Source: Echinarachnius parma
Taxonomy: Eukaryota > Echinodermata > Echinoidea > Clypeasteroida > Echinarachniidae
NCBI GenBank assembly: GCA_037951105.1
Contig: JBAMJV010001409.1
Span: forward strand, 1 to 64,000
Direction of reading: 5' to 3'
DNA: 64,000 nt
Position numbers and translations under genes: made by a program. Below the pieces are notes generated by a model. That model was not told the origin of the DNA. It did no database searches and worked only from the letters and a program-made list of their open reading frames with translations. Each line of letters starts with the position of its first letter. Within the stretch, counting starts at the first letter, position 1. Of this stretch, positions 1 through 64,000 are shown piece after piece.

Positions 1-831
1 TGGTCATCTTTACATTCGATCGATATATCGGTAAATCCACTAGGCTGTGATTGTCAGCTTCGTTGGATAGTCGATCGGTTTCGCGGTTCTCTGCTAATTC
101 AAAGTGAAAGTGAAACCATCTGCTCGCCCTCGTCGGCCACGTTGGAACCGTTTCGCGGAAAACCCTTGATGAACGATCCAAAAGGCCTGTGTGACCCAAA
201 CGATACACTTTATGCCGTTATTACTGTGTGTGGACTAGCAGTATTGGTCATTCTAGTGCTGATGTACCACAACCGCTGGCGTCTGAAGTACAACTTATTT
301 CTTCTGAAACTGGCCTTGTTAGGCTAAAAAGAGATCCAGGATGCTCGCGATCCAGAGGACTTTGACTTTGACCTAAATGTCATTTTCACTGATGAAGGCG
401 AGGAGTGGGTACAAAGGCAACTGCGACCATTCGTCGCAGAGAGCTGTCCACATCTGGCTAGGAATGTGTTTGGAGATGAAGACCTCTTCCTCGGCATGCA
501 TGTGCTTGATGCTGTTCTCCACGCGGTTGAAAACAGCTTCAAGACCCTGATCCTCATCAGCGCGGCAGCTGTCAATGACCAATGGTTCATGACCAAGTTC
601 CGCATCGCTCTCAATCACGTGAACGATGCCCAGACAGAAAATGTTCTCCTGGTCTTCTTGGAGGACGTCGAAGACAACGAGCTTCCGTTTCTTGTAAGGC
701 TTTTTCTGAGCGACCACGGTACATATCTCCACTGGACCAACGATGATGCAGGGCAAAGATACTTCTGGAAAAAAATGAAGAAATACTTGACCGTAAATCG
801 AAGGACCGATCGACGGGTCCCAGTTGAGTAA
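1..831 (+). pseudogene. Mirror copy of the TLR 3' end
   Basis: This is the left arm of the inverted repeat, read on the plus strand. It encodes the last LRR, the C-terminal cap (NPLGCDCQLRW), the transmembrane helix, the same TAA at 325-327 before the TIR, and the TIR domain ending at 831. It is identical to the corresponding part of the minus-strand TLR, including the stop. The gene's N-terminal part is outside the window or does not exist. If the inverted repeat is an assembly artefact, this gene copy is not real. Confidence 0.8.
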
Positions 832-2184
832 GCCGTGGAACAACAATATTAAGTTAAGTATGTAGGACCAGGCAACTAATTTTCCTCCTTAAATTTGATT
901 AGCAATTTCAGTCGATGGATACATATTTCAAATAAAATTCTGTACACTTCTATGAAAGAAAACTGCTACACAAACGATATTTTGTATAGCAATCATGCAA
1001 AAATGCAAAAGCAAACTGCAATGCGATACCAGGAAAATTATTCCCTGTTAATGACAATCACTGTCAGATTTGAAGAATATTAAGACTCATTATAATGAGT
1101 CTTAATATTCTTCAAATCTGACAGTGATTGTCATTAACAGGGAATAATTTTCCTGGTATCGCATTGCAGTTTGCTTTTGCATTTTTGCATGATTGCTATA
1201 CAAAATATCGTTTGTGTAGCAGTTTTCTTTCATAGAAGTGTACAGAATTTTATTTGAAATATGTATCCATCGACTGAAATTGCTAATCAAATTTAAGGAG
1301 GAAAATTAGTTGCCTGGTCCTACATACTTAACTTAATATTGTTGTTCCACGGCTTACTCAACTGGGACCCGTCGATCGGTCCTTCGATTTACGGTCAAGT
1401 ATTTCTTCATTTTTTTCCAGAAGTATCTTTGCCCTGCATCATCGTTGGTCCAGTGGAGATATGTACCGTGGTCGCTCAGAAAAAGCCTTACAAGAAACGG
1501 AAGCTCGTTGTCTTCGACGTCCTCCAAGAAGACCAGGAGAACATTTTCTGTCTGGGCATCGTTCACGTGATTGAGAGCGATGCGGAACTTGGTCATGAAC
1601 CATTGGTCATTGACAGCTGCCGCGCTGATGAGGATCAGGGTCTTGAAGCTGTTTTCAACCGCGTGGAGAACAGCATCAAGCACATGCATGCCGAGGAAGA
1701 GGTCTTCATCTCCAAACACATTCCTAGCCAGATGTGGACAGCTCTCTGCGACGAATGGTCGCAGTTGCCTTTGTACCCACTCCTCGCCTTCATCAGTGAA
1801 AATGACATTTAGGTCAAAGTCAAAGTCCTCTGGATCGCGAGCATCCTGGATCTCTTTTTAGCCTAACAAGGCCAGTTTCAGAAGAAATAAGTTGTACTTC
1901 AGACGCCAGCGGTTGTGGTACATCAGCACTAGAATGACCAATACTGCTAGTCCACACACAGTAATAACGGCATAAAGTGTATCGTTTGGGTCACACAGGC
2001 CTTTTGGATCGTTCATCAAGGGTTTTCCGCGAAACGGTTCCAACGTGGCCGACGAGGGCGAGCAGATGGTTTCACTTTCACTTTGAATTAGCAGAGAACC
2101 GCGAAACCGATCGACTATCCAACGAAGCTGACAATCACAGCCTAGTGGATTTACCGATATATCGATCGAATGTAAAGATGACCA
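1..2184. repeat. Perfect spacer-free inverted repeat (2 x 1092 bp)
   Basis: Bases 1-1092 and 1093-2184 are reverse complements with the axis between 1092 and 1093, where ATTA meets TAAT. All reading frames translate identically from both arms (for example the 121-residue frames at 466-831 plus and 1354-1719 minus). I saw no mismatch and no spacer. Both arms carry the end of a TLR gene: LRR C-terminal cap, transmembrane helix and TIR. The left arm runs off the window start. A real, very recent head-to-head duplication or a fold-back sequencing or assembly artefact at a contig end would both look like this. The exact identity and absent spacer make the artefact at least as likely. Confidence 0.95.
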
Positions 2185-3926
2185 TACAGGCTCGAAGGTG
2201 CTTTTGTTGAATCCTGCAAAGTGATTATGTGACAGTGTTATGTTGGTAAGGAATGAATTGCGTTTAAAGAAATCTTGATCGAGACTGTTTAGTTCATTAC
2301 TACTAGCAAGGAAGATTGAAAGTTTGGGCAAGTCATTTATCAAGGCTGGGTGGAGACTCTGAATGTGGTTATGTTGTATAAATAGTTTCTGGAGTGATTT
2401 CAATCCCATGAAACCACCATATTTAATGGAAAATATGCGGCATGTACTCAGATCTAGTTCTTTCAAAGACCATAAATCCTGAAATGTTTCGGAGGGTAAC
2501 TCATTAAATGAATTCCCTCTCAGGTCAAGAGATCGTAAGGAGTGCAGTCCTTGAAACAATGACAGGTTCAAGATATTGTTCCATAGGTCACGAGAATGGG
2601 TAGATGAATCAGCCATGTTAAGCACCTCAAGAGAAGGGGTGTACTTAAAGGTTTCTCCTGGATACTAGATTGGGCAACTCTATCACGAACGAAAATATCA
2701 TCCCACTCCCTGCTAGGTTTAATGTGCGTAAGTTTTGAAGTCCTCCGAAAGAACCCAGATTTACCGAATTTAGATGTGAGTTTTGTTGCAAATCCAGTAT
2801 AGCTAAATTTTCCAAACCGTAAAATGCAAATGGGTTTATTTCCCTTAGCTTATTGGCAACTAAATTAAGCTTCGTCAGATTCACGTCCCAATGAGAATAT
2901 GAAGGGTTTATGGACCTGATAGAATTTAACTCCAGATAGAGTTCGTTTAGGCCAGTCATGCCAGAGAAATACTCGGGCCTCAATGTCTCGATTCTTCTTG
3001 TATGCAAGTATAAACTGGATACATTTGTCAGCTTCCTACACATGTGCGGATCAAATTGCGATATGCCTTCCAAGTGCAGCTCATTTAAGGGATAATTTTC
3101 TAAGGCATCAAAGAAATCCGATGGAATTATCTCCATACCATTGTTCAATCGTAAATCTAGGACCTCTATTCTTGACCTGGAAACGCCTTCCAGGAAATGA
3201 GTCCATGCCGTAGACGAAATGTTGTCTCCTCCAAATGAAAGCAACCGGACATGTAGAGAGGCAATGACATCCGGATCGATTGTTTGAACCGGGTTGTAGG
3301 TTATGTCAAGGGAGTCACAGTGGCAATCAAACGTGAATGTATCAGGAGTAAGGGACTGGATATAATTACCGGACAAAACTATAGATCCGTTTTCTTGAAT
3401 TTTACAGGCAGTAAAGTGTATGGATGTTAATGTATTGACCACAAAAGGAAATGTCCAAGTCCTGAATATGTTTGGACCATTGAAATATTCCGTTACTTAG
3501 GCGAAGATGTTGATTATTAGCAAGATTAAGTGAGGTCAATTTTGCGAGGGGTTTGAATGCCGCATGTTCAATCTTACTTAGATTATTCCAAGAAAGATCT
3601 AATATAATCAAATGTATGTATCGACTGAAGGAGTTATTCCACAAAGTCTGAATTTGGTTTATTTTTAACACAAGATATTTAGTATATGTCGGTAGATCAC
3701 TGGGTACAAATGTGAGATGTCTGTTACTGCAGTCGATGCGTTTCTCAGCCGCATACAGGGAACAATTCTGAGATCCGTGTCTCATTCCATTTCGAGCTGT
3801 TTCAGGCGTTGTTAAAGCCAAATCATTGCGTTGAAAAGTCGCTCTTGGTGCTGCTTTGGACTGTCCATCAAGGTATATCACCACGCTGATGCACACAGCG
3901 AAGTATTTAATCGTACGGTTCAACAT
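1354..3926 (-). pseudogene. Toll-like receptor, single exon, disrupted
   Basis: This is a Toll-like receptor, a type I membrane pattern receptor that signals through a cytoplasmic TIR domain. From the ATG at 3926 come a hydrophobic signal peptide (residues 1-22), an LRR N-terminal cap with two cysteines, and many leucine-rich repeats. A C-terminal cap with the C-x-C start GCDCQLRW, a transmembrane helix near 1900-1960 and a TIR domain (1354-1860) follow. The TIR has the DEGEEWV, FGDED and box-3 FW motifs, and its reading style matches echinoderm TLRs. Absence of introns is usual in sea urchin TLRs. Three lesions are visible. One is a frame change near 3440-3450, where LDISF should run into VNTLTSIH. 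One is a frame change near 2660-2690, before the repeat PSLEVLNMADSS. The third is a TAA at 1858-1860, between LALLG and KEIQDARD, where relatives usually have tyrosine. It may be a pseudogene, or the frame breaks may be indel errors. The ATG at 3926 is preferred to the upstream alternative because it starts the signal peptide. Confidence 0.85.
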
Positions 3927-4851
3927 TTCTCTCAATTTATTTTTTTTTTTTCTAAAGAAACAAAGTATCTGTAAATATCTGGTCTCACGGCTTCGGTTAA
4001 ACAACCGGCCAAGGTTGGGATGTGATAGATCAGTTGACTGAACGTTACTCTAAAGTACGTACAGACTATAGAGCTCACTGCTCAGAATTCCGTCTTAGTA
4101 AACCTGTCGTGGCACCACATTTAAATTGCTTCTTTAATATAAATATATAGCGTCTCTAATTTCGGAAATGTGCACACGGCACCGCAGGTCTCCAGATCCA
4201 GTCGGTATCATACGTTAGCGCGAACGCAGACCACCGACTGACGATTGTCTGGAACGAATAACTTGAAGAACACGGAAAGATTCTCTTTTCAGATATAATG
4301 TAGTTACCTATTTATGTTTGTATAGAATATTCATTCGATAGCCTACAGCATGGCTACTTTAACGGGACAGCAGCAACATGTAGCGATTTGTTTCCTCATT
4401 TTATTAAGTGACGAACTTTATTTACTGCATGAAGCATGAATATAGATTTATTTCGCTATCACACATGCACATACACACACACACACACAACCACACAAAC
4501 ACGGATCGCTTTCTGTTTGAAAGGAAACCAAAACTAACCAAAAATCACGATCGACGCCAATTATTAAATGTAATATGAGTTAATTCGGAAATGCTATATC
4601 TCAGACGGATAGTACAGTTTAGGTCAAAGAGAATATTTGTGTCAAACTTGTACGATTAATGAAACTAACCTATAAACCATTAAGTTACAGGGTTGTTTTA
4701 AATTTTTTGTTTAAACAGCCGTTAGAGACAGTGTATGTATTTGTTCTGCCACTCTTTCCTTCTAATGTATATGTTTGTATAAACAATTAAATTAATTCGT
4801 TTGAACTGTCACGGGCCGAAGGAGCCCGGGTTTTCAGTCCGGCTAGTGATC
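3927..4851. other. TLR 5' flank, no gene; (CA)n tract
   Basis: This AT-rich flank is upstream of the TLR start. I see no coding exon in it. A (CA)n microsatellite lies at about 4463-4500. A 12-base T run at 3939-3950 on the plus strand sits just ahead of the TLR start codon, within its presumed 5' leader. Confidence 0.6.
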
Positions 4852-5696
4852 GGCAATCGCGGCTTGGTACGAACAGTCACGTTCACGTCACGTTCACGTC
4901 ACGTTCAGGTTCTGTACCTTTTGTGAAACAGGTCACCCAAATCTACGAAGTGTAGGGTAACGTGACCCAACAATTTGTTGACCTGCTATATGCAATCTAC
5001 GAAAGCTCACGTAAATTGCCGCTGGCGTTTTAAAAAATAACGTAAATTGTCATTGAGAAGAGACTAATGGCAAAATAGCTGGTTCAGGCCGAAGATGAAT
5101 GAAACAAAATGTACCATTCATAGGCGTACCCATGGGGGCGGGTAGGGGGGAGGGGGGTCACCCTCCCCTGTACCCCAAAAATACTGTTTTGGCTGTTTTT
5201 AATTGACTCCAAATATCTACAGCTAACCCCCCCCCCCCCCTCCCCCGCTCAAAGAAATTTGGCTGACGAAATAACCCCTCTCCTTCCCCTTTGAAAAAAA
5301 AAAACATGTTTGCGGCCACTGCTACCATTACTCAGTGTACTAATGATGCAGCTAATGCTAGTGAAACTAATACAATGAAATGTACAATGTACAATAAAAT
5401 ATAAAATTATATAATAAAGTATCGTGTATGGTGTTAGGAAAAGCGCATACACTTATCAAAGGATGATAATGACACAGCTAGACAAATGCATGCACACCCA
5501 GACACAATGGTATAGGTTATACCCTCCCATACACGCAAATTATACGTACACAAAAAACAAACATGTAATAAAAACAACAACAAATGAAAGTCCCCCTTTA
5601 TAAAAATAGCGAAATAATTTTAACGAATAGGTAGGTTTTGAGCAAAATAACTTGTTTCTACACGTATTGATTACTTGTGTGTGATAATAACATTCA

Positions 5697-6176
5697 GTGG
5701 TGTAGCGTGGTCGGACTGATTGGGGGGCAACAAAATCACTAGCGAAACCACGATTTTGTCAAGGTTTTTTTTTTTAACCTAGACCAGGACCAAGTAGTTG
5801 AAAAAAATCCTGTCAGCGGCGGGGGGGGGGGGGGGGGGGGGGGGGTAGGCTTAGTCGTAATATGTTTTCGAAGCCTAGACCAGGACCGGTTCCAACAGGA
5901 CCAGGACCTAGCGGTTCATAAAATCCTGTCGGGGGGAGGGGGTAGTCGGAATTTTTTGTCAGTACCTTTTTTTAGGCCTAGACCAGGACCAGTCCCAATT
6001 TTTGTAGCCAGGACCAGGACCGTGGAAGATATCTAGTCCAGGACCAAGCAAAACGTCTAGACCAGGTCCAATCGCCCAAAATTATTGGGGGGGGGGGGGG
6101 GCACACCTAAATGTGCCCTTATGTTTTCTATTGTTTTTTTCAGAATATATGCCCCCCCCCCCCGTAGCTACGACAC
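5697..6176. mobile_element. Fold-back MITE with GTAGC-type ends, carrying a minisatellite
   Basis: The ends are CAGTGGTGTAGCGTGG and the inverse CTACGACACTG. The same family is seen intact at 23079-23213. The interior has a 25-base poly-G run at about 5821-5845 and a loose tandem of CTAGACCAGGACCA, counted seven times between about 5778 and 6068 with irregular spacing. No coding capacity. Confidence 0.6.
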
Positions 6177-6477
6177 TGATAAAATTGATTTGTCAAGTCA
6201 TGCATGAGAGTGAAAAGGCAAAGTTGTCACTTTTCACAACTCACAAGAGTCAAAATGTGGCAATTTAAGTTCACATATTGTTGGAAATGAAAAACATATA
6301 ATTGTTACAAGGATTGTGGTTAGTTTCTGAGTTTTGTCTCGTTGTATGTTGTTTTGATCCGGCGCCTAGCCTGCAATTTACTCGATCGCCGCGTCGTCAA
6401 ACTGTGCCTCGGCTCCGCCTCGGCCTCGCTATCGAATCTCGTCGATATCGTCGCGACGCATCAGGGCCTGTATTCCA

Positions 6478-6700
6478 TAAACACATATAAGCAAGAAATC
6501 TTAGAATTTTTGCTTATTATAAGCAAAAATGCTTAGATCTAAGCATTTTTGCTTAAATTCCCTCGTAAGCAAATTTGCTTACATTTTAGACGCACTTTCG
6601 GTAAGCAAATTTGCTAATTTGTTTTGCTTATTATAAGCAAATTTGCTTAAGCAAATTTGCTTAAACAAGCATTGGTATTCCATAAACATTTAAGCGTAAG
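6478..6700. repeat. Cluster of AAGCAAATTTGCTT palindromes
   Basis: Perfect palindromes of the AAGCAAATTTGCTTA type, and a variant built on AAGCAAAAATGCTTAGATC, recur at least five times. The block is bracketed by TATTCCATAAACA at about 6471 and again at about 6673. This looks like two or three nested or tandem palindromic MITEs with TATTCCATAAAC at their ends. No gene is present. Confidence 0.6.
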
Positions 6701-7777
6701 ATTTTAGGTGGCTTAAATATAAGAATATAAGTTTGGGCATGTATTGTAGTGTAAGCTCGAGGATTGGCTGTGTTGCATGTACATAAAGATATTCTGATAA
6801 TGCAATAATAATGAAATAATTTACACACCGTCTGATTTGAAGATGAGCCTAATTAATGATTGTTGAAGTATACATACACAGGGCCAAAGGGACGCTCAAA
6901 ACAAATTGGTAACTTGTCACCCTTAAACCCGGTAATAACAGCTGGCCACCTCACCGTGTACTGCTAGGCAAGCACCACGGGCCGCGGCCGGAGCCCCTGG
7001 CGCCTGGCGGTCGGGGTGGCTAGCTAGGCCTAAGCGGACACAGTCCGTAGTTGGCTGTAGCGAGTAACCAGTTTCCGATCCCCGTTTGGACCACGAATGT
7101 TTAGACAAACATAATATAAGCACAGTTTCTAATTTGATTATCCATTTCTATTTAACGTTATCTGTTAGAAAGATTTATTTTCTCCCTCTAACAACTGTCT
7201 GATACTTTGTCCGCGGTCCCCATTCACTTACATACAATTTTTTGTGCGCTGCGACAAATCCTTAAACACGCAATCTCCATAGGAATTCAATCGCACAAAA
7301 AGGAAAAGTTGTGTCGTCGAGAATATTCTGGATGACGTCATGACTAGTCTTAGTAACAAGCGCTTTCACTTTTACAAATAATGATTAAACACTCACGTCA
7401 CGTTTTGGTAGACGTGACGATTCGAGTTTTACCGGCATGGAAAAAGACAAATTGTTGGGTCACTTTACCCTACACTTCGTAGATTTGGGTGACCTGTTTC
7501 ACAAAAGGTACAGAACCGTTCACGTGACGTGAACGTGACGTGAACGTGACTGTTCGTACCAAGCCGCAATCGCCACGTACAGGCACGCACATAATCAATC
7601 AATCAAAACAATCCACAAATAAATGAGTAGTAAACAAAGCGCTCAAAATAAATAAAATTTCAGGCAGAGTATATGGTGGGCCGGTGCTTTAATTAAACAG
7701 ATAATGTACATATCAAATGATTTTATAAGTGCTCTCAATTCGCACCATGAGCATATTATATTTTTAACACGGCGTTC

Positions 7778-7965
7778 AATAGACCGCTTCTGTAATGTAT
7801 GCAAATAATATGCGTATGACGTCAGACTCCTCGTCGTCAAGCTTAACAAAAGTAACCATGTCCGGCAAGCTAGCTTGCCGGACCTAGTTACTTTTGTTAA
7901 GCTTGACGACGGAGAGTCTGACGTCATACGCATAATATTTGCATACATTACAGAAGCGGTCTATT
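7778..7965. repeat. Near-perfect 94 bp-arm palindrome
   Basis: The two arms, starting AATAGACCGCTTCTG and ending with its inverse, meet at CCGGCAAGCTAGCTTGCCGG (7862-7881). The axis is between 7871 and 7872. Only a few mismatches separate the arms (for example CTCCTCGTCG against CTCTCCGTCG). It has no coding potential and would extrude as a long hairpin. It is most likely a fold-back MITE. Confidence 0.8.
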
Positions 7966-8021
7966 AACAGAATAAACAGCTAGTAGGCATAATAATCATA
8001 CGCGATAAATAATGCCTGGGT

Positions 8022-8965
8022 CACAAATGATCCGGGCATCGTACGATTCTTCTACCTACGGCGGATTTTCTACGATTTTGGGAAATTGTGATATCGTAGC
8101 CTACGATGTCTGTTGTATTTTAGGGTTGCTGTCACATATTCTCCGGGGCCCGTACGATGACATTTGTTTTTAAAATAAAACATAAATCGCACGGCTCCCG
8201 TGAACACAAATTAAGTGCCAGTACGGGTGCCTTTTGGTGCACTTACGGTGACTCCACGGTACCCGTACGATTTTAATGGCCAAATATTCAGTCTCGAAAT
8301 CGTACGATATTCGAGAAAAAAAGGCTGCTATGTCCGTGCTGTGCCCGTGCGATGGATGCCCTTGCGGCGCCCGTGCGATGCTCTCTACGATGTGTCTACG
8401 TACGGGCTTACGGCAAGTAAACAATTGTACGTAGCATTTTTATCTTTAACTCCGCGTTAAACAAATTGTTGACATCGTACGACGAGGAAAAATGCAACGG
8501 CGACCGTACAATAGCCACGTCACCCGTGCGGGCGCCGCAAGATTCCCGCAAGATATCACCTAAAAGTGGCATCGTACGGGCGCCGTAGCCCAAATCGGAC
8601 CACTTGTGACCGTAGCATAAACGATCTTCCTTTGGAGAAAAAAATGCTGCGTTTACACCATGTCCCCGGCGGCCACGGTAGCCCCGTTTCAGGCATGCAC
8701 CGTGGACGAAACGGGATGGACGTGAGACAACGCAGGGGAGGGGGGGGGGGGGGGGGGGGGGTGGACGGAATGGGCAAACGTGACTGCCGTGTATGCCGGG
8801 CCAGATTTTGTAACTGTCAACAAATTTGCCACGGCAGTCACCGTGCGGATGAGAAACCTAGCAGGCCGTAGTTAAACGGGGTGAACGCAACAAAACGTGA
8901 CAGGCCGTAACAAAACTTGGAGGCTGTCCGTAGTAGGACGGGAAGACATTCCCCGACATGTGACG
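8022..8965. repeat. CGTACG-rich repetitive block, probable MITE cluster
   Basis: The motif (C/A)TCGTACG(A/G) or CCCGTACG recurs about ten times on both strands between 8035 and 8580. Past the poly-G run at about 8736-8760 comes a related GC-rich stretch with repeated GGCCGTA and CCGTAGT. Reading frames through it are low-complexity (polyglycine) and not genes. Confidence 0.45.
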
Positions 8966-9249
8966 GTCCTTTCAAAATTTGGTTGTTCCTACTCATTACT
9001 TTTTCATAGAAATCCAAGTCATTCATATTTGTTTATAAATGGGAAGCCTTGTTGATGCTCTGCGATCTCACTGCAGCAGCTAGCGTCAATCGCTTCACTC
9101 GATTGAATGGAACACCTTTTGTATTGAGAGTACTTTTCACACTGCCACTGGCTTCTTTAAGAGGGCGCTGATGCTATATCAAGTATTTCTATATCGATGG
9201 TTTAGACAGAGTTTGGCCGATTCAAACAATTGGGGCCATGTTGCTATCT

Positions 9250-9362
9250 AAGGGCAGGGGCGGATCTAGCTTTTTGCTAAGGGGGGGGGGGGTTGACCCA
9301 ATGACGAGGCGAGGCGATTTTTTTTTGGCTATTTTGAACCCCCGTAAGTGATGTTTTCCTGG
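9250..9362. mobile_element. Fragment of a dispersed GGCGGATCTAGC element
   Basis: The stretch contains GGGGCGGATCTAGC, a 12-base G run and ACCCCCGTAAGTGATGTTTTCC. The same combination recurs at 44600-44813 in the other order and orientation (GTAAGTGATGTTTTCC ... GTAGATCCGCCACTG). It therefore belongs to a dispersed non-coding family. Confidence 0.55.
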
Positions 9363-9468
9363 CATCTACTAACACAATGGAGACCATAAAAAGCAGTGCA
9401 TGATAACGTCTTTTAAAATCAAGTAACAGTTTAATACACAGTTATATCCAGAGTTATCATGTGTTTGG

Positions 9469-10345
9469 TTAAAGGGTACCGCCAGGCAGAGATTTAGCTC
9501 TCTTACATCAAAGACATATCCCAAATGAACATACAAAACAAGTCTGTGATACTGAAAGTATTTGTACATCGCCAGGGAATCATTTTTAATATCACCTGTC
9601 AGGCATTCTGTCAGCGCAGTTCCGATAACGATATCACTTAACGATCCTGTTATCGGAAGCACCTACGATATATCGCAGCAAGCAGAGACAATCTCGAAAA
9701 TCTCTTGTGTGCAGCGAATAAAATATCTACTTGGCGTTCAGAAACAGCATCTACCGCGTATATAACGTAACGCCATGCAAGCACTGTAGTGTACTATTGC
9801 ATGCATGCAGAGTATTATGCATTGTGCATGGTGCGGTGGCTATTATATAGCGCTGGGCATTGTGTGTACCATCCACCCCAACACTGCCGTTGGAGTGTGT
9901 ACATGCGAGCGCACACGGGCGTATATTGTCTGCATGCCCGAAACGATACAAAATATCGCATGGGCTATGCGATAAATCGCACATACTGCCCGGCCGTCGT
10001 CTGGCAAAGAGGCGTATCTCGAAAATAGGCCATTTTTTTTTTTATTGCCTACTTGGGGTTTTTGAGGTCAAAATTTTCATTGGGCCAAATTTCAGAAGAG
10101 CTCGAGTTATAGTTTCTGAGATATCGGGGGCCCTCTGTACCCGATTGCATAACTATCGTCGTATTATGTACGGCAAAAGGGCGTATCTATACATACGCCC
10201 CTGTCTGTGGAAATCTTGTTGGTTTGTGCTCGGTATCCGTCTGGCAGAAGGATGTATGTTGACATACGCCTTTGGCAAAAAAAAAAGGCGGAAAATTTGC
10301 GATATATTTTAGATAAAAGGATGTAAGTATAGATACGCCCTAGTG
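9469..10345. mobile_element. TTAA element with GGCGTATCT hairpin cluster
   Basis: The left end, TTAAAGGGTACCGCCAGGCA, matches the ends of the TTAA-flanked family at 21479 and 24892. From about 9990 come hairpins of the type GGCAAAAGGGCGTATCT ... AGATACGCCC (10172-10201, 10243-10276, up to about 10340). The same hairpins occur inverted at 24235-24665, also beside an end of the same family. The right end is not certain. No coding region. Confidence 0.5.
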
Positions 10346-10774
10346 TAATTTTCAACGATGGTGCAGGATGATACCGCATGGCGGATGATTAGATGCCGGA
10401 TCGGATCGGATGCATGCGACGCGTCTGAAAATCACCCTGCAATTCCGGATCCAACATTACGTTGCATACTTTTGTGCATGCAACAAGCGGCGCACAAAAC
10501 ACCATGACCCCGGACCATGACGCCTCCAAATTACACTGCAAATCTGGCCAGCTGATCGAACATAAGGTTTGTATAAATACTCTGACTTTTACTTTTATTG
10601 TATTTTACGATGGCCAATGTACCGATGTACTTTTATGACAAACTCTTTCTTCTCTACACATTTCTCATGCACTGCACTGCACGCTACAAGTAGGCGTAGT
10701 TGCCAGCGAACTTGGCCGGGCCCGGCCCGAGGGAGAACCCGGCCAGAAAAGGGACAGGCCTAGGGCTGACTTTC
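10346..10774. other. Intergenic, nothing recognised
   Basis: I see no gene or clear repeat structure here. A (TCACA)n tract at about 10770-10796 marks the 3' end of the LINE that follows. Confidence 0.5.
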
Positions 10775-10878
10775 ACATCACATCACATCACATCAGGGTA
10801 CGGAAAAGAAGGATGACTCCTGTAGACTTTCCGGTCTTCTCTGCGTTGATTGTTGCTACTGTACGTCTATTATAAACT

Positions 10879-12834
10879 TCAGCTGCGCATGCATTGAGGA
10901 TCGGCTGTTTTGAATCTTTGATTCCACCAATGTTTATCCAAAAGATTCTTAAAATTATCGACAGTTTTTGCTTCAACAACTTTCTCTGGCAAGCTATTCC
11001 AGTCTGATACCACTCTCTGACTAAAAAATTTACTTCTGATGTCCAATCTTGATCTCTCCTTATACAGTTTGTGTGCATGCCCCCTAGTGGTTGCATGAAT
11101 TGCTGGAGTGAAGAAAAGTTCACTGGAGATTCCAAGCTTCCCATTCATCAGTTTGAATACTGTTATCATATCTCCACGCCGTCTTCGATAATGCAAGGAG
11201 TGCAGGTTGAGACATTCCAAGCGTTGCTCATATTCCATTTCACGGAGATCTGATACTATACGGGTGGCTCTTCTCTGAACTTTTTTCTATTTTGTCTGCA
11301 TCGAGCTTATATCGTAAGTGCCAAAGTATATTTCCATACTCTAAGTGTGGACGTACAAGTGTAGTGAAGAGTATTGGCAACATCTCTATGGTTATCTCTG
11401 AAAATGTCCTTTTAATCATTCCTAGAATCTGGTTAGCTTTTAATACAGCCGATGACACATGTTGATGGAAGTTGAGTTCTTCGTCTATTATCACCCCAAG
11501 ATCCTTCTCTTGTCTTGTCTCTTCCAGTTCTGCATCATCCATGACGTAACTGTATCTCGGGTTGTTTCTCCCGATGTGCAAAACTTTACACTTTCCAACA
11601 TTGAATTTCAGTTGCCAAGATTTGGACCATTCCACTGCCTTATCTAGATCTTCCTGGAGTGACTCCTTTTTCGTAATTGAGCTAACATCACTAAAAATCT
11701 TTGTATCATCAGCAAATATGTAAATGCTATTGAAAATAGCATCCGGGAGGTCATTAATGTATATAATGAAGAGTACAGGTCCCAGAACACTCCCCTGTGG
11801 AATCCCGCTTTGAACGTGGCACCAGTTTGAATTTGCACCATTTATTGCCACTCTCTGCTCCCTTCCAGTGATGAACGATTTTATCCATGTATGAAGGTTC
11901 TCTTCTATTCCATAGGCTGATAGCTTCTTGAGCAATCTCTCATGTGGCACAGAGTCGAACGCTTTACAAAAATCAAGGTAAACGATATCGATGGGATTTC
12001 AGAGTCAAGTATTGATGTAATCTCTTCCATAGCGCAGAGGAGCTGTGTCATACAAGATCTGTTTGGGGTAAACCCATGTTGGCAGTCAGACATAAGTTGT
12101 TGATTCATCATGTGTTGCACTAGTTTATCTCGAATCAGGCTTTCCAAAGTCTTCCCAATGACCGACGTAAGACTTATTGGGCGATAGTTTTCTGCTTTCT
12201 TCTTGCTTCCTTTCTTATGAAGAGGAGTAATGTTACCAATCTTCCAGTCTTGCGGCAATATACCCTCTTCCATGGATTTTGCAAAAATAATTTGCAATGG
12301 TTCTGCTATTGATGAGGCAGCTTCCTTTAACAGCCTTGGGTGCATGCCATCGGGGCCTGGAGATTTGCACCCATTCAATTTCCGCAGTTTCTGTTCCACT
12401 TTATCCACCTCAATATCTATATTCGTTAGTACAGGACCAGCGTATTGACGAGTAATATCCGGTAAACTATTTAAGTCCTCACTCACAAAGACACTAGAGA
12501 AAAATGTGTTCAGTAGCTCTGCCTTTTCACGGTCCTCAGTAATAGTGTTTCCTTGTGTGTCTACTAAGTCACTAACTCCAGATCTACTTTTCAATTTTCT
12601 GTTTGCATACTTCCAAAATTCCTTTGTGTTTGTAGTCACCTTCATTACAAGTGCTTGTTCGTAGTCAATGCAATCCTGACGTGTAAGAGATCTTAGCTTA
12701 TTCCTTTCTGATGCGTATCTAGCATAATCCAGGTTGCTTTCAGTAGTCATGTACCTATTCCATGCCTTCCGTTTCTTGTTTGACAGCTTGACTGCTTCTT
12801 TCGAGATGTATGGCTTCCTATTCTTTGGATTCAC
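10879..12834 (-). pseudogene. LINE ORF2, reverse transcriptase and C-terminus
   Basis: This is a reverse transcriptase of the non-LTR type. In order it shows the finger motif KSPGPDG, then TPLHKKGSKKKAENYRPISL, motif A as LDFCKAFDSVPHERLL (after a frame change near 11990), and SGIPQGSVLGPVLF. IFADDTK (FADD at about 11705-11716) and KDLGVIIDEELNF follow. The thumb and C-terminal part (PHLEYGNILW, then LECLNLHSLHYRRRRGDM in another frame from 11238) ends at 10879. The catalytic aspartates remain, but two frame changes plus the upstream stop make it non-functional. Confidence 0.85.
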
Positions 12835-12840
12835 AGCTTT

Positions 12841-13707
12841 CTAACTTTTCGGTACACACTCATCGACACATTTTAAAAATGTGCACTTAAAGTAATCCCA
12901 GGCCTCCCTACAAGTCTTATATTCTAAGTGATCCTTCCACTCGATTGTATTAAGTAACAAATTAAGCTTTTCATAATCACCCTTATTCAATTTATACACA
13001 GCCGTTCTCGTGGAATTTCTTTGTTGTGCTGAGATTCTCAATTCTGCCACAATGCAGCAATGATCACTATTTCCAAGTGGAGGTAAAAAGTCCACACTGC
13101 TCACTATGTTGTCATTGTTAGTAATAACGAGGTCCAGTATGCTGGAATTTTGTCCCTGCCTGTGTCTTGTGTTATTAATGACATGCTGATATAGATAGCC
13201 ATCCTGAAGTGCATCAACAAGTAACTTTGCTGGATGATCAGCAGATCCTGCAACGTGCCATGTGTTCCAGTCAATATTTGGGTAATTAAAATCTCCCGCA
13301 ATAAAAACAACTTCCTCTTTCCTCTTGGCTACTTCACGTAACAAGTTACACAAAAGTACATTGTTGTTCATGCTACTTGACGGGCTGCGGTAAATGCACC
13401 CAACGAGGGCTTGCACATTTCCTTTTAGTGTTATAGAGCACCACGTTGATTCACTAAACTCTGTAAGCAAGTCAACTTCCACAACCTGCAGTGATGTCTT
13501 CACATACAATAATACTCCACGGGAATTGCACGCTTCTTTATCAAGGTTTCCAAATGCACAATAACCATTTATAAACAGTGATGCCATAGTTGTCCTCGTT
13601 TCTCTTGACTTGGGTTTCGCTTCAGTAATCAAAATTATGTCTGGTCCCAAGCTCTGTATAATTAATTCAAGTTCTACCAGTTTGTTTGGCAACGAGTCAG
13701 CATTAGT
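12841..13707 (-). pseudogene. LINE ORF2, APE-type endonuclease part
   Basis: This domain nicks target DNA during target-primed reverse transcription. Visible catalytic motifs are ITEAK (near 13620), GDFNYPNIDW (near 13290) and GNSDHCC (near 13065). They correspond to the Glu, Asp/Asn and Asp/His residues of the exonuclease-endonuclease-phosphatase fold. The frame is open from just after a TAA at about 13708 to a TAG at 12841, and the reverse transcriptase continues in the same frame beyond that stop. Both stops sit inside what should be one long ORF2. The in-frame segment TNADSLPNKL just after the TAA is typical of the CR1 ORF2 start region. Confidence 0.8.
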
Positions 13708-13782
13708 TTAAAGTACTTTTAAATCTTCAATTTCCACTGCATCCTGTGTCCTATCTGCACATTGGTGTGGTTGTGGGAACCG

Positions 13783-15211
13783 TCAGTGTTGATTTTCAAC
13801 CCCTACGCCACCTACTGCATGGCTTCCATTTCTTGATCTATCGGAGTTTACATCTGGTACATTTGCTCTTCTATTGAAAATGATATCTAGCACACTTGCA
13901 TTTCCTTTGTTGGGTGGACCTTGATTTTGGTTCCTCTGCTCAACTGGTTGATCATTTCGAGAGATCGGCCTCTTTTCCTTCTGTTTGGTCTTTGTGCTTA
14001 AGTCATAGGTCACCAGCCTTCCTCTGCGCACCGTGAGGTTGTCTTCACCTTCGTCTCTTCTTCTCTTAAGCTCATCTCGAAGTATTTTCCTTTCCATCCT
14101 TTGTTGTTTGGTGAGGTCCGGCGCAATGTATGTATTGTTCCACCTCTCAGAGTTGCGCAGATTCTTGGCCGACTGCAGGACCACATTTCTATGTGCACTA
14201 TCCTCCATTTTGTACCAGCAGCACTCTCGGCTTGGCCTTTCTGTCTTGGCTTACGCCCCCCAGCCTGATGGTCTTGGTGATCTTTATCTGCTCCTCGATG
14301 TGACAGCCTTGAGAGATTATAGCCTCTGCCTCCTTTTTGTCCTCCGCTTGCCTCTCCTGGAAGTCGTTAGCCTTTGATTCCACTAAGTTATAGATAACTA
14401 CGCCATTCATCCGCCTCTCTCGGTCTACCAGCTCATCTACCGAGACTACGTTGATTCGCGCAGCGGGAGTACGAGTATGAGATATGCCTTCCTGTGTATG
14501 GAGTACGTCTTGGCTTGTGTTCTCTTGACCACGTCTGATTGCGTCTGCATACGACACCTGGAAATTCTGGGCCTGTCGCTCTTTCACTTCCAACATGGAT
14601 TTCATGCTGACTTGAAATTCATTCACAAAAGAATTTTCAGAGATCTGTTTGATCTGATTTTCAGCCTCAGAAAGTCTATCACTGTCAGCAGGTTTGACTG
14701 TTTGTGTAGGTATTCCTGCGGATCCTGGTTTACTTTCAGTAAGCACTTCACTATCTTCACTATGTTTTCTTGCTTCTCTGGCTGCTTCAATAGCAGGGGC
14801 TTCACAAGCCTTGCAAAACCAATGAGCATGATTGTTCTCATTACCAAAAATGTTATATAGCGACATTGACATGTTTTGACATTCAAGGCACGACCATCTC
14901 TGGCAACATTCACACTCGATCATCACCTCCACTCCTGATTTATTACAGTACTCACAGCATTGGGTTCCTTTAGCTTCGTCTTGTGGTAGCGCTTCTTCCT
15001 TTTTCTGGATCTTTGAATCTTTCTTTTTACCTTTAACTGCCTTCTTGTCTTGCTTGATCTTGCTGGTGATGGAATGAGTTTCCTTACCAATACCAGTAGC
15101 AGCAATGCCTTGTTCAGTGCTGCGCGTGCGATTCTCCGCCTCTGCTGGCGGCGCTATCTCTGTCTCTGCCTCTGTCTCTGCCTCTGTCTCTGCCTTCTCT
15201 AGAGTTAGCAC
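13783..15211 (-). pseudogene. LINE ORF1 (PHD-like finger, RRM-like region)
   Basis: This is the nucleic-acid-binding protein of the LINE. It begins with a low-complexity Glu/Thr/Ala run derived from a GAGACA microsatellite, then a lysine-rich stretch. Next comes a zinc-binding module of PHD type: C-x2-C (CCEYC), CECC, C-x2-C, an H and a final C-x2-C (WFCKACEAP). After a coiled, charged region the segment RRMNGVVIYNLVES starts a probable RRM-like domain. The frame then changes near 14200, and the basic C-terminus (with the segment NNTYIAPDLTKQQRMERK) continues to 13783. No ATG in frame was found at the 5' end; the 15211 start is a GTG, so the 5' end is probably truncated or mutated. Confidence 0.65.
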
Positions 15212-15225
15212 TGAACATGTGACTC

Positions 15226-17250
15226 GAAACTTATAACAAACGATATATCTGCATTTTGCTCATAAAATATGTGTATCTTGCTGTTTTTGGGGGGTTTTTT
15301 GTTCACGATAATTTGACTCAAATTTTAGAAGACTTGATTCTCGCTTTTGTTATTGTAGATCTATGAATAGTACGACTACGCTCAGCTCAGTAGTTCATTT
15401 CGATAGACCGATTATTATCGCTCAACACGGGAATGAGCTGAATTTTGGCCCATTTCTTGTGCGCTGGGTGTAATGAAACGGCCACAGCTTACATAAAACC
15501 ATTTATGCTGTCGTGGTTGGAATATCAAACAGTCCCTTCAATAACAAAAGTGAATACAAATGGTACAGTTTGATATCTGAAACATTGCAGTGTTGTTGTT
15601 TGTTTGGCGATTCATACTTTGTGCATGCGCGGACAATTTTTAGATCTGTACTTTCCTCCACCAAAGCAAGGCCAAGGCCCTTGATCTAGTATATGAGTAT
15701 GAGCGGCACCACTCGGCCAATAGACTGCATCAAATTCATTTGCATTTTTCTTACTCTGGAATCGTTTAATCATTTTCCTTTGCCGGTTTTTTCAACTCGG
15801 CAAGATCACATTGAGAAATTTCAACCCCAGGGGCCATGCATCATGCCCATGGCGTTTGCTAGATTTTGATCACGAAATCCCTAATACTATAGACGTCTTG
15901 CAGTTGCAGCATAATTGCCTAAAAGTTACTACAAGATACTTGTACTACTTTTAGTAGTTAAAAGAGCTCCCGATCCCTAAAATCCGACTTTCCTTTTGAT
16001 TTTGTGTTGCCTGACGCTTATGAGGACCTCCTGATTTGCCTCATCAGAAACTAATGCAAATTCAATGAATTTTAGAATGTCATGTGAGTAATTGACTATC
16101 TGTATCAGTTGAAAATACAGTATTTTGAGTCTATGTTAAGCTGTAAAAGTTTTAATTGAACTTGTCATGACAGCAACATTGTATTGTTCATCTTTGACAT
16201 CACGCTTTCTTAATTTCAAGTTTCAACCGCTGAATAAACTTTGCCGGTTTTATACCTGATTTCAAATATGTTGGTGCAAATAAATCAAATAAAAGGCAAC
16301 TGATAACAAGCATAGTATTTAATTTGATAACTGAGTGAGGGTTTTAAATTGATGTTGAGATTCACACATGTAATGAATTACAGTCTCGTTTAGTTGAACA
16401 GAAACATCAGTTACCATGCCGGTTGCCCGATTTGGTATGATTGGGCAAGCAAACTAGTCCTTTTATGAAAAATTAACTTCCCCAACATCAATGTGTACCT
16501 GCCCCGGGCAAGTGCTACTGTCGAGACCTGGTTTACCATTTCGTGACCCACTGGCACGGATAGAATTGGTGCACGGATAGAATTGGTGCAAACTGCAAAT
16601 CTTTCTCAACAAAATTTCTGCTGCATTTGTGCTACAGCAGATTGTAAGCCTATCCATGATTTTCTCCGGCTCTCCATTCCACATTGGATGAATGGAAATG
16701 GGTGTTGGTACTTATAGACCAGCAGCCCAGATCTAGAGGGGTTCGGTACATCAAAAGCCTACTGATTTCTGGACATGTATGAACATTTAGAGAGGAATGT
16801 CTTACCATGGACGACCGGACCGTATATGAGTCTGCCAGGGTCTTCCCACCATCCCCGGGGCCAAGGCTCCTTTGCGGCTTGCGCCTCTAAAATATGGCCC
16901 CTGGGAAATATTCCATTGTGCGAATGTACCCTTGTTATCTGCTCACTGCGGGGTCAGGGAATCGTGAACAAAAGAAAACAACACTCGTGCATCTTGCGTT
17001 CTTCAGAAAACTTCATTTTGGCTGTTTTGAAGTACGAAATACATGTTTAATGCATTTAAGATACCGTCCCAAACATCTCTTTTAGAAATAGTTTAAATTC
17101 TTTTCTTGACTACGTTTACATAAATTCAGAACCCTTAATTATAAAGCTTGCCAGAATGTATCTAATTCTAAATTTGTTGATAACCAATTTGTATTTTTAA
17201 AATGAATTCTCTTTATAATTCAATTATTGTCCCCATTTTTATGCATTTAG
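15226..17250. other. Intergenic; contains one copy of a local duplication
   Basis: I see no coding exon in this stretch. Its right part (about 16385-16850) is one copy of a diverged duplicate found again at about 17645-18045. Confidence 0.55.
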
Positions 17251-18045
17251 GACTAATTCAAGATCATGGAACTGATGACGGCATGAGAGCAGTTCTTCAC
17301 TTTTCCAGTGGAGCAGAAAGGACAATAACAAATAAGGTATGTCTATTTATGTGACACATTTGCTCATGCCACATTTTTCTTGCCCAAAGAGGAAACGTAA
17401 ATAAGTACATGTTATGGCAAATGCCAGATGGGAAAACAGTTATTGAAGTGTCCATTTTTCCATGAACATCGTACAGGCATAAAACATGTTCATTCTGTGT
17501 AGGATTCCAAACAAGTTGGTTTACCGTCCACCTTTCAAATATTTACAGAAAAAAAAGTTACAACAAAATATAAAAATTGCCCTGTACAATAGGTATGCCA
17601 CTATTTGCCAGAATGTGATTTGCCATAGTGTTACACTTACAGCAAGCTTGCTTACAGTCTTGTTTAGTTGAAAATAAATATCAGTTGCCCGATGGGCAAG
17701 CAAACTAGTCCATTAATGAAAGTTAACTTGCCCTACATCTATTTGTACATGCCCCATATATCGTGACCCACTGGCAATGCTAGATATTGTGCAAATCTCC
17801 CTCAAAAGTTATATATTTCTGAAAATGTGTTTGTGCTGTCCAGCAGATTGCACACATCTATAGGCCTATCCATGATTTTCCCTGGCTCTCCATTCCACAT
17901 ATGGAAATGGATACTGGTGCTTATAGACCGGTAGCCCAGAGGGTTTGGTGCATCGATAAAGCGTACTGGTTTCTGAACAATACATTAGGATGGGAATGTA
18001 ACAAAACAAATACAAATTTATATATGAGTCTGCCGGGGTCTAGGG
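16385..18045 (+). repeat. Diverged direct duplication, ~400 bp copies 1.26 kb apart
   Basis: About 16385-16850 and 17645-18045 share many blocks in the same order: GGGCAAGCAAACTAGTCC, CGTGACCCACTGGCA, TATCCATGATTTTC, CTCTCCATTCCACAT, CTTATAGACC and TATATGAGTCTGCC. Divergence is perhaps a fifth, so this is an old tandem duplication. The left copy has a short internal doubling of GCACGGATAGAATTGGT at 16555-16590. The candidate exon at 17251-17336 lies between the copies. Confidence 0.7.
17251..17336 (+). CDS. Candidate internal exon, unknown protein
   Basis: The segment is flanked by a good acceptor (ATGCATTTAG just before 17251) and donor (AATAAG followed by GTATGT). Only one frame is open and it reads LIQDHGTDDGMRAVLHFSSG and onward for 28 codons. 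I do not recognise the protein. Its downstream phase does not fit the next candidate exon at 18331 directly, so either an exon is missing between them or they belong to different genes. Confidence 0.35.
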
Positions 18046-18330
18046 TGGATAAAGTTGTCAAATAAGATTTCAATTTGAGGTACCTCAACGGGATATTATT
18101 GAATTATGCTCTCAAATTTCACATGAAAAATTTGTATTTACTGGAAATCGTACTACTCGTACTGCAAACCCACCCATAGATTTTCATGTCGTCGTTCATC
18201 CATTCCAAGTCCGAGATGAAACTTGAAAGCACACATTTGAGTGACAATCTCCTGTTAAAATGTCAGTTTCCTTATGCCAATGGCTCAAATGCAAAATATA
18301 AATATGAAATGTATTTGTTTTTTATTACAG

Positions 18331-18587
18331 CTGCTCTCCATCCAGCCAGGGCAGAGCTGAATTCGACAGTGGGGCCTGCCGTGGTGCCAGTTTCAACCAT
18401 TGGACTGGATGAGGTGACGAATTCGGCAACCGGAGTCCCCGTCAGGACAACTTCGAGTGTTGAGTCAAACAGTGATTTTGTTCATCGCGACCATCTGGGC
18501 AGACGTAGCACCCATTTCAGCGACCGTCAGGACAAGAATGGTACCTGGGCCCAGGGGCCCGATTACGGACCAGCGATATTTACCATG
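18331..18587 (+). CDS. Candidate exon, unknown protein (Thr/Ser/Val-rich)
   Basis: The exon is bounded by a strong acceptor (TTTGTTTTTTATTACAG before 18331) and a donor at ACCATG/GTAATT. Between them is an open frame reading ALHPARAELNSTVGPAVVPV ... GTWAQGPDYGPAIFTM, rich in Thr, Ser and Val with possible N-glycosylation sites. That suggests an extracellular linker. GC content is clearly above the flanks. It ends in phase 0, which matches the next candidate exon. I do not recognise the family. Confidence 0.45.
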
Positions 18588-18734
18588 GTAATTAGCATCA
18601 TTGGCTCTAACTCATTGATGTCAATATGCTAGAATAGTATAAAACTCAAAAGAATGTAGCAGATCACACATACTTCCCTTACTCATTCAACCGTAAAGAC
18701 TTGCACAAGAATATTTAGAGATCAGTGGAACTAG

Positions 18735-19205
18735 GGCTGGTCCTGGGTCATGATCGTGCTCTCGGCCACAGGTTCGCTCATCAAGTCGGGCGTAACATCG
18801 GTTACGATCTCTGTGGGGGACGATCTGATGTACGATGCGGATGTGACAATGAGTTCGACCACCGTTATCGTTGTGAAGCGCGCTTCGACCAACCAGGCGG
18901 TGGTGATGCTGGAATCAACGACAACGCAGGCCGGATTACGATTTCAGGTTTGGAACTTCAAGAGCTTACAGACTAACGTACGCAGAGGCAGTTCGATCAA
19001 GCCACACCAGCTCACCACAAGACGGAATAGCCAAACCACGGAGAGAAGGAAACTATTTTTCCAGAAAGGGACATATTACCAAAACAAATACTTATCATGG
19101 GCATTTCCATGGGAGAGTGGACATGAACTCAACAAAACATTTGGCTCTATTTCAAATCCTGTTTATTTTTTCTTGATTATTTTTTCATACAACATGATCC
19201 TATGA
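18735..19205 (+). CDS. Candidate (terminal?) exon, unknown beta-rich protein
   Basis: An open frame follows a possible acceptor (GGAACTAG before 18735) in phase 0, agreeing with the preceding exon's end. It contains MIVLSATGSLIKSGVTSVTI, then VGDDLMYDADVTMSSTTVIV and STNQAVVMLESTTTQAGLRF. These alternating hydrophobic stretches look like beta strands, and codon third positions are GC-rich. The frame stays open to a stop at 19205. A donor-like CAG/GTTTGG at about 18946 could end the exon earlier. After 18946 the frame is basic and then AT-rich, so the last part may not be coding. Function unknown. Confidence 0.4.
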   Translation, partial: GWSWVMIVLSATGSLIKSGVTSVTISVGDDLMYDADVTMSSTTVIVVKRASTNQAVVMLESTTTQAGLRFQVWNFKSLQTNVRRGSSIKPHQLTTRRNSQTTERRKLFFQKGTYYQNKYLSWAFPWESGHELNKTFGSISNPVYFFLIIFSYNMIL

Positions 19206-21478
19206 TTATATCTTTCAGTTCACATGATTTTGTTGGTTCTCAGGTGTCTCCTTATCGGTGAAACAGAAACCATACACAAAACTCCACACATGGGACTACC
19301 CTGTGCAAATTTCAGGAAAATCGTTATATGTTTTAGATATTTTCTGGTATTCTTATTATTAAGGCACCATATTAGATGACTGATAATCAAAGTACCTTTT
19401 CAGATAAAAATTTCAGTCTTTTGAGTGCTCTAAAGTATATTTTTGTAATGAATCAAAACCTTCTGGACAAACTGTAATGCGAGTTACAGTAACGCGAGTT
19501 ACTGATGTTTCTGCATCCTACAATTTATTCCCAAATTGTTTGAAATTTTGTTCAATACTAACTCATAGCCTAGGACACATACAAATGTAAAATTAGCACA
19601 TAAAATATTTGACCAGGATTAATATTTTAATGGTGCTTTTCACGTTTTAGGGGTTACTGAATTTTGTCATGTCTTTTTTTTGTAACGCGAGTTACCGAAC
19701 AGGATTCTTCTGCAAAGGTTCCTAAATATAGCTCTGTCAGTCTTTTTTGTGTTATCTAGTTAGTGCAAATCTACTTAATCCTTGGTGATAAAATCAGTCT
19801 ACAGTTCGATAAAATAATGTGAGTTACTGCACATTGAAGTAGTCAATGTACCATAAAGTGTAACGCGAGTTACCGTGGAAATGCCCTTATCACCTTGAAA
19901 ATTTCAAACTTAGATAAAGGAGGATCTTTTGTTATTATGGACACACCATAATACTAGTAGTGTTGATTCAACTGTAGTTTCTGTTATTAGCTGAAATAAA
20001 TGTTGGTTAAAAATATGAGATTTAGAATGTTTGTATTTCCTGAATGAAGGTATCTTAATCTACCTTCTATAAAAGTTGATCATCAGAAATCATGTTTAAG
20101 TATGTTTTTTCATCAAATAAAAATTACTCAGATTACAGTGCTTGAATGGGCGGCAATCTTTGAAGTGGCCCGTTTCTCCCTTGTTTTAAAACTGCTAAAG
20201 CCATTTTCCAAATCTCTGTCACTCATTTTCATAGGGTTTGCCTTGGTCTGAATATGACAAATTATGTACAATTTTAAAGGTAATGAATTTTACTGTGATG
20301 GGGGCCATCTAAAAAGTACATACGCATATTTTGGTCCAAATTTACCCCCCTCCCCCCTTTATGCATGTGGTCCACCCCCCCCCCCCCCCCCCCCCTCCCA
20401 ATCTCTTGGGATCGCGCGTGACTTCACCACTCGCCGGGTAGTCTCCATCATGTGTTCAGTCGTTCCGGATCCTGCATGCAGTGCAGCCATTGCTTGCTTG
20501 AGACACGAAGCCTTGCTAAAAGGCTATGGAACATTGAGCTCAGGTATAGTCACTGACCACTACTAGTAGAGGTTAGTGGGTACAGTACTGACACAAAAAC
20601 TGTGTATGATTTTTGCGTACGCAAACACTGAGACCCCCCTCCCCCTGTATGCATACCATACACTAACCCCCCCCCCCCCCCCCTTATGTGCGTACATACT
20701 TTGTAGATGGCCTATAACCATGTCTAAATTGCCAACGAAGGACCACTTATTAGTCTTATTGTGGTGTAAGGTCACAAATCATCTTCTAAATTACAGCAAA
20801 TTTGTATATGAATTATAGTTTTAGCATTTCTGACATGATTTAAACAGAATTATGGTAACGTAACATGCTGTTCAAATTACCTTGATTACGAAATTTCTGA
20901 CAGGACATACATTAAATGATCACGGTGGACGATCGTATCTTCAACTTATGCTGTTAGGTAAAGACAAAATCCTGTCTCGTTCTCGGATCGGTAGAATTCA
21001 AAAGTCATAACAGGATCTCGGATTTATGCATTCAACTATTATTGTACTATTTTTTTTTTAAACGTACAGTGATATAGCAATTTGTTCATTTTAAATTTGA
21101 ATCTTAGACTTAAATTTTCAATTTATCCGCATAGAGCGTACATGTACATAATATAGAATAAAGTAACATTTTCAAGAATTGTGCTCTAATTTATTATTGT
21201 ACCTTTTTTTAAATGATTTATGTATTATGTTTTTCATTATTTTTTTTCATTGTGACTTGTGACTTTTTTCACTGTATAAAAGTCAAATTGGCAACTAGGC
21301 AAAAAAAAGTAGACTAGTTTGGATGGACTTGGAACAATTGAGCTAACATGTATATTTAGTTGTAAAAATGGCAAGTTAAAATAAGATGTTGCCAATTTGG
21401 AGTTGCCAATTTGAGTGTTTATGTACTAAAATGTTGTTACTTCTTGATGGGTTAAAATAACAACTGTACATTTTAGTT
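19206..21478. other. Intergenic with repeated GTAACGCGAGTTAC
   Basis: No gene is seen. Around 19470-19880 the 14-base motif GTAACGCGAGTTAC or close variants recur five times. C-rich low-complexity blocks near 20342-20400 and 20634-20690 belong to a dispersed repeat with flanking (T)ACGCA(T/A) and long C runs. The remainder is AT-rich and unremarkable. Confidence 0.55.
19472..19875 (+). repeat. Five copies of a GTAAC-N4-GTTAC motif
   Basis: Copies or near copies are at about 19473 (GTAATGCGAGTTAC), 19489 (GTAACGCGAGTTAC), 19681 (GTAACGCGAGTTAC), 19815 (AATGTGAGTTAC) and 19860 (GTAACGCGAGTTAC). Each has inverted 5-base arms GTAAC/GTTAC around GCGA, all on the same strand. Spacing is irregular, so this is not a simple tandem array. 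A protein-binding motif or a decayed repeat is possible. Confidence 0.6.
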
Positions 21479-21925
21479 TTAAAGGGGACCACCAGGCAAA
21501 GAACAACACATTATTATATGTTTTGGTACCGTTTTGTGATATCAAATAGATACCCAACATTTTGCAAAGGGTTGAGTAATTCATAAACAAAGCAATTAAT
21601 TTCCACTACTTACGGAACCACTGCTATTTCCTGGTTCCATACGGGCCAACCATTTGCGAGTGCGCCAATGCTATTCACGCGCACGTTTGTAAACAATAGA
21701 TTCCCGGGCGATTCGTTTGCTCTGCACACGTTGCAATTCACCGCACACATAGCAGTCTGCGTAATTCAGACCGCATGAACGCATGCTTTAGAATGGTGAT
21801 GCGTTTCCAATTATTTTGTTTTCGTTCTGGAAACATATTTTTGTGAACTTGTTGATGGAATGGAATACTAAATATGTTACCTTTCTTTAATAAGAATATT
21901 ATTTTTGGGTGGTGGTACCCTTTAA
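21479..21925. mobile_element. TTAA-flanked MITE, AAAGGGGACC family
   Basis: The element is bounded by TTAA at 21479-21482 and 21922-21925. Its inverted ends are AAAGGGGACCACCAGGC on the left and GGTGGTACCCTTT on the right. It is about 447 bp with no coding region. The left end of 9469 and the right end at 24889-24892 belong to the same family, and internal sequence such as TTACGGAACCAC is shared with the latter. TTAA targets are typical of piggyBac-type transposases, so it is probably mobilised by one. Confidence 0.75.
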
Positions 21926-22239
21926 GTTGAGTGAGGTCAGTTTAAGTCTAATTTTGTTTGAAGTGTACTTTGTATGTACACTTACATGTATGTAATGGAT
22001 TATTATGTGTTATATGCGAAAATGATCACTTCACGGAAATGCACGTTTTTCCAAAATGCTCAACATTTGCACTTGTAAAAAAAAAAAATGTTTTTAGCTA
22101 ATATATTGGCCATCATATGCAACACTGTTCCCATCCTCCCTACTAGGTTATGAAAATCAATTTTGGAAGACATATTGACCTTTGGGCCCACTGTCTAAAT
22201 GGGCATAAAATATGTCGGGCAGTAAGACTTCTCATTCAT

Positions 22240-22416
22240 CAAGCATTGACTTGGTAAGATTGACAAAAATAGGAACCTGACATGGTCTCACTCAAAGCGC
22301 CCTAAAAGAAAAACTACACGTCCAAAAGTACTTTTCTTGGTATCGTTGTTTATTTGAAAGGACACCCTTTATTTTAGAAAGTGGCCCGTTCCGTTTTTGG
22401 GGGGCCACCCTGTATA
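22240..22416. mobile_element. Half copy of the CAGGGTGGCCC MITE
   Basis: It ends in GGGGGGCCACCCTGTATA and contains GTGGCCCGTTCCG and TTCTTGGTATCGTTGTTTAT, all shared with the right half of the full element at 34381-34920. The left half is missing. Confidence 0.7.
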
Positions 22417-23078
22417 AATACAACTTTTTGATATCAAATTTTACAACTATGAGAGCATTTGAAATTGAATGATTCTTATTTCACATATATTATCTTATTT
22501 AATGAACTTTCAAATGGAATTAAAACCAATGCTGCATGAGTATAGGTATTTGTCCTGCAACGGCCTGATTGAGAATTTCTATGTTCATGTCAATGTTCTT
22601 GTTTGAAAAAGATATTTAATATCTGTATACCTTTATTTGCATTCAAATAACCTTTATTTTTTTCATAATGGAATGTGGGTTGCGTTCATATTTTTGTTGT
22701 TATTCTTTCATGTACATTTCTACATGACTGAATTTTCATTTTTACAGGGTTTGAAATTCAAATGCTTCTACGCACGGTTAATCTATGCACTTATTCATCA
22801 TACAAAATCCTGTACGAATGATGTTGCTACGGTAACAAGGATGATCTATATAAATAATAAATATATATTTTATTTTTAAATCACGTTGTCCAGAGCCTCT
22901 TTGTACATGACTTGAAAGTTCTTGGTTGTCTGGGTTGTGCTCAGTGACTGACTTGCATGTAATTGGGTGTGATTTGCATGTGTACAGAGGATAAAACAGA
23001 GAAAAAACAAGTATTCGTTATCCAATAGTGGTGAAGTGTGATTTCATCAAAAATCATGAAGGCATGATATCTATACAG

Positions 23079-23213
23079 TGGCGTAGCGTGGTCGGACTGA
23101 TTGGGGAGGGGTGGGGGGGGGGGGGGGGGGGGGGGGGTTATGTTTTCTATTGTTTTTTTCAAAATTATTGGGGGGGCACGTGCCCCCCCCCCCCTCGTCG
23201 CTACGCCACTGAA
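23079..23213. mobile_element. Short fold-back MITE, CAGTGGCGTAGC ends
   Basis: The ends are CAGTGGCGTAGCG and CGCTACGCCACTG, a perfect inverted pair. The interior is a G run of about 21 bases, ATTGTTTTTTTCAAAATTATT and a C run, so the whole unit folds back. Related copies are at 5697-6176 and 55554-55797, with an end at 57098-57111. Confidence 0.8.
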
Positions 23214-23329
23214 TCTATCCCACATCTAAATGGTCCACTCGGCCCATACTTGTTTTCATTTGCATCACTTCAAACTGACTAAAATGGTTTGTATAACTCA
23301 TTGCACTATTTTTTTGTTCCTTGGGTCTG

Positions 23330-23710
23330 TGGTTATATTTTGGTCTCACTTAGTGGTCACTAAAATCGAAGTTAGCAAGACTTCATTAGCAGAGCTCTAT
23401 GCCCTTAGCTAGGCTAGGGGTGACTTGCGAATGGAGAGAGTACCATACTCCTGTGGTTACATCCGTAGCTCAAACTGATGTGGTGGCTCTAAATATGAAA
23501 ATGAAAACAACAATCGTATTGGCCACCCACTTGCTCGATTGATTACGTTTCCAATTTTGAGCCACCATATATCGGACGTAACCAGTACCGGTAAGACGAG
23601 TCGCAGGAATGCGATATTCTCTCTCCAATCACGTCACAAGTCGCCCCTAGCTAACGGCATAGCTGCTGGTGAAGTCCCGCTAACTTCTTTTTCAGCGACC
23701 ACGATTATTA
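23330..23710. mobile_element. Fold-back element with ~130 bp arms
   Basis: The left arm, about 23335-23500, contains GTGGTCACTAAAATCGAAGTTAGCAA and TTAGCTAGGCTAGGGGTGACTTG. It is matched in reverse by the right arm at about 23555-23705 (CAAGTCGCCCCTAGCTAACGG and GCTAACTTCTTTTTCAGCGACCAC). The arms have diverged moderately. No coding frame. Confidence 0.65.
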
Positions 23711-24234
23711 CGTCGCAGCGACGTAAACATCGATTTAAGTGGTAAACAAATTACTTACAGTTTGACAAAAATATTACAACAGACCATGAATGATAAGAAA
23801 AGAGTGCAACTGCAAGGAGTTACCAAATACGAACCTTTAGTCAGTTACTTAGAAGTGATGCAAATGAAAACCGTCAGCGTCATTGAGTATTGACAGACTG
23901 TCAAGAGACAAGACTTAATTGTCATGTCATTCATGTCTGCCCCAATTTACTAGTAATGATGGATTTTAAAGACACCTAAGTATTTGCGCGCACGAACCGT
24001 ATAATACTGAAATAAATCCAAGATAATTGTCTACTCATGAATTAGACTAGTATTAGTAAGCTGTTAATTCTGACGACGGCGCGACCAATGCATGCATATG
24101 GCGTACGTTAATTTTACTGGATGGTGCCGCGCGCGCACCGGATATCCGGATCGAGCCGTATAGTCAGACACGTCACATCCATCAAGTTAGCTCCGAAAAA
24201 ATATCATCTCAATGGCATATAAAATTGTACAAAA

Positions 24235-24892
24235 GGAAGGCGTATCTTTAGATAGGCCCTTCTGCCAAACAAATATGGACAATTTCGTAGTCACATTTGT
24301 AAGGCAGAAGGCGTATCTAAAGATACGCCCTTCTGCCAGACGATAGCAGGACGATACCGGGCGAGATCTCCACGTATCTAAAGATACACCCTTCTGCCGT
24401 ACAAAAGCAACTATGAATTTGTTCAAATTTGTTTGGCAGAAAGGCGTATCTTTTTTTAAATGGTCCTAGACAAAGAAATATCAAGTTCAGAATCAATTTT
24501 AAAATTTAAAAATAATATTTCATATGTCGGCTTTCAACTAGAATCAACCCCGCAATAAAAATTCTACGTCCAAAGCTTCAACAGAGGGTTGAATATGTCA
24601 AACTTCAAAGGCATTTTTCTCGGTGTTGAGATCCCGGCGCGACACTCGAGATACGCCCTTTTGCCAGACGGCGGCCGTGCCATATAACGTACGCGTATTG
24701 ATTGAGCGGTCGTGCAAACAAAGTCGCGCGCGCGAACCACTAGATAGCCGTGGTTCCGTAAGTCTTAGTAATTAATTGCATTGTTCTCAAATTACAGAAA
24801 CATATCAGACCCCATGAGAGTATGATTGATATTCAATTATAGTACCAAAACTACTAAGCATTGGTTTTATAATGCCCGGCGGTCCCCTTTAA
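24235..24892. mobile_element. TTAA element end with five GGCAGAAGGCGTATCT hairpin units
   Basis: The best hairpin is at 24303-24337: GGCAGAAGGCGTATCT, two bases, then the near-exact inverse. Further complete or half units lie at 24238-24267, 24371-24398, 24434-24451 and 24649-24665. The right end GCCCGGCGGTCCCCTTTAA (24875-24892) is that of the AAAGGGGACC family. The left boundary is uncertain (perhaps near 23955). Units of the same type lie inverted at 9990-10340. Confidence 0.6.
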
Positions 24893-25917
24893 ACTAAAGA
24901 GAGAGTAACGACCAAGTTGAGAGGGAGCTTTCCTTAAAAAGGGGTGATTTTTAGCACTCATTAAAACAACCCACAAAGAGGGTACTTTTCAGTTGCACAA
25001 GTTTTAGACGTTAGGGTCCATTTCAGAGGTTGATGGACAAGGGTGGGTAGCGCTTTTGTATGAGAGTTCCCCCCACCCCCCTCCCCCCCCCCCCCGCCCC
25101 GGGGGGAATGTGTAAAAGAGAGTTGGAGAAGAGCGGAAACTTATCGGAATCAAACAGCACAAACATAATAAATGGGTGGCGCACAGCATTAAACACAATA
25201 GTTTGCTCTGACTAGTACTGGAATGTAGAATATGAGGAATGAAACGCATCATGATGTTGGATGATATTAAGAATGGCCCGTATGGAGATTTCAGAAGAAG
25301 AGCAACGGACAGAGAATTGTCACGACGATGAGGATCTGCTATTGAGCATAATGAACATAAGAAGAACATAGAAATAAATACATAAATAATAATAATCTCA
25401 TACAAGAGTTGTTTACAAATATTACGTCACTATAATATTCCCATTAACAATCCTAAAGGGATTTAGTAACATTGTTCACATCCTCAAAACTTACTTGCAC
25501 CTCTAATGGTTCTCTCAACCATTATCATATTCATATTAAAAATGAAAGCACGAGACAGGTTTCGATTTTTCCATTTCGTTCATAACATATTTACGATGGA
25601 AGTGTTTAGATTAGAGATTGTCTATGAGATAATTGCATGCCGTGTACAAAGTAAGTAAAATGATATTGGTGAATATCACTTTGCATTTTTGCTCATATCT
25701 CAGCCAAAAACATCCGATTTATGTGAGATATTCACATGTTACTTTGTGGACATATCTGATCACTCCAATACATGTTTTTTTAATCACTCATCACTTTTTT
25801 TCACTTGGCAACACATTACTAGTTCCCTTTTAGCAAACTAAAAATAAAACAACAATTAATAAAACTGCATCGAGTGTACAATTTAAAACTGGAGAATTGT
25901 AACAATAAATAAGAGTC
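24893..25917. other. Intergenic, low-complexity and MITE remnants
   Basis: No gene is seen. There is a C-rich block at 25071-25100. From about 25452 (AAAGGGATTTAGTAACATTG) to 25832 (CATTACTAGTTCCCTTT) lies a probable TTAA-type MITE related to the one at 55372-55507. Confidence 0.5.
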
Positions 25918-25963
25918 TTCAAAAGTCTTCGTGGCTTGATGGTTTGAGCACCGGTCTAACAAT
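25918..25963 (+). pseudogene. Truncated tRNA-like 5' half, duplicate of 26152-26197
   Basis: The 46 bases are the same as the start of the tRNA-like gene 234 bases downstream, including the leading TTCAAAA, apart from one base (CTAACAAT against CTAGCAAT). The match stops in the anticodon loop and AT-rich sequence follows. The T arm is missing. Confidence 0.75.
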
Positions 25964-26158
25964 TAATTATTTAAATATTTCTAGTCAGTTTCCTCTATGT
26001 TTGAATTTAATTAATACAAAAAGTTGTTTCACTTCGCGTGATCCTGCGCCTTTCTCTATAAAAGTTGATTTAATTATCCTTGGGATTGGCCCAGTTTATA
26101 TAGCTTCTGACTAATCGAGCATTGAAAAGGGTTTCATGGGAACGCCCGCCATTCAAAA

Positions 26159-26230
26159 GTCTTCGTGGCTTGATGGTTTGAGCACCGGTCTAGCAATCCG
26201 GAGGTCTCGGGTTCGATTCCCGGCGAAGCC
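26159..26230 (+). tRNA. tRNA-like gene, anticodon AGC (Ala by anticodon)
   Basis: The 72 bases fold as a cloverleaf. The acceptor stem 26159-26165/26224-26230 has one T/C mismatch. The D stem is GCTT/GAGC. The anticodon stem 26185-26189/26197-26201 has one mismatch, its loop is CTAGCAA, and the anticodon AGC is at 26192-26194. The T arm has the B box GGTTCGATTCC. The A box (TGGCTTGATGG) is also present and a T5 terminator follows at 26233-26237. The acceptor lacks the G3-U70 pair normal for tRNA-Ala, so it may be a tRNA pseudogene or a tRNA-derived SINE head rather than a working tRNA. Confidence 0.5.
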
Positions 26231-26805
26231 TATTTTTATCATACAAAGATATAACTTGATAGAATAATTACCGCAATATTTCGGAGTTCGATTGGTCACG
26301 ATTCCAAGGTTTCCTCATCAAACTTTCATATAACTATAGTTACTGGTCTACTATGTTATCAGAAATCACCAGCTTGTCCGTAATACTGCCATTCTTTCTG
26401 CAAAACCAAGGACACGTAAAGGGGCAACGGGATGAAGAGTTGGTGTCAGTGGGTATGTAGTGTGTATTCGACAAAGGATGCTGTCCACCAAATCAAACCT
26501 GTTTAGTTCAACACTTGGCTTAGTAACAATTCACGGAGGTTGGCCAACAGCAATGTAAGGGATCTCGTATATAATATTGTTAAATCCACCATACTAACTT
26601 AGGGACCATCAAGTTCAAATTTAAGTTCAAGTTCAAGTTGAGTTTATTGTCCATGAGGAAATTTGTTGCGTTACATGCAATAATCGGAGAATACAAAATA
26701 TTTACAACAAAATATACATTTATATAAATCAAAGGTCTTTTCATAATTTTTTTTCAAAATAACTATTAGTATGTTCATAATAAATTTAAGACAAAAAAAA
26801 AATGC
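26231..26805. other. Intergenic, no gene
   Basis: Nothing coding is seen. At 26616-26690 a (TTCAAG)n-like run leads into TTTATTGTCCATGAGGAAAT. That resembles the simple-repeat 3' end of a LINE or SINE, but no body of such an element is recognisable. Confidence 0.45.
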
Positions 26806-27170
26806 TTAAAGCCCAAGTCCAGTTTCGGGAAAGTAGCCGAATACATCTATATTGATCATTATTGTTGAATATGTATTGAAATAGGTCTTGTGTGGTAAAA
26901 TCCGAACCTAAGCATCGTTAAATACAGAAATATCGGAAGAAAACCGCGTGGTCGTAATACACGTAGCGTATAGGCGATTCCGCGTTGGCGATATCTATCT
27001 CATCGGAATAGATATATAATCTTGCAAATATATGTAGGCGTTCTTGGCCGAAATGTGGAGTTCCTATATTACGTCATAATTATATTCTTTCACATTCATG
27101 GTCAATACAGAGCTTCTCATTTCATTTGTTTTGAGAGGGGGGCGTTTCCAAAACTGGCCTTTATCTTTGA
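26806..27170. mobile_element. TTAA MITE family 2, copy 1
   Basis: The element runs from TTAAAGCCCAAGTCCAGTTT to GGCGTTTCCAAAACTGG plus a degenerate TTAA-like end. The interior shares GGGAAAGTAGCCGAA, AAATCCGAACCTAAGCATCG and GGCGATATCTATC with the copies at 34971-35440 and 60299-60789. No coding region. Confidence 0.75.
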
Positions 27171-27642
27171 ACACATAGGTGTTTAAAGACATCTTCAAAT
27201 AATATGTATTTTGATTATTTTAGTAATTGTACGTGTCCAAAATGTATACCCATATACCAACATTTGTCATATCAAATAATTTTATATTATTCAACATCAA
27301 TATCATCGGTTTTGGTCTTCCGAATTTCTCCCGTATTAACTCATTAAACATGTTAATGAAATATATTTTGAATAGAAGTGTACGAACTTGACATTCTCCA
27401 CTGGAGAAGTTTAACTGTAGACATTAACATTGCAATGACTTAGCAAATGTCACTTTGCATTATCGCTTATTTCTTGGTCATATAGCATTAGTTTACTCTG
27501 CAATGTTTACACATCACTCAGTGATATGATATTACAGACATTCACATTTACATTAACTCTTCTCCAGTTGTTACCCATGTCAAACAAGTTACTAGACTCA
27601 TTTAACCATATCTTGGTAATGTTCACAGTTTTCTAAGTGATA

Positions 27643-28181
27643 TTAAAGGGGTAGTTTAGTTTTGGTAGAGAGGGCGCTGCACATCAAATTTTTTTTGTGA
27701 GGTAATGAAAAACTGAGTGTCGAATTTGAGAAAACATGCAATTTGAATGGCAGAATAAACTTTGTTTGGTTAAAATCGACCCAGAAACGGCTGAAATATC
27801 AATAAATATATCTGGACCTATAATTATTTGGGGCCCAAATAATTAGCTGAATTTTTCAAAAAATAAAAAAAATGCTTTCACTTTTAATTTTTCAAAAGCG
27901 TTTTTTAAATAGTTGTTGATGATCTCTCTATTTAATCATTATTTCAATAAAAAATATCAAGCATAATTTTGTATGAAAAATGGTTGAATCTAATCCCTTT
28001 TTAGAAAGCGCCCTCTTCTGTTTTAATGGCTCTTTTTTAATGATAACGGGCTTTTTACTTAGTCGTTTGTAATTTTGTATACCTTTCGAGCATGGTGGAG
28101 TTATAGCTATTAGTTTATAATGTTACTGTCCAGGTTTGGTTACTAAAGTTCAGCCTTACCAAAACTGTACTACCCCTTTAA
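27643..28181. mobile_element. TTAA MITE family 1, copy 1 (full)
   Basis: TTAA flanks at 27643-27646 and 28178-28181 enclose inverted ends AGGGGTAGTTTAGTTTTGG and CCAAAACTGTACTACCCCT, about 540 bp in all. The interior is AT-rich and carries TTTCGAGCATGGTGGAGTTATA, a family signature. TTAA points to a piggyBac-type target preference. No coding region. Confidence 0.85.
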
Positions 28182-29081
28182 TTGTGTCAGATCACTCAAC
28201 CACTCAAAAATGTGATACTTTTTACAATAACCCACTTAAACTTTTACATGTAGACTTCATTATTGCTTGTAAGGTGTAACTGTCTTTAATAGTAATTTCA
28301 GTTACCTAACATGTATATTTTTTCCTTGATGTTTTGAAACCATAAGCATGCTCCGAACAAAAGTGAAATAACGACCAATTTTTACTGATCTCAAAAATTT
28401 GATCTCATTATTTCATCTGTGACTATGAAAATGTACTTGTAACAAACAAAAACATTCAGCCTGGCAACAATGCAACTCGTACAATGTGTTATTGAAATGT
28501 GTAATGTATACATGGGCAAATGACAGTCTTGCATTGGGTGTAACCAAAACAGCCATTCTCCAAACAAAAGGAGAATTCACCTCGACAATAACGATGTATT
28601 TTGCAGCATTTTACTTTTGACATGGCTTTATATTCATGTCTACAACTGCAGGTCTAACAAATACACTGCAACTGAGGTACCGGTTTAAAGGGAAACTAAC
28701 AGGTATGTCAATTTGTTTCAAATACAAGTAGGATCATTTAATAACGCTTATACCTAAATAGTGGAATCACAGTTTGCTACCAAAACAATTATTAAACTGC
28801 ATATTATACAAATAAAACTTATTTCCCCAGTTTCAAATTTGGGAGTCTTTTAGTAGCTGTGTAGGAGACCTTACAGACGTCAATTGCGAAGAAAAATATA
28901 GACTCTCCCACCAATTTTAACACTTTTGTCATTAAATGTAAAATTCATCCCGAGAAACACCAGAGCGGAAACTTAACTTCAATATCGTCTTTTGTCGATC
29001 AATTTAACAAAAACCCACACAAAATAGTAATTTATCACACACTTTGGTCAATTACAAATCAAAATCGTTGGTCACAGTTGC
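28182..29081. other. Intergenic, AT-rich, no gene
   Basis: I see neither coding frames nor strong repeat ends here, apart from a TTTAAAGGGAAACTAACAGG stretch at about 28685 that resembles a solo TTAA-MITE end. Confidence 0.5.
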
Positions 29082-29205
29082 TTAAAGGGGTAGTACAGTT
29101 TTGGTAAGGCTGAGATTTAGTAACCAGAACCTGCACAATAACATTACAAATTAATAGTAATTATAACTCCACCATGCTCGAAACGTTACAAACCAGAGCA
29201 AAATA
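29082..29205. mobile_element. TTAA MITE family 1, copy 2 (partial)
   Basis: It begins TTAAAGGGGTAGTACAGTTT and carries ACTCCACCATGCTCGAAA, then loses similarity at about 29205. It is a one-ended fragment, in the same orientation as the copy at 29415. Confidence 0.75.
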
Positions 29206-29414
29206 ACTGTGATTTCGTATTAGCAATTTTTTATTCGGATGGTCATATCTTAGCCAATACGTTACATATTCGATTTATTTTCAACATTTAGAAATAATTT
29301 GATTTGCTCTTTTCAAAAATGAAGTTCAATTTGAGAAGTTCTAACAATAGATTTGCATGATGTCACAACTTCGGCACTCTGGTGAAAGAACATGTAAAGC
29401 AACTTCCTTTTTTT

Positions 29415-29955
29415 TTAAAGGGGTAGTACAGTTTTGGTAAGGCTGAACTTTAGTAACCAAACCTGGACAGTAACATTACAAACTAATAGTTATAACTCCA
29501 CCATGATCGAAATGTATACAAAATTACAAACGACTAAGTAAAAATCCCGTTATCATTCAAAAAGATCCATTAAAACACAAGAGAGCGCTTTCTAAAAAGG
29601 TATTAGTTTCAACCATTGTCCATAAAAAATTATGCGTGTGATGTTTTATTTAAATAATGATTGAATAGAGAGATCATCAACAACTATTACAAAAACGCTT
29701 TTGACAATTTTTTAAAAAGTGCAAGCATTTTTTTTTTTTTTTTTTAAATCATCTTATTATTGGGCCGCAAATAATTATAAGATCAGATATATTTATTGAA
29801 ATTTCAGCCATTTCTGGGTCGATTTTGACCAAATAAAGTTTATTCTGCCATTAAAATTGCATGTTCTCTCGAATTCGACACTCAGTTTTTCATTACCTCA
29901 CAACAAAATTGTGATGTGCAGCGCCCTCTCTACCAAAACTAAACTACCCCTTTAA
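29415..29955. mobile_element. TTAA MITE family 1, copy 3 (full, inverted)
   Basis: TTAA at 29415-29418 and 29952-29955 flank AGGGGTAGTACAGTTTTGG and CCAAAACTAAACTACCCCT. The element lies in the opposite orientation to copy 1 and is about 540 bp. It is separated from copy 1 by some 1.2 kb, so the pair can form an inverted-repeat structure. Confidence 0.85.
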
Positions 29956-30743
29956 GTAGTAATAAATAGCATGTCTTAGCACTGAGCTGCATCTGCTCAG
30001 AGAAGATTCAAATTTCCATGACCTTTCAACAAATCAATTAGGCCAGAACATGCCATGTACACTGTTCATTATTCAATTAAAATCAATTAAATTCATTAAT
30101 GGTTTATTTCACTAAAAAAAAAAAAAATCAAATGTTACACACATTGCATGATTGCAAAATACATACAACGCTAGCCCAAAGGCTGAAATGTTGAGGTTAA
30201 GTTCATTTATGATATTCAAATTAACATGTGGTACTGTAACAAACAAACAAAATAGTCAAAACAGAGATATAATGTTTTGTTAAATGTGCACATTTCGAAT
30301 AGAATTCGAAACAATTGTTAAAAGAAAATGCATGCATAACTGTGGTTTAGATTAATGCAAGGTACATATAAATAGGAAGTAAAAACTTTAATTGGCAGTT
30401 TAAAAGATCAAAGAGGTTTGGTTTTGCACTATTACTAAATATGTTTTTTTTATTTTTTTATATTGATTTAACGTTGGTTTATATCTTAGAGATTTGTTTT
30501 GTTGGTAGCCTATCGACCATAATGTAAAAGCCTTTATCACTGATATACAGAAAATCGAATTTATCAAACGAAGCTGTTGTCATTTGATGGCAATTATACG
30601 TCATATTAAAATCGGTTAGGCAAAACATGTATTAAAGCAAATTCAAGCAAATTCAAAGCAAATTCAAATTAACAAAGAACCTGTGATGCCTACTGATTCG
30701 ATTAACTCTTTTGGGGTTGATTCATATCTCGTTATAAAGTTAC
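29956..30743. other. Intergenic, AT-rich, no gene
   Basis: Only short A and T runs are seen. Further exons of the minus-strand gene whose first coding exon ends at 30744 would be expected in this direction, but I could not recognise one. Confidence 0.45.
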
Positions 30744-30949
30744 CTTTGTAGGCTTTGCGGCTCTTCTTCATCTGGCTGTTGCTGCTGTATGTTATATTTG
30801 GCCTCGACAAACCGGCGAGATGATGAGATGGACGGGTACTTCAGTGAGAGGAAGATGACGCAGGCGAGCGATAAAACAGCAAGGAAGACAACAAATTTGC
30901 GAGCTGTTGGCCTTCCAGAACACCTAATATCCCTCAAACTAACAGACAT
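30744..30949 (-). CDS. First coding exon of a type II membrane protein
   Basis: From the ATG at 30949 the frame reads MSVSLRDIRCSGRPTARKFV, then a hydrophobic helix (about residues 19-36, VVFLAVLSLACVIFLSL), then a Ser/Arg- and Gln/Glu-rich stem. It ends at a donor (CTACAAAG/GTAACTT) in phase 2 after 206 bases. A short basic cytosolic tail, one membrane anchor and a luminal stem are the N-terminal design of Golgi glycosyltransferases and sulfotransferases. No catalytic exon is seen, so the identity is open. The longer frame upstream starts at a TTG and is not preferred. Confidence 0.5.
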
Positions 30950-31239
30950 TGTGCATTGGATATGGCCAGATGAACGGGGCAAACAGTAACAGTTTCCGAG
31001 GTGAAACGAGAAACAGGCAAATATCAGCCACAGGTTTGGTCAAATTTAACAAGATTTGAAATCCGACATTGTACCATGAAATGTGCGCAATGATGCATAT
31101 TGTATCCGTAAACGATTCCCAAAGCATTGACACCACAAGTAGGTTGACCGAATATATTTCGAAATATGTATTTAATAGTACACGTTCACCGCGTTTGTTT
31201 TGGTACTGTATTGTGTACTCTACTGTATGTCTTTTGTGA

Positions 31240-31400
31240 GCGGTCCATTCATTTCATTTCATTTTTTTCATTTCAAAGACTTTATTTTCTGCAATCAAAC
31301 AAATCAGTTACAACAAATATGGATAATAATATAGAACATGAGGTATGCAAACAATATACAAAATATAGAACAAAACTACTTATACATGAGTAAGAGTAAG
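31240..31400. repeat. CATTT repeats and A/T-rich retroposon-like tail
   Basis: A (CATTT)n run at about 31247-31276 is followed by AAAGACTTTATTTTCTGCAA. This looks like the 3' end of a dispersed retroposon. No coding body is identified. Confidence 0.35.
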
Positions 31401-31665
31401 TTATACGTTGGGCCATAGCGTGTATAAATAATGAAAGCAGAAGGTCGCCGTTATAAGCAAAAGCTTGAGCAGACGGTCAACCGATTCAACACTTATGTGT
31501 GAAAGTTTTGTTTTTGCATGGTTGCACGGTGAGTAAACACAGATAAAGTCAGTTTCTTTTTCATCAAAATGATTTCCAGAATGTATTTTCATAGTGCAGT
31601 TATTGTGGCAGGGGAGTGGCAGTCTTTGATAATTGACTAGTATACAAATAATGAAGGTTTATGAT

Positions 31666-31781
31666 TGCAATGGTACGAATATTTGCATGAGGTAAAAGAT
31701 GACTATCCACTCTACAAGGCGGAGCCGAGTTGACTGGAACATTCCATCTTTCACCGAATGCAAATATTCGTACAATTGCAC
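31666..31781. repeat. Fold-back repeat, GTACGAATATTTGCAT arms
   Basis: The arms TTGCAATGGTACGAATATTTGCAT (31666 onward) and its near inverse ATGCAAATATTCGTACAATTGCA (to about 31781) flank a centre that is itself partly palindromic. Probable small MITE. Confidence 0.6.
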
Positions 31782-31961
31782 GAATGGAAAAAACATTCAT
31801 TATTTGTTTTATATGACACCTAGGTGTAAAAACTAAAATCGATCCTTAAATAGATCCTTTTCATTTGATATTTTGGGGAATTTACACGTTACCGCCCCTG
31901 GCCCAGCTCTGGCAAGCTCTGTGCGCTGTTGCTTGCACAAAACAACTACATGTACATGAAA

Positions 31962-32003
31962 GTACCATTGCACGATTATGACGTCAAAATCGTGCAATGG
32001 TAC
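31962..32003. repeat. Perfect 16 bp-arm hairpin with TGACGTCA in the loop
   Basis: GTACCATTGCACGATT is followed by ATGACGTCAA and the exact inverse AATCGTGCAATGGTAC. The loop contains the CRE consensus TGACGTCA, itself a palindrome. The arm shares TGCAATGGTAC with the fold-back repeat 300 bases upstream. Confidence 0.75.
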
Positions 32004-32057
32004 AAGTCCACGAATGTAATGTGACCTGAATTCAACCAATCACATTGCGAGAACATG

Positions 32058-32583
32058 TTACAGGGATAGTTGAGTGTTGGTATAGAAGGGCACTTCGCAT
32101 AATTTTTTTTTGGTGAGATAATGAAAAACTGATTGTCAAATTTGAAAGAACATATAATTTCAACAAAATCGGTCAAAAAACGGCTGAAATATCCATAAGC
32201 ATGTTTGTATTAAAAAATTCTTCACCAGGGGATATTTTGACTTTTAGGAACAAAATTTTAAAAATGGTTAAAGACTACTGCGAACAAATCTAAATAGGTT
32301 TTTAAAAAGTTGTTGATGATATCTCTATTAAATCATTATTTTAACAAAACATTTAATGCACAATTTTGTATGAAAAAGAGCTAAAACCAATGTTTTTTAG
32401 AGAGCGCCCTCTTGAGTTATAACGGCTCTTTTTGGATGATAACGGGGGTTTTACTTAGCCGTGTTTAAGTGTGTATACTTTTCGAGCATGGTGAAGTTAT
32501 AACTATTTTGTTTGTACCGTAATGGTGCAGGTTTTTGCGGGATACTAAAGTTAAGTTTGACCAATACTCAACTATCCCTTTAA
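32058..32583. mobile_element. TTAA MITE family 1, copy 4 (diverged)
   Basis: The ends ACAGGGATAGTTGAGTGTTGG and ACCAATACTCAACTATCCCTTTAA enclose the family interior (TTTTCGAGCATGGTGAAGTTAT). The right TTAA is at 32580-32583 and the left one is mutated to TTAC. Size about 525 bp. Confidence 0.8.
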
Positions 32584-34380
32584 TGTGTACAATTATATTA
32601 TAGTCTAAATTGTCGGTAGTATTACAGTATATGTCCACCATGTATTTAAGACGAGTAAAAGGGGAGGTAGTTTTTCAGGGGGAATCAAGAGAATGCAAGT
32701 GCAGACTTTAAAAGAGCCATATTGAAATTCACCTTATATCACACAATTATCTTCATGCTATGTTTAGTCCATTCTCCACATGCAAAGTTTTTGAGTGATA
32801 TCCAACTTTTGTTTTGTTTTTGTTTTCATCGAGTCCAAAGTCAGTTCGTTTAAATTGTTTGACGTATCAATCCTTGTCTAATTTTATCTTAATTCATCAA
32901 CTTCATTTAATTACATAGTCTTTTTCCAAATTGTCTCTTTCGCTTTAAGTTTTCCAACCCGGTCACCGTCGTCGTCGTCGGTCTCGGTCTCTAGGGTGTC
33001 AACGTTTCACCTTGTCTAATTCGCTCTCTACACCCAGTCGTGGTCGTCGCCTTTGACTTCTAGATCACTTTCTACGTCGTACACCAGATCGATGACCACC
33101 AGAAACAGATTGGTCAGGGCCACTTGACATCGAGGAGCTCCACCCCACCCTCGGAGACTCACCAACACTGATGTCTGTCGACGCCACCACCCTCGGACGC
33201 TCACCATCGTCGATGTCTGCCGACATCATCACTGTGATATCGTTTCTCTCCGCCCTGTCATTGTCATTGTATTGTCTGTGTCTATGTTCCGTACAATGCA
33301 GTTCTTGGAAGTTTAGCTTGATGTGTCCTAGTTGTCCACACTACTTGCTGCTCTTTAAGATGTAGCCGAACATCTTGCCAAATGCTGCGCTTTGAACTCT
33401 TCGAGAAGAATAATGTCTCGCAAATTTGCACGGTCAATGTCATATGAGTATTACGCCCTCACGCGTGCATGCCAACACAGTGTACTTTATCCCCGCGAGT
33501 GCGTATACCCCAAACACATCACACACAGTACTGCAGCTGCGCTTAACTGCACACACCAGCTATATAACAACGCCGACGCTCTGGTGTGGCAAGCCATCAA
33601 CACACCGTATGAAACCGGTAGGAGAAGAACAAGAAAAAACAATCAAAATGTCTTACAAAATATTAAATAAATATTCTGTTCCCCATTCATCTCGATAGAA
33701 CAGCATCAAATAATGACACAATGACGGCTTTCCTGTAGGGAAAATAACACCACGTTCAAAACTCTCCGAACAGCTCAAAACTATTGCAAGCTAATTGTCA
33801 CATCATTTCCATACATCACACATACAATTGTTTAATCTAATCTAGCAATGAAACTGTATTATAAGATGAAGATATCTATTTGAGACTTAAGTATATTTGG
33901 GGGAAATTTTTTTTTCGCCAACTACAACAATTGCAATCGGGTATACACGAGCAAGAATTTCAGTTCACCAAGACAAGGAATGCATGATCTAGCAGAAAAG
34001 GGAATTTTTGCTTACATTTTCGAGAAAGTAGTATCTATTTTGCCTTGTCACAAGAGTTTCAAAGAGATCTAAAGTATAAACTTTTTTGTCATGTTCAAAA
34101 AGTGATGAATGGTTGATCTGATATGTCAACTGAGTAATATGCGAAAATTCCATGTTACATGGATGTTATAATTGCCGAGTAATGATCAAAAATACAAAGT
34201 GATATTTGTAACTCATTGTAGTGATTTTGTACACGGTTATGACCATCCAGTGGATAGTTACAAATTAAAAACCCCTCAATAATGAATATCTTTTCAACGA
34301 CATGAACAAAAGGGAAATTCGAAAAAACGAAACCTGTCCCATGCTTTTATTCAATTTAATACAAATACAACAAGGTAGGC
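32584..34380. other. Mostly intergenic; GC-rich stretch and a 42 bp tandem pair
   Basis: No convincing gene is seen. 32950-33230 is GC-richer than its surroundings and contains two tandem 39-base copies, period 42, at 33145-33183 and 33187-33225 (each starting CCACCCTCGGA). An open frame from 33413 reads MSRKFARSMSYEYYALTRAC, with a donor-like ACCG/GTAGG at about 33618. It could be an exon but nothing else supports it. Confidence 0.4.
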
Positions 34381-34920
34381 TATACAGGGTGGCCCAAAAA
34401 AAAAACGGAACGGGGCACTTCCCAAAATATAGTAACAAGTGTATTATGTCCATCGGATAGAGTGTTATTTCAAATGAACAACGATACCAAGAACAGTCAA
34501 TTTGGTCGTGTATTTTTTGTTTTAGGGCGCTGTGAGTGACTCCATGTCAGGTTCTCTTTTTTGTCAATTTGTATTGAGCCAGCGCTTGATGAATCGCACG
34601 AACCGCAGTTCATAGCGTTCAGCATCGCGCAGTATTGTTAGTGTGCACTCAGCCGTGTGCCGAGAGAATGGACATGGTCGCTGAATGGTATTACGGGCAA
34701 GGAGTGCGGTTAAACTGGCATTGACTAGGTCGAAATCGACATAAATCGGCACCTGACATGGTCTCACTCACTGCGTCCATTAACAAAAACGACTTGACCC
34801 AAATTACTGTTCTTGGTATCGTTTTTCATTGAAAAGGACACCCTATCCGATGAACATAAACATTGTGGTATTATATTTTGGGAAGTGCCCCGTTCCGTTT
34901 TTTGGGGGCCACCCTGTATA
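34381..34920. mobile_element. Tc1/mariner-like MITE with long TIRs
   Basis: The ends TATACAGGGTGGCCC and GGGCCACCCTGTATA are inverted and similarity between the arms continues for about 180 bases (both contain CGGAACGGGGCACTTCCC). TA at both ends fits a TA target. Total 540 bp. The short centre has no recognisable transposase. A half copy is at 22240-22416. Confidence 0.85.
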
Positions 34921-34970
34921 AGACCCGCTAGAGTTCCAAGTGTGTTTGGACAATGAAATTCTATATCCCT

Positions 34971-35440
34971 TTAAAGCATAATACCAGTTTGGGAAAGTAG
35001 CCGAAAACATCTTTATTGACCAATATTGTTGAATAAGTTTTAAAAAAGGGCTTTTGTGGTAAATTCCGAACCTATAGCATCCTTAAATACAGAAATATCG
35101 GAAGAAATCCAATAGCCGCCCGTGAAATTTATAAATCCACCGCCCGTTCGCACCTATCCGCGCCGCTAGCGCTAGGCTGGAGATATCGACAAGCCGGGGA
35201 CAAGCCCGTAGTAGAGCACGAGGTCATTTGCACGTAGCGTATGCGCGATTACGCGTTGGCGGTACGATTTACAGGAAATCAGTTTGATTAATTTTGCAAA
35301 TATTAGTACGCGGTTTCCTGGCCAAATGTATATAATTCCATATTAGTAAACCTATAATCTTTCACATGGTTGCTAATAAGAGCATTCATTTCATTTTTGG
35401 GGAGTGGGGCGTTTCCCACTACTGGCATTCACCAGTTCAT
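34971..35440. mobile_element. TTAA MITE family 2, copy 2
   Basis: It starts TTAAAGCATAATACCAGTTT, shares GGGAAAGTAGCCGAAAAC, the CCGAACCTA block and the GCGCGATTACGCGTTGGCG block with its relatives, and ends near GGCGTTTCCCACTACTGG. The right terminal TTAA is not clear. No coding region. Confidence 0.7.
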
Positions 35441-36623
35441 AATTAGGTGATTATTTTCTTGTACTTCAGTAATTTTGTTGAGTTATGAACATTGTCTTTT
35501 TTTAATCTTTCCTTTTGTATTTTTCTTGATATCTCCTAATTGTCATGTTACTTGTATTTTCCTTGTAATTTCAAATAAATGTACAATTTTTAAACAAATG
35601 AAGGGGGTAATCCTACAGTGTACGCTGACATCAATCTTCAACTGTGTTGGTATCTTCTTTGGATAATTTGTTTTCGTTATTTTGACATTGATTTGTATAA
35701 CTTTTAATATTCTGTGTCCCTTTATTATTATGATGTTAAGGGCTCTGCATCATGAATGCAGTAAACATGCCAGTGAAACGTGTGTTACTAATTTGACCAG
35801 CCATGTTTTTGACAGGTATCAAACAATATCCCGGGTAAACTTTTTTCTAGTTTCTAACGAGATTTCACTTTAAGACACACATAACAGAGGCGCTTCAATA
35901 TATAATTCAAAATATGAAGAAGAAAATCGGCGCATATAATCCCGAAGAGAGAACAAATATATATAACTAACAATAATTAACCTTCAGAAATACTTTGAAA
36001 AAAAACACTGCAAATCTCGTTTTTACCTCGCGCATCGCGCTCGCGCGCAAAAAGTTTGTCATCAAGATTATGATTAATTCCCATTGCAAGTTGTATTTCG
36101 GTTACCAGAACTGCAATTTCAAAATGAGCAATGGGCACACTTTCATTGCATGATTGTATAGTGGATTTAAACTATAATCATGTCAGCACTTTCATAATAT
36201 TATAACTTCACTCTTCATGCACAGTCAAGCTGTTGATGTCACATCACCGTTACATGTACATCCACCATCGACCCAGCATAGCCCCCCCCCCCCCCCCCCC
36301 CCGGTAAGGTGCCACTCGTCAATGCAAAATGTCATCACTCTCTCAAACTAACACAAAGCACACAAACAACAATCAGTGACGGCAAACATATATACAAAAA
36401 GATAAATGCAAGACACGGTTCTGAAGCATGATAGTTTTGCGCAACGTGATGTGAATTAAATGTAGCAAATTCATAATTAGCTTGTTTTAATACAGAGACC
36501 ATTAAGCATTTATATACATAAATTATTATTTATTATTATTATTATTTATATAACTCTTTACTTTTCATATGCGCTTAATTATTTTAAGCACTTGCGCTAT
36601 AATGATTACAATATTTACAAATA
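35441..36623. other. Intergenic; poly-C and (TTA)n tracts
   Basis: No gene is seen. A poly-C run of about 21 bases lies at 36282-36302 and a (TTA)n microsatellite at 36522-36550. Confidence 0.55.
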
Positions 36624-37312
36624 TTAAGGCCAAGTCCCATACTGACGATTTTCACAGCGACTCGCAACGACTCACAACGGCTTACAAGAACGAATCGACT
36701 CGATTTAGCCACGGTTTAACAACGAATTTGGAAGAATTGTATGGCGACTCAATTTCAATTTCAATTTATTTCCCCTTTAAAACTCAGAACGTAAAATTCA
36801 GAACGTAAAGACTCAGAACGAATATTGGTTCTTCGTCGTTGTTCAACGAGTCAGATCGTCCTTCTTTTGTCTTTAACCATCGCGGTAGAAAATCGTGGCA
36901 GAAAAAAAAGTTGGTGTCCCATAGTGGCGATTTTTACGGCGACTCGCAATGGATTATCATTTGTGGAGAAAATCGCTCGTTTTTCAAACCGTTGCGCATC
37001 GCGAAGAACGCCATGACTCGTGTTAGCACAACAATAGTTTTGAACCAGTTCAAAACTGTCGCCATGCCGCAGCGATTTTCTCACATTCTTTTTATGGAAC
37101 AATCGGACAGTGCACAATATGAACAATCGGACTTGTTTGAGTCAGTTAAAAAACAAGCTCTTCGTATAATAAACCACACACTTGTCATTCACTGAAGTTC
37201 TTGGTTTCTTGATATTAGAAACATTGTTTGAACGTAGAAAGAATATGTGTTTACTACTATTTAAATAATTGCACAACCCTGATTATAAATTAAATTACTT
37301 TCTTCCAGAGCG

Positions 37313-38445
37313 TACACTCTTAAAAATGCGTGGTCGGATTTTGCGTGGTCATTATGATTTGACCACGTTTCGTGGTTGTTTAGTTCGTTAAGCCTTCGTC
37401 CGTTTCCTAATTAACCAGAACAAACGGGGTCAATGCGACCACGCAAAAACTGGTCAATATGATTTGACCACGTTTTGTGGTTGTTTAGTTCGTTAAGCTA
37501 TGGCTCTGGTACACGTACGTACGCGTACACGCGTACGGTACGCGTACGGTGTTGGTACTTGGTACAATCTTCGGAGTCGAATCATGGAGTCGTTTACCCA
37601 CAGAGTGTGGGAGAACATATCCAGAAGTTCAAAGGTAGAGTGAATCTTTCCGTTTTTTGTTTATGACTATTTAGGAAAGTAATCATCAGTATTGTTCTCC
37701 TCTTACATTTCTTTTAATGTCGTTTAAGATTGCGTGTATATTCCTTGATTTTGCAGCTTTGATTCTACGCTAGAGATCTGTATGAGATTAACTGTAATCA
37801 GCACCGCTTCGCACGCACGGCGCCTGGGTACGGTTAGGTTAGTATGCTTATGAGATATGAACTTTGTATGTGTACAGTGCATGTTATGATGTAGGCTAGA
37901 CCTAGACCTTCCTAGAATCGTACTAGCCTACATCATTACATGCACTGTACACATACAAAGTTCATATCTCATACAGACCTCTAGCGTAGAATCAAAGCTG
38001 CAAAATCAAGGAATATACACGCAATCTTAAACAACATTAAAATAAATGTAAGAGAATACTGATGATTACTTTCCTAAATTAATAGACATAATTGTCATAA
38101 ACAAAAAACAGAAATATTCATTCTACCTTTGAACTTTGAACCATGTTGTGATGTTTGGACTGCCCTTAAGAAATGACCACGTTGCTTGGTCGGAATAAAT
38201 GACCAAGTTCGACGGGGTTATCAAAAATGCGGGGTTAAAATTCGCGGGTTAAAAACTATGCGGGGTTATAATTTGACCACATTTGGGGTCGAAAATGTAA
38301 CCACGCTACGTGGTTATTTTGGCTGACCACGCACGGCGGGGTCGATGTGACCCCGCACGGGGTTTGTGCATAGTTTATCCCGCATGCGGGGTCATTTGTA
38401 AACACGTTTGGGGTTATTTTTGACCCCGCATTTTTAAGAGTGTAC
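37313..38445. mobile_element. Inner TIR element with GCGTGGTC repeats
   Basis: The inverted ends are TACACTCTTAAAAATGCG and CGCATTTTTAAGAGTGTA. A block with GATTTGACCACGTTTCGTGG and TTGTTTAGTTCGTTAAG is present twice in tandem (37347-37391 and 37452-37497), and many GTGGTC/GACCAC and GGGGTC/GACCCC words follow on the right. Inserted into the element 36624-39140. Non-coding. Confidence 0.75.
37626..38136. repeat. Long hairpin inside the inner element
   Basis: The left arm (37626-37785, then 37849-37900) is matched in reverse by the right arm (about 37918-38136). Shared segments include CATGCACTGTACACATACAA, GAATCAAAGCTGCAAAATCA and AAGGAATATACACGCAATCT. A 63-base insertion (about 37786-37848) is present only in the left arm. 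Divergence between the arms is a few percent. Confidence 0.75.
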
Positions 38446-39140
38446 ATTCCGGATATTGCATATAATTTGTGTAGTGCACAAATATGCCCACGCAGATGCA
38501 GAACAAACCGCTGCAAACATAGCTTTATCCCATGGTGTTTGTGTAATCTTCAGTAATAATGTCTGTTTGATAAATGTTGATATATATTTGTACAAATATT
38601 AAATTGTATGCTCTTAAGTTCCCTCTCTCGCTCATATTATAATGAAGTAGTATGATGATAGTTATCGATGCATATTCTCTTTTGTATTGATAACTTGTAA
38701 AAGCATATGTCAAACGATTGGTTATGTGTCGGTTCGTATTGGTTCGTTCTGATTCGTGTTGATTTGTTCTTATTCGTTGTAGTAAGTTCGTCATAAAAAT
38801 CGCAACAAATTGGAATATGGTAGAACGGAAAGCGGCGATCTTCACAACGAAGCGAACCGAGTCGCAGCGAATTGCAACGATATGGAGCGACTTGACACGA
38901 ATATGCAACGGCATATACAACGATTTTGGTGAAAATTGTTGTGGCGTGGCGATTGTTTTGAACAGTTGGAGACGGCGATTTCGGCTCCGCTTTCACGATT
39001 TTCTTCACGATGCGCATCGGTTTTTGGAGAAGAACCGATACGATGTAATACGATGCAACACGACCTAAGCGATTTTCTCGACGAATGTCAAATCGCTGCG
39101 AGTCGCCGTGAAAATCGTCAGTATGGGACTGGGCCTTTAC

Positions 39141-41062
39141 TTGAGGGTTTGTTTTCCTCTGTGTTTTTCATTAGTTGTATGGGAAACTAAATTTGTACAA
39201 TCATCCATAAAAAACAGGTAACTCCAATTCTAAATTGTTAGACAGAATATACACACTACAAAAGTGTATTATATGTATAGTGTACGTTTCCGTCGAATAT
39301 AATGACATTGTTTTTATTATATTACTTCCTTTGTTATGTCCTATATAAATGTTACAATGAACACTGTTTTATATTGAGTACAAACAGTCATAATCGTACC
39401 TCAGCAGCGTATTATTCTGATAATCCAAATGTAATTGAGATAAACGCATAATTCACGAACATACACTCAAAGATTCTAGTAATTGTGTTAGCATGTAGCA
39501 AAAGGTGATTAATGGATGGTAAAATGTTTTAGTTTTGTGATTGTATATGTCCACCGTGTATTATGTGAAAGTTTAACGTTAAATGGCCAAATATAAAGCG
39601 AAAATGCTATCGTGATATTCCTTAACTCATTGCACTGACTTTGTACACAGTATAGGAGAACCTCTAGATTTCTAATTCAATGTAGTGGATTTGGGACAAT
39701 GTTACTTTATCCCTTTAATACAATCAAATATCTAACCATGGTTTACGATTCATGCTTCTAATTTTTATTCTAGACAAAGATGTCCAGAAATATATCTGAG
39801 CCTCTTTTATATCAACTCCGGAATAAGTCAATCAAGCTCACGACTGACAGACTGATAGATAATTAACTTAATTGTAGGAAGGACCTGTTGAATCAAAATC
39901 GTCAAAAAGGACATATATTTTCAATCAAAATAACGTAAATAATGTTTATGTATGGTATAATATTAAACAACAAGAGTGCAACTTGAGTACTACGATTGTG
40001 AATTGCATTACGTAACATTAATAAGCAAGGTATTGAAGCGTAAAGACGTATAGTTTACGTGTTATATGCTAATTATATACAGACATGTGTGTTATCAGGT
40101 AATGATACGAATTACTCACTTGTATCCCAGTTATTCTTCGATTCAATAAGTAAAGCCACACCTTTAACGTTTACAAAGTAACAATCCATTATTCAAAAAT
40201 CGAGCATTCCAGAATTTTCGGTCAAGGAAATCAAGCAAATTAAACCAGTTACTGTTCTAAGCAAAAATCACTTACGCCATCCACCATGTGTTTACATAAT
40301 TGTTTGCATGAAGTGATATCATTCCTCGTCCGTGCGCGGCTTCAACAGCAGCTCTGCATGGTCAGACTAATAAAACAAAATCACCAAGGCATGCCTATGT
40401 AAACCGAGATTTTCAAAATCAATCTCATATTACAATGATTTTATTGGGGTTTTTTCAACTACTATACTCAACTATTTCTAGCCAAAAATCATTGGAGGAT
40501 TTACACGGAAATCAAGACCAAATAACCAAAGTTTGACCTTTTGTTTTAATTACGAAAAACGCTTTACCATATACACTAATCACAACAATCCCTCTTGCAA
40601 AGGCTTCTGGTATTTATGATCAATTCGTGTCTTTGGGAGCTCCATGTCAGATGAAATAAGAGTAACTTTAGACAAAAAAAAAACAATGACCGAGATCACT
40701 GCCCAGGGAATCATGGTGGACTCACGCTGTCTGCAGTGAAATCTTACCTTTCTCTATATAATCACCAGTCGCAGGTGAAAACACACTCTACATGGTCATG
40801 ACTAATGTCGCCAAAAAAATTAAATGAGAGATTGTATCCGGGTAATGACTGGTATTATTATAATCGTAACTGCCTTATAAACCAGTACCTCAACATGAAT
40901 TTATGTCACTGTCCCGGATCTGGATCTGGATCTGTCTTAAACTGATGTCTTGTAATGCTGAGTAGGGACTTCGTTTTGGAGGACAAACATCAGTTGGATT
41001 ATGATATTTTTCAATGCGTCCGACCATGTATTTAAAGTCATACCTGTAAAGTGTCCAAATCC
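39141..41062. other. Intergenic, AT-rich, no gene
   Basis: Nothing coding is seen. A TTTATCCCTTTAA end at about 39705-39717 suggests a remnant TTAA MITE. Confidence 0.5.
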
Positions 41063-41117
41063 ATGAAAATTACTTGGAGCTTCCTCGTTTCTCTTCTACC
41101 GTGTTGTTTAGCTTATG
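41063..41117 (+). CDS. Candidate signal-peptide exon
   Basis: ATG at 41063 opens MKITWSFLVSLLPCCLAY, a typical signal peptide: a basic residue, then a leucine-rich core, then small residues. After 55 bases it meets a strong donor (TTATG/GTAAGAG) in phase 1. A phase-1 intron right after the signal peptide is the usual layout in Ig-type and other secreted or receptor genes. TATTTAAAG lies about 30 bases upstream. The exon points right, towards the minus-strand receptor genes, and I could not find its partner exons. Confidence 0.45.
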
Positions 41118-41597
41118 GTAAGAGAAGAATAAAATAGGGTTTGATTTTTTCAAATGTTCCTTTAGTATGAAGAGAATTATCATTGAAAATCATTATTTGA
41201 AAAGCGTTAATCAACGCAATTGAAAAAAAGTACAATTGTTGTAGCTAAACGCGTCCGCATTGCAGCACGCGTGGGAACATTCCGGAGATTGACTTGAACT
41301 TTGAACCCAGCGAGCACAAATTCCATGAATTCTGTACTACGTCTGTAATCATACACGGGTGCGAATATCTCAAACGGCTGATTATTACTGTGACAAATGT
41401 ATGGCAGACCATCAGTATTCGGTGATAAAATATGAACTCAATATTCGTTTTTTTCACTAGGTAAACAGTGTTCGTTTTCTTTCAAACTTTCACAAATCTT
41501 TCAATTGTATTTTACAATAATATTGATATAGGATTGAAGTCTCAAATGTCATTTTGTGCAATATCTGACACTTTACAGGTATCACTTTAACATCTTT

Positions 41598-42016
41598 TTA
41601 CTCCCTATCAAACTGCGGATTCAGCACCTCATAGTCAGACGAGTCAAAGAACTCTTCCAGATAAAGATGGCCCGGATCTCTGCGTGGGACTACGCCCGAT
41701 GGCACTCCCCCTCTTGTTCCTCCGCTTGCGTCGAATGCATCATTCCCATGCTCTAGAGAAGCAGGAGTCGCCGTTGAAAACACGGTTGGCCGCCCGTCGT
41801 CAGCACAGGCATCATGATGACCTTTTGGAGCAGGGACCTCACCTTGATAGCGACGGCGGGGACTACGCTCGTTACCTGCTGACATCGCTTCGCTATTCTC
41901 TCTGGAAGGAGGAGATGCGACAAGGCGCGAGTCGTTGGTGTCATGATCAGGTGTGTACTCAGAAGGAGCGCGGATGTCTGAAGACCTTGGCATACCTGAG
42001 GTTTCGTTGTTTCCGC
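41598..42016 (-). CDS. Receptor gene 1, distal tail exon (YLEEFFDSSDYEVL)
   Basis: The frame is open from a good acceptor (CTCTCTTTGCAG before 42016, read on the minus strand) to a stop at 41598. It contains AGGNNETSGMPRSSDIRAPS, an Asp/Ser/Pro-rich middle and the end RRDPGHLYLEEFFDSSDYEV. The final block is conserved in gene 3 (GHLYLEEFFDSSDYELL) and, decayed, in genes 2 and 4. The acceptor phase (two bases completing a codon) agrees with acceptor-like sites in genes 2 and 4. It is therefore probably an alternative or additional cytoplasmic tail spliced to the upstream gene. The donor is not identified. Confidence 0.6.
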
Positions 42017-42237
42017 CTGCAAAGAGAGCTGCTGCTTTGCTCCCACTCGAAAACGTACGACATGAGTGCTAAATATCGGTCATCAGAGAATTCGGAAACT
42101 GTTAAGCGTAGAAGAGCATTTAACATTTCACCGTCACTTAATCCATCGCCTTCATGACCGTACAATATTCGTGAAAATGACATACTGACATTTGATTGAC
42201 ATTGTATCATGTAAACATTGTTTCTTTAAAGAGTCCA

Positions 42238-43698
42238 TTAATTTGAATATTGAGCATCTATTGGCAAAAGCCCAATGCAAGCTGTGTCCTTTCCCATGGT
42301 TGGTCTGAGCTCATCGTAGTCAGAATCGTTGATATTTCCATAAGAGAAAGTGGACAGGTTCTTCTTGACATTTCCATGTTGCTTATTCGTTTTCTTCTCT
42401 GGCTTGGCATACAGGGCACTCAAGATATCATCATCGTCAGTATGGCACTCTACTGATATTTCATCGACGGTTGAAATCGGTAGGTTATGCGAAATCTCAT
42501 GACGTGTGGTCAAAAGGCCGGTGACTTCATTACGTTTGTAATCATCTACCGTGCTGTACGTGTTCTCATTCTGTAGACCTCCACTGTCAGCACCAAGTGT
42601 GGCAACATCAACTCCAACTGAACTCATTTGTCCATTAACCTGGCCAATCTGAGAGTGTTTTCCAGGTGCAATGGATGCTAGATTAAAGCTGGCCCCGCTT
42701 TCTTCATAAGGCGAGCAGTCATCTAATTGCGAGTGTCCCATGTCAGAAGTGCCTAGGCACGGTCTTGGGGGCAAATCTGGGGCCTGGTGGTCAGGTGACC
42801 TTGACAAATTTACTCGAGCTTCATTCCCACGATTATCTCCCGACTGATCATTGGTTGCAGAAAGAACGTTGGTGCTTGGAAAAGATGTATGTGTCAGCTG
42901 TTGTGCCATGGCGGTTATTACATTGATGTTGTCTGTTGTATTTGATCGTGTTAGGGCAACTGAAAGGTCCTGATGGTTGATGTTTAGTCTTTCATTTTTT
43001 CTACGGACTAAAACAATGCACAACATCGCCACAGATAAAATCAAGATAGTGATTATAAAAGCTATGTCCCTGGTATTCATTGTTTCTATATCATTACTCC
43101 CGGCCGATAGAGTAACCGTACATGTTTTTCTTGAAGACTGAGGTGGTACGGTAGTCGATGACAGGTCGGAAATGGTAGGAGCAGTAAGTATTGTTACGTC
43201 GGTCTTATGTCCTGTAGTTTGAGAAACACTTGCCGGTGTTTTAGAGGACACGTTGTTACTAGCTGTGCTATTTGGCACGTTTTGGCTTGTAGTCTCTGGT
43301 CCTGTAAGATTTAACGCGAGGTGTATGTCAATAGGATCGAAAGAAATGTAGTATTCAGCGTAATCAGCTTTTTGCAGAGGAGCTTTGATATTTAAGGAGA
43401 AACATCTCAGCCCACAAAGTTCAAATGTCAAATGTTTATCTTCTATCACCGCTGAACACCATGTGTAACACGAACTCGGATTGCAGCCTAGTTGGGAAAC
43501 ACATTTCCCTATAGTTCCGTCGTCAGATCGAGTAAAATTGATTCCATCGGATGCCTTCAAGTATGTATCCATCATACACTGTACACTGACAACAGTTCCG
43601 TTCGTTTCAAGTTCAGGATGTCTCTTGCAAACAAACGAAAACGTCAAACATGGCTGAGTCACGAGAAACAGTGACAATAGTGCCAACAATACACCCAT
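42238..43698 (-). CDS. Receptor gene 1 (type A): Ig-like 8-Cys type I membrane protein
   Basis: This is an intact frame of 486 residues. A signal peptide (1-21) precedes a compact ectodomain with cysteines at 24, 41, 66, 72, 77, 81, 95 and 99. VSVQC resembles an Ig B strand, and FSLNIKAPLQKADYAEYY resembles Ig E-F strands, but the F-strand cysteine is absent. A Ser/Thr-rich stalk (134-205) and a membrane helix (211-231, followed by RRK) come next. The cytoplasmic tail has PDLPPR at 307-312 (PxxPxR, an SH3 ligand) and tyrosines at Y331 (YEES), Y381 (YSTV), Y430 (YAKP, the YxxP class), Y453 (YGNI) and Y461 (YDEL). Several N-glycosylation sites are in the ectodomain. It is not assigned to a named family. 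An adhesion or immune signalling role is inferred from the design. Genes 2-4 are paralogues on the same strand. Confidence 0.8.
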   Translation of the reverse strand: MGVLLALLSLFLVTQPCLTFSFVCKRHPELETNGTVVSVQCMMDTYLKASDGINFTRSDDGTIGKCVSQLGCNPSSCYTWCSAVIEDKHLTFELCGLRCFSLNIKAPLQKADYAEYYISFDPIDIHLALNLTGPETTSQNVPNSTASNNVSSKTPASVSQTTGHKTDVTILTAPTISDLSSTTVPPQSSRKTCTVTLSAGSNDIETMNTRDIAFIITILILSVAMLCIVLVRRKNERLNINHQDLSVALTRSNTTDNINVITAMAQQLTHTSFPSTNVLSATNDQSGDNRGNEARVNLSRSPDHQAPDLPPRPCLGTSDMGHSQLDDCSPYEESGASFNLASIAPGKHSQIGQVNGQMSSVGVDVATLGADSGGLQNENTYSTVDDYKRNEVTGLLTTRHEISHNLPISTVDEISVECHTDDDDILSALYAKPEKKTNKQHGNVKKNLSTFSYGNINDSDYDELRPTMGKDTACIGLLPIDAQYSN

Positions 43699-44552
43699 CT
43701 TGCATCTAACCCTAGGTCGCTTCTTTCCTTGAACTTGATGTAAAATTTGTCGGAGTAGACTATAACCATCAGCGCGGAGGTATCAATAGCGTACTTGCTT
43801 AGCTTTGTGGGCGACTGTAAAAGAGACGAATGGGGAAGTGCAAAAATAATTATTAAAAAGTATGTATATAAGCTTATTGCTGGGACAGGTTTGTTATGTA
43901 GAAGTAAACGTATGGTTTCCTCTTTAGAACGTAAGTCAACGAATCTACTTCAGTCCGTGATTCATTTGTTTCACTTTCATTGACTTGAAAACAACAATAG
44001 TGTGTGACCGTTTTTAAGTATCTCCCTTTTTAATGTATATTTTTTTCAAATTGGCACTTAAACTTTGTGATGATTTAATGTGACTGATGGGCTTCATCTT
44101 CAAAGAGGTTTTTTACATTTCGGTTTCGGACTTTAAGAGTCATGGACGTGAACTTGTTGCGAAAGCCTTGTTCAAAAGTGTGTATTTCTAAAAACATGTA
44201 ATTTAAAAAATACATTATAAAGTACTGCTATGTGTTTTCTTAAATTTTCATTAATCTTTATTTGACCTGTCCATACGGAGACAGACATAATTTTTTTTTC
44301 CGCTACAATTCACAGACATGTAATGTAAATATTATCATGATTGTGAAGATATTCCAATCTTAAATACAATTACTGACCAAATATTATCATGGCATTAGTT
44401 CTGACCACTAGTTTGACCTTAACTACAGCTTGGTTTTGAAATATGAAACCCCAGCTGCTCAGTCACAGTTGTGGTGCACTCGAGCAAGTACAACAATCAG
44501 CGGCTCGCATTGCCCTATGTGACAACAGAAGAAAATCATCAACTTCAGTCCT
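43699..44552. other. 5' flank of receptor gene 1
   Basis: No gene is seen. Short blocks such as GTGTGACCGTTTTTAAGTAT at about 44001-44021 recur upstream of gene 2 (54670-54684), so the flanks are duplicated along with the genes. Confidence 0.5.
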
Positions 44553-44599
44553 GGGCCCCGTTGCAGAAAGAGATACAATCGATTGTAAGTTGTGATTAA

Positions 44600-44813
44600 T
44601 CGTTGAACCCCCGTAAGTGATGTCTTTTTGCTAAGGGGGGTTTGAACCAATGACGATGCGGAGCGTCGTCCACGAGCCGCGAAGCGGCGATTTTGTTGTT
44701 GCCATTTTGACCCCCCGTAAGTGATGTTTTCCACATCACAAATTTAACTTGGCAGCCCAAGGGGAGGGGTTTAAACCCCCTAAACCCCCCCCCCCCCCGT
44801 AGATCCGCCACTG
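44600..44813. mobile_element. Dispersed element with GTAAGTGATGTTTTCC and GTAGATCCGCCACTG
   Basis: ACCCCCGTAAGTGATG occurs twice (about 44609 and 44714) and the unit ends CCCCGTAGATCCGCCACTG. It is related to 9250-9362. Long C run at 44788-44799. Non-coding. Confidence 0.6.
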
Positions 44814-45469
44814 CGAAGGAGCGAAGCGACTGAGCGGGGGGTGGGGTGGGAGGGGGGTGTCCCCCCTCTCACGGTAGGGAGCTTTTGCATCTGGTCCATA
44901 CATGTACCTGGAAAGGAAATTCTGACTTGACGACATTTAGTATAATGTGCGTTGTCCGGGGGGGGGGGGGGGGGGGGGGAGAGAAGGGGTACTAAGATTA
45001 TAGTCGGACGGGGTTGTGCGGCTGAGACATCCCAACCCTTACCCACATCCAAGGGTCCTTTTGCTGTAAATAGGTACTCATGTGTATGGATTTTTTTTGA
45101 AAAATGGACCCATGTCTAAGGATTTTTTGTGAAAAATGGACCCATGTCTGATGATTTCGAACTTTAAATATTACTTTTTTTAGCTGTAATATAATACAAT
45201 GGCCAATCATTTTGCATTTTTTGGATACATTTTTGTATTATTAGTGAACTGTACCATACTACAGGGGCAGCGCCAGGGTATTTTCCTAGGGAGGGCGAAA
45301 GTGTAAACAATTGAGGGTGCGAAGCGACCGAGTGGGGGGACGGCAATTTTTACACTAGAATGGAGCTATCTAGTGCATATCGGAGGTGAAATTCTCAATT
45401 TTTCAAATGATTGAAAACAGTGAATAGTCTTCAATTATGATGCGGTAATTTGCATAAATATTAATAATG

Positions 45470-48050
45470 CGAGCGAGCGGAGCGAGCTTAAATATTGTTG
45501 CAATTTCACAGCAAAAAATTGCCATTTGTTTCAATATTATTGTATGGGTATATTCGTTTTTATTACTTATGATATGGCGTTATGAAGGGTAATATATAAA
45601 CACTCGAGGTTGTGAAATATCATTTATGCGAGCGAGCGGAGCGAGCTTGAAATTTTTAGCAATTTCACATCGGAACATTTTTTGTTCCAATATTAATGTA
45701 TAGGTATCTTCGTTTTTACAATATGGCGTTATGAAGGGTAACATATAAACACCCGAGGTTGTGAAATATTTTAAAACGGCTCTGGTAATTTCAGTAATGT
45801 GATTGGTTAAATACAGTCACGTGACTATTCATTACATTTCAACAAACAAACAAGAAAAAGCGTAACACATGTGTGTTGTCACTTTTTGTTGCGCGATATT
45901 TGCACGGCTGTGACGTCACAATGCTTGTTTACACAGTTCTACGAAGACAAACTTGCGAAAGTGAAGGAAAAAAAGATGTAAAATGCTTCGTTTTGTAAAT
46001 TATCTGTTCTGTAGTAATTCAATCGTAGCAGTTTCGTAAATGATATGGTATGTGGTTTGATATTGGTAAGTTTTGGAATGGAAATGCATACAATTCTTTG
46101 ATAATTCTCACTTTTAATGGGAAAATCTTCGGCAATTTCCCATCAACTGAATGTGATCTGCAGAGTCAAATTCAGTGCAGCGAGTGCAGTAAGTGTTGAT
46201 GATTTTTGTAAATTCCTAATAAGTTCACATTCTAGACTGTAGAGAGTAGATCTGGGTAGTCTGGGTTACTAATTTTGGCATGTCTGATTTCAATAATCCA
46301 GCAAAATAAAACAATCCGTGGTTGAGCTCGTTTTATAAAACAAATAATACCTCGGTCTTGTTATCGTGCGTCATGTAAATTCATCGCACTCTCGGGCTAT
46401 GTTAGCTGTGCTTTGCGCACTCGGCTTACGCCTCGTGTACAACACACAGCTAACATAGTCCTCGCGCGCGATGCATTAACACAACACACTCTAGACCGTG
46501 TATTATTTGTATATCATGTATGCGAGCGAGCGGAGCGAGCTTAAAAATTGTTGCAATTTCACAGCAAAAAATTGCCATTTGTTTCAATATTATTGTATGG
46601 GTATATTCGTTTTTATTACTTATGATATGGCGTTATGAAGGGTAATATATAAACACTCGAGGTTGTGAAATATCATTTATGCGAGCGAGCGGAGCGAGCT
46701 TGAAATTTTTAGCAATTTCACATCGGAACATTTTTTGTTCCAATATTAATGTATAGGTATCTTCGTTTTTACAATATGGCGTTATGAAGGGTAACATATA
46801 AACACCCGAGGTTGTGAAATATTTTAAAACGGCTCTGGTAATTTCAGTAATGTGATTGGTTAAATACAGTCACGTGACTATTCATTAAATTTCAACAAAC
46901 AAACAAGAAAAAGCGTAACACATGTGTGTTGTCACTTTTTGTTGCGCGATATTTGCACGGCTGTGACGTCACAATGCTTGTTTACACAGTTCTACGAAGA
47001 CAAACTTGCGAAAGTGAAGGAAAAAAAGATGTAAAATGCTTCGTTTTGTAAATTATCTGTTCTGTAGTAATTCAATCGTAGCAGTTTCGTAAATGATATG
47101 GTATGTGGTTTGATATTGGTAAGTTTTGGAATGGAAATGCATACAATTCTTTGATAATTCTCACTTTTAATGGGAAAATCTTCGGCAATTTCCCATCAAC
47201 TGAATGTGATCTGCAGAGTCAAATTCAGTGCAGCGAGTGCAGTAAGTGTTGATGATTTTTGTAAATTCCTAATAAGTTCACATTCTAGAGAGTAGATCTG
47301 GGTAGTCTGGGTTACTAATTTTGGCATGTCTGATTTCAATAATCCAGCAAAATAAAACAATCCGTGGTTGAGCTCGTTTTATAAAACAAATAATACCTCG
47401 GTCTTGTTATCGTGCGTCATGTAAATTCATCGCACTCTCGGGCTATGTTAGCTGTGCTTTGCGCACTCGGCTTACGCCTCGTGTACAACACACAGCTAAC
47501 ATAGCCCTCGCGCGCGATGCATTTACACAACACACTCTAGACCGTGTATTATTTGTATATCATGTATGCGAGCGAGCGGAGCGAGCTTGAAAACTTTAGC
47601 AATTTCACAGCGGAAATTGTCATTTGTTTCAATATTGTATGGGTATATTCGTTTTATTACTTATGATATGGCGTTATATAACACCCGAGGTTGTGAAATA
47701 TCATGTATGCGAGCGAGCGGAGCGAGCTTGAACATTTTAGCAATTTCACATCGGAAAATTGTCGTTTGTTTCAATATTGTATAGGTATATTCGTTTTATT
47801 ACTTATGATATGGCGTTATATAACACCCGAGGTTGTGAAATATCATGTATGCGAGCGAGCGGAGCGAGCTTGAAATTTTTAGCAATTTCACATCGGAACA
47901 TTTTTTGTTCCAATATTATTGTATAGGTATCTTCGTTTTTACAATATGGCGTTATGAAGGGTAACATATAAACACCCGAGGTTGTGAAATATCATGTATG
48001 CGAGCGAGCGGAGCGAGCTTGAAAATTTTAGCAATTTCACATCGGCAAAT
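45470..48050 (+). repeat. Higher-order tandem repeat, ~1050 bp and ~140-160 bp periods
   Basis: The GCGAGCGAGCGGAGCGAGCTT box starts a unit of 137-161 bp that recurs at about 45470, 45631, 46521, 46681, 47571, 47708, 47850 and 48000. Above this, the stretch 45470-46520 is repeated almost exactly at 46521-47570, and the same 1050 bp step leads to 47571. Each unit contains AATTTCACA, ATATGGCGTTAT and GAGGTTGTGAAATAT. Each large repeat also contains a hairpin with CTATGTTAGCTGTG arms (46399-46460 and 47443-47504). No coding region. Confidence 0.9.
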
Positions 48051-48752
48051 CCCAAAATCCCGGAACAATGAGGGAGAAAAGAGGGGAAAGGAATAAATGA
48101 AAAAAGGGACCCATGTCTAAGGATTTTTAAAATGAAAATGGGACCCATGTCTAAGGATCTTTCTTGTAAAAGTCACCCTTTCCAGCGGCACATCCCCATA
48201 TACCCAATATACGTGAGTACCCCCCGCCCCCGAGGTGCGTTAGTGCGTCATCGTCGTCATGATTCTTAACCAGAAGAGGTTATGATTGATTCGTGAAGAC
48301 AAACTAAAATGCACCCCCAAAATAATATTCGCAAAGTGACATATTCAGTTCAAACAGTGCATCAAAAGCATTATTTTATGACAAAACAGGAACATTGTAT
48401 TCCAGATGTATACAAGACAGATTCCCGAGGGAGCGAAACGATAACCGAGAGGGGGAAGGGTGATGGGAGGGTGTGATGGTAGGTGGGTGCACGGTAAAGG
48501 TGCTTTTGCAATGTTTTAATTGAAATTATGCAATCTGGTGCATACTTGGGAAGGAAATTTGACTTGACATGAAGTAAGATCTGAGTTTTATTGTCTAAAG
48601 AAATACTCTTTTCTTTCAATCACTTTGATCGAATTAGATAAAAGCCATGATTTGAATTTATTTGGGGGGTCAAGCGCCCCCTCATGACCCCCCACCAGTA
48701 CGCCAGTGATCGTAACTAACAATCGATTGTATCTCTTTCTGCAGCGGGGCCC

Positions 48753-49360
48753 TGGTATATCTACCTGTGGATGGGACTTGCCTACGCAACCACATACGTC
48801 TTATTCAATGTACTCGTTTATTTAAGATACGCAACCAACACCATACCCACCAGCAGTCAGTCGAGCAGATTATTATGGAACCTATGACCATGACCTGGAG
48901 TATGCGATACCCAGATCTACAATTAGATTCCTACAAAATACTCCATCATACTAAGAACCGTACGTATCAACGTTCTGGCTTCATTGAGACAGGCTGCCCA
49001 ATCGGTCATCAGAACAATACATCCTATTCCAGGATCAATTCTTCTACAAAATGGATCCATCATTTTACTTGCATTATTCACTTGAATCCATTCCTACCCA
49101 TTCAAAGCACCCAATTACTACACCTGGGTTTACATGGTTGAGAGCAGCAAATGTGGACAAACGTGTGGCAGCTGGGAATCAAACCCAAGACTTTGTATAA
49201 CTAAAGATTGAACTAACATGCCCGCAATTGCTTTTACATGTAATGCACACAAAAATACACATTTACGGAATGATTTTGACAGATATCCCTTGATTAAATT
49301 AGCCCTTGACACTTGGACACTTATATCTGCCACACCGGCGTTTCAAATATGCATGTTATG
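48753..49360. other. Unassigned; open frame without recognised homology
   Basis: An open frame of 124 residues (48767-49141, plus) contains many His, Gln, Ile and Thr but no recognisable domain or codon bias. I do not call it a gene. Confidence 0.4.
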
Positions 49361-51900
49361 CTCTTCCTTTCAGAAGCTTAGTCCCCGACGCGATTTATAA
49401 GTTGCGATTTCGTGCTAATGTCTTTATGGAAATCATGACAATGTATTTCTGTAATTTTCTTCATTTACAGTCATTACCTTTTCCATACATTTTGTGATGG
49501 TCTGTTTTGTTGTTTTATTGGTTTCCACTTAAACATCTTTGCTTGATTTATATTTAGGTATTGGTTTCATGTTTTACATGATCGTTAAAATAACATATCT
49601 TGAGTATGTTTTTCAATTTAACGATGTTTAAATATAAAGCAGTTTGTTCGGGTTGTTGATGAACAAAATGTTTTAGGATCCATCATTTTAACAATTTATC
49701 ATCCACATTATTTCGTAATTCATTGGAAAAAAATATAAGCAGGTTATATAAGTGTTATTCATTTGTTTTTTCATTTAATTATGTTTTGTATTAATTAATT
49801 GTTGAAATGTAATGTTAACATTAAACAAAACATGTACGTGCACTCAAAAAGGCTTGTAAAGAAATTAATAAGCAGAAGAACAAAGATAAACCTTTTGGTA
49901 TAATCATTTTAATTGAATGCGCTAAAGATAGGATGGTGAGAACATACAGTTGCTACATACAGTGATAGTCAATGTTACTTTTCAAAAAGGTTGATGTACA
50001 AAATATACATCCCTTAAGTAATTTTTATTTAAATAATTGTAGTATCCACAATTTTAACAATTTATCAATCACATTGTCTTTTTTGCTCTTGTTATTCATT
50101 TGCAGATATATCAGCAGGTTATGAAAGTGCTATACATTTGTTTGTGTATTCAATTATGTTTTATATTTGTATAATTGTTTTAAATGTAACTTTACACGTT
50201 TTAAAAATGCACGTACGTCCACACAAACAGGCTTGAAAATAGGCAGAGGAACACAAAATAACACTTGTTGGTATAATAAATGTAACTTTGTGCTCTAAAA
50301 TAGAATGGGGAGAACATAAAGTTGGTATACCCGGTAATAACCAGTAAGTTTTCCAAAAGATGTAGGTACAATATACATTACATATCCCTTTATTCATCAA
50401 ATATGTACATGCCATCTTTTTATGTTTAATTAATCCTAATAATATGCAATACATCAACATTAATTCAAATGAACTGTCAGACCATGAAAGTACATACACT
50501 ATTATATGATTAAAGACATTTAAATTAAACCTGGTAATATTTAGGTGTGATCGACACTGATTTCATTACAAGTTCATCCCCGTCAAGTTTGTTGTTACTT
50601 GAATAGACTCCTCACCCTTCAAAAGAAAGCTATCAGCCTTTGTTGTAATGCAGAATATCGATCTCACTCACCACCCCTTTTTAAATAGTTATATAGTTTG
50701 AATTTGTCTGAAAACATACGACTAAAAACCGCTCTTTTTGTATTTGAACGGTCAGTTGCCTACGTGCTTTACATGATTATTTACTTTTAATACAATGGGA
50801 CACATGCAAACAAGGCAACGTGATGATTTAAAGACAGCATTCTGTCGATTAACATTAACTCAAAGTAATTCAATAAGATATAAAGGGATTAAGTTATGGA
50901 ACTCACTAGATGTTAGGATAAAGTTAGCTAAATTGCCAAAACATTTTAAAACAGTATATAAAAGTTTTTTTCTCCATTTGTATAGTAATTCATGACATAA
51001 TCGCTTTGTGTGCCAGATGTGATTGTATTATAGTTGTGCACTTGCTTTGCAATAATTGTTATTTTGTTTTGCTTTCATTTTATGGTAAAATGTTTAAATT
51101 ACATTGTTACCTTTATGCTACTCAGTATTTGTTTACCTGGGTTGGGTTGGGTTTGGGATTAGAGCTAGGATTAGGATTATGTTAGTGTTCAATGATGCAA
51201 TCGTTCGCTGTAGTTTTATAAATGTAACAATTTTAGGGGAATACCCAATTGTACAAGCCATGGCTTCTTAGGTGTATTCCCTGATCACATTTATATTTGT
51301 ATATATAGTGTATTGTTTTATGTTTTTAATAAATTAATAAATGAAATAAAAGAAATGAAAAAGCTATTGTAAGATCTCTAGCTATAACAAAAGTATTGTA
51401 TTTAAATATTCATTCTTTCATCTGCCTTTCTGTATGTTTTACATGATTAGTCTGTATTGGCAGATCTATTTAAACATATTCAATACATCTATTAAAACTG
51501 TATCCATTTAAAATATTCATTTTATTTGATCCGAACAAATTGGCAACAAAAGTATACAAACATAAGCATGATTATAGTAAAGGAGTCACCTCATTTTCAA
51601 AATGCAAGTGTTCGGTACATGTCAAATTACGTCGATCAATATTCATGAAATTGCGATGGAATAACCATGATTATAAAGATATGTCGAGGAGTAACATGCA
51701 ATGGTGATGTAAACGTATTAATCAGTGACCAAAACTTGTCTATCAAGTGTGCATGACAGACAATATTATATCTTAACGTATTATTTGCAAGGCTTTTTTC
51801 ATACAATTAGAGGAATCATTAACTCAAGAGCGCTTTAATTGCACACAAGTCGAACAGTGTAACCCTATAACCATTGAAAATAGAGATATTCCTTGATTAA
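49361..51900. repeat. Intergenic segment duplicated at ~59410-61800
   Basis: Blocks in the same order and orientation recur 10 kb to the right: GCTTAGTCCCCGACGC against CTGTAGTCCCCGACTC, TTGGTTTCCACTT, AAGCAGAAGAAC, GGTATAAT(C/A)ATTTTAATTGAATGC, AATGTTACTTTTCA, CCTTTTCAAAATGCA and GTAACATGCAATGG. A local second copy of part of it starts at about 50200. This supports duplication of a block that includes a receptor gene pair. Confidence 0.65.
50560..50998 (+). pseudogene. 3' fragment of a LINE reverse transcriptase
   Basis: In several frames the stretch reads like the C-terminus of a non-LTR reverse transcriptase: LTLQKKAIS, CCNAEYRSHS, then in one open frame NSIRYKGIKLWNSLDVRIKL and a final FKTVYKSFFLHLYSNS. 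Stops and frame changes separate the pieces. The (AATA)n-like end near 51330 may be its tail. Clade not determinable; not the same as the LINE at 10.8-15.2 kb. Confidence 0.55.
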
Positions 51901-52439
51901 TGATATGCGATGGTGCTAAATATTGTATGTACTGTAAATAACACAACACCTCATGTGTGTGTGTGCATAATACCTAAATAGGCGTAATAGCGATTTACAC
52001 TAGACATCGATATCGAGTTCATTACGTTTCACTAAGTTAGCCGTGATCTCCACCACGGTGGAAATCAACTCAACCATTTTTAATAGCTTTCGTCAACATT
52101 CCATGCCCTGTTAACTGACCCCCCGAGACCTAGTGGTATTATAGAGATAATCTCCTCCGGTTACACGCAGTAAACCGATAAGAACGGTGTAAACGGTGAT
52201 AAAATTCTACTAGAGGCACGAATCTCTCAACCTCTCCGCAGGCCTGAGAAGCGGTTATTTTCTAACTTGGGTGAAACGTAATGTGATACTTTATTTTAAA
52301 AATAAATGTTATCGAAAAAATAGCATACGTTTTTTTAAAGGGGCCACTTCAAAAAGTATTTACGCGCTTCATGTTCAAGTGTCACTATAAATCTCATCTG
52401 CATGATTATTATGCTGCATAACATCCGTGTGCGGCTACA

Positions 52440-53010
52440 CAATCTTATAGTCATGATAGTCAGATATAAGTGAAAGAAGTCATCCAGGTAAACTTGGCCC
52501 AGATCTCTGTTTGATTCTTCAACTGGCACTCTATTCTGCCTGCAGCAGTTGTAACGACACATTTTGATTTAAATTTGTGTAGATGTGTGCGGAACATATC
52601 AGTTATGGGCCCCGTTGCAGAAAGTGATACAATCGATTGTAAGTCAGAATTTCAACCAATCAGATTTGCGCATTTAGATTTCATCTCATTCTGCAACGGG
52701 GCCATTGAATCAATAAGAAGATTTGTCGAGTGGAAACTACTATTGCTTCTTGGAGGGCAAAATAGTATACACAAATCGATGGAAGTTGCTTTAATCGAAG
52801 TTGATAAAGCTTCGAAGCTCTTTCCAGTCTTCGATAAATGGAGACATTTTGGAATTTGCGTGATAACTTTTAAAGAAATTAGAAGGAGTGGTATTGATCT
52901 AAAGTTCGCATGCCTTTGCGAGTGCAGTGCTTCTATCTGGGTGGAATTATAGTGGTGGGCTCTCAGCCGATATTGTAGGATGGAAGTACTAGAATTCGGT
53001 CATGAACACA
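52440..53010 (-). pseudogene. Receptor gene 2, decayed distal tail exon
   Basis: After an acceptor-like AAGCTAG near 53025 the frame reads FMTEF, stop, YFHPTISAESPPL, matching SMTDYEYFYPTIS of gene 4 and FMTDFQDFYPTMS of gene 3. The end reads NRDLGQVYLDDFFHLYL, matching RRDPGHLYLEEFFDSSDY. The middle has stops and a 97 bp MITE (52607-52703). This copy cannot give a full tail. Confidence 0.6.
52607..52703. mobile_element. 97 bp MITE inserted in the tail of receptor gene 2
   Basis: The ends are GGGCCCCGTTGCAGAAAG and the inverse CATTCTGCAACGGGGCC. ATACAATCGATTGTAAGT after the left end matches the left end at 44553. It lies inside the tail exon remnant. Confidence 0.8.
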
Positions 53011-53055
53011 GTCGATGTTCCTAGCTTAAAAATTACTTTATTGTTGTCATACCTT

Positions 53056-54333
53056 TTAATTTATCTTCGGAAGGATTTCGAGAATTTGTCTCAATAGTAA
53101 AAGGATTTGATTGATTTCAATTGTCATATATAGTAAACATATACCGACATGGTATTCATGCAGCATGTCTGAAGTTAAGCAGCGACCAAGTATGGGCAGT
53201 GTCACAATGTCAGCTGTTTCTTGTGTAATGTTGTATGCAGATGGATCAGCGTTATAAGAGTAACTCAGTGGGATTTCATCTGGAACTTCATGTGGCTGCA
53301 CTATCTTTGTCTCCTCCTTGATTGCCACTAGGTTGAAGCTGGTCCCGATCTCCTCATAACGCTTAAAATCATCTAGTGGCGATTGTTCAGTATTTAAAGT
53401 ACCACGCCGTCCTCTGGGAGGCAGCTCTGGTGTCCGGTGGAGTGACAGTGCCAACTTCGGAAGTTGTGCATTCCTACGTTCAACTCCCGAATGATCCCCG
53501 TTGACAGGAAGGGCACTGACACTTGGGAAAGCTGAAATGGTCGGCTTTGGTGTCACATAAGCCATATCTGTTGCCTTCTTTGTATTTGATTGTATGGTAC
53601 ATCGTCTGGCCAGCCGTTGATTCCGGTTGTTAATGCCCAGCCTTGCACTTCGGGTACGATAGGGATGCCGTCGCACTAGAAGATACAGCCCCGATACGAT
53701 GCTGCACATAAGTGCCACAGATAGTGTTAGGCTTCTGATTATGAAAACCATGTCATTGGTGGTCATTACTTGTCCGCAAGAACTCTCGACCAATGGTTGG
53801 ACTTTACATGTTTCTTGAGAGGAAGCAGTAGAAACAATAGGTTGTGTTTGAGAAACACTTGCTGGTGTTTTTGAGGACCCGGCGTCATCACTAATCATGT
53901 TGGTTGACACTTCTCGGCTTGTAGTCTCTGATTCTGTATGGTTTAATGCGAGGTATCTCTTACTAGGATCGATATATATGTAGTATTCTCCGTAATCTGT
54001 TTCTTGCAGAGGAGCTTTGATACTGAAGGAGAAACATTTCAGTCCACATAGTTCGAATGCAAAATGATTTGTATGTTTCTCTTTGAGGTTACAAAACATG
54101 TAACAACTACTCGGATTGCAGCCTAATTGGGAAAAACAATTTCCTATAGTTTCGTCTTCACTTCGTGTTAAATTGATTCTATCAAATACCTTCAAGTATT
54201 CATCCACAATACAGTGTACACTGACAAGAGCTCCGTCCGTTTCGAGTACATGATGTCTTTTGCAATCAAAAGACAACGACAAACTTGGCTGGATCATAGG
54301 AAATAGTGATAATACTGCCATCAGTTTATCCAT
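53056..54333 (-). CDS. Receptor gene 2 (type B): Ig-like 8-Cys type I membrane protein
   Basis: A frame of 425 residues. A signal peptide (1-21) is followed by the eight-cysteine ectodomain (24, 41, 66, 72, 77, 81, 96, 100) with the E-F-like segment APLQETDYGEYYIYID. A Ser/Thr stalk and a membrane helix (about 195-219) come next; the helix contains an arginine (VFIIRSLTLSVAL) that gene 1 lacks. The cytoplasmic tail has PELPPR (PxxPxR) and RYEEIGTSFNLVAIKEE, in which YEEI is the preferred Src-family SH2 ligand. The tail differs from type A genes by lacking the YSTV, YAKP and YGNI/YDEL motifs. Similarity to gene 4 ends near the residues MLHEYHVG, and the last 30 residues are hydrophobic and probably read-through into an intron (CATGTCG/GTATATG is a possible donor near 53140). 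Confidence 0.75.
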   Translation of the reverse strand: MDKLMAVLSLFPMIQPSLSLSFDCKRHHVLETDGALVSVHCIVDEYLKVFDRINLTRSEDETIGNCFSQLGCNPSSCYMFCNLKEKHTNHFAFELCGLKCFSFSIKAPLQETDYGEYYIYIDPSKRYLALNHTESETTSREVSTNMISDDAGSSKTPASVSQTQPIVSTASSQETCKVQPLVESSCGQVMTTNDMVFIIRSLTLSVALMCSIVSGLYLLVRRHPYRTRSARLGINNRNQRLARRCTIQSNTKKATDMAYVTPKPTISAFPSVSALPVNGDHSGVERRNAQLPKLALSLHRTPELPPRGRRGTLNTEQSPLDDFKRYEEIGTSFNLVAIKEETKIVQPHEVPDEIPLSYSYNADPSAYNITQETADIVTLPILGRCLTSDMLHEYHVGICLLYMTIEINQILLLLRQILEILPKIN

Positions 54334-55371
54334 CTTGTTAAACAGTGTACTTGATCGTGTTTTTTCTTGAACGATATGTAATAGAGGAAATATCCTTTGA
54401 GTTTAAAATTGTCTAATGAGATGTCTTATTGCAGAAATGCCTTTAAAGTCGTACAGCTTACTAGCCAAGCCTGGTCGGTGAATGCATCATAAATGAATAG
54501 GGAAGTGGAAAACTGCACTTTAGGTCTGTCCATGCTACATCGGTATGTTTTGCTTGTCATCATGGTCATATAGGCGGACATGTATGTTCTCCCGATGCAA
54601 AAATGAGTATACTTCAGTCCGTTATTTTTTGAGTTAACTTCCATTATACATTCAATAACAACAGTTTGTGGCCGTTTTTAAGTATGCACTTATGGATGTT
54701 GATATTATGGGCAATTATGTGAGGATTTGATATGTTTCATTTGGTTTCTCTTTCATTTTTGGTTGTTGTTATTTCTCATCTTTTCGATTTCATATCTTAA
54801 TTGATCAGCATAATTATCTTGCAGTATTCCTAAATTGCGCCTGTATATTTCTTTCACATATTTATATAACGTAAATAGAGGAGACTTTTATTCTCGATAC
54901 CGTTAACAGTCATGTAAAGTAACCATAGCAAATATATATCTAGTACACCATATAGGTTTTTCAATATATGTTCAAACTAAACACAACAGGAAAATAATCC
55001 CTCAAAAATTTCCTCATAATTTCCTAAGCAAGAACGTTTTAAAACATGTGCATTGATAGACAAATGTATAATGTATGTATTGCGTTACGAAAATGTGGTT
55101 GATGAACAATGCAGTTTCAAATTTACAAATTCTCAATGAACTGACATTACTAAAGTTATATTACTTTTGCGAATTTTTGATACCGGCTACTTTGTCTGTT
55201 ATGCATGCAAGTTGTGCTCAATCAACCATGCAATAATGGATACCTATACGTTACGTTACTACTATTAATTGGTCTAAAAAATCCTTAGAAACTTGTTGCT
55301 CATAAAATTATTAGGAATTAGTAGGAGGCACTTTTGGTGCATGGTTTATGTTCATTCATTTTCATAAATCG

Positions 55372-55507
55372 TTAAAGGGACTTAGTAACATTTTTTTCAA
55401 AATTTCACACAACACCCATTTGACATATCAGATAACAGCAATATACATTGTATCAACCACTCATCATTTTTTGCGCATGTTAACAAAGTTACTAGATCCC
55501 TTTAACT
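55372..55507. mobile_element. 136 bp TTAA-flanked MITE
   Basis: The ends are TTAAAGGGACTTAGTAAC and GTTACTAGATCCCTTTAA, an inverted pair with TTAA at both sides. It is too short to code and is related to 25452-25832. Confidence 0.75.
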
Positions 55508-55553
55508 TTTGTTTCGCAACAAATAAGTCTGTCCTTATAATGTTATATTCAGT

Positions 55554-55797
55554 TTCAGTAGCGTAGCCGGGAATTTTGCAAGGGGGCTCCAACTTGAGAG
55601 AGTGTAAGCGCGAGCCACATAGGGTGGGGTCCACAGTCATGGTCCATGTACATTTGTTCGGGCCTCTGCCGCTGTCCAGGAGGTGGAGTCTCCTTTATTA
55701 ATTTCTAGTTTAGCTATTCAATTCAAAGTTCCCAAATCGAAACTATAGGCTAACAAGCCGAGCCCAGGACCCCTATCCCGCCCCTCGCTACGCCAAT
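55554..55797. mobile_element. GTAGC-type fold-back MITE
   Basis: The ends CAGTAGCGTAGCCGGG and CGCTACGCCAATG resemble the element at 23079-23213. The interior is G/C-rich, with AGGAGGTGGAGTCTCC, and non-coding. Confidence 0.55.
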
Positions 55798-57165
55798 GCT
55801 AAGTTTCGTCGTTTTGTGACGGAATCGAAGTTAACACATCATGAAATTAAATGACAATAGTTTGAAAAAGAACAGTGGCGCAAATCATATTATAATATCC
55901 CATATCTCAAATTTTTAGCGATTGTTTGTTCTACTCTTTAGTGGTATTATGCTCAAATACGAACATTGGATACACACAACAGCAACTATTTACCATTCAC
56001 AGGAAGACATGAACACATTAGACACTGTTCTGAAACGCTATAAATCGGACCAGTTTTTAAAGTGAATTTAATATATTAAAATAATATTACGCGTTTATAT
56101 TCAAGTAGCTGTGAGATAAATAACCAATAGTTGTGTTTTTATGAAGACAATTTATAATACACAATTAAACTTTTACCTGTGTGTGTTGTGCATGTGGTGC
56201 ATTTATCTGATATATTTACAACCATCCGTGCAACTTATTACAGAATTATTTTTATAAAGAATAATAACATATTAATATTAACATTATCAACCTCGATCGA
56301 CAAGCGTAATTCAAATTTATACAAACATTAATAATCACAAGTTAAATTTGTTTATCATCATTACTTCCTAATTATCTGTCCAATTCTGTAGATTGAATGA
56401 ATATGTTGAAAGAAATCATACACAGTTATCAAACATTTCATTACCAGGACTAATATGATAATATTGCAATCGACTTTAGACATTTTTAGTTGGTTATTTC
56501 ATGAATTTGAGTGAAAATTGTGAACCACGACTGAAACAATTTACAGTTATCACTTGTTTCAATTCGTGTATCAACATTATTGACTATAAATTTCCAAGAG
56601 TTTTATTTACGCTTTTAATGAGTTTAACTCTTTAATTATCAATTCAATAAATTTGTTTTCAGAACACATCTATCGACAAGTCCGAAGAACTATATACTTA
56701 TTTTATCATACAACTACAATTTACAAACATTAATACATTTGGTGAGTAAAAATATCCAGAAAATTAATCATACATATTTAAGCAGGAATTGTAATTAGCA
56801 TCACAAAACTGGTAGATGAGCACATGTGGCTTCTAGCAGATTAAAGTAATGGAATGGAATCAGACGAGTGTCGAGACTGTAACAAGTAGTACTGTAACAA
56901 GCAGTTCCATCAGCGTTCGTCTGTAAGCAGCTGCGTAGCAACAGGGGCTGTGCCATGTGTTGCTTGTTAAATGATTCATAGCAGGTAATTTTGATGTAGG
57001 GGCCTGGGAGTAAAACAAATAAGGCGCATCCTGGACCCCCGCCCCATTGACCACACCCTAGGTTGCTCGCTTGATGGAGCCCGCTTGCAATATCCCTTGC
57101 TACGCCACTGTCGGTCAGCCAATGAAAACCTCACCTAACACGTTGTCGCTGCTTGGATTATTGTT

Positions 57166-57663
57166 CTATTCCTGATACATTTGTGGCCTAAGCAGCTCGT
57201 AGTCAGAAGAGTCAAAGAACTCTTCCAGGTAAAGATGGCCCTGATCTCTGCGGGGGACTACGCCCGATGGCACTCTTCCGCTTGCTTCGCCGCTTGCCTC
57301 CAATGGAACTGTCACCTGCTCTATGGAATCATGAGTAGCAGATGGAAACAAGGTCGGCTGCCCGACGTCAGTATTGATGCCATCACTTCTAGGAGGAGAG
57401 ATTTCATCTGCATAGCGACGGGGGAGACTGTAGCCAGAACTTCCTGAAAAGACGCCGTCATTCTCCCCAAGCTCTGAAGCAATGAGACGCATAGCGCCGG
57501 TCGGGTAGTCATCCCTCATATCAGTTGGAACGCGGGTAACTCCAAGTTCTGGTGGATAAGTGGCCTCTGCGCCTGTGTCTGCGATGAACGCTGCTGCTGT
57601 GTTTCCATACGACATCGTAGGATAGAAGTCTTGAAAGTCGGTCATGAAAGTATTTAACATTAT
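57166..57663 (-). CDS. Receptor gene 3, distal tail exon
   Basis: An open frame contains NTFMTDFQDFYPTMSYGNTA, then AAAFIADTGAEATYPPEL, a variable middle and VPSGVVPRRDQGHLYLEEFF with the end DSSDYELLRPQMYQE. It is the best preserved version of this tail: 160-170 residues, acidic, with repeated Asp/Tyr motifs. Alignment to gene 1 is clear at both ends. Since gene 1 ends in its own stop upstream, the tail is probably joined by splicing, perhaps as an alternative form. The donor is not identified, and the acceptor AG at the position used by genes 2 and 4 is not clear here. Confidence 0.55.
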   Translation of the reverse strand: MMLNTFMTDFQDFYPTMSYGNTAAAFIADTGAEATYPPELGVTRVPTDMRDDYPTGAMRLIASELGENDGVFSGSSGYSLPRRYADEISPPRSDGINTDVGQPTLFPSATHDSIEQVTVPLEASGEASGRVPSGVVPRRDQGHLYLEEFFDSSDYELLRPQMYQE

Positions 57664-57798
57664 TAGCTTAAGATGTGCATTATACACTTACGAATATCGA
57701 CATGATCAACACATGCCTAGTGTATCATATTTTCGACAGTTAAACATGACAATTTGTTGGCATGTGGCCATGGATACATTTCTTTCTCATGATGTATT

Positions 57799-59204
57799 TC
57801 ATGTCCATAGTTGACCAACTATTTGCCAAAGCACAATGCAAACATTTCCCGAGTTCGGTCTAAGATCATCGTAGTCAGAATCGCCGGCATGTAAAGCGCT
57901 CATTATTGAACTTCTGACGGTGCATTTTCCTTCCCTTCTCTGGTTTGGCGTACAAGGCACTGAGGATATCATCATCGACTGCATTGCAGTCTACCGATAG
58001 GTCCTCGACGGATGGAGTTGGTATGTTATGACCACTTATAGCCACCTGTCCGTTCACTTCGTTTCGTTTGCAATCATCCACCGTGCAGTACGTATTCTCA
58101 TTCTGACCCTGGTCTGCACCAAGTACAGAATCATCAATCACTTGAGAGTGATTTCCGCGTACAGTGGGCAGTGGATTAAAGTTGGCCCCACTTTCTTCAT
58201 AAGGCGTGCAATCGTCCTCTGGTCTCATGTCAGCAGTGCCATGGCACGGCCTTGGAGGCAACTCCGGGGCCTCATGATGAAGTGACCACGACAGGTTTAC
58301 CTGATGATCATTCCCATATCCACCTTCCGAATGATCACCGGTAACAGAAAGAGCGTTAACACTTTGAAAAGATGAAAGTGCCGGCTGTCGTGGCATATAG
58401 ATCATATCGATGCCATCTGTTGTGTTTGATCGTGACAGGGCAACTGAATGGTTCTGATGGTTCATGTTTAGTCTTTCATTTCGTCTACGCGATAAAACAG
58501 TGCACAAGGTTGCCACAGATAATATCAAGATAGTGGTTATGAAAACTACGTCCCGGGGTGTTATAAGTTGTCCGACTGAACTTCCATTTGATGTTTGGAC
58601 CGTAAGTGTTACTTGTGCGGATTGAGACTGTATCGAGTCCGATGCCTGCACAGTGGATTGTGTTTTTTCACTCTTACGTCCTGCAGTTACAGAAAGTTTG
58701 ATCTGAATCACCTGTCGTTGAGGCTTCGGAGGTCGCATCGTAATGGTCGTGATGATAGACGATTGTTCTCGGTGACGTTTCTTGACTGATAGTTTCTGGT
58801 TTTACTAGGTTAAATGCGCGGTATATGCTAGCAGGATGGACTACAATCGTGTACTGACCGTAATCAATTTCTTGCAGAGGACCTTTGATTCTAAAGGAAA
58901 AACATTTCAGACCACATAGCTGAAGCGAAAAATGAGGTGTTTGTTCACTCTCAATTATACACCAAATAGAGCTGCAAAATGTCGCGCCGCAAACGCCGTG
59001 GGAACCGCACTTCCCAATCGTCGTATTATCAGATCGAATCAATTCGAATGTATCGGCTGCTGTCCAGTAGTTATTCGTGGTGCAATGAACGCTTACATTC
59101 GTTCCATTCACTTCTAGTTCACTATGTCTCTCACAATCAACTGTTAAGAAATAGCAGGGCTGGGCGAAAAGAAGCAATGACACTATGGTTAATAGGACAG
59201 CCAT
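57799..59204 (-). pseudogene. Receptor gene 3 (type A), with two frame changes
   Basis: The ATG at 59204 starts a signal peptide and an ectodomain with all eight cysteines and LQEIDYGQYTIVV at the F-strand position. Near 58700 the frame changes inside the stalk (...STTGDSDQT against SVTAGRKSE). It then stays open through the membrane helix (VVFITTILILSVATLCTVL, then SRRRNERLNMNHQ) and the tail, with PELPPR, YEESGANFN, NENTYCTVDD and LSALYAKPEK. A second change near 57910 precedes DSDYDDLRP. Sequence is close to gene 1, so it is type A. It is either a young pseudogene or a gene with two indel errors in the assembly. Confidence 0.75.
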
Positions 59205-59720
59205 GTTGCATCTCGTTACTTCTTTGAGTTAAAACGTTGAAGATATTCCGTGCAAGAATTGCAATTACTAGTCTAAGTTTAACAGAGCGCTGTCTTGAAT
59301 CTGCTTGCTAAAGTATTATCGACGAACATTGAATGAACTCATTGAAATTTTCAAAATGATCTAGACGTGTACTTATAAAGAGTCAAGACTGGCGTGTCAA
59401 GTACACAGAAATATATGCGCTTCCCTTCAGAAACTGTAGTCCCCGACTCTCCTTCAATATGTGATTTATTACTTGCACTTTCATGCTCATGTGTCCATGC
59501 AAAATACAACAATGTAATCCGTTAATTATCTTTATTAATATCCTTTACCTCCTTTCATAAATTCTTTTATGGTTTGATTTGTTTCTGATTGGTTTCCACT
59601 TCAATCATCCTTGATTTATACATTGATATTGGTTTCATTTTTTACAGGATCGTCAACATAATTATCCTGACCATATTAATGATGTTAGTTTGTTCGTGTT
59701 TTTTTGTATCAAGAACTTTA
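59205..59720. other. 5' flank of receptor gene 3; start of the duplicated segment
   Basis: No gene is seen. From about 59410 the sequence matches the region starting at about 49365, marking the duplicated intergenic block. Confidence 0.55.
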
Positions 59721-60302
59721 TTGAAAGGGACAGTTGAGTTCTGGTAAAGAGAGTACAGTTTTGGTCAAACTGAATTTTAGTAAGCAAAACCTGCACCATA
59801 ACATTACAAACTAATAGTTATAAATCCACCATGCTCGAAAGGAATACAAAATTACAAATAACTAAGTAAAAAGCCTGTTATCATTCAAAAAGAGCCATTC
59901 AAACTCCAGAGGGCGTTATCTGAACACACATCGGTTTCAACCATTTTGAATAAAATATTGTGCATGTCATGTTATGTTATGTTGAAATGATGATTAGATA
60001 GATAGATTATCTACAACTATTTAAAAAACACTTCTTTTTTCTCTTTTTTTTAAAGAGGAAGCATTTTTTTAAAATGTAACAGCTGGTTCAAAATTGTCGA
60101 ATAATTGTGGGGCCCCACATTTGTTACGAATGGTTATATTTATGGATATTTCAGCAATTTCTGAACCGATTTTGATCAAATAAAGTGTATTCTGTCATTA
60201 AAATTGTATGGTCTTTGGAATTTGACACTCAGTTTTTCATTTTCTCACAAAAAAATTATTTTGAGTAGCGCCCTCTATACCAATACTCAACTATCCCTTT
60301 AA
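59721..60302. mobile_element. TTAA MITE family 1, copy 5
   Basis: The ends AAAGGGACAGTTGAGTTCTGG and ACCAATACTCAACTATCCCTTTAA enclose the family interior (CCACCATGCTCGAAAGG). The left TTAA is degenerate (TTGA). The right TTAA (60299-60302) is shared with the next element. It is absent from the paralogous segment near 49.7 kb, so it inserted after the duplication or was lost there. Confidence 0.8.
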
Positions 60303-60789
60303 AGATGAATACCAGTTTTGGGAAAGTAGCCGAAAACATCTATCATGTCTATGTTGATCATTATTGTTGAATAAGTAATGAAATAGGGCTTGTGTGGTAA
60401 AATCCGAACCTAAGCATCGTTAAATACAGACAAATCGGAAGAAATCCAATATCCGCCTGTGAAATTTATAAATCTACCGCCCGTTCGGACCTGTCCGCGC
60501 CGCTAACGCTGGGGGAGATATCGACGAGCTGGGGACAAGCCCGTATAGCGAACACCTGTACTCGCACGTGGTCATTGTACGTAGCGTATGGGAGATTCCA
60601 CTTTGGCGATATCTATCCGCAGACGATCAATTTATAATTTTGCAAATATATCAATTAGTAGGCGGTTTCTTGGAAAAATATTTATCATCCCGTATTAGTC
60701 AAAACATATTCTTTCACATGATTGGTAATAAGAGCTTCCATTTCATTTTTTTATAGGGGGGCGTTTCCAAAACTGGCATTCATCTTTAA
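60299..60789. mobile_element. TTAA MITE family 2, copy 3 (full)
   Basis: TTAA at 60299-60302 and 60786-60789 enclose TIRs AAGATGAATACCAGTTTTGG and CCAAAACTGGCATTCATCTT. The interior has the family blocks GGGAAAGTAGCCGAAAAC and CCGAACCTAAGCATCG. This is the best-preserved copy and defines the family ends. Confidence 0.85.
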
Positions 60790-62469
60790 GCGTCCGTCAT
60801 TTAAAAAATGTATCATCCACATTTTATATTTTGCTTTCGTTATTCTCTGGCAATAATATAAGCAGGTTTTTGAACGTGTTATTATTTCGTTTGTGCACTC
60901 ACTTATGTTTTATATTTGTATACATTGTGTTTAACTTAATTTGAAACGATTTAAAAAACATGAACGTACACACAGAACATGCGTTCAAGTAATCTAATAA
61001 GCAGAAGAACGATGATAAACCATTTGGTATAATAATTTTAATTGAATGCTCTAAATATAGGATAGTGGGTACATAATAGTTGACTACATACTGTAATAAG
61101 CAATGTTACTTTTCATAAAGGTTGATTATTATATGATAATATCCCTTAATTATTAAAATATGTACAGCGCAATTGTATACGTACTCCATCTTTAATCGAT
61201 CATAATAATTCGCATTATCTAACCCAATTCAAATACAAATGTCAGACCATAACAATACAAATAATATTAAACTCATTTAAATAAAACATTGGACTACTCG
61301 GATTGAATCTGATTTCGTACAAAGTTAGGCCTCGTCAACCTCTAATTACGTAGGTGTACGAAAGTGTGTTTGCTTCAACTGCCTTCCGGTATAATGGCGT
61401 TAAATCATTCATGTGTATTGACAGAACTATTAAAACATATGTTAAAGATTCGTATGTTTGTTTGGAACCAATTGCCAACAAATGTTTAAACAAGTTACCA
61501 GTAAAATCAAATCAAAAGCAATTGCCTACATCATTTTCAATTAAAGGTCTATTTAGTACGGGTGTCATCTCCTTTTCAAAATGCAGGTTGGACAATGACG
61601 TTGATCAATATTGCGATTTGCGATCAATTAACCAATATCATAAGGATAGGTGGAAGAATAACATGCAATGGAGATGTAAACTATACGTTTATACATCGAC
61701 GAGTATAAATCCTAAATGACTTTAACGGGAACACATTAAATAATTTTCTGTAAACTAAATATTGGTGGCTAAAACTTGTCGTAAATTATAGAAAATGATT
61801 ATATTATGTTTAACTCGCAGAAGATATACATATATTTGAACGTCTCATTTACGATACTGTTTTCATTCAAATAAAACACAAATTAAGATAACAGGGCGTA
61901 AATCATTCAAGAGTTGAACAGTGTTACAATATGACTATATACAAATATGCTATGGTTATATGGCCATATGGCTATGCTAGGTTTATATACAAAATAACAC
62001 TTGTGCTTACAATATAATTTAGTGCCGAAATTGACATAATAGCTAACTTGAGATTACATATTTTTTCCACAAAAAAATTACATTAACAAATTACTGTTCA
62101 AAGAAGGCCCTTTTCTGTCTAATCGTTTTTAACTGGAACTCAACCAAATGATGAGAATGGTGCATATTAAGATCGCACATCATTTTGATGCTACAGCAGT
62201 TCATTGTCTTAGCTCCCGCGTCGTGCGATGCATGAGGCGACCATCACTCTCCGACTGGATCGGTCAGCAGTTATTGTGCTGATGTCGTTCGTATTCCTGA
62301 GGCTGCCCTAGAGGTCCTGTTGGATGTTTTGTGGCCAGTTCATTTGGGCCGACTCGTTTGTCTTCTACCAGGGGAAGTCCACCAAAGAGTTTGGTTCGCC
62401 ATATGGTCAGGGGGAGGCTTGCTTGTTCATAGTCGGACTAATACAAATTATATCATGCATTAACTTGAC
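60790..62469. other. Continuation of the duplicated intergenic segment, no gene
   Basis: Similarity to about 49830-51800 continues to about 61800. Beyond that, 62150-62430 is GC-richer and unassigned. No convincing exon is seen. Confidence 0.5.
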
Positions 62470-62529
62470 CAGGCTCTCTGACCACTCTCTTTGACCATGC
62501 TCTCTGCCCAAGATCATCTACATTTAGGT

Positions 62530-62795
62530 TTCAAATCTTACAGTAATCCATATCTATACGCAGCTTCAGCAGCTCATAGTGGGATAAGTCAAATACGTCA
62601 TCCAGGTAAACTAGGCCCAGATATCTGTCCATGGTATCAGGTAGCTCTCGTCCATCTTAGGTTACCTTTAAATCGTGACAGCTCGGGAATCCTCTACTAC
62701 TCCTTATCCATGAGCGACTTCATCAAATCATAGGTAGACGAGTCATATAGGTCACCGGGGTAAATTTGGCCTATATCTTTCTTTTAGACTTGAAC
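62530..62795 (-). pseudogene. Receptor gene 4, two tail-end motifs in tandem
   Basis: Read on the minus strand, KKDIGQIYPGDLYDSSTYDL (about 62775-62710) ends at a stop after MDKE. Some 90 bases further, DRYLGLVYLDDVFDLSHYEL (about 62635-62560) appears. Both align to RRDQGHLYLEEFFDSSDYEL of gene 3, so the last block of the tail exon is duplicated here. Stops precede both copies. Confidence 0.55.
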
Positions 62796-63064
62796 AGAAT
62801 CTCCCCTGCCAGCAACGGTTGCACCGACCATCTTGAGATTAATTTCGTAATATTAATATGTTATATAATTAGCTTACAGCCATATACGACACGGGCTACC
62901 CTGTGCAATATTGAACCGGATCAATGCGTAACTGGTACGATTGAGCTATCTGTAAGGTTCTCGAAACATATCAGTCATGGAGCCAATGGAATTGCAAATA
63001 ATTTGAAAAGACAATAAACTACACACATTTATATATAGCTGTAGCCGTATCTCGATGACAGCGG

Positions 63065-63276
63065 CTCTAACAATTTCACAGACTATGATAATGTGAGACC
63101 CTTGATGTCTGTAGGATAGTTATTATTGATATCAAAAGGAACGATGACGACTGAAACTTCGTGCGTCTTTGCTGGTGCAGTGCCTCTGTCTGTGATGAAT
63201 TATACTTGTGGGCTCCCATCCGATATCGTAGGATAAAAGTACTCATAATCGGTCATGGATACGGTCAATGCTTCTA
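63065..63276 (-). pseudogene. Receptor gene 4, start of distal tail exon
   Basis: After an acceptor-like TTTAGCCTAG the frame reads EALTVSMTDYEYFYPTISDG and stops soon after SPQV; past the stop TDRGTAPAKTHEVSVVIVP still resembles the gene 3 tail in position. Its phase equals that of the matching site in gene 2. Broken by at least one in-frame stop. Confidence 0.55.
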
Positions 63277-63536
63277 GGCTAAACAGTACATTAAAGGGCA
63301 TCAAGCGTGGGGATGCTACATAGCGGGTCGCCATTTTGAACTGGGTTAGTTTGCGCGCACCGCATGACACTGAGCTAACGTGCATTACGCACCGTGCGCA
63401 ACGCGTATGCAAGATGGCGCCGCGCATCTCATTTGACGAATCTGAACTACCTTTAACCATGTTAACATTAATGTTTAATACATTTAACTTATCTGCGCAA
63501 GATACAAATATCTAATCTGAATAGGATTCATTTCTA
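63277..63536. other. Probable intron of receptor gene 4
   Basis: It lies between the cytoplasmic frame and the tail-exon start. 63290-63440 is GC-richer with several GCGCA words and has no similarity to the matching interval of gene 2, so it may be an insertion. Confidence 0.4.
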
Positions 63537-64000
63537 TTACAGATATTCGCTTAGAACGAGTTTAACAATATGGTACTGATACACCAAATCTAAAGTAAAG
63601 TGATGACCAGGTATTAGCAACATTATAATGCACACAGTTTCTTTTCCCATTTTATTACAGGATCGATCAAGTTTAAAGGTGTAATTCAATGGTAAGTCAC
63701 GCGGATCATCCTGCGGCTGCATCATAACTTTCTTCTCCTTGATGGACACTATGTTAAAGCTAGTCCCGATCTCCTCATAAGGCCTGCAATCATCCAGTGG
63801 CGATTGGACAGTGTCGTCAGTGCCATGATGTGCTCTTGGAGGATGATCTGATGTCTGGTGAAGTGGCCGTGGCAGATGAGTATGTTGCACATTTCCACGA
63901 TATACTCCCGAAGGACCACTGCTGACTGTGGGAGCATGGACACTTGGAACAGATAACATGGTCGGCTGTGGTGTCACGGAAGCCGTGTCTGTTGCTTCTA
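63537..64000 (-). CDS. Receptor gene 4 (type B), partial, cytoplasmic region
   Basis: Only the cytoplasmic part is in the window; the frame is open through the right edge. It reads TPQPTMLSVPSVHAPTVSSG, then HQTSDHPPRAHHG (the PELPPR site of the others is changed), PYEEIGTSFNIVSIKEKK, and ends near YQYHIVKL. Similarity to gene 2 (TPKPTISAFPSVSAL, YEEIGTSFNLVAIKEE, HEYHVG) is higher than to genes 1 and 3, so this is type B. The N-terminal half must be sought beyond 64000. Confidence 0.7.
   Translation of the reverse strand, partial: EATDTASVTPQPTMLSVPSVHAPTVSSGPSGVYRGNVQHTHLPRPLHQTSDHPPRAHHGTDDTVQSPLDDCRPYEEIGTSFNIVSIKEKKVMMQPQDDPRDLPLNYTFKLDRSCNKMGKETVCIIMLLIPGHHFTLDLVYQYHIVKLVLSEYL

Follow-up and report, generated by a model that had tools for sequence, protein, structure and literature searches.

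The window, that is, the whole 64,000-nucleotide stretch of Echinarachnius parma DNA analysed here, holds a minus-strand array at 41.6-64.0 kb made up of three genes plus a fourth of which only the tail is included. Two tail types alternate along the array, A (genes 1 and 3) and B (genes 2 and 4). The parts are as follows.

41601-41705, minus: putative terminal coding segment of gene 1, VPSGVV...SDYEVL...FDRE, ITIM-like (dN/dS against gene 3)
42241-43698, minus: main exon of gene 1, A type (ORF 43782-42238, ATG at 43698)
43297-43641, minus: ectodomain of gene 1, 115 aa with 8 Cys (alignment and AlphaFold2 model)
52440-52520, minus: terminal segment of gene 2, a decayed remnant (alignment: insertion, frame lost)
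53059-54333, minus: main exon of gene 2, B type (ORF 54402-53056, first ATG at 54333)
57169-57273, minus: putative terminal coding segment of gene 3, VPSGVV...SDYELL...MYQE, ITIM-like (constraint against gene 1)
57878-58801, minus: stalk, transmembrane segment (TM) and tail of gene 3 with YCTV and YAKP, in a different frame (ORF 58801-57875, homology to gene 1)
58677-59204, minus: signal peptide, ectodomain and beginning of the stalk of gene 3, A type (ORF 59228-58674, ATG at 59204)
62564-62771, minus: terminal segment of gene 4 in two tandem copies (SSTYDLM, 62771-62700; LSHYELL, 62617-62564)
63540-63998, minus: tail of gene 4, B type, with YEEI; the remainder lies past the window end (ORF 63998-63537)

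Gene 1 encodes a signal peptide, a probably Ig-V-like ectodomain, a Ser/Thr-rich stalk, a TM and a tail in a single open frame, with a hydropathy peak of 3.15 at IAFIITILILSVAMLCIVL. The first-pass annotation, made from the letters alone, had described four minus-strand paralogues. All four are present, but gene 3 is not a single open frame and gene 4 is represented in the window by its tail only. Two breaks interrupt the gene 3 frame, one in the stalk and one towards the end of the main exon, and the gene may be a pseudogene. By motif scan and hydropathy, gene 2 carries YEEI and PxxPxR in its tail and an Arg at the outer edge of its TM (FIIRSLTL), immediately beyond the most hydrophobic 19-residue window; it is the only one of the three TMs seen to have such an Arg. 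The gene 4 tail lacks PxxPxR. An Rfam search returned a single tRNA. A TLR-like gene, itself broken, also lies in the window, 37 kb from the array.

The tail motifs quoted in the annotation are present in the sequence. The ITIM consensus I/V/L/SxYxxL/V, as given in the available text of PMC12447643, is matched by SDYDEL and SDYEVL in gene 1 and by SDYELL in gene 3. SDYDEL lies in the main frame of gene 1, while SDYEVL and SDYELL belong to the terminal segments, which may be part of the transcript. The Y(S/C)TV...YAKP stretch is missing from the B tails, which have YEEI. A looser scan allowing I at +3 also finds an ITIM-like string, LLYMTI, near the end of the gene 2 ORF. Gene 2 has no intact terminal ITIM-like segment. 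Gene 4, also of B type, retains two copies, which match genes 1 and 3 at E 0.003-0.07 (tblastn) and are also placed by alignment; loss of the terminal segment therefore does not define B.

The terminal segment itself is constrained between genes 1 and 3 (dN/dS 0.23, Fisher p 0.0072). Just upstream, at about 41706-41876, dN/dS is 1.09, and in the stretch before that 0.84, so that 41598-42068 was rejected as a single constrained exon. Splice modelling, with assumed donor and acceptor frequencies, gave no convincing donor common to genes 1 and 3. At YAKP, a phase-2 donor scores weakly in these genes (3.4 and 3.3); as no more than an idea, it would suit a phase-2 acceptor placed ahead of the terminal segment by visual inspection.

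The tails group 1+3 and 2+4 (tree 13|24) in 1000 of 1000 bootstraps, with 22 supporting sites against 4 and 5, and the spacers within the two units are copies of each other.

49357-51714, no strand: gene 1-2 spacer, collinear with that of genes 3 and 4
59414-61681, no strand: gene 3-4 spacer, the collinear copy of that of genes 1 and 2

Collinearity, on the same strand, extends over three places: 49357-49603/59414-59670, 49668-50504/60782-61269 (the unit 1 side of which is itself a tandem repeat) and 51575-51714/61554-61681. The terminal segments (52466-52510/62584-62628) and then the tails (53149-53579/63570-63999) follow in the same order. Tail grouping and collinear spacers together establish that the A-B gene pair was duplicated as one unit, as the annotation had proposed in place of single-gene duplication. 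Its A-B-A-B pattern describes the tails and fails in the ectodomain, where genes 1 and 2 pair (the gene 4 ectodomain lies outside the window). A tree joining 1 with 2 had been named as grounds for refutation; that tree is recovered from the ectodomain and not from the tail, because the genes are mosaics.

Two opposite orders of synonymous distance document this mosaic structure. Ectodomain dS is 0.31 between genes 1 and 2, 0.82 between 1 and 3 and 1.09 between 2 and 3, compared to 1.01, 0.40 and 0.98 for the same pairs in the tail. The nearest relative of gene 1 is thus gene 2 in the ectodomain and gene 3 in the tail, and codon bootstraps retain the two orders in 1999/2000 and 2000/2000 replicates. 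Site patterns joining genes 1 and 2 (43845-43465) and genes 1 and 3 (43049-42200) form segments that were each reached by none of 2000 permutations. Identity between genes 1 and 2 is 80% (nucleotide) and 63% (amino acid) in the ectodomain, and 60% and 39% in the TM and proximal tail. Adjacent genes 1 and 2 thus combine near-alike ectodomains with differing signalling tails, the arrangement of paired receptors of the CD300/SIRP/PILR kind.

43217-43702, minus: tract common to gene 2, gene 1 side, conversion inferred (blastn, 77.6% to 53846-54337)
53846-54337, minus: tract common to gene 1, gene 2 side, inferred donor (blastn, dS, site patterns, bootstraps)

The shared tract begins at about the start codon and stops in the stalk, spanning just the ligand-side part of the protein. 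We infer that about 0.5 kb was homogenised between genes 1 and 2, presumably by gene conversion. For genes 1 and 3, ectodomain dS exceeds tail dS in 1964/2000 bootstraps, which marks the ectodomain of gene 1 as the foreign-looking one. Most simply, gene 2 (B) would be the donor and gene 1 (A) the recipient: a stretch encoding the signal peptide, Ig-like domain and upper stalk would have been copied onto an A tail. The exchange may postdate the unit duplication, as ectodomain dS 1-2 falls below tail dS 1-3 in 1572/2000 bootstraps.

The ectodomain had been described as fast-evolving. Its dN/dS of 0.39-0.70 overlaps the 0.41-0.63 of the TM and proximal tail, with overlapping intervals in all three pairs tested, which contradicts that description. 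No pair exceeds dN/dS 1 in ectodomain or tails, so that positive selection was not detected. Compared with gene 3, both other ectodomains show pS > pN (Fisher p 0.0014 and 0.00015), while ectodomains 1 and 2 are not significantly below dN/dS 1 when set against each other (p 0.14). The A distal tail likewise shows pS > pN (p 0.0048). The HEYHVG/YQYHIV motif, listed in the annotation as common to genes 2 and 4, is present, but the stretch around it lacks significant constraint (dN/dS 0.67, Fisher p 0.15). Overall, the A and B tails differ and both are constrained.

All 8 Cys columns of the ectodomain are invariant, compared to 34 of the 105 other ungapped columns. AlphaFold2 models of the gene 1 and gene 2 ectodomains contain 9 and 8 strands in nearly identical order, at pLDDT 59 and 60; both rest on the same three sequences, and in gene 2 the final third, the expected site of the F and G strands, is mostly below 50. 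Foldseek searches with these low-pLDDT models gave best E values of 1.9e-4 and 3.3e-4 (TM about 0.6) among the matches listed, and the titles of the 50 matches listed per model are almost all antibody or nanobody complexes. The ectodomain probably adopts a divergent, Ig-V-like fold. It departs from a V-type Ig domain in lacking the canonical B-F strand disulfide and the C-strand Trp: the F-strand Cys position (DYxxYxI) is Ile in all three sequences and the Trp position is Phe or Leu, while the B-strand-like Cys22 is invariant. The F-strand and C-strand positions were placed by our own reading against V-domain landmarks.

Sequence searches agreed with the annotation that no named family can be assigned. 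Pfam gave no family above cut-off for eight proteins and three ectodomains, and Ig families were absent even at E up to 10; in the PDB, no sequence matched below E 0.01. Several weaker matches were taken as chance: fibronectin III (FN3_7) for the ectodomain of gene 2 (E 0.013; 16.2 bits, below the 34.3 cut-off), Viral_Beta_CD for the TM region of gene 1 (E 0.029, sub-threshold), three Mediator subunit 18 sequences to gene 1 from stalk to tail (E 0.01-0.011), lipoprotein spr to gene 1 (E 1.7), and, for an ectodomain profile, short stretches of IL-7 receptor alpha at E 0.32 and of an antibody heavy chain at E 0.51. None of 41 pattern stretches in viral contigs and none of 18 in prokaryote genomes was confirmed as a relative, as expected for an animal gene. 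Among the matches listed from open-licence full-text literature, no description of the family was found; one may still be published.

These features are best explained by tandem type I membrane receptors, each with a single divergent and probably Ig-V-like ectodomain carried on a Ser/Thr-rich stalk, followed by a single TM and a long tail with tyrosine motifs. A and B would bind the same or similar ligands and signal differently. A tails would recruit SH2-domain phosphatases through SDYDEL and SDYE(V/L)L and be inhibitory, while B tails, with a Src-SH2-type YEEI and, in gene 2, the membrane-edge Arg, would be activating or dock Src kinases. An inhibitory A arm and a B arm of other signalling, sharing a ligand, would be the likely function. 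We give a probability of about 0.5 to a paired-receptor array resembling CD300A/CD300C, with a presumed immune role. Doubtful at present is the fuller proposal of a non-vertebrate inhibitory/activating paired-receptor complex, in which a V-like domain with reworked eight-cysteine disulfides, duplication of the A-B pair and repeated copying of ectodomains between tails would keep both arms tracking the same ligand.

Primate CD300A and CD300C are, in the available text of PMC12447643, type I membrane proteins with a single IgV-like domain and a P/S/T-rich stalk, whose ectodomains are held similar by gene conversion while the tails diverge. As in the array, those tails differ, with ITIMs in CD300A and no signal motif of its own described for CD300C. 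The activating member is reported there as pseudogenised or lost in several species and as signalling through a charged TM residue (PMC12447643). Against the description of an activating member as having a short tail and such a residue, gene 2 has the TM-edge Arg but a long tail with YEEI, and the TM of gene 4 falls beyond the window. In CD300C the charged residue is Glu (PMC12447643). Pfam and PDB searches revealed no sequence relationship between CD300A/C and the array, whose domain has 8 Cys and no F-strand Cys. Salmonid NILTs, clustered receptors whose V-type Ig domains number one or two and whose tails carry an ITIM or ITAM, are also similar; compared by description only, they differ in being vertebrate and in carrying the ITAM in the receptor's own tail (available text of PMC3022915). 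Among invertebrates, the Hydractinia Alr complex shares unusual V-set/I-set Ig domains and ITIM/ITAM-type motifs on candidate genes, and differs, again by description only, in being cnidarian and tied to allorecognition (available text of PMC12065747 and PMC11999971). The annotation's term "undescribed system" goes too far, as known paired receptors show both this architecture (a single Ig-V-like domain, stalk, TM and tail with tyrosine motifs) and this pattern of conversion.

Gene conversion is frequent among tandem duplicates, and the strongest competing explanation, somewhat less probable than the paired-receptor reading, is that these are ordinary lineage-specific IgSF adhesion or neuronal/epithelial receptors under tandem birth and death, with the mosaic arising from neutral conversion or unequal exchange. 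The broken gene 3 frame and the decayed gene 2 terminal segment are as in birth-and-death families, and the genes themselves carry no immune marker, the broken TLR-like gene being 37 kb off. However, neutral exchange fits less well with a tract limited to the ligand-side part and with tails that are constrained though their tyrosine motifs differ.

A second, unlikely, alternative concerns the direction of exchange: the gene 3 ectodomain would be the foreign one, acquired from a paralogue beyond the window, with genes 1 and 2 made alike by a separate exchange in either direction. With the gene 4 ectodomain and any further copies outside the window, such a donor would be untraceable; moreover, ectodomain dS 2-3, at 1.09, is at least as large as the distance between A and B tails (about 1.0), and ectodomain dS 1-2 is not clearly below tail dS 1-3. 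This account requires two events, whereas a single B-to-A event in gene 1 yields all three distances.

Less probable still, A and B could be co-expressed heterodimeric co-receptors, as proposed for Botryllus fester/FcoR, and not antagonists. The A-B genes are adjacent and were duplicated as a pair, and the Botryllus FF/FcoR genes, invertebrate IgSF receptors, are likewise paired in the genome and are co-expressed (available text of PMC12065747). FcoR tails also carry ITIM, hemITAM or core YxxI/L/V motifs, which splicing can exchange in two loci, while Fester itself is described there as having no known signalling domain (PMC12065747). FcoRs differ in comprising IgV, sushi and two C2 Ig domains over 520-610 aa (PMC12065747), a domain set not found in the array genes, which have one domain of about 115 aa followed by a stalk. 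Homogenised ectodomains would suit a common ligand more than complementary chains. It is improbable that the array consists mainly of pseudogenes or of recent relics: gene 3 is frame-broken, the gene 2 terminal segment is out of frame and gene 4 is cut by the window, but the main frames of genes 1 and 2 are long and open and encode a hydrophobic leader and a TM. In addition, pS is above pN in the distal tail of the A type and in the ectodomain against gene 3, if not between ectodomains 1 and 2.

Returning to the paired-receptor reading, comparison of an ectodomain tree with a tail tree is a test that needs sequence only and is applicable to other receptor arrays. Ectodomains kept alike by conversion while joined to opposing tails are already known from vertebrate innate immunity. 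If the same holds in this invertebrate family, it would suggest that the logic arose repeatedly or predates the vertebrates.

Four minus-strand receptor-type paralogues are present at 41.6–64.0 kb, as the first-pass annotation had proposed, with gene 4 represented by its tail only. Genes 1 and 3 are classed as A type and genes 2 and 4 as B type according to their tails.

Coding features of the array
43698–42241, minus strand: gene 1 main open frame, with signal peptide, 115-aa eight-cysteine domain, Ser/Thr-rich stalk, transmembrane segment (TM; IAFIITILILSVAMLCIVL) and long tail
54333–53059, minus strand: gene 2, laid out as gene 1
59204 (ATG), minus strand: gene 3 ectodomain frame, with parts as in genes 1 and 2
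58801–57875, minus strand: gene 3 tail frame, differing from that of its ectodomain
63998–63537, minus strand: gene 4, tail only within the window
62564–62771: gene 4 terminal tyrosine segments, two tandem copies (SSTYDLM, LSHYELL)

Gene 3 has a second frame break close to the end of the main exon. At the end of the gene 2 open frame (53059–53150), a second hydrophobic peak, VGICLLYMTIEINQILLLL (1.92), may be read-through into non-coding DNA and not real protein.

The array arose by duplication of a gene pair, genes 1–2 forming one unit and genes 3–4 the other. In the tail common to the four genes, 22 informative sites group 1 with 3 and 2 with 4, compared to four for 1+2/3+4 and five for 1+4/2+3, and the first grouping was best in 1000/1000 bootstraps. 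Three stretches of the 1–2 spacer recur in the 3–4 spacer, collinear and on the same strand; after them, again in matching order, come the terminal segments (short, putatively coding stretches downstream) and then the gene 2 and gene 4 tails. The tail tree and the collinear spacers thus bear out the earlier proposals of shared tail types and a duplicated two-gene unit. The unit 1 spacer has an extra stretch at ~43.7–49.4 kb holding 142–159-bp tandem arrays; three such arrays lie upstream of gene 1 at 45456–48050, together with a 1.3-kb near-identical duplication (95%). The unit 2 spacer has extra repeat-family sequence at ~59.75–60.79 kb. Dispersed repeats of one or more families, ~69–91% alike and in both orientations, lie at 27640–30000, 32055–32588, 34964–35431 and 59752–60787.

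The genes have a mosaic structure. Between its start codon and the upper stalk, gene 1 resembles gene 2 (blastn 77.6%, 43217–43702 to 53846–54337). Ectodomain dS is 0.31 for genes 1–2, 0.82 for 1–3 and 1.09 for 2–3, an order kept in 1999/2000 codon bootstraps, while dS of the TM and proximal tail is 1.01, 0.40 and 0.98, respectively, with the opposite order in 2000/2000. A three-gene alignment (genes 1, 2 and 3 of the four; 767 informative columns) was scanned for segments of agreement with 2000 permutations. The best segments shared by genes 1 and 2 (gene 1 43845–43465) and by genes 1 and 3 (43049–42200) were each equalled in 0/2000 permutations, and no segment shared by genes 2 and 3 was prominent (488/2000). 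Gene 2 is the closer partner as far as 43217, where the blastn match ends, placing the partner switch in gene 1 between 43217 and 43049, within the stalk or at the TM start. The 1–3 ectodomain dS exceeds that of the tail in 1964/2000 bootstraps and is similar to the A–B distance, a pattern for which copying of the ectodomain from gene 2 to gene 1 would be the simplest history. We infer the mechanism of this copying. Its direction and date are likewise inferred, because the gene 4 ectodomain lies beyond the window and ectodomain dS 1–2 is below tail dS 1–3 in only 1572/2000 bootstraps (three of four genes compared).

Y(S/C)TV and YAKP are present in genes 1 and 3, with a putative terminal segment, VPSGVV...SDYE(V/L)L, further downstream. 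This segment is constrained between the two genes (dN/dS 0.23, p 0.0072), and the stretch directly upstream shows no constraint (dN/dS 1.09). Genes 2 and 4 lack the Y(S/C)TV...YAKP stretch and have YEEI, a Src-family SH2 preference, in place of YEES. PxxPxR, an SH3-binding type of motif, occurs in the tail of each of genes 1–3 and is absent from that of gene 4. Signalling-segment copy number varies within the B type, gene 4 having its two tandem copies and gene 2 a single decayed one. LLYMTI, near the end of the gene 2 open frame, fits a looser ITIM-like pattern in a region without demonstrated constraint. The gene 2 TM reads FIIRSLTL, compared to FIITILIL in gene 1 and FITTILIL in gene 3, with the Arg just outside the best hydrophobic window. 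SDYDEL, near the end of the gene 1 main frame, and the terminal SDYE(V/L)L agree with the ITIM consensus in the excerpted text of PMC12447643.

The ectodomain had been described as fast-evolving with conserved cysteines. The cysteines hold, with 8/8 columns invariant compared to 34/105 other ungapped columns. The rate claim is unsupported, since dN/dS is 0.39–0.70 in the ectodomain and 0.41–0.63 in the TM and proximal tail, the ectodomain being faster in 1753/2000 (1–2), 498/2000 (1–3) and 887/2000 (2–3) bootstraps. The ectodomain is probably Ig-V-like. Two AlphaFold2 runs on the same three sequences gave pLDDT 59 and 60 with nearly identical strand layout, the last third of the gene 2 model being mostly <50. 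Foldseek returned 1938 and 1990 matches for the two low-confidence models (best E 1.9e-4 and 3.3e-4), and, judged by their titles, nearly all of the best 50 of each are antibody or nanobody complexes. Pfam Ig models gave no match to the proteins at E up to 10, and a fibronectin III model reached E 0.013 with the gene 2 ectodomain, far below its cut-off. By eye, LNIKAPLQKADYAEYYI resembles what we take to be a V-domain E–F region in which Ile stands in place of the F-strand Cys; the remaining cysteines would then have to form different disulfides.

Elsewhere in the window, positions 1–2184 form a palindrome 100% identical to its own reverse complement, in which the end of a TLR-like gene is folded back; an identity this perfect points to a fold-back introduced by the assembly or the library, or else to an inverted duplication of very recent date. 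The TLR-like gene (1354–4049, minus strand; LRRs, Pfam LRR_8) has its TIR matched on the inverted copy (328–831). Because the gene is divided among at least four open frames, it is probably a pseudogene or carries sequence errors. A non-LTR retrotransposon (10879–15259) has endonuclease and reverse transcriptase matches in several frames. The TLR-like LRR and TIR pieces and this LINE suggest that the window is animal DNA. A tRNA match on the plus strand (26159–26231; Rfam, 49.2 bits), the start of which has a 46-bp near copy at 25918–25963, is possibly a tRNA-derived repeat.

The anatomy of the array fits paired receptors. One ligand-side module would be carried by two adjacent genes with different tails and kept alike between A and B by conversion. 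The two types would share a ligand, A being inhibitory and B activating or Src-docking, and the array would be expressed in immune cells. The main rival reading is that of an ordinary IgSF family without an immune role, in which the conversion is neutral. For paired receptors, primate CD300A/C offer the same genomic pattern, a similar module on different tails kept alike by conversion, as described in excerpts of PMC12447643. Botryllus fester/FcoR genes, in excerpts of PMC12065747, are encoded as pairs and have ITIM, hemITAM or core tyrosine motifs; the likeness lies in the paired encoding and the tyrosine motifs. The array, earlier put forward as a candidate undescribed system, is real and somewhat unusual. 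It does not amount to a system of a categorically new kind, and we regard it as a candidate for an invertebrate variant of the paired-receptor type.
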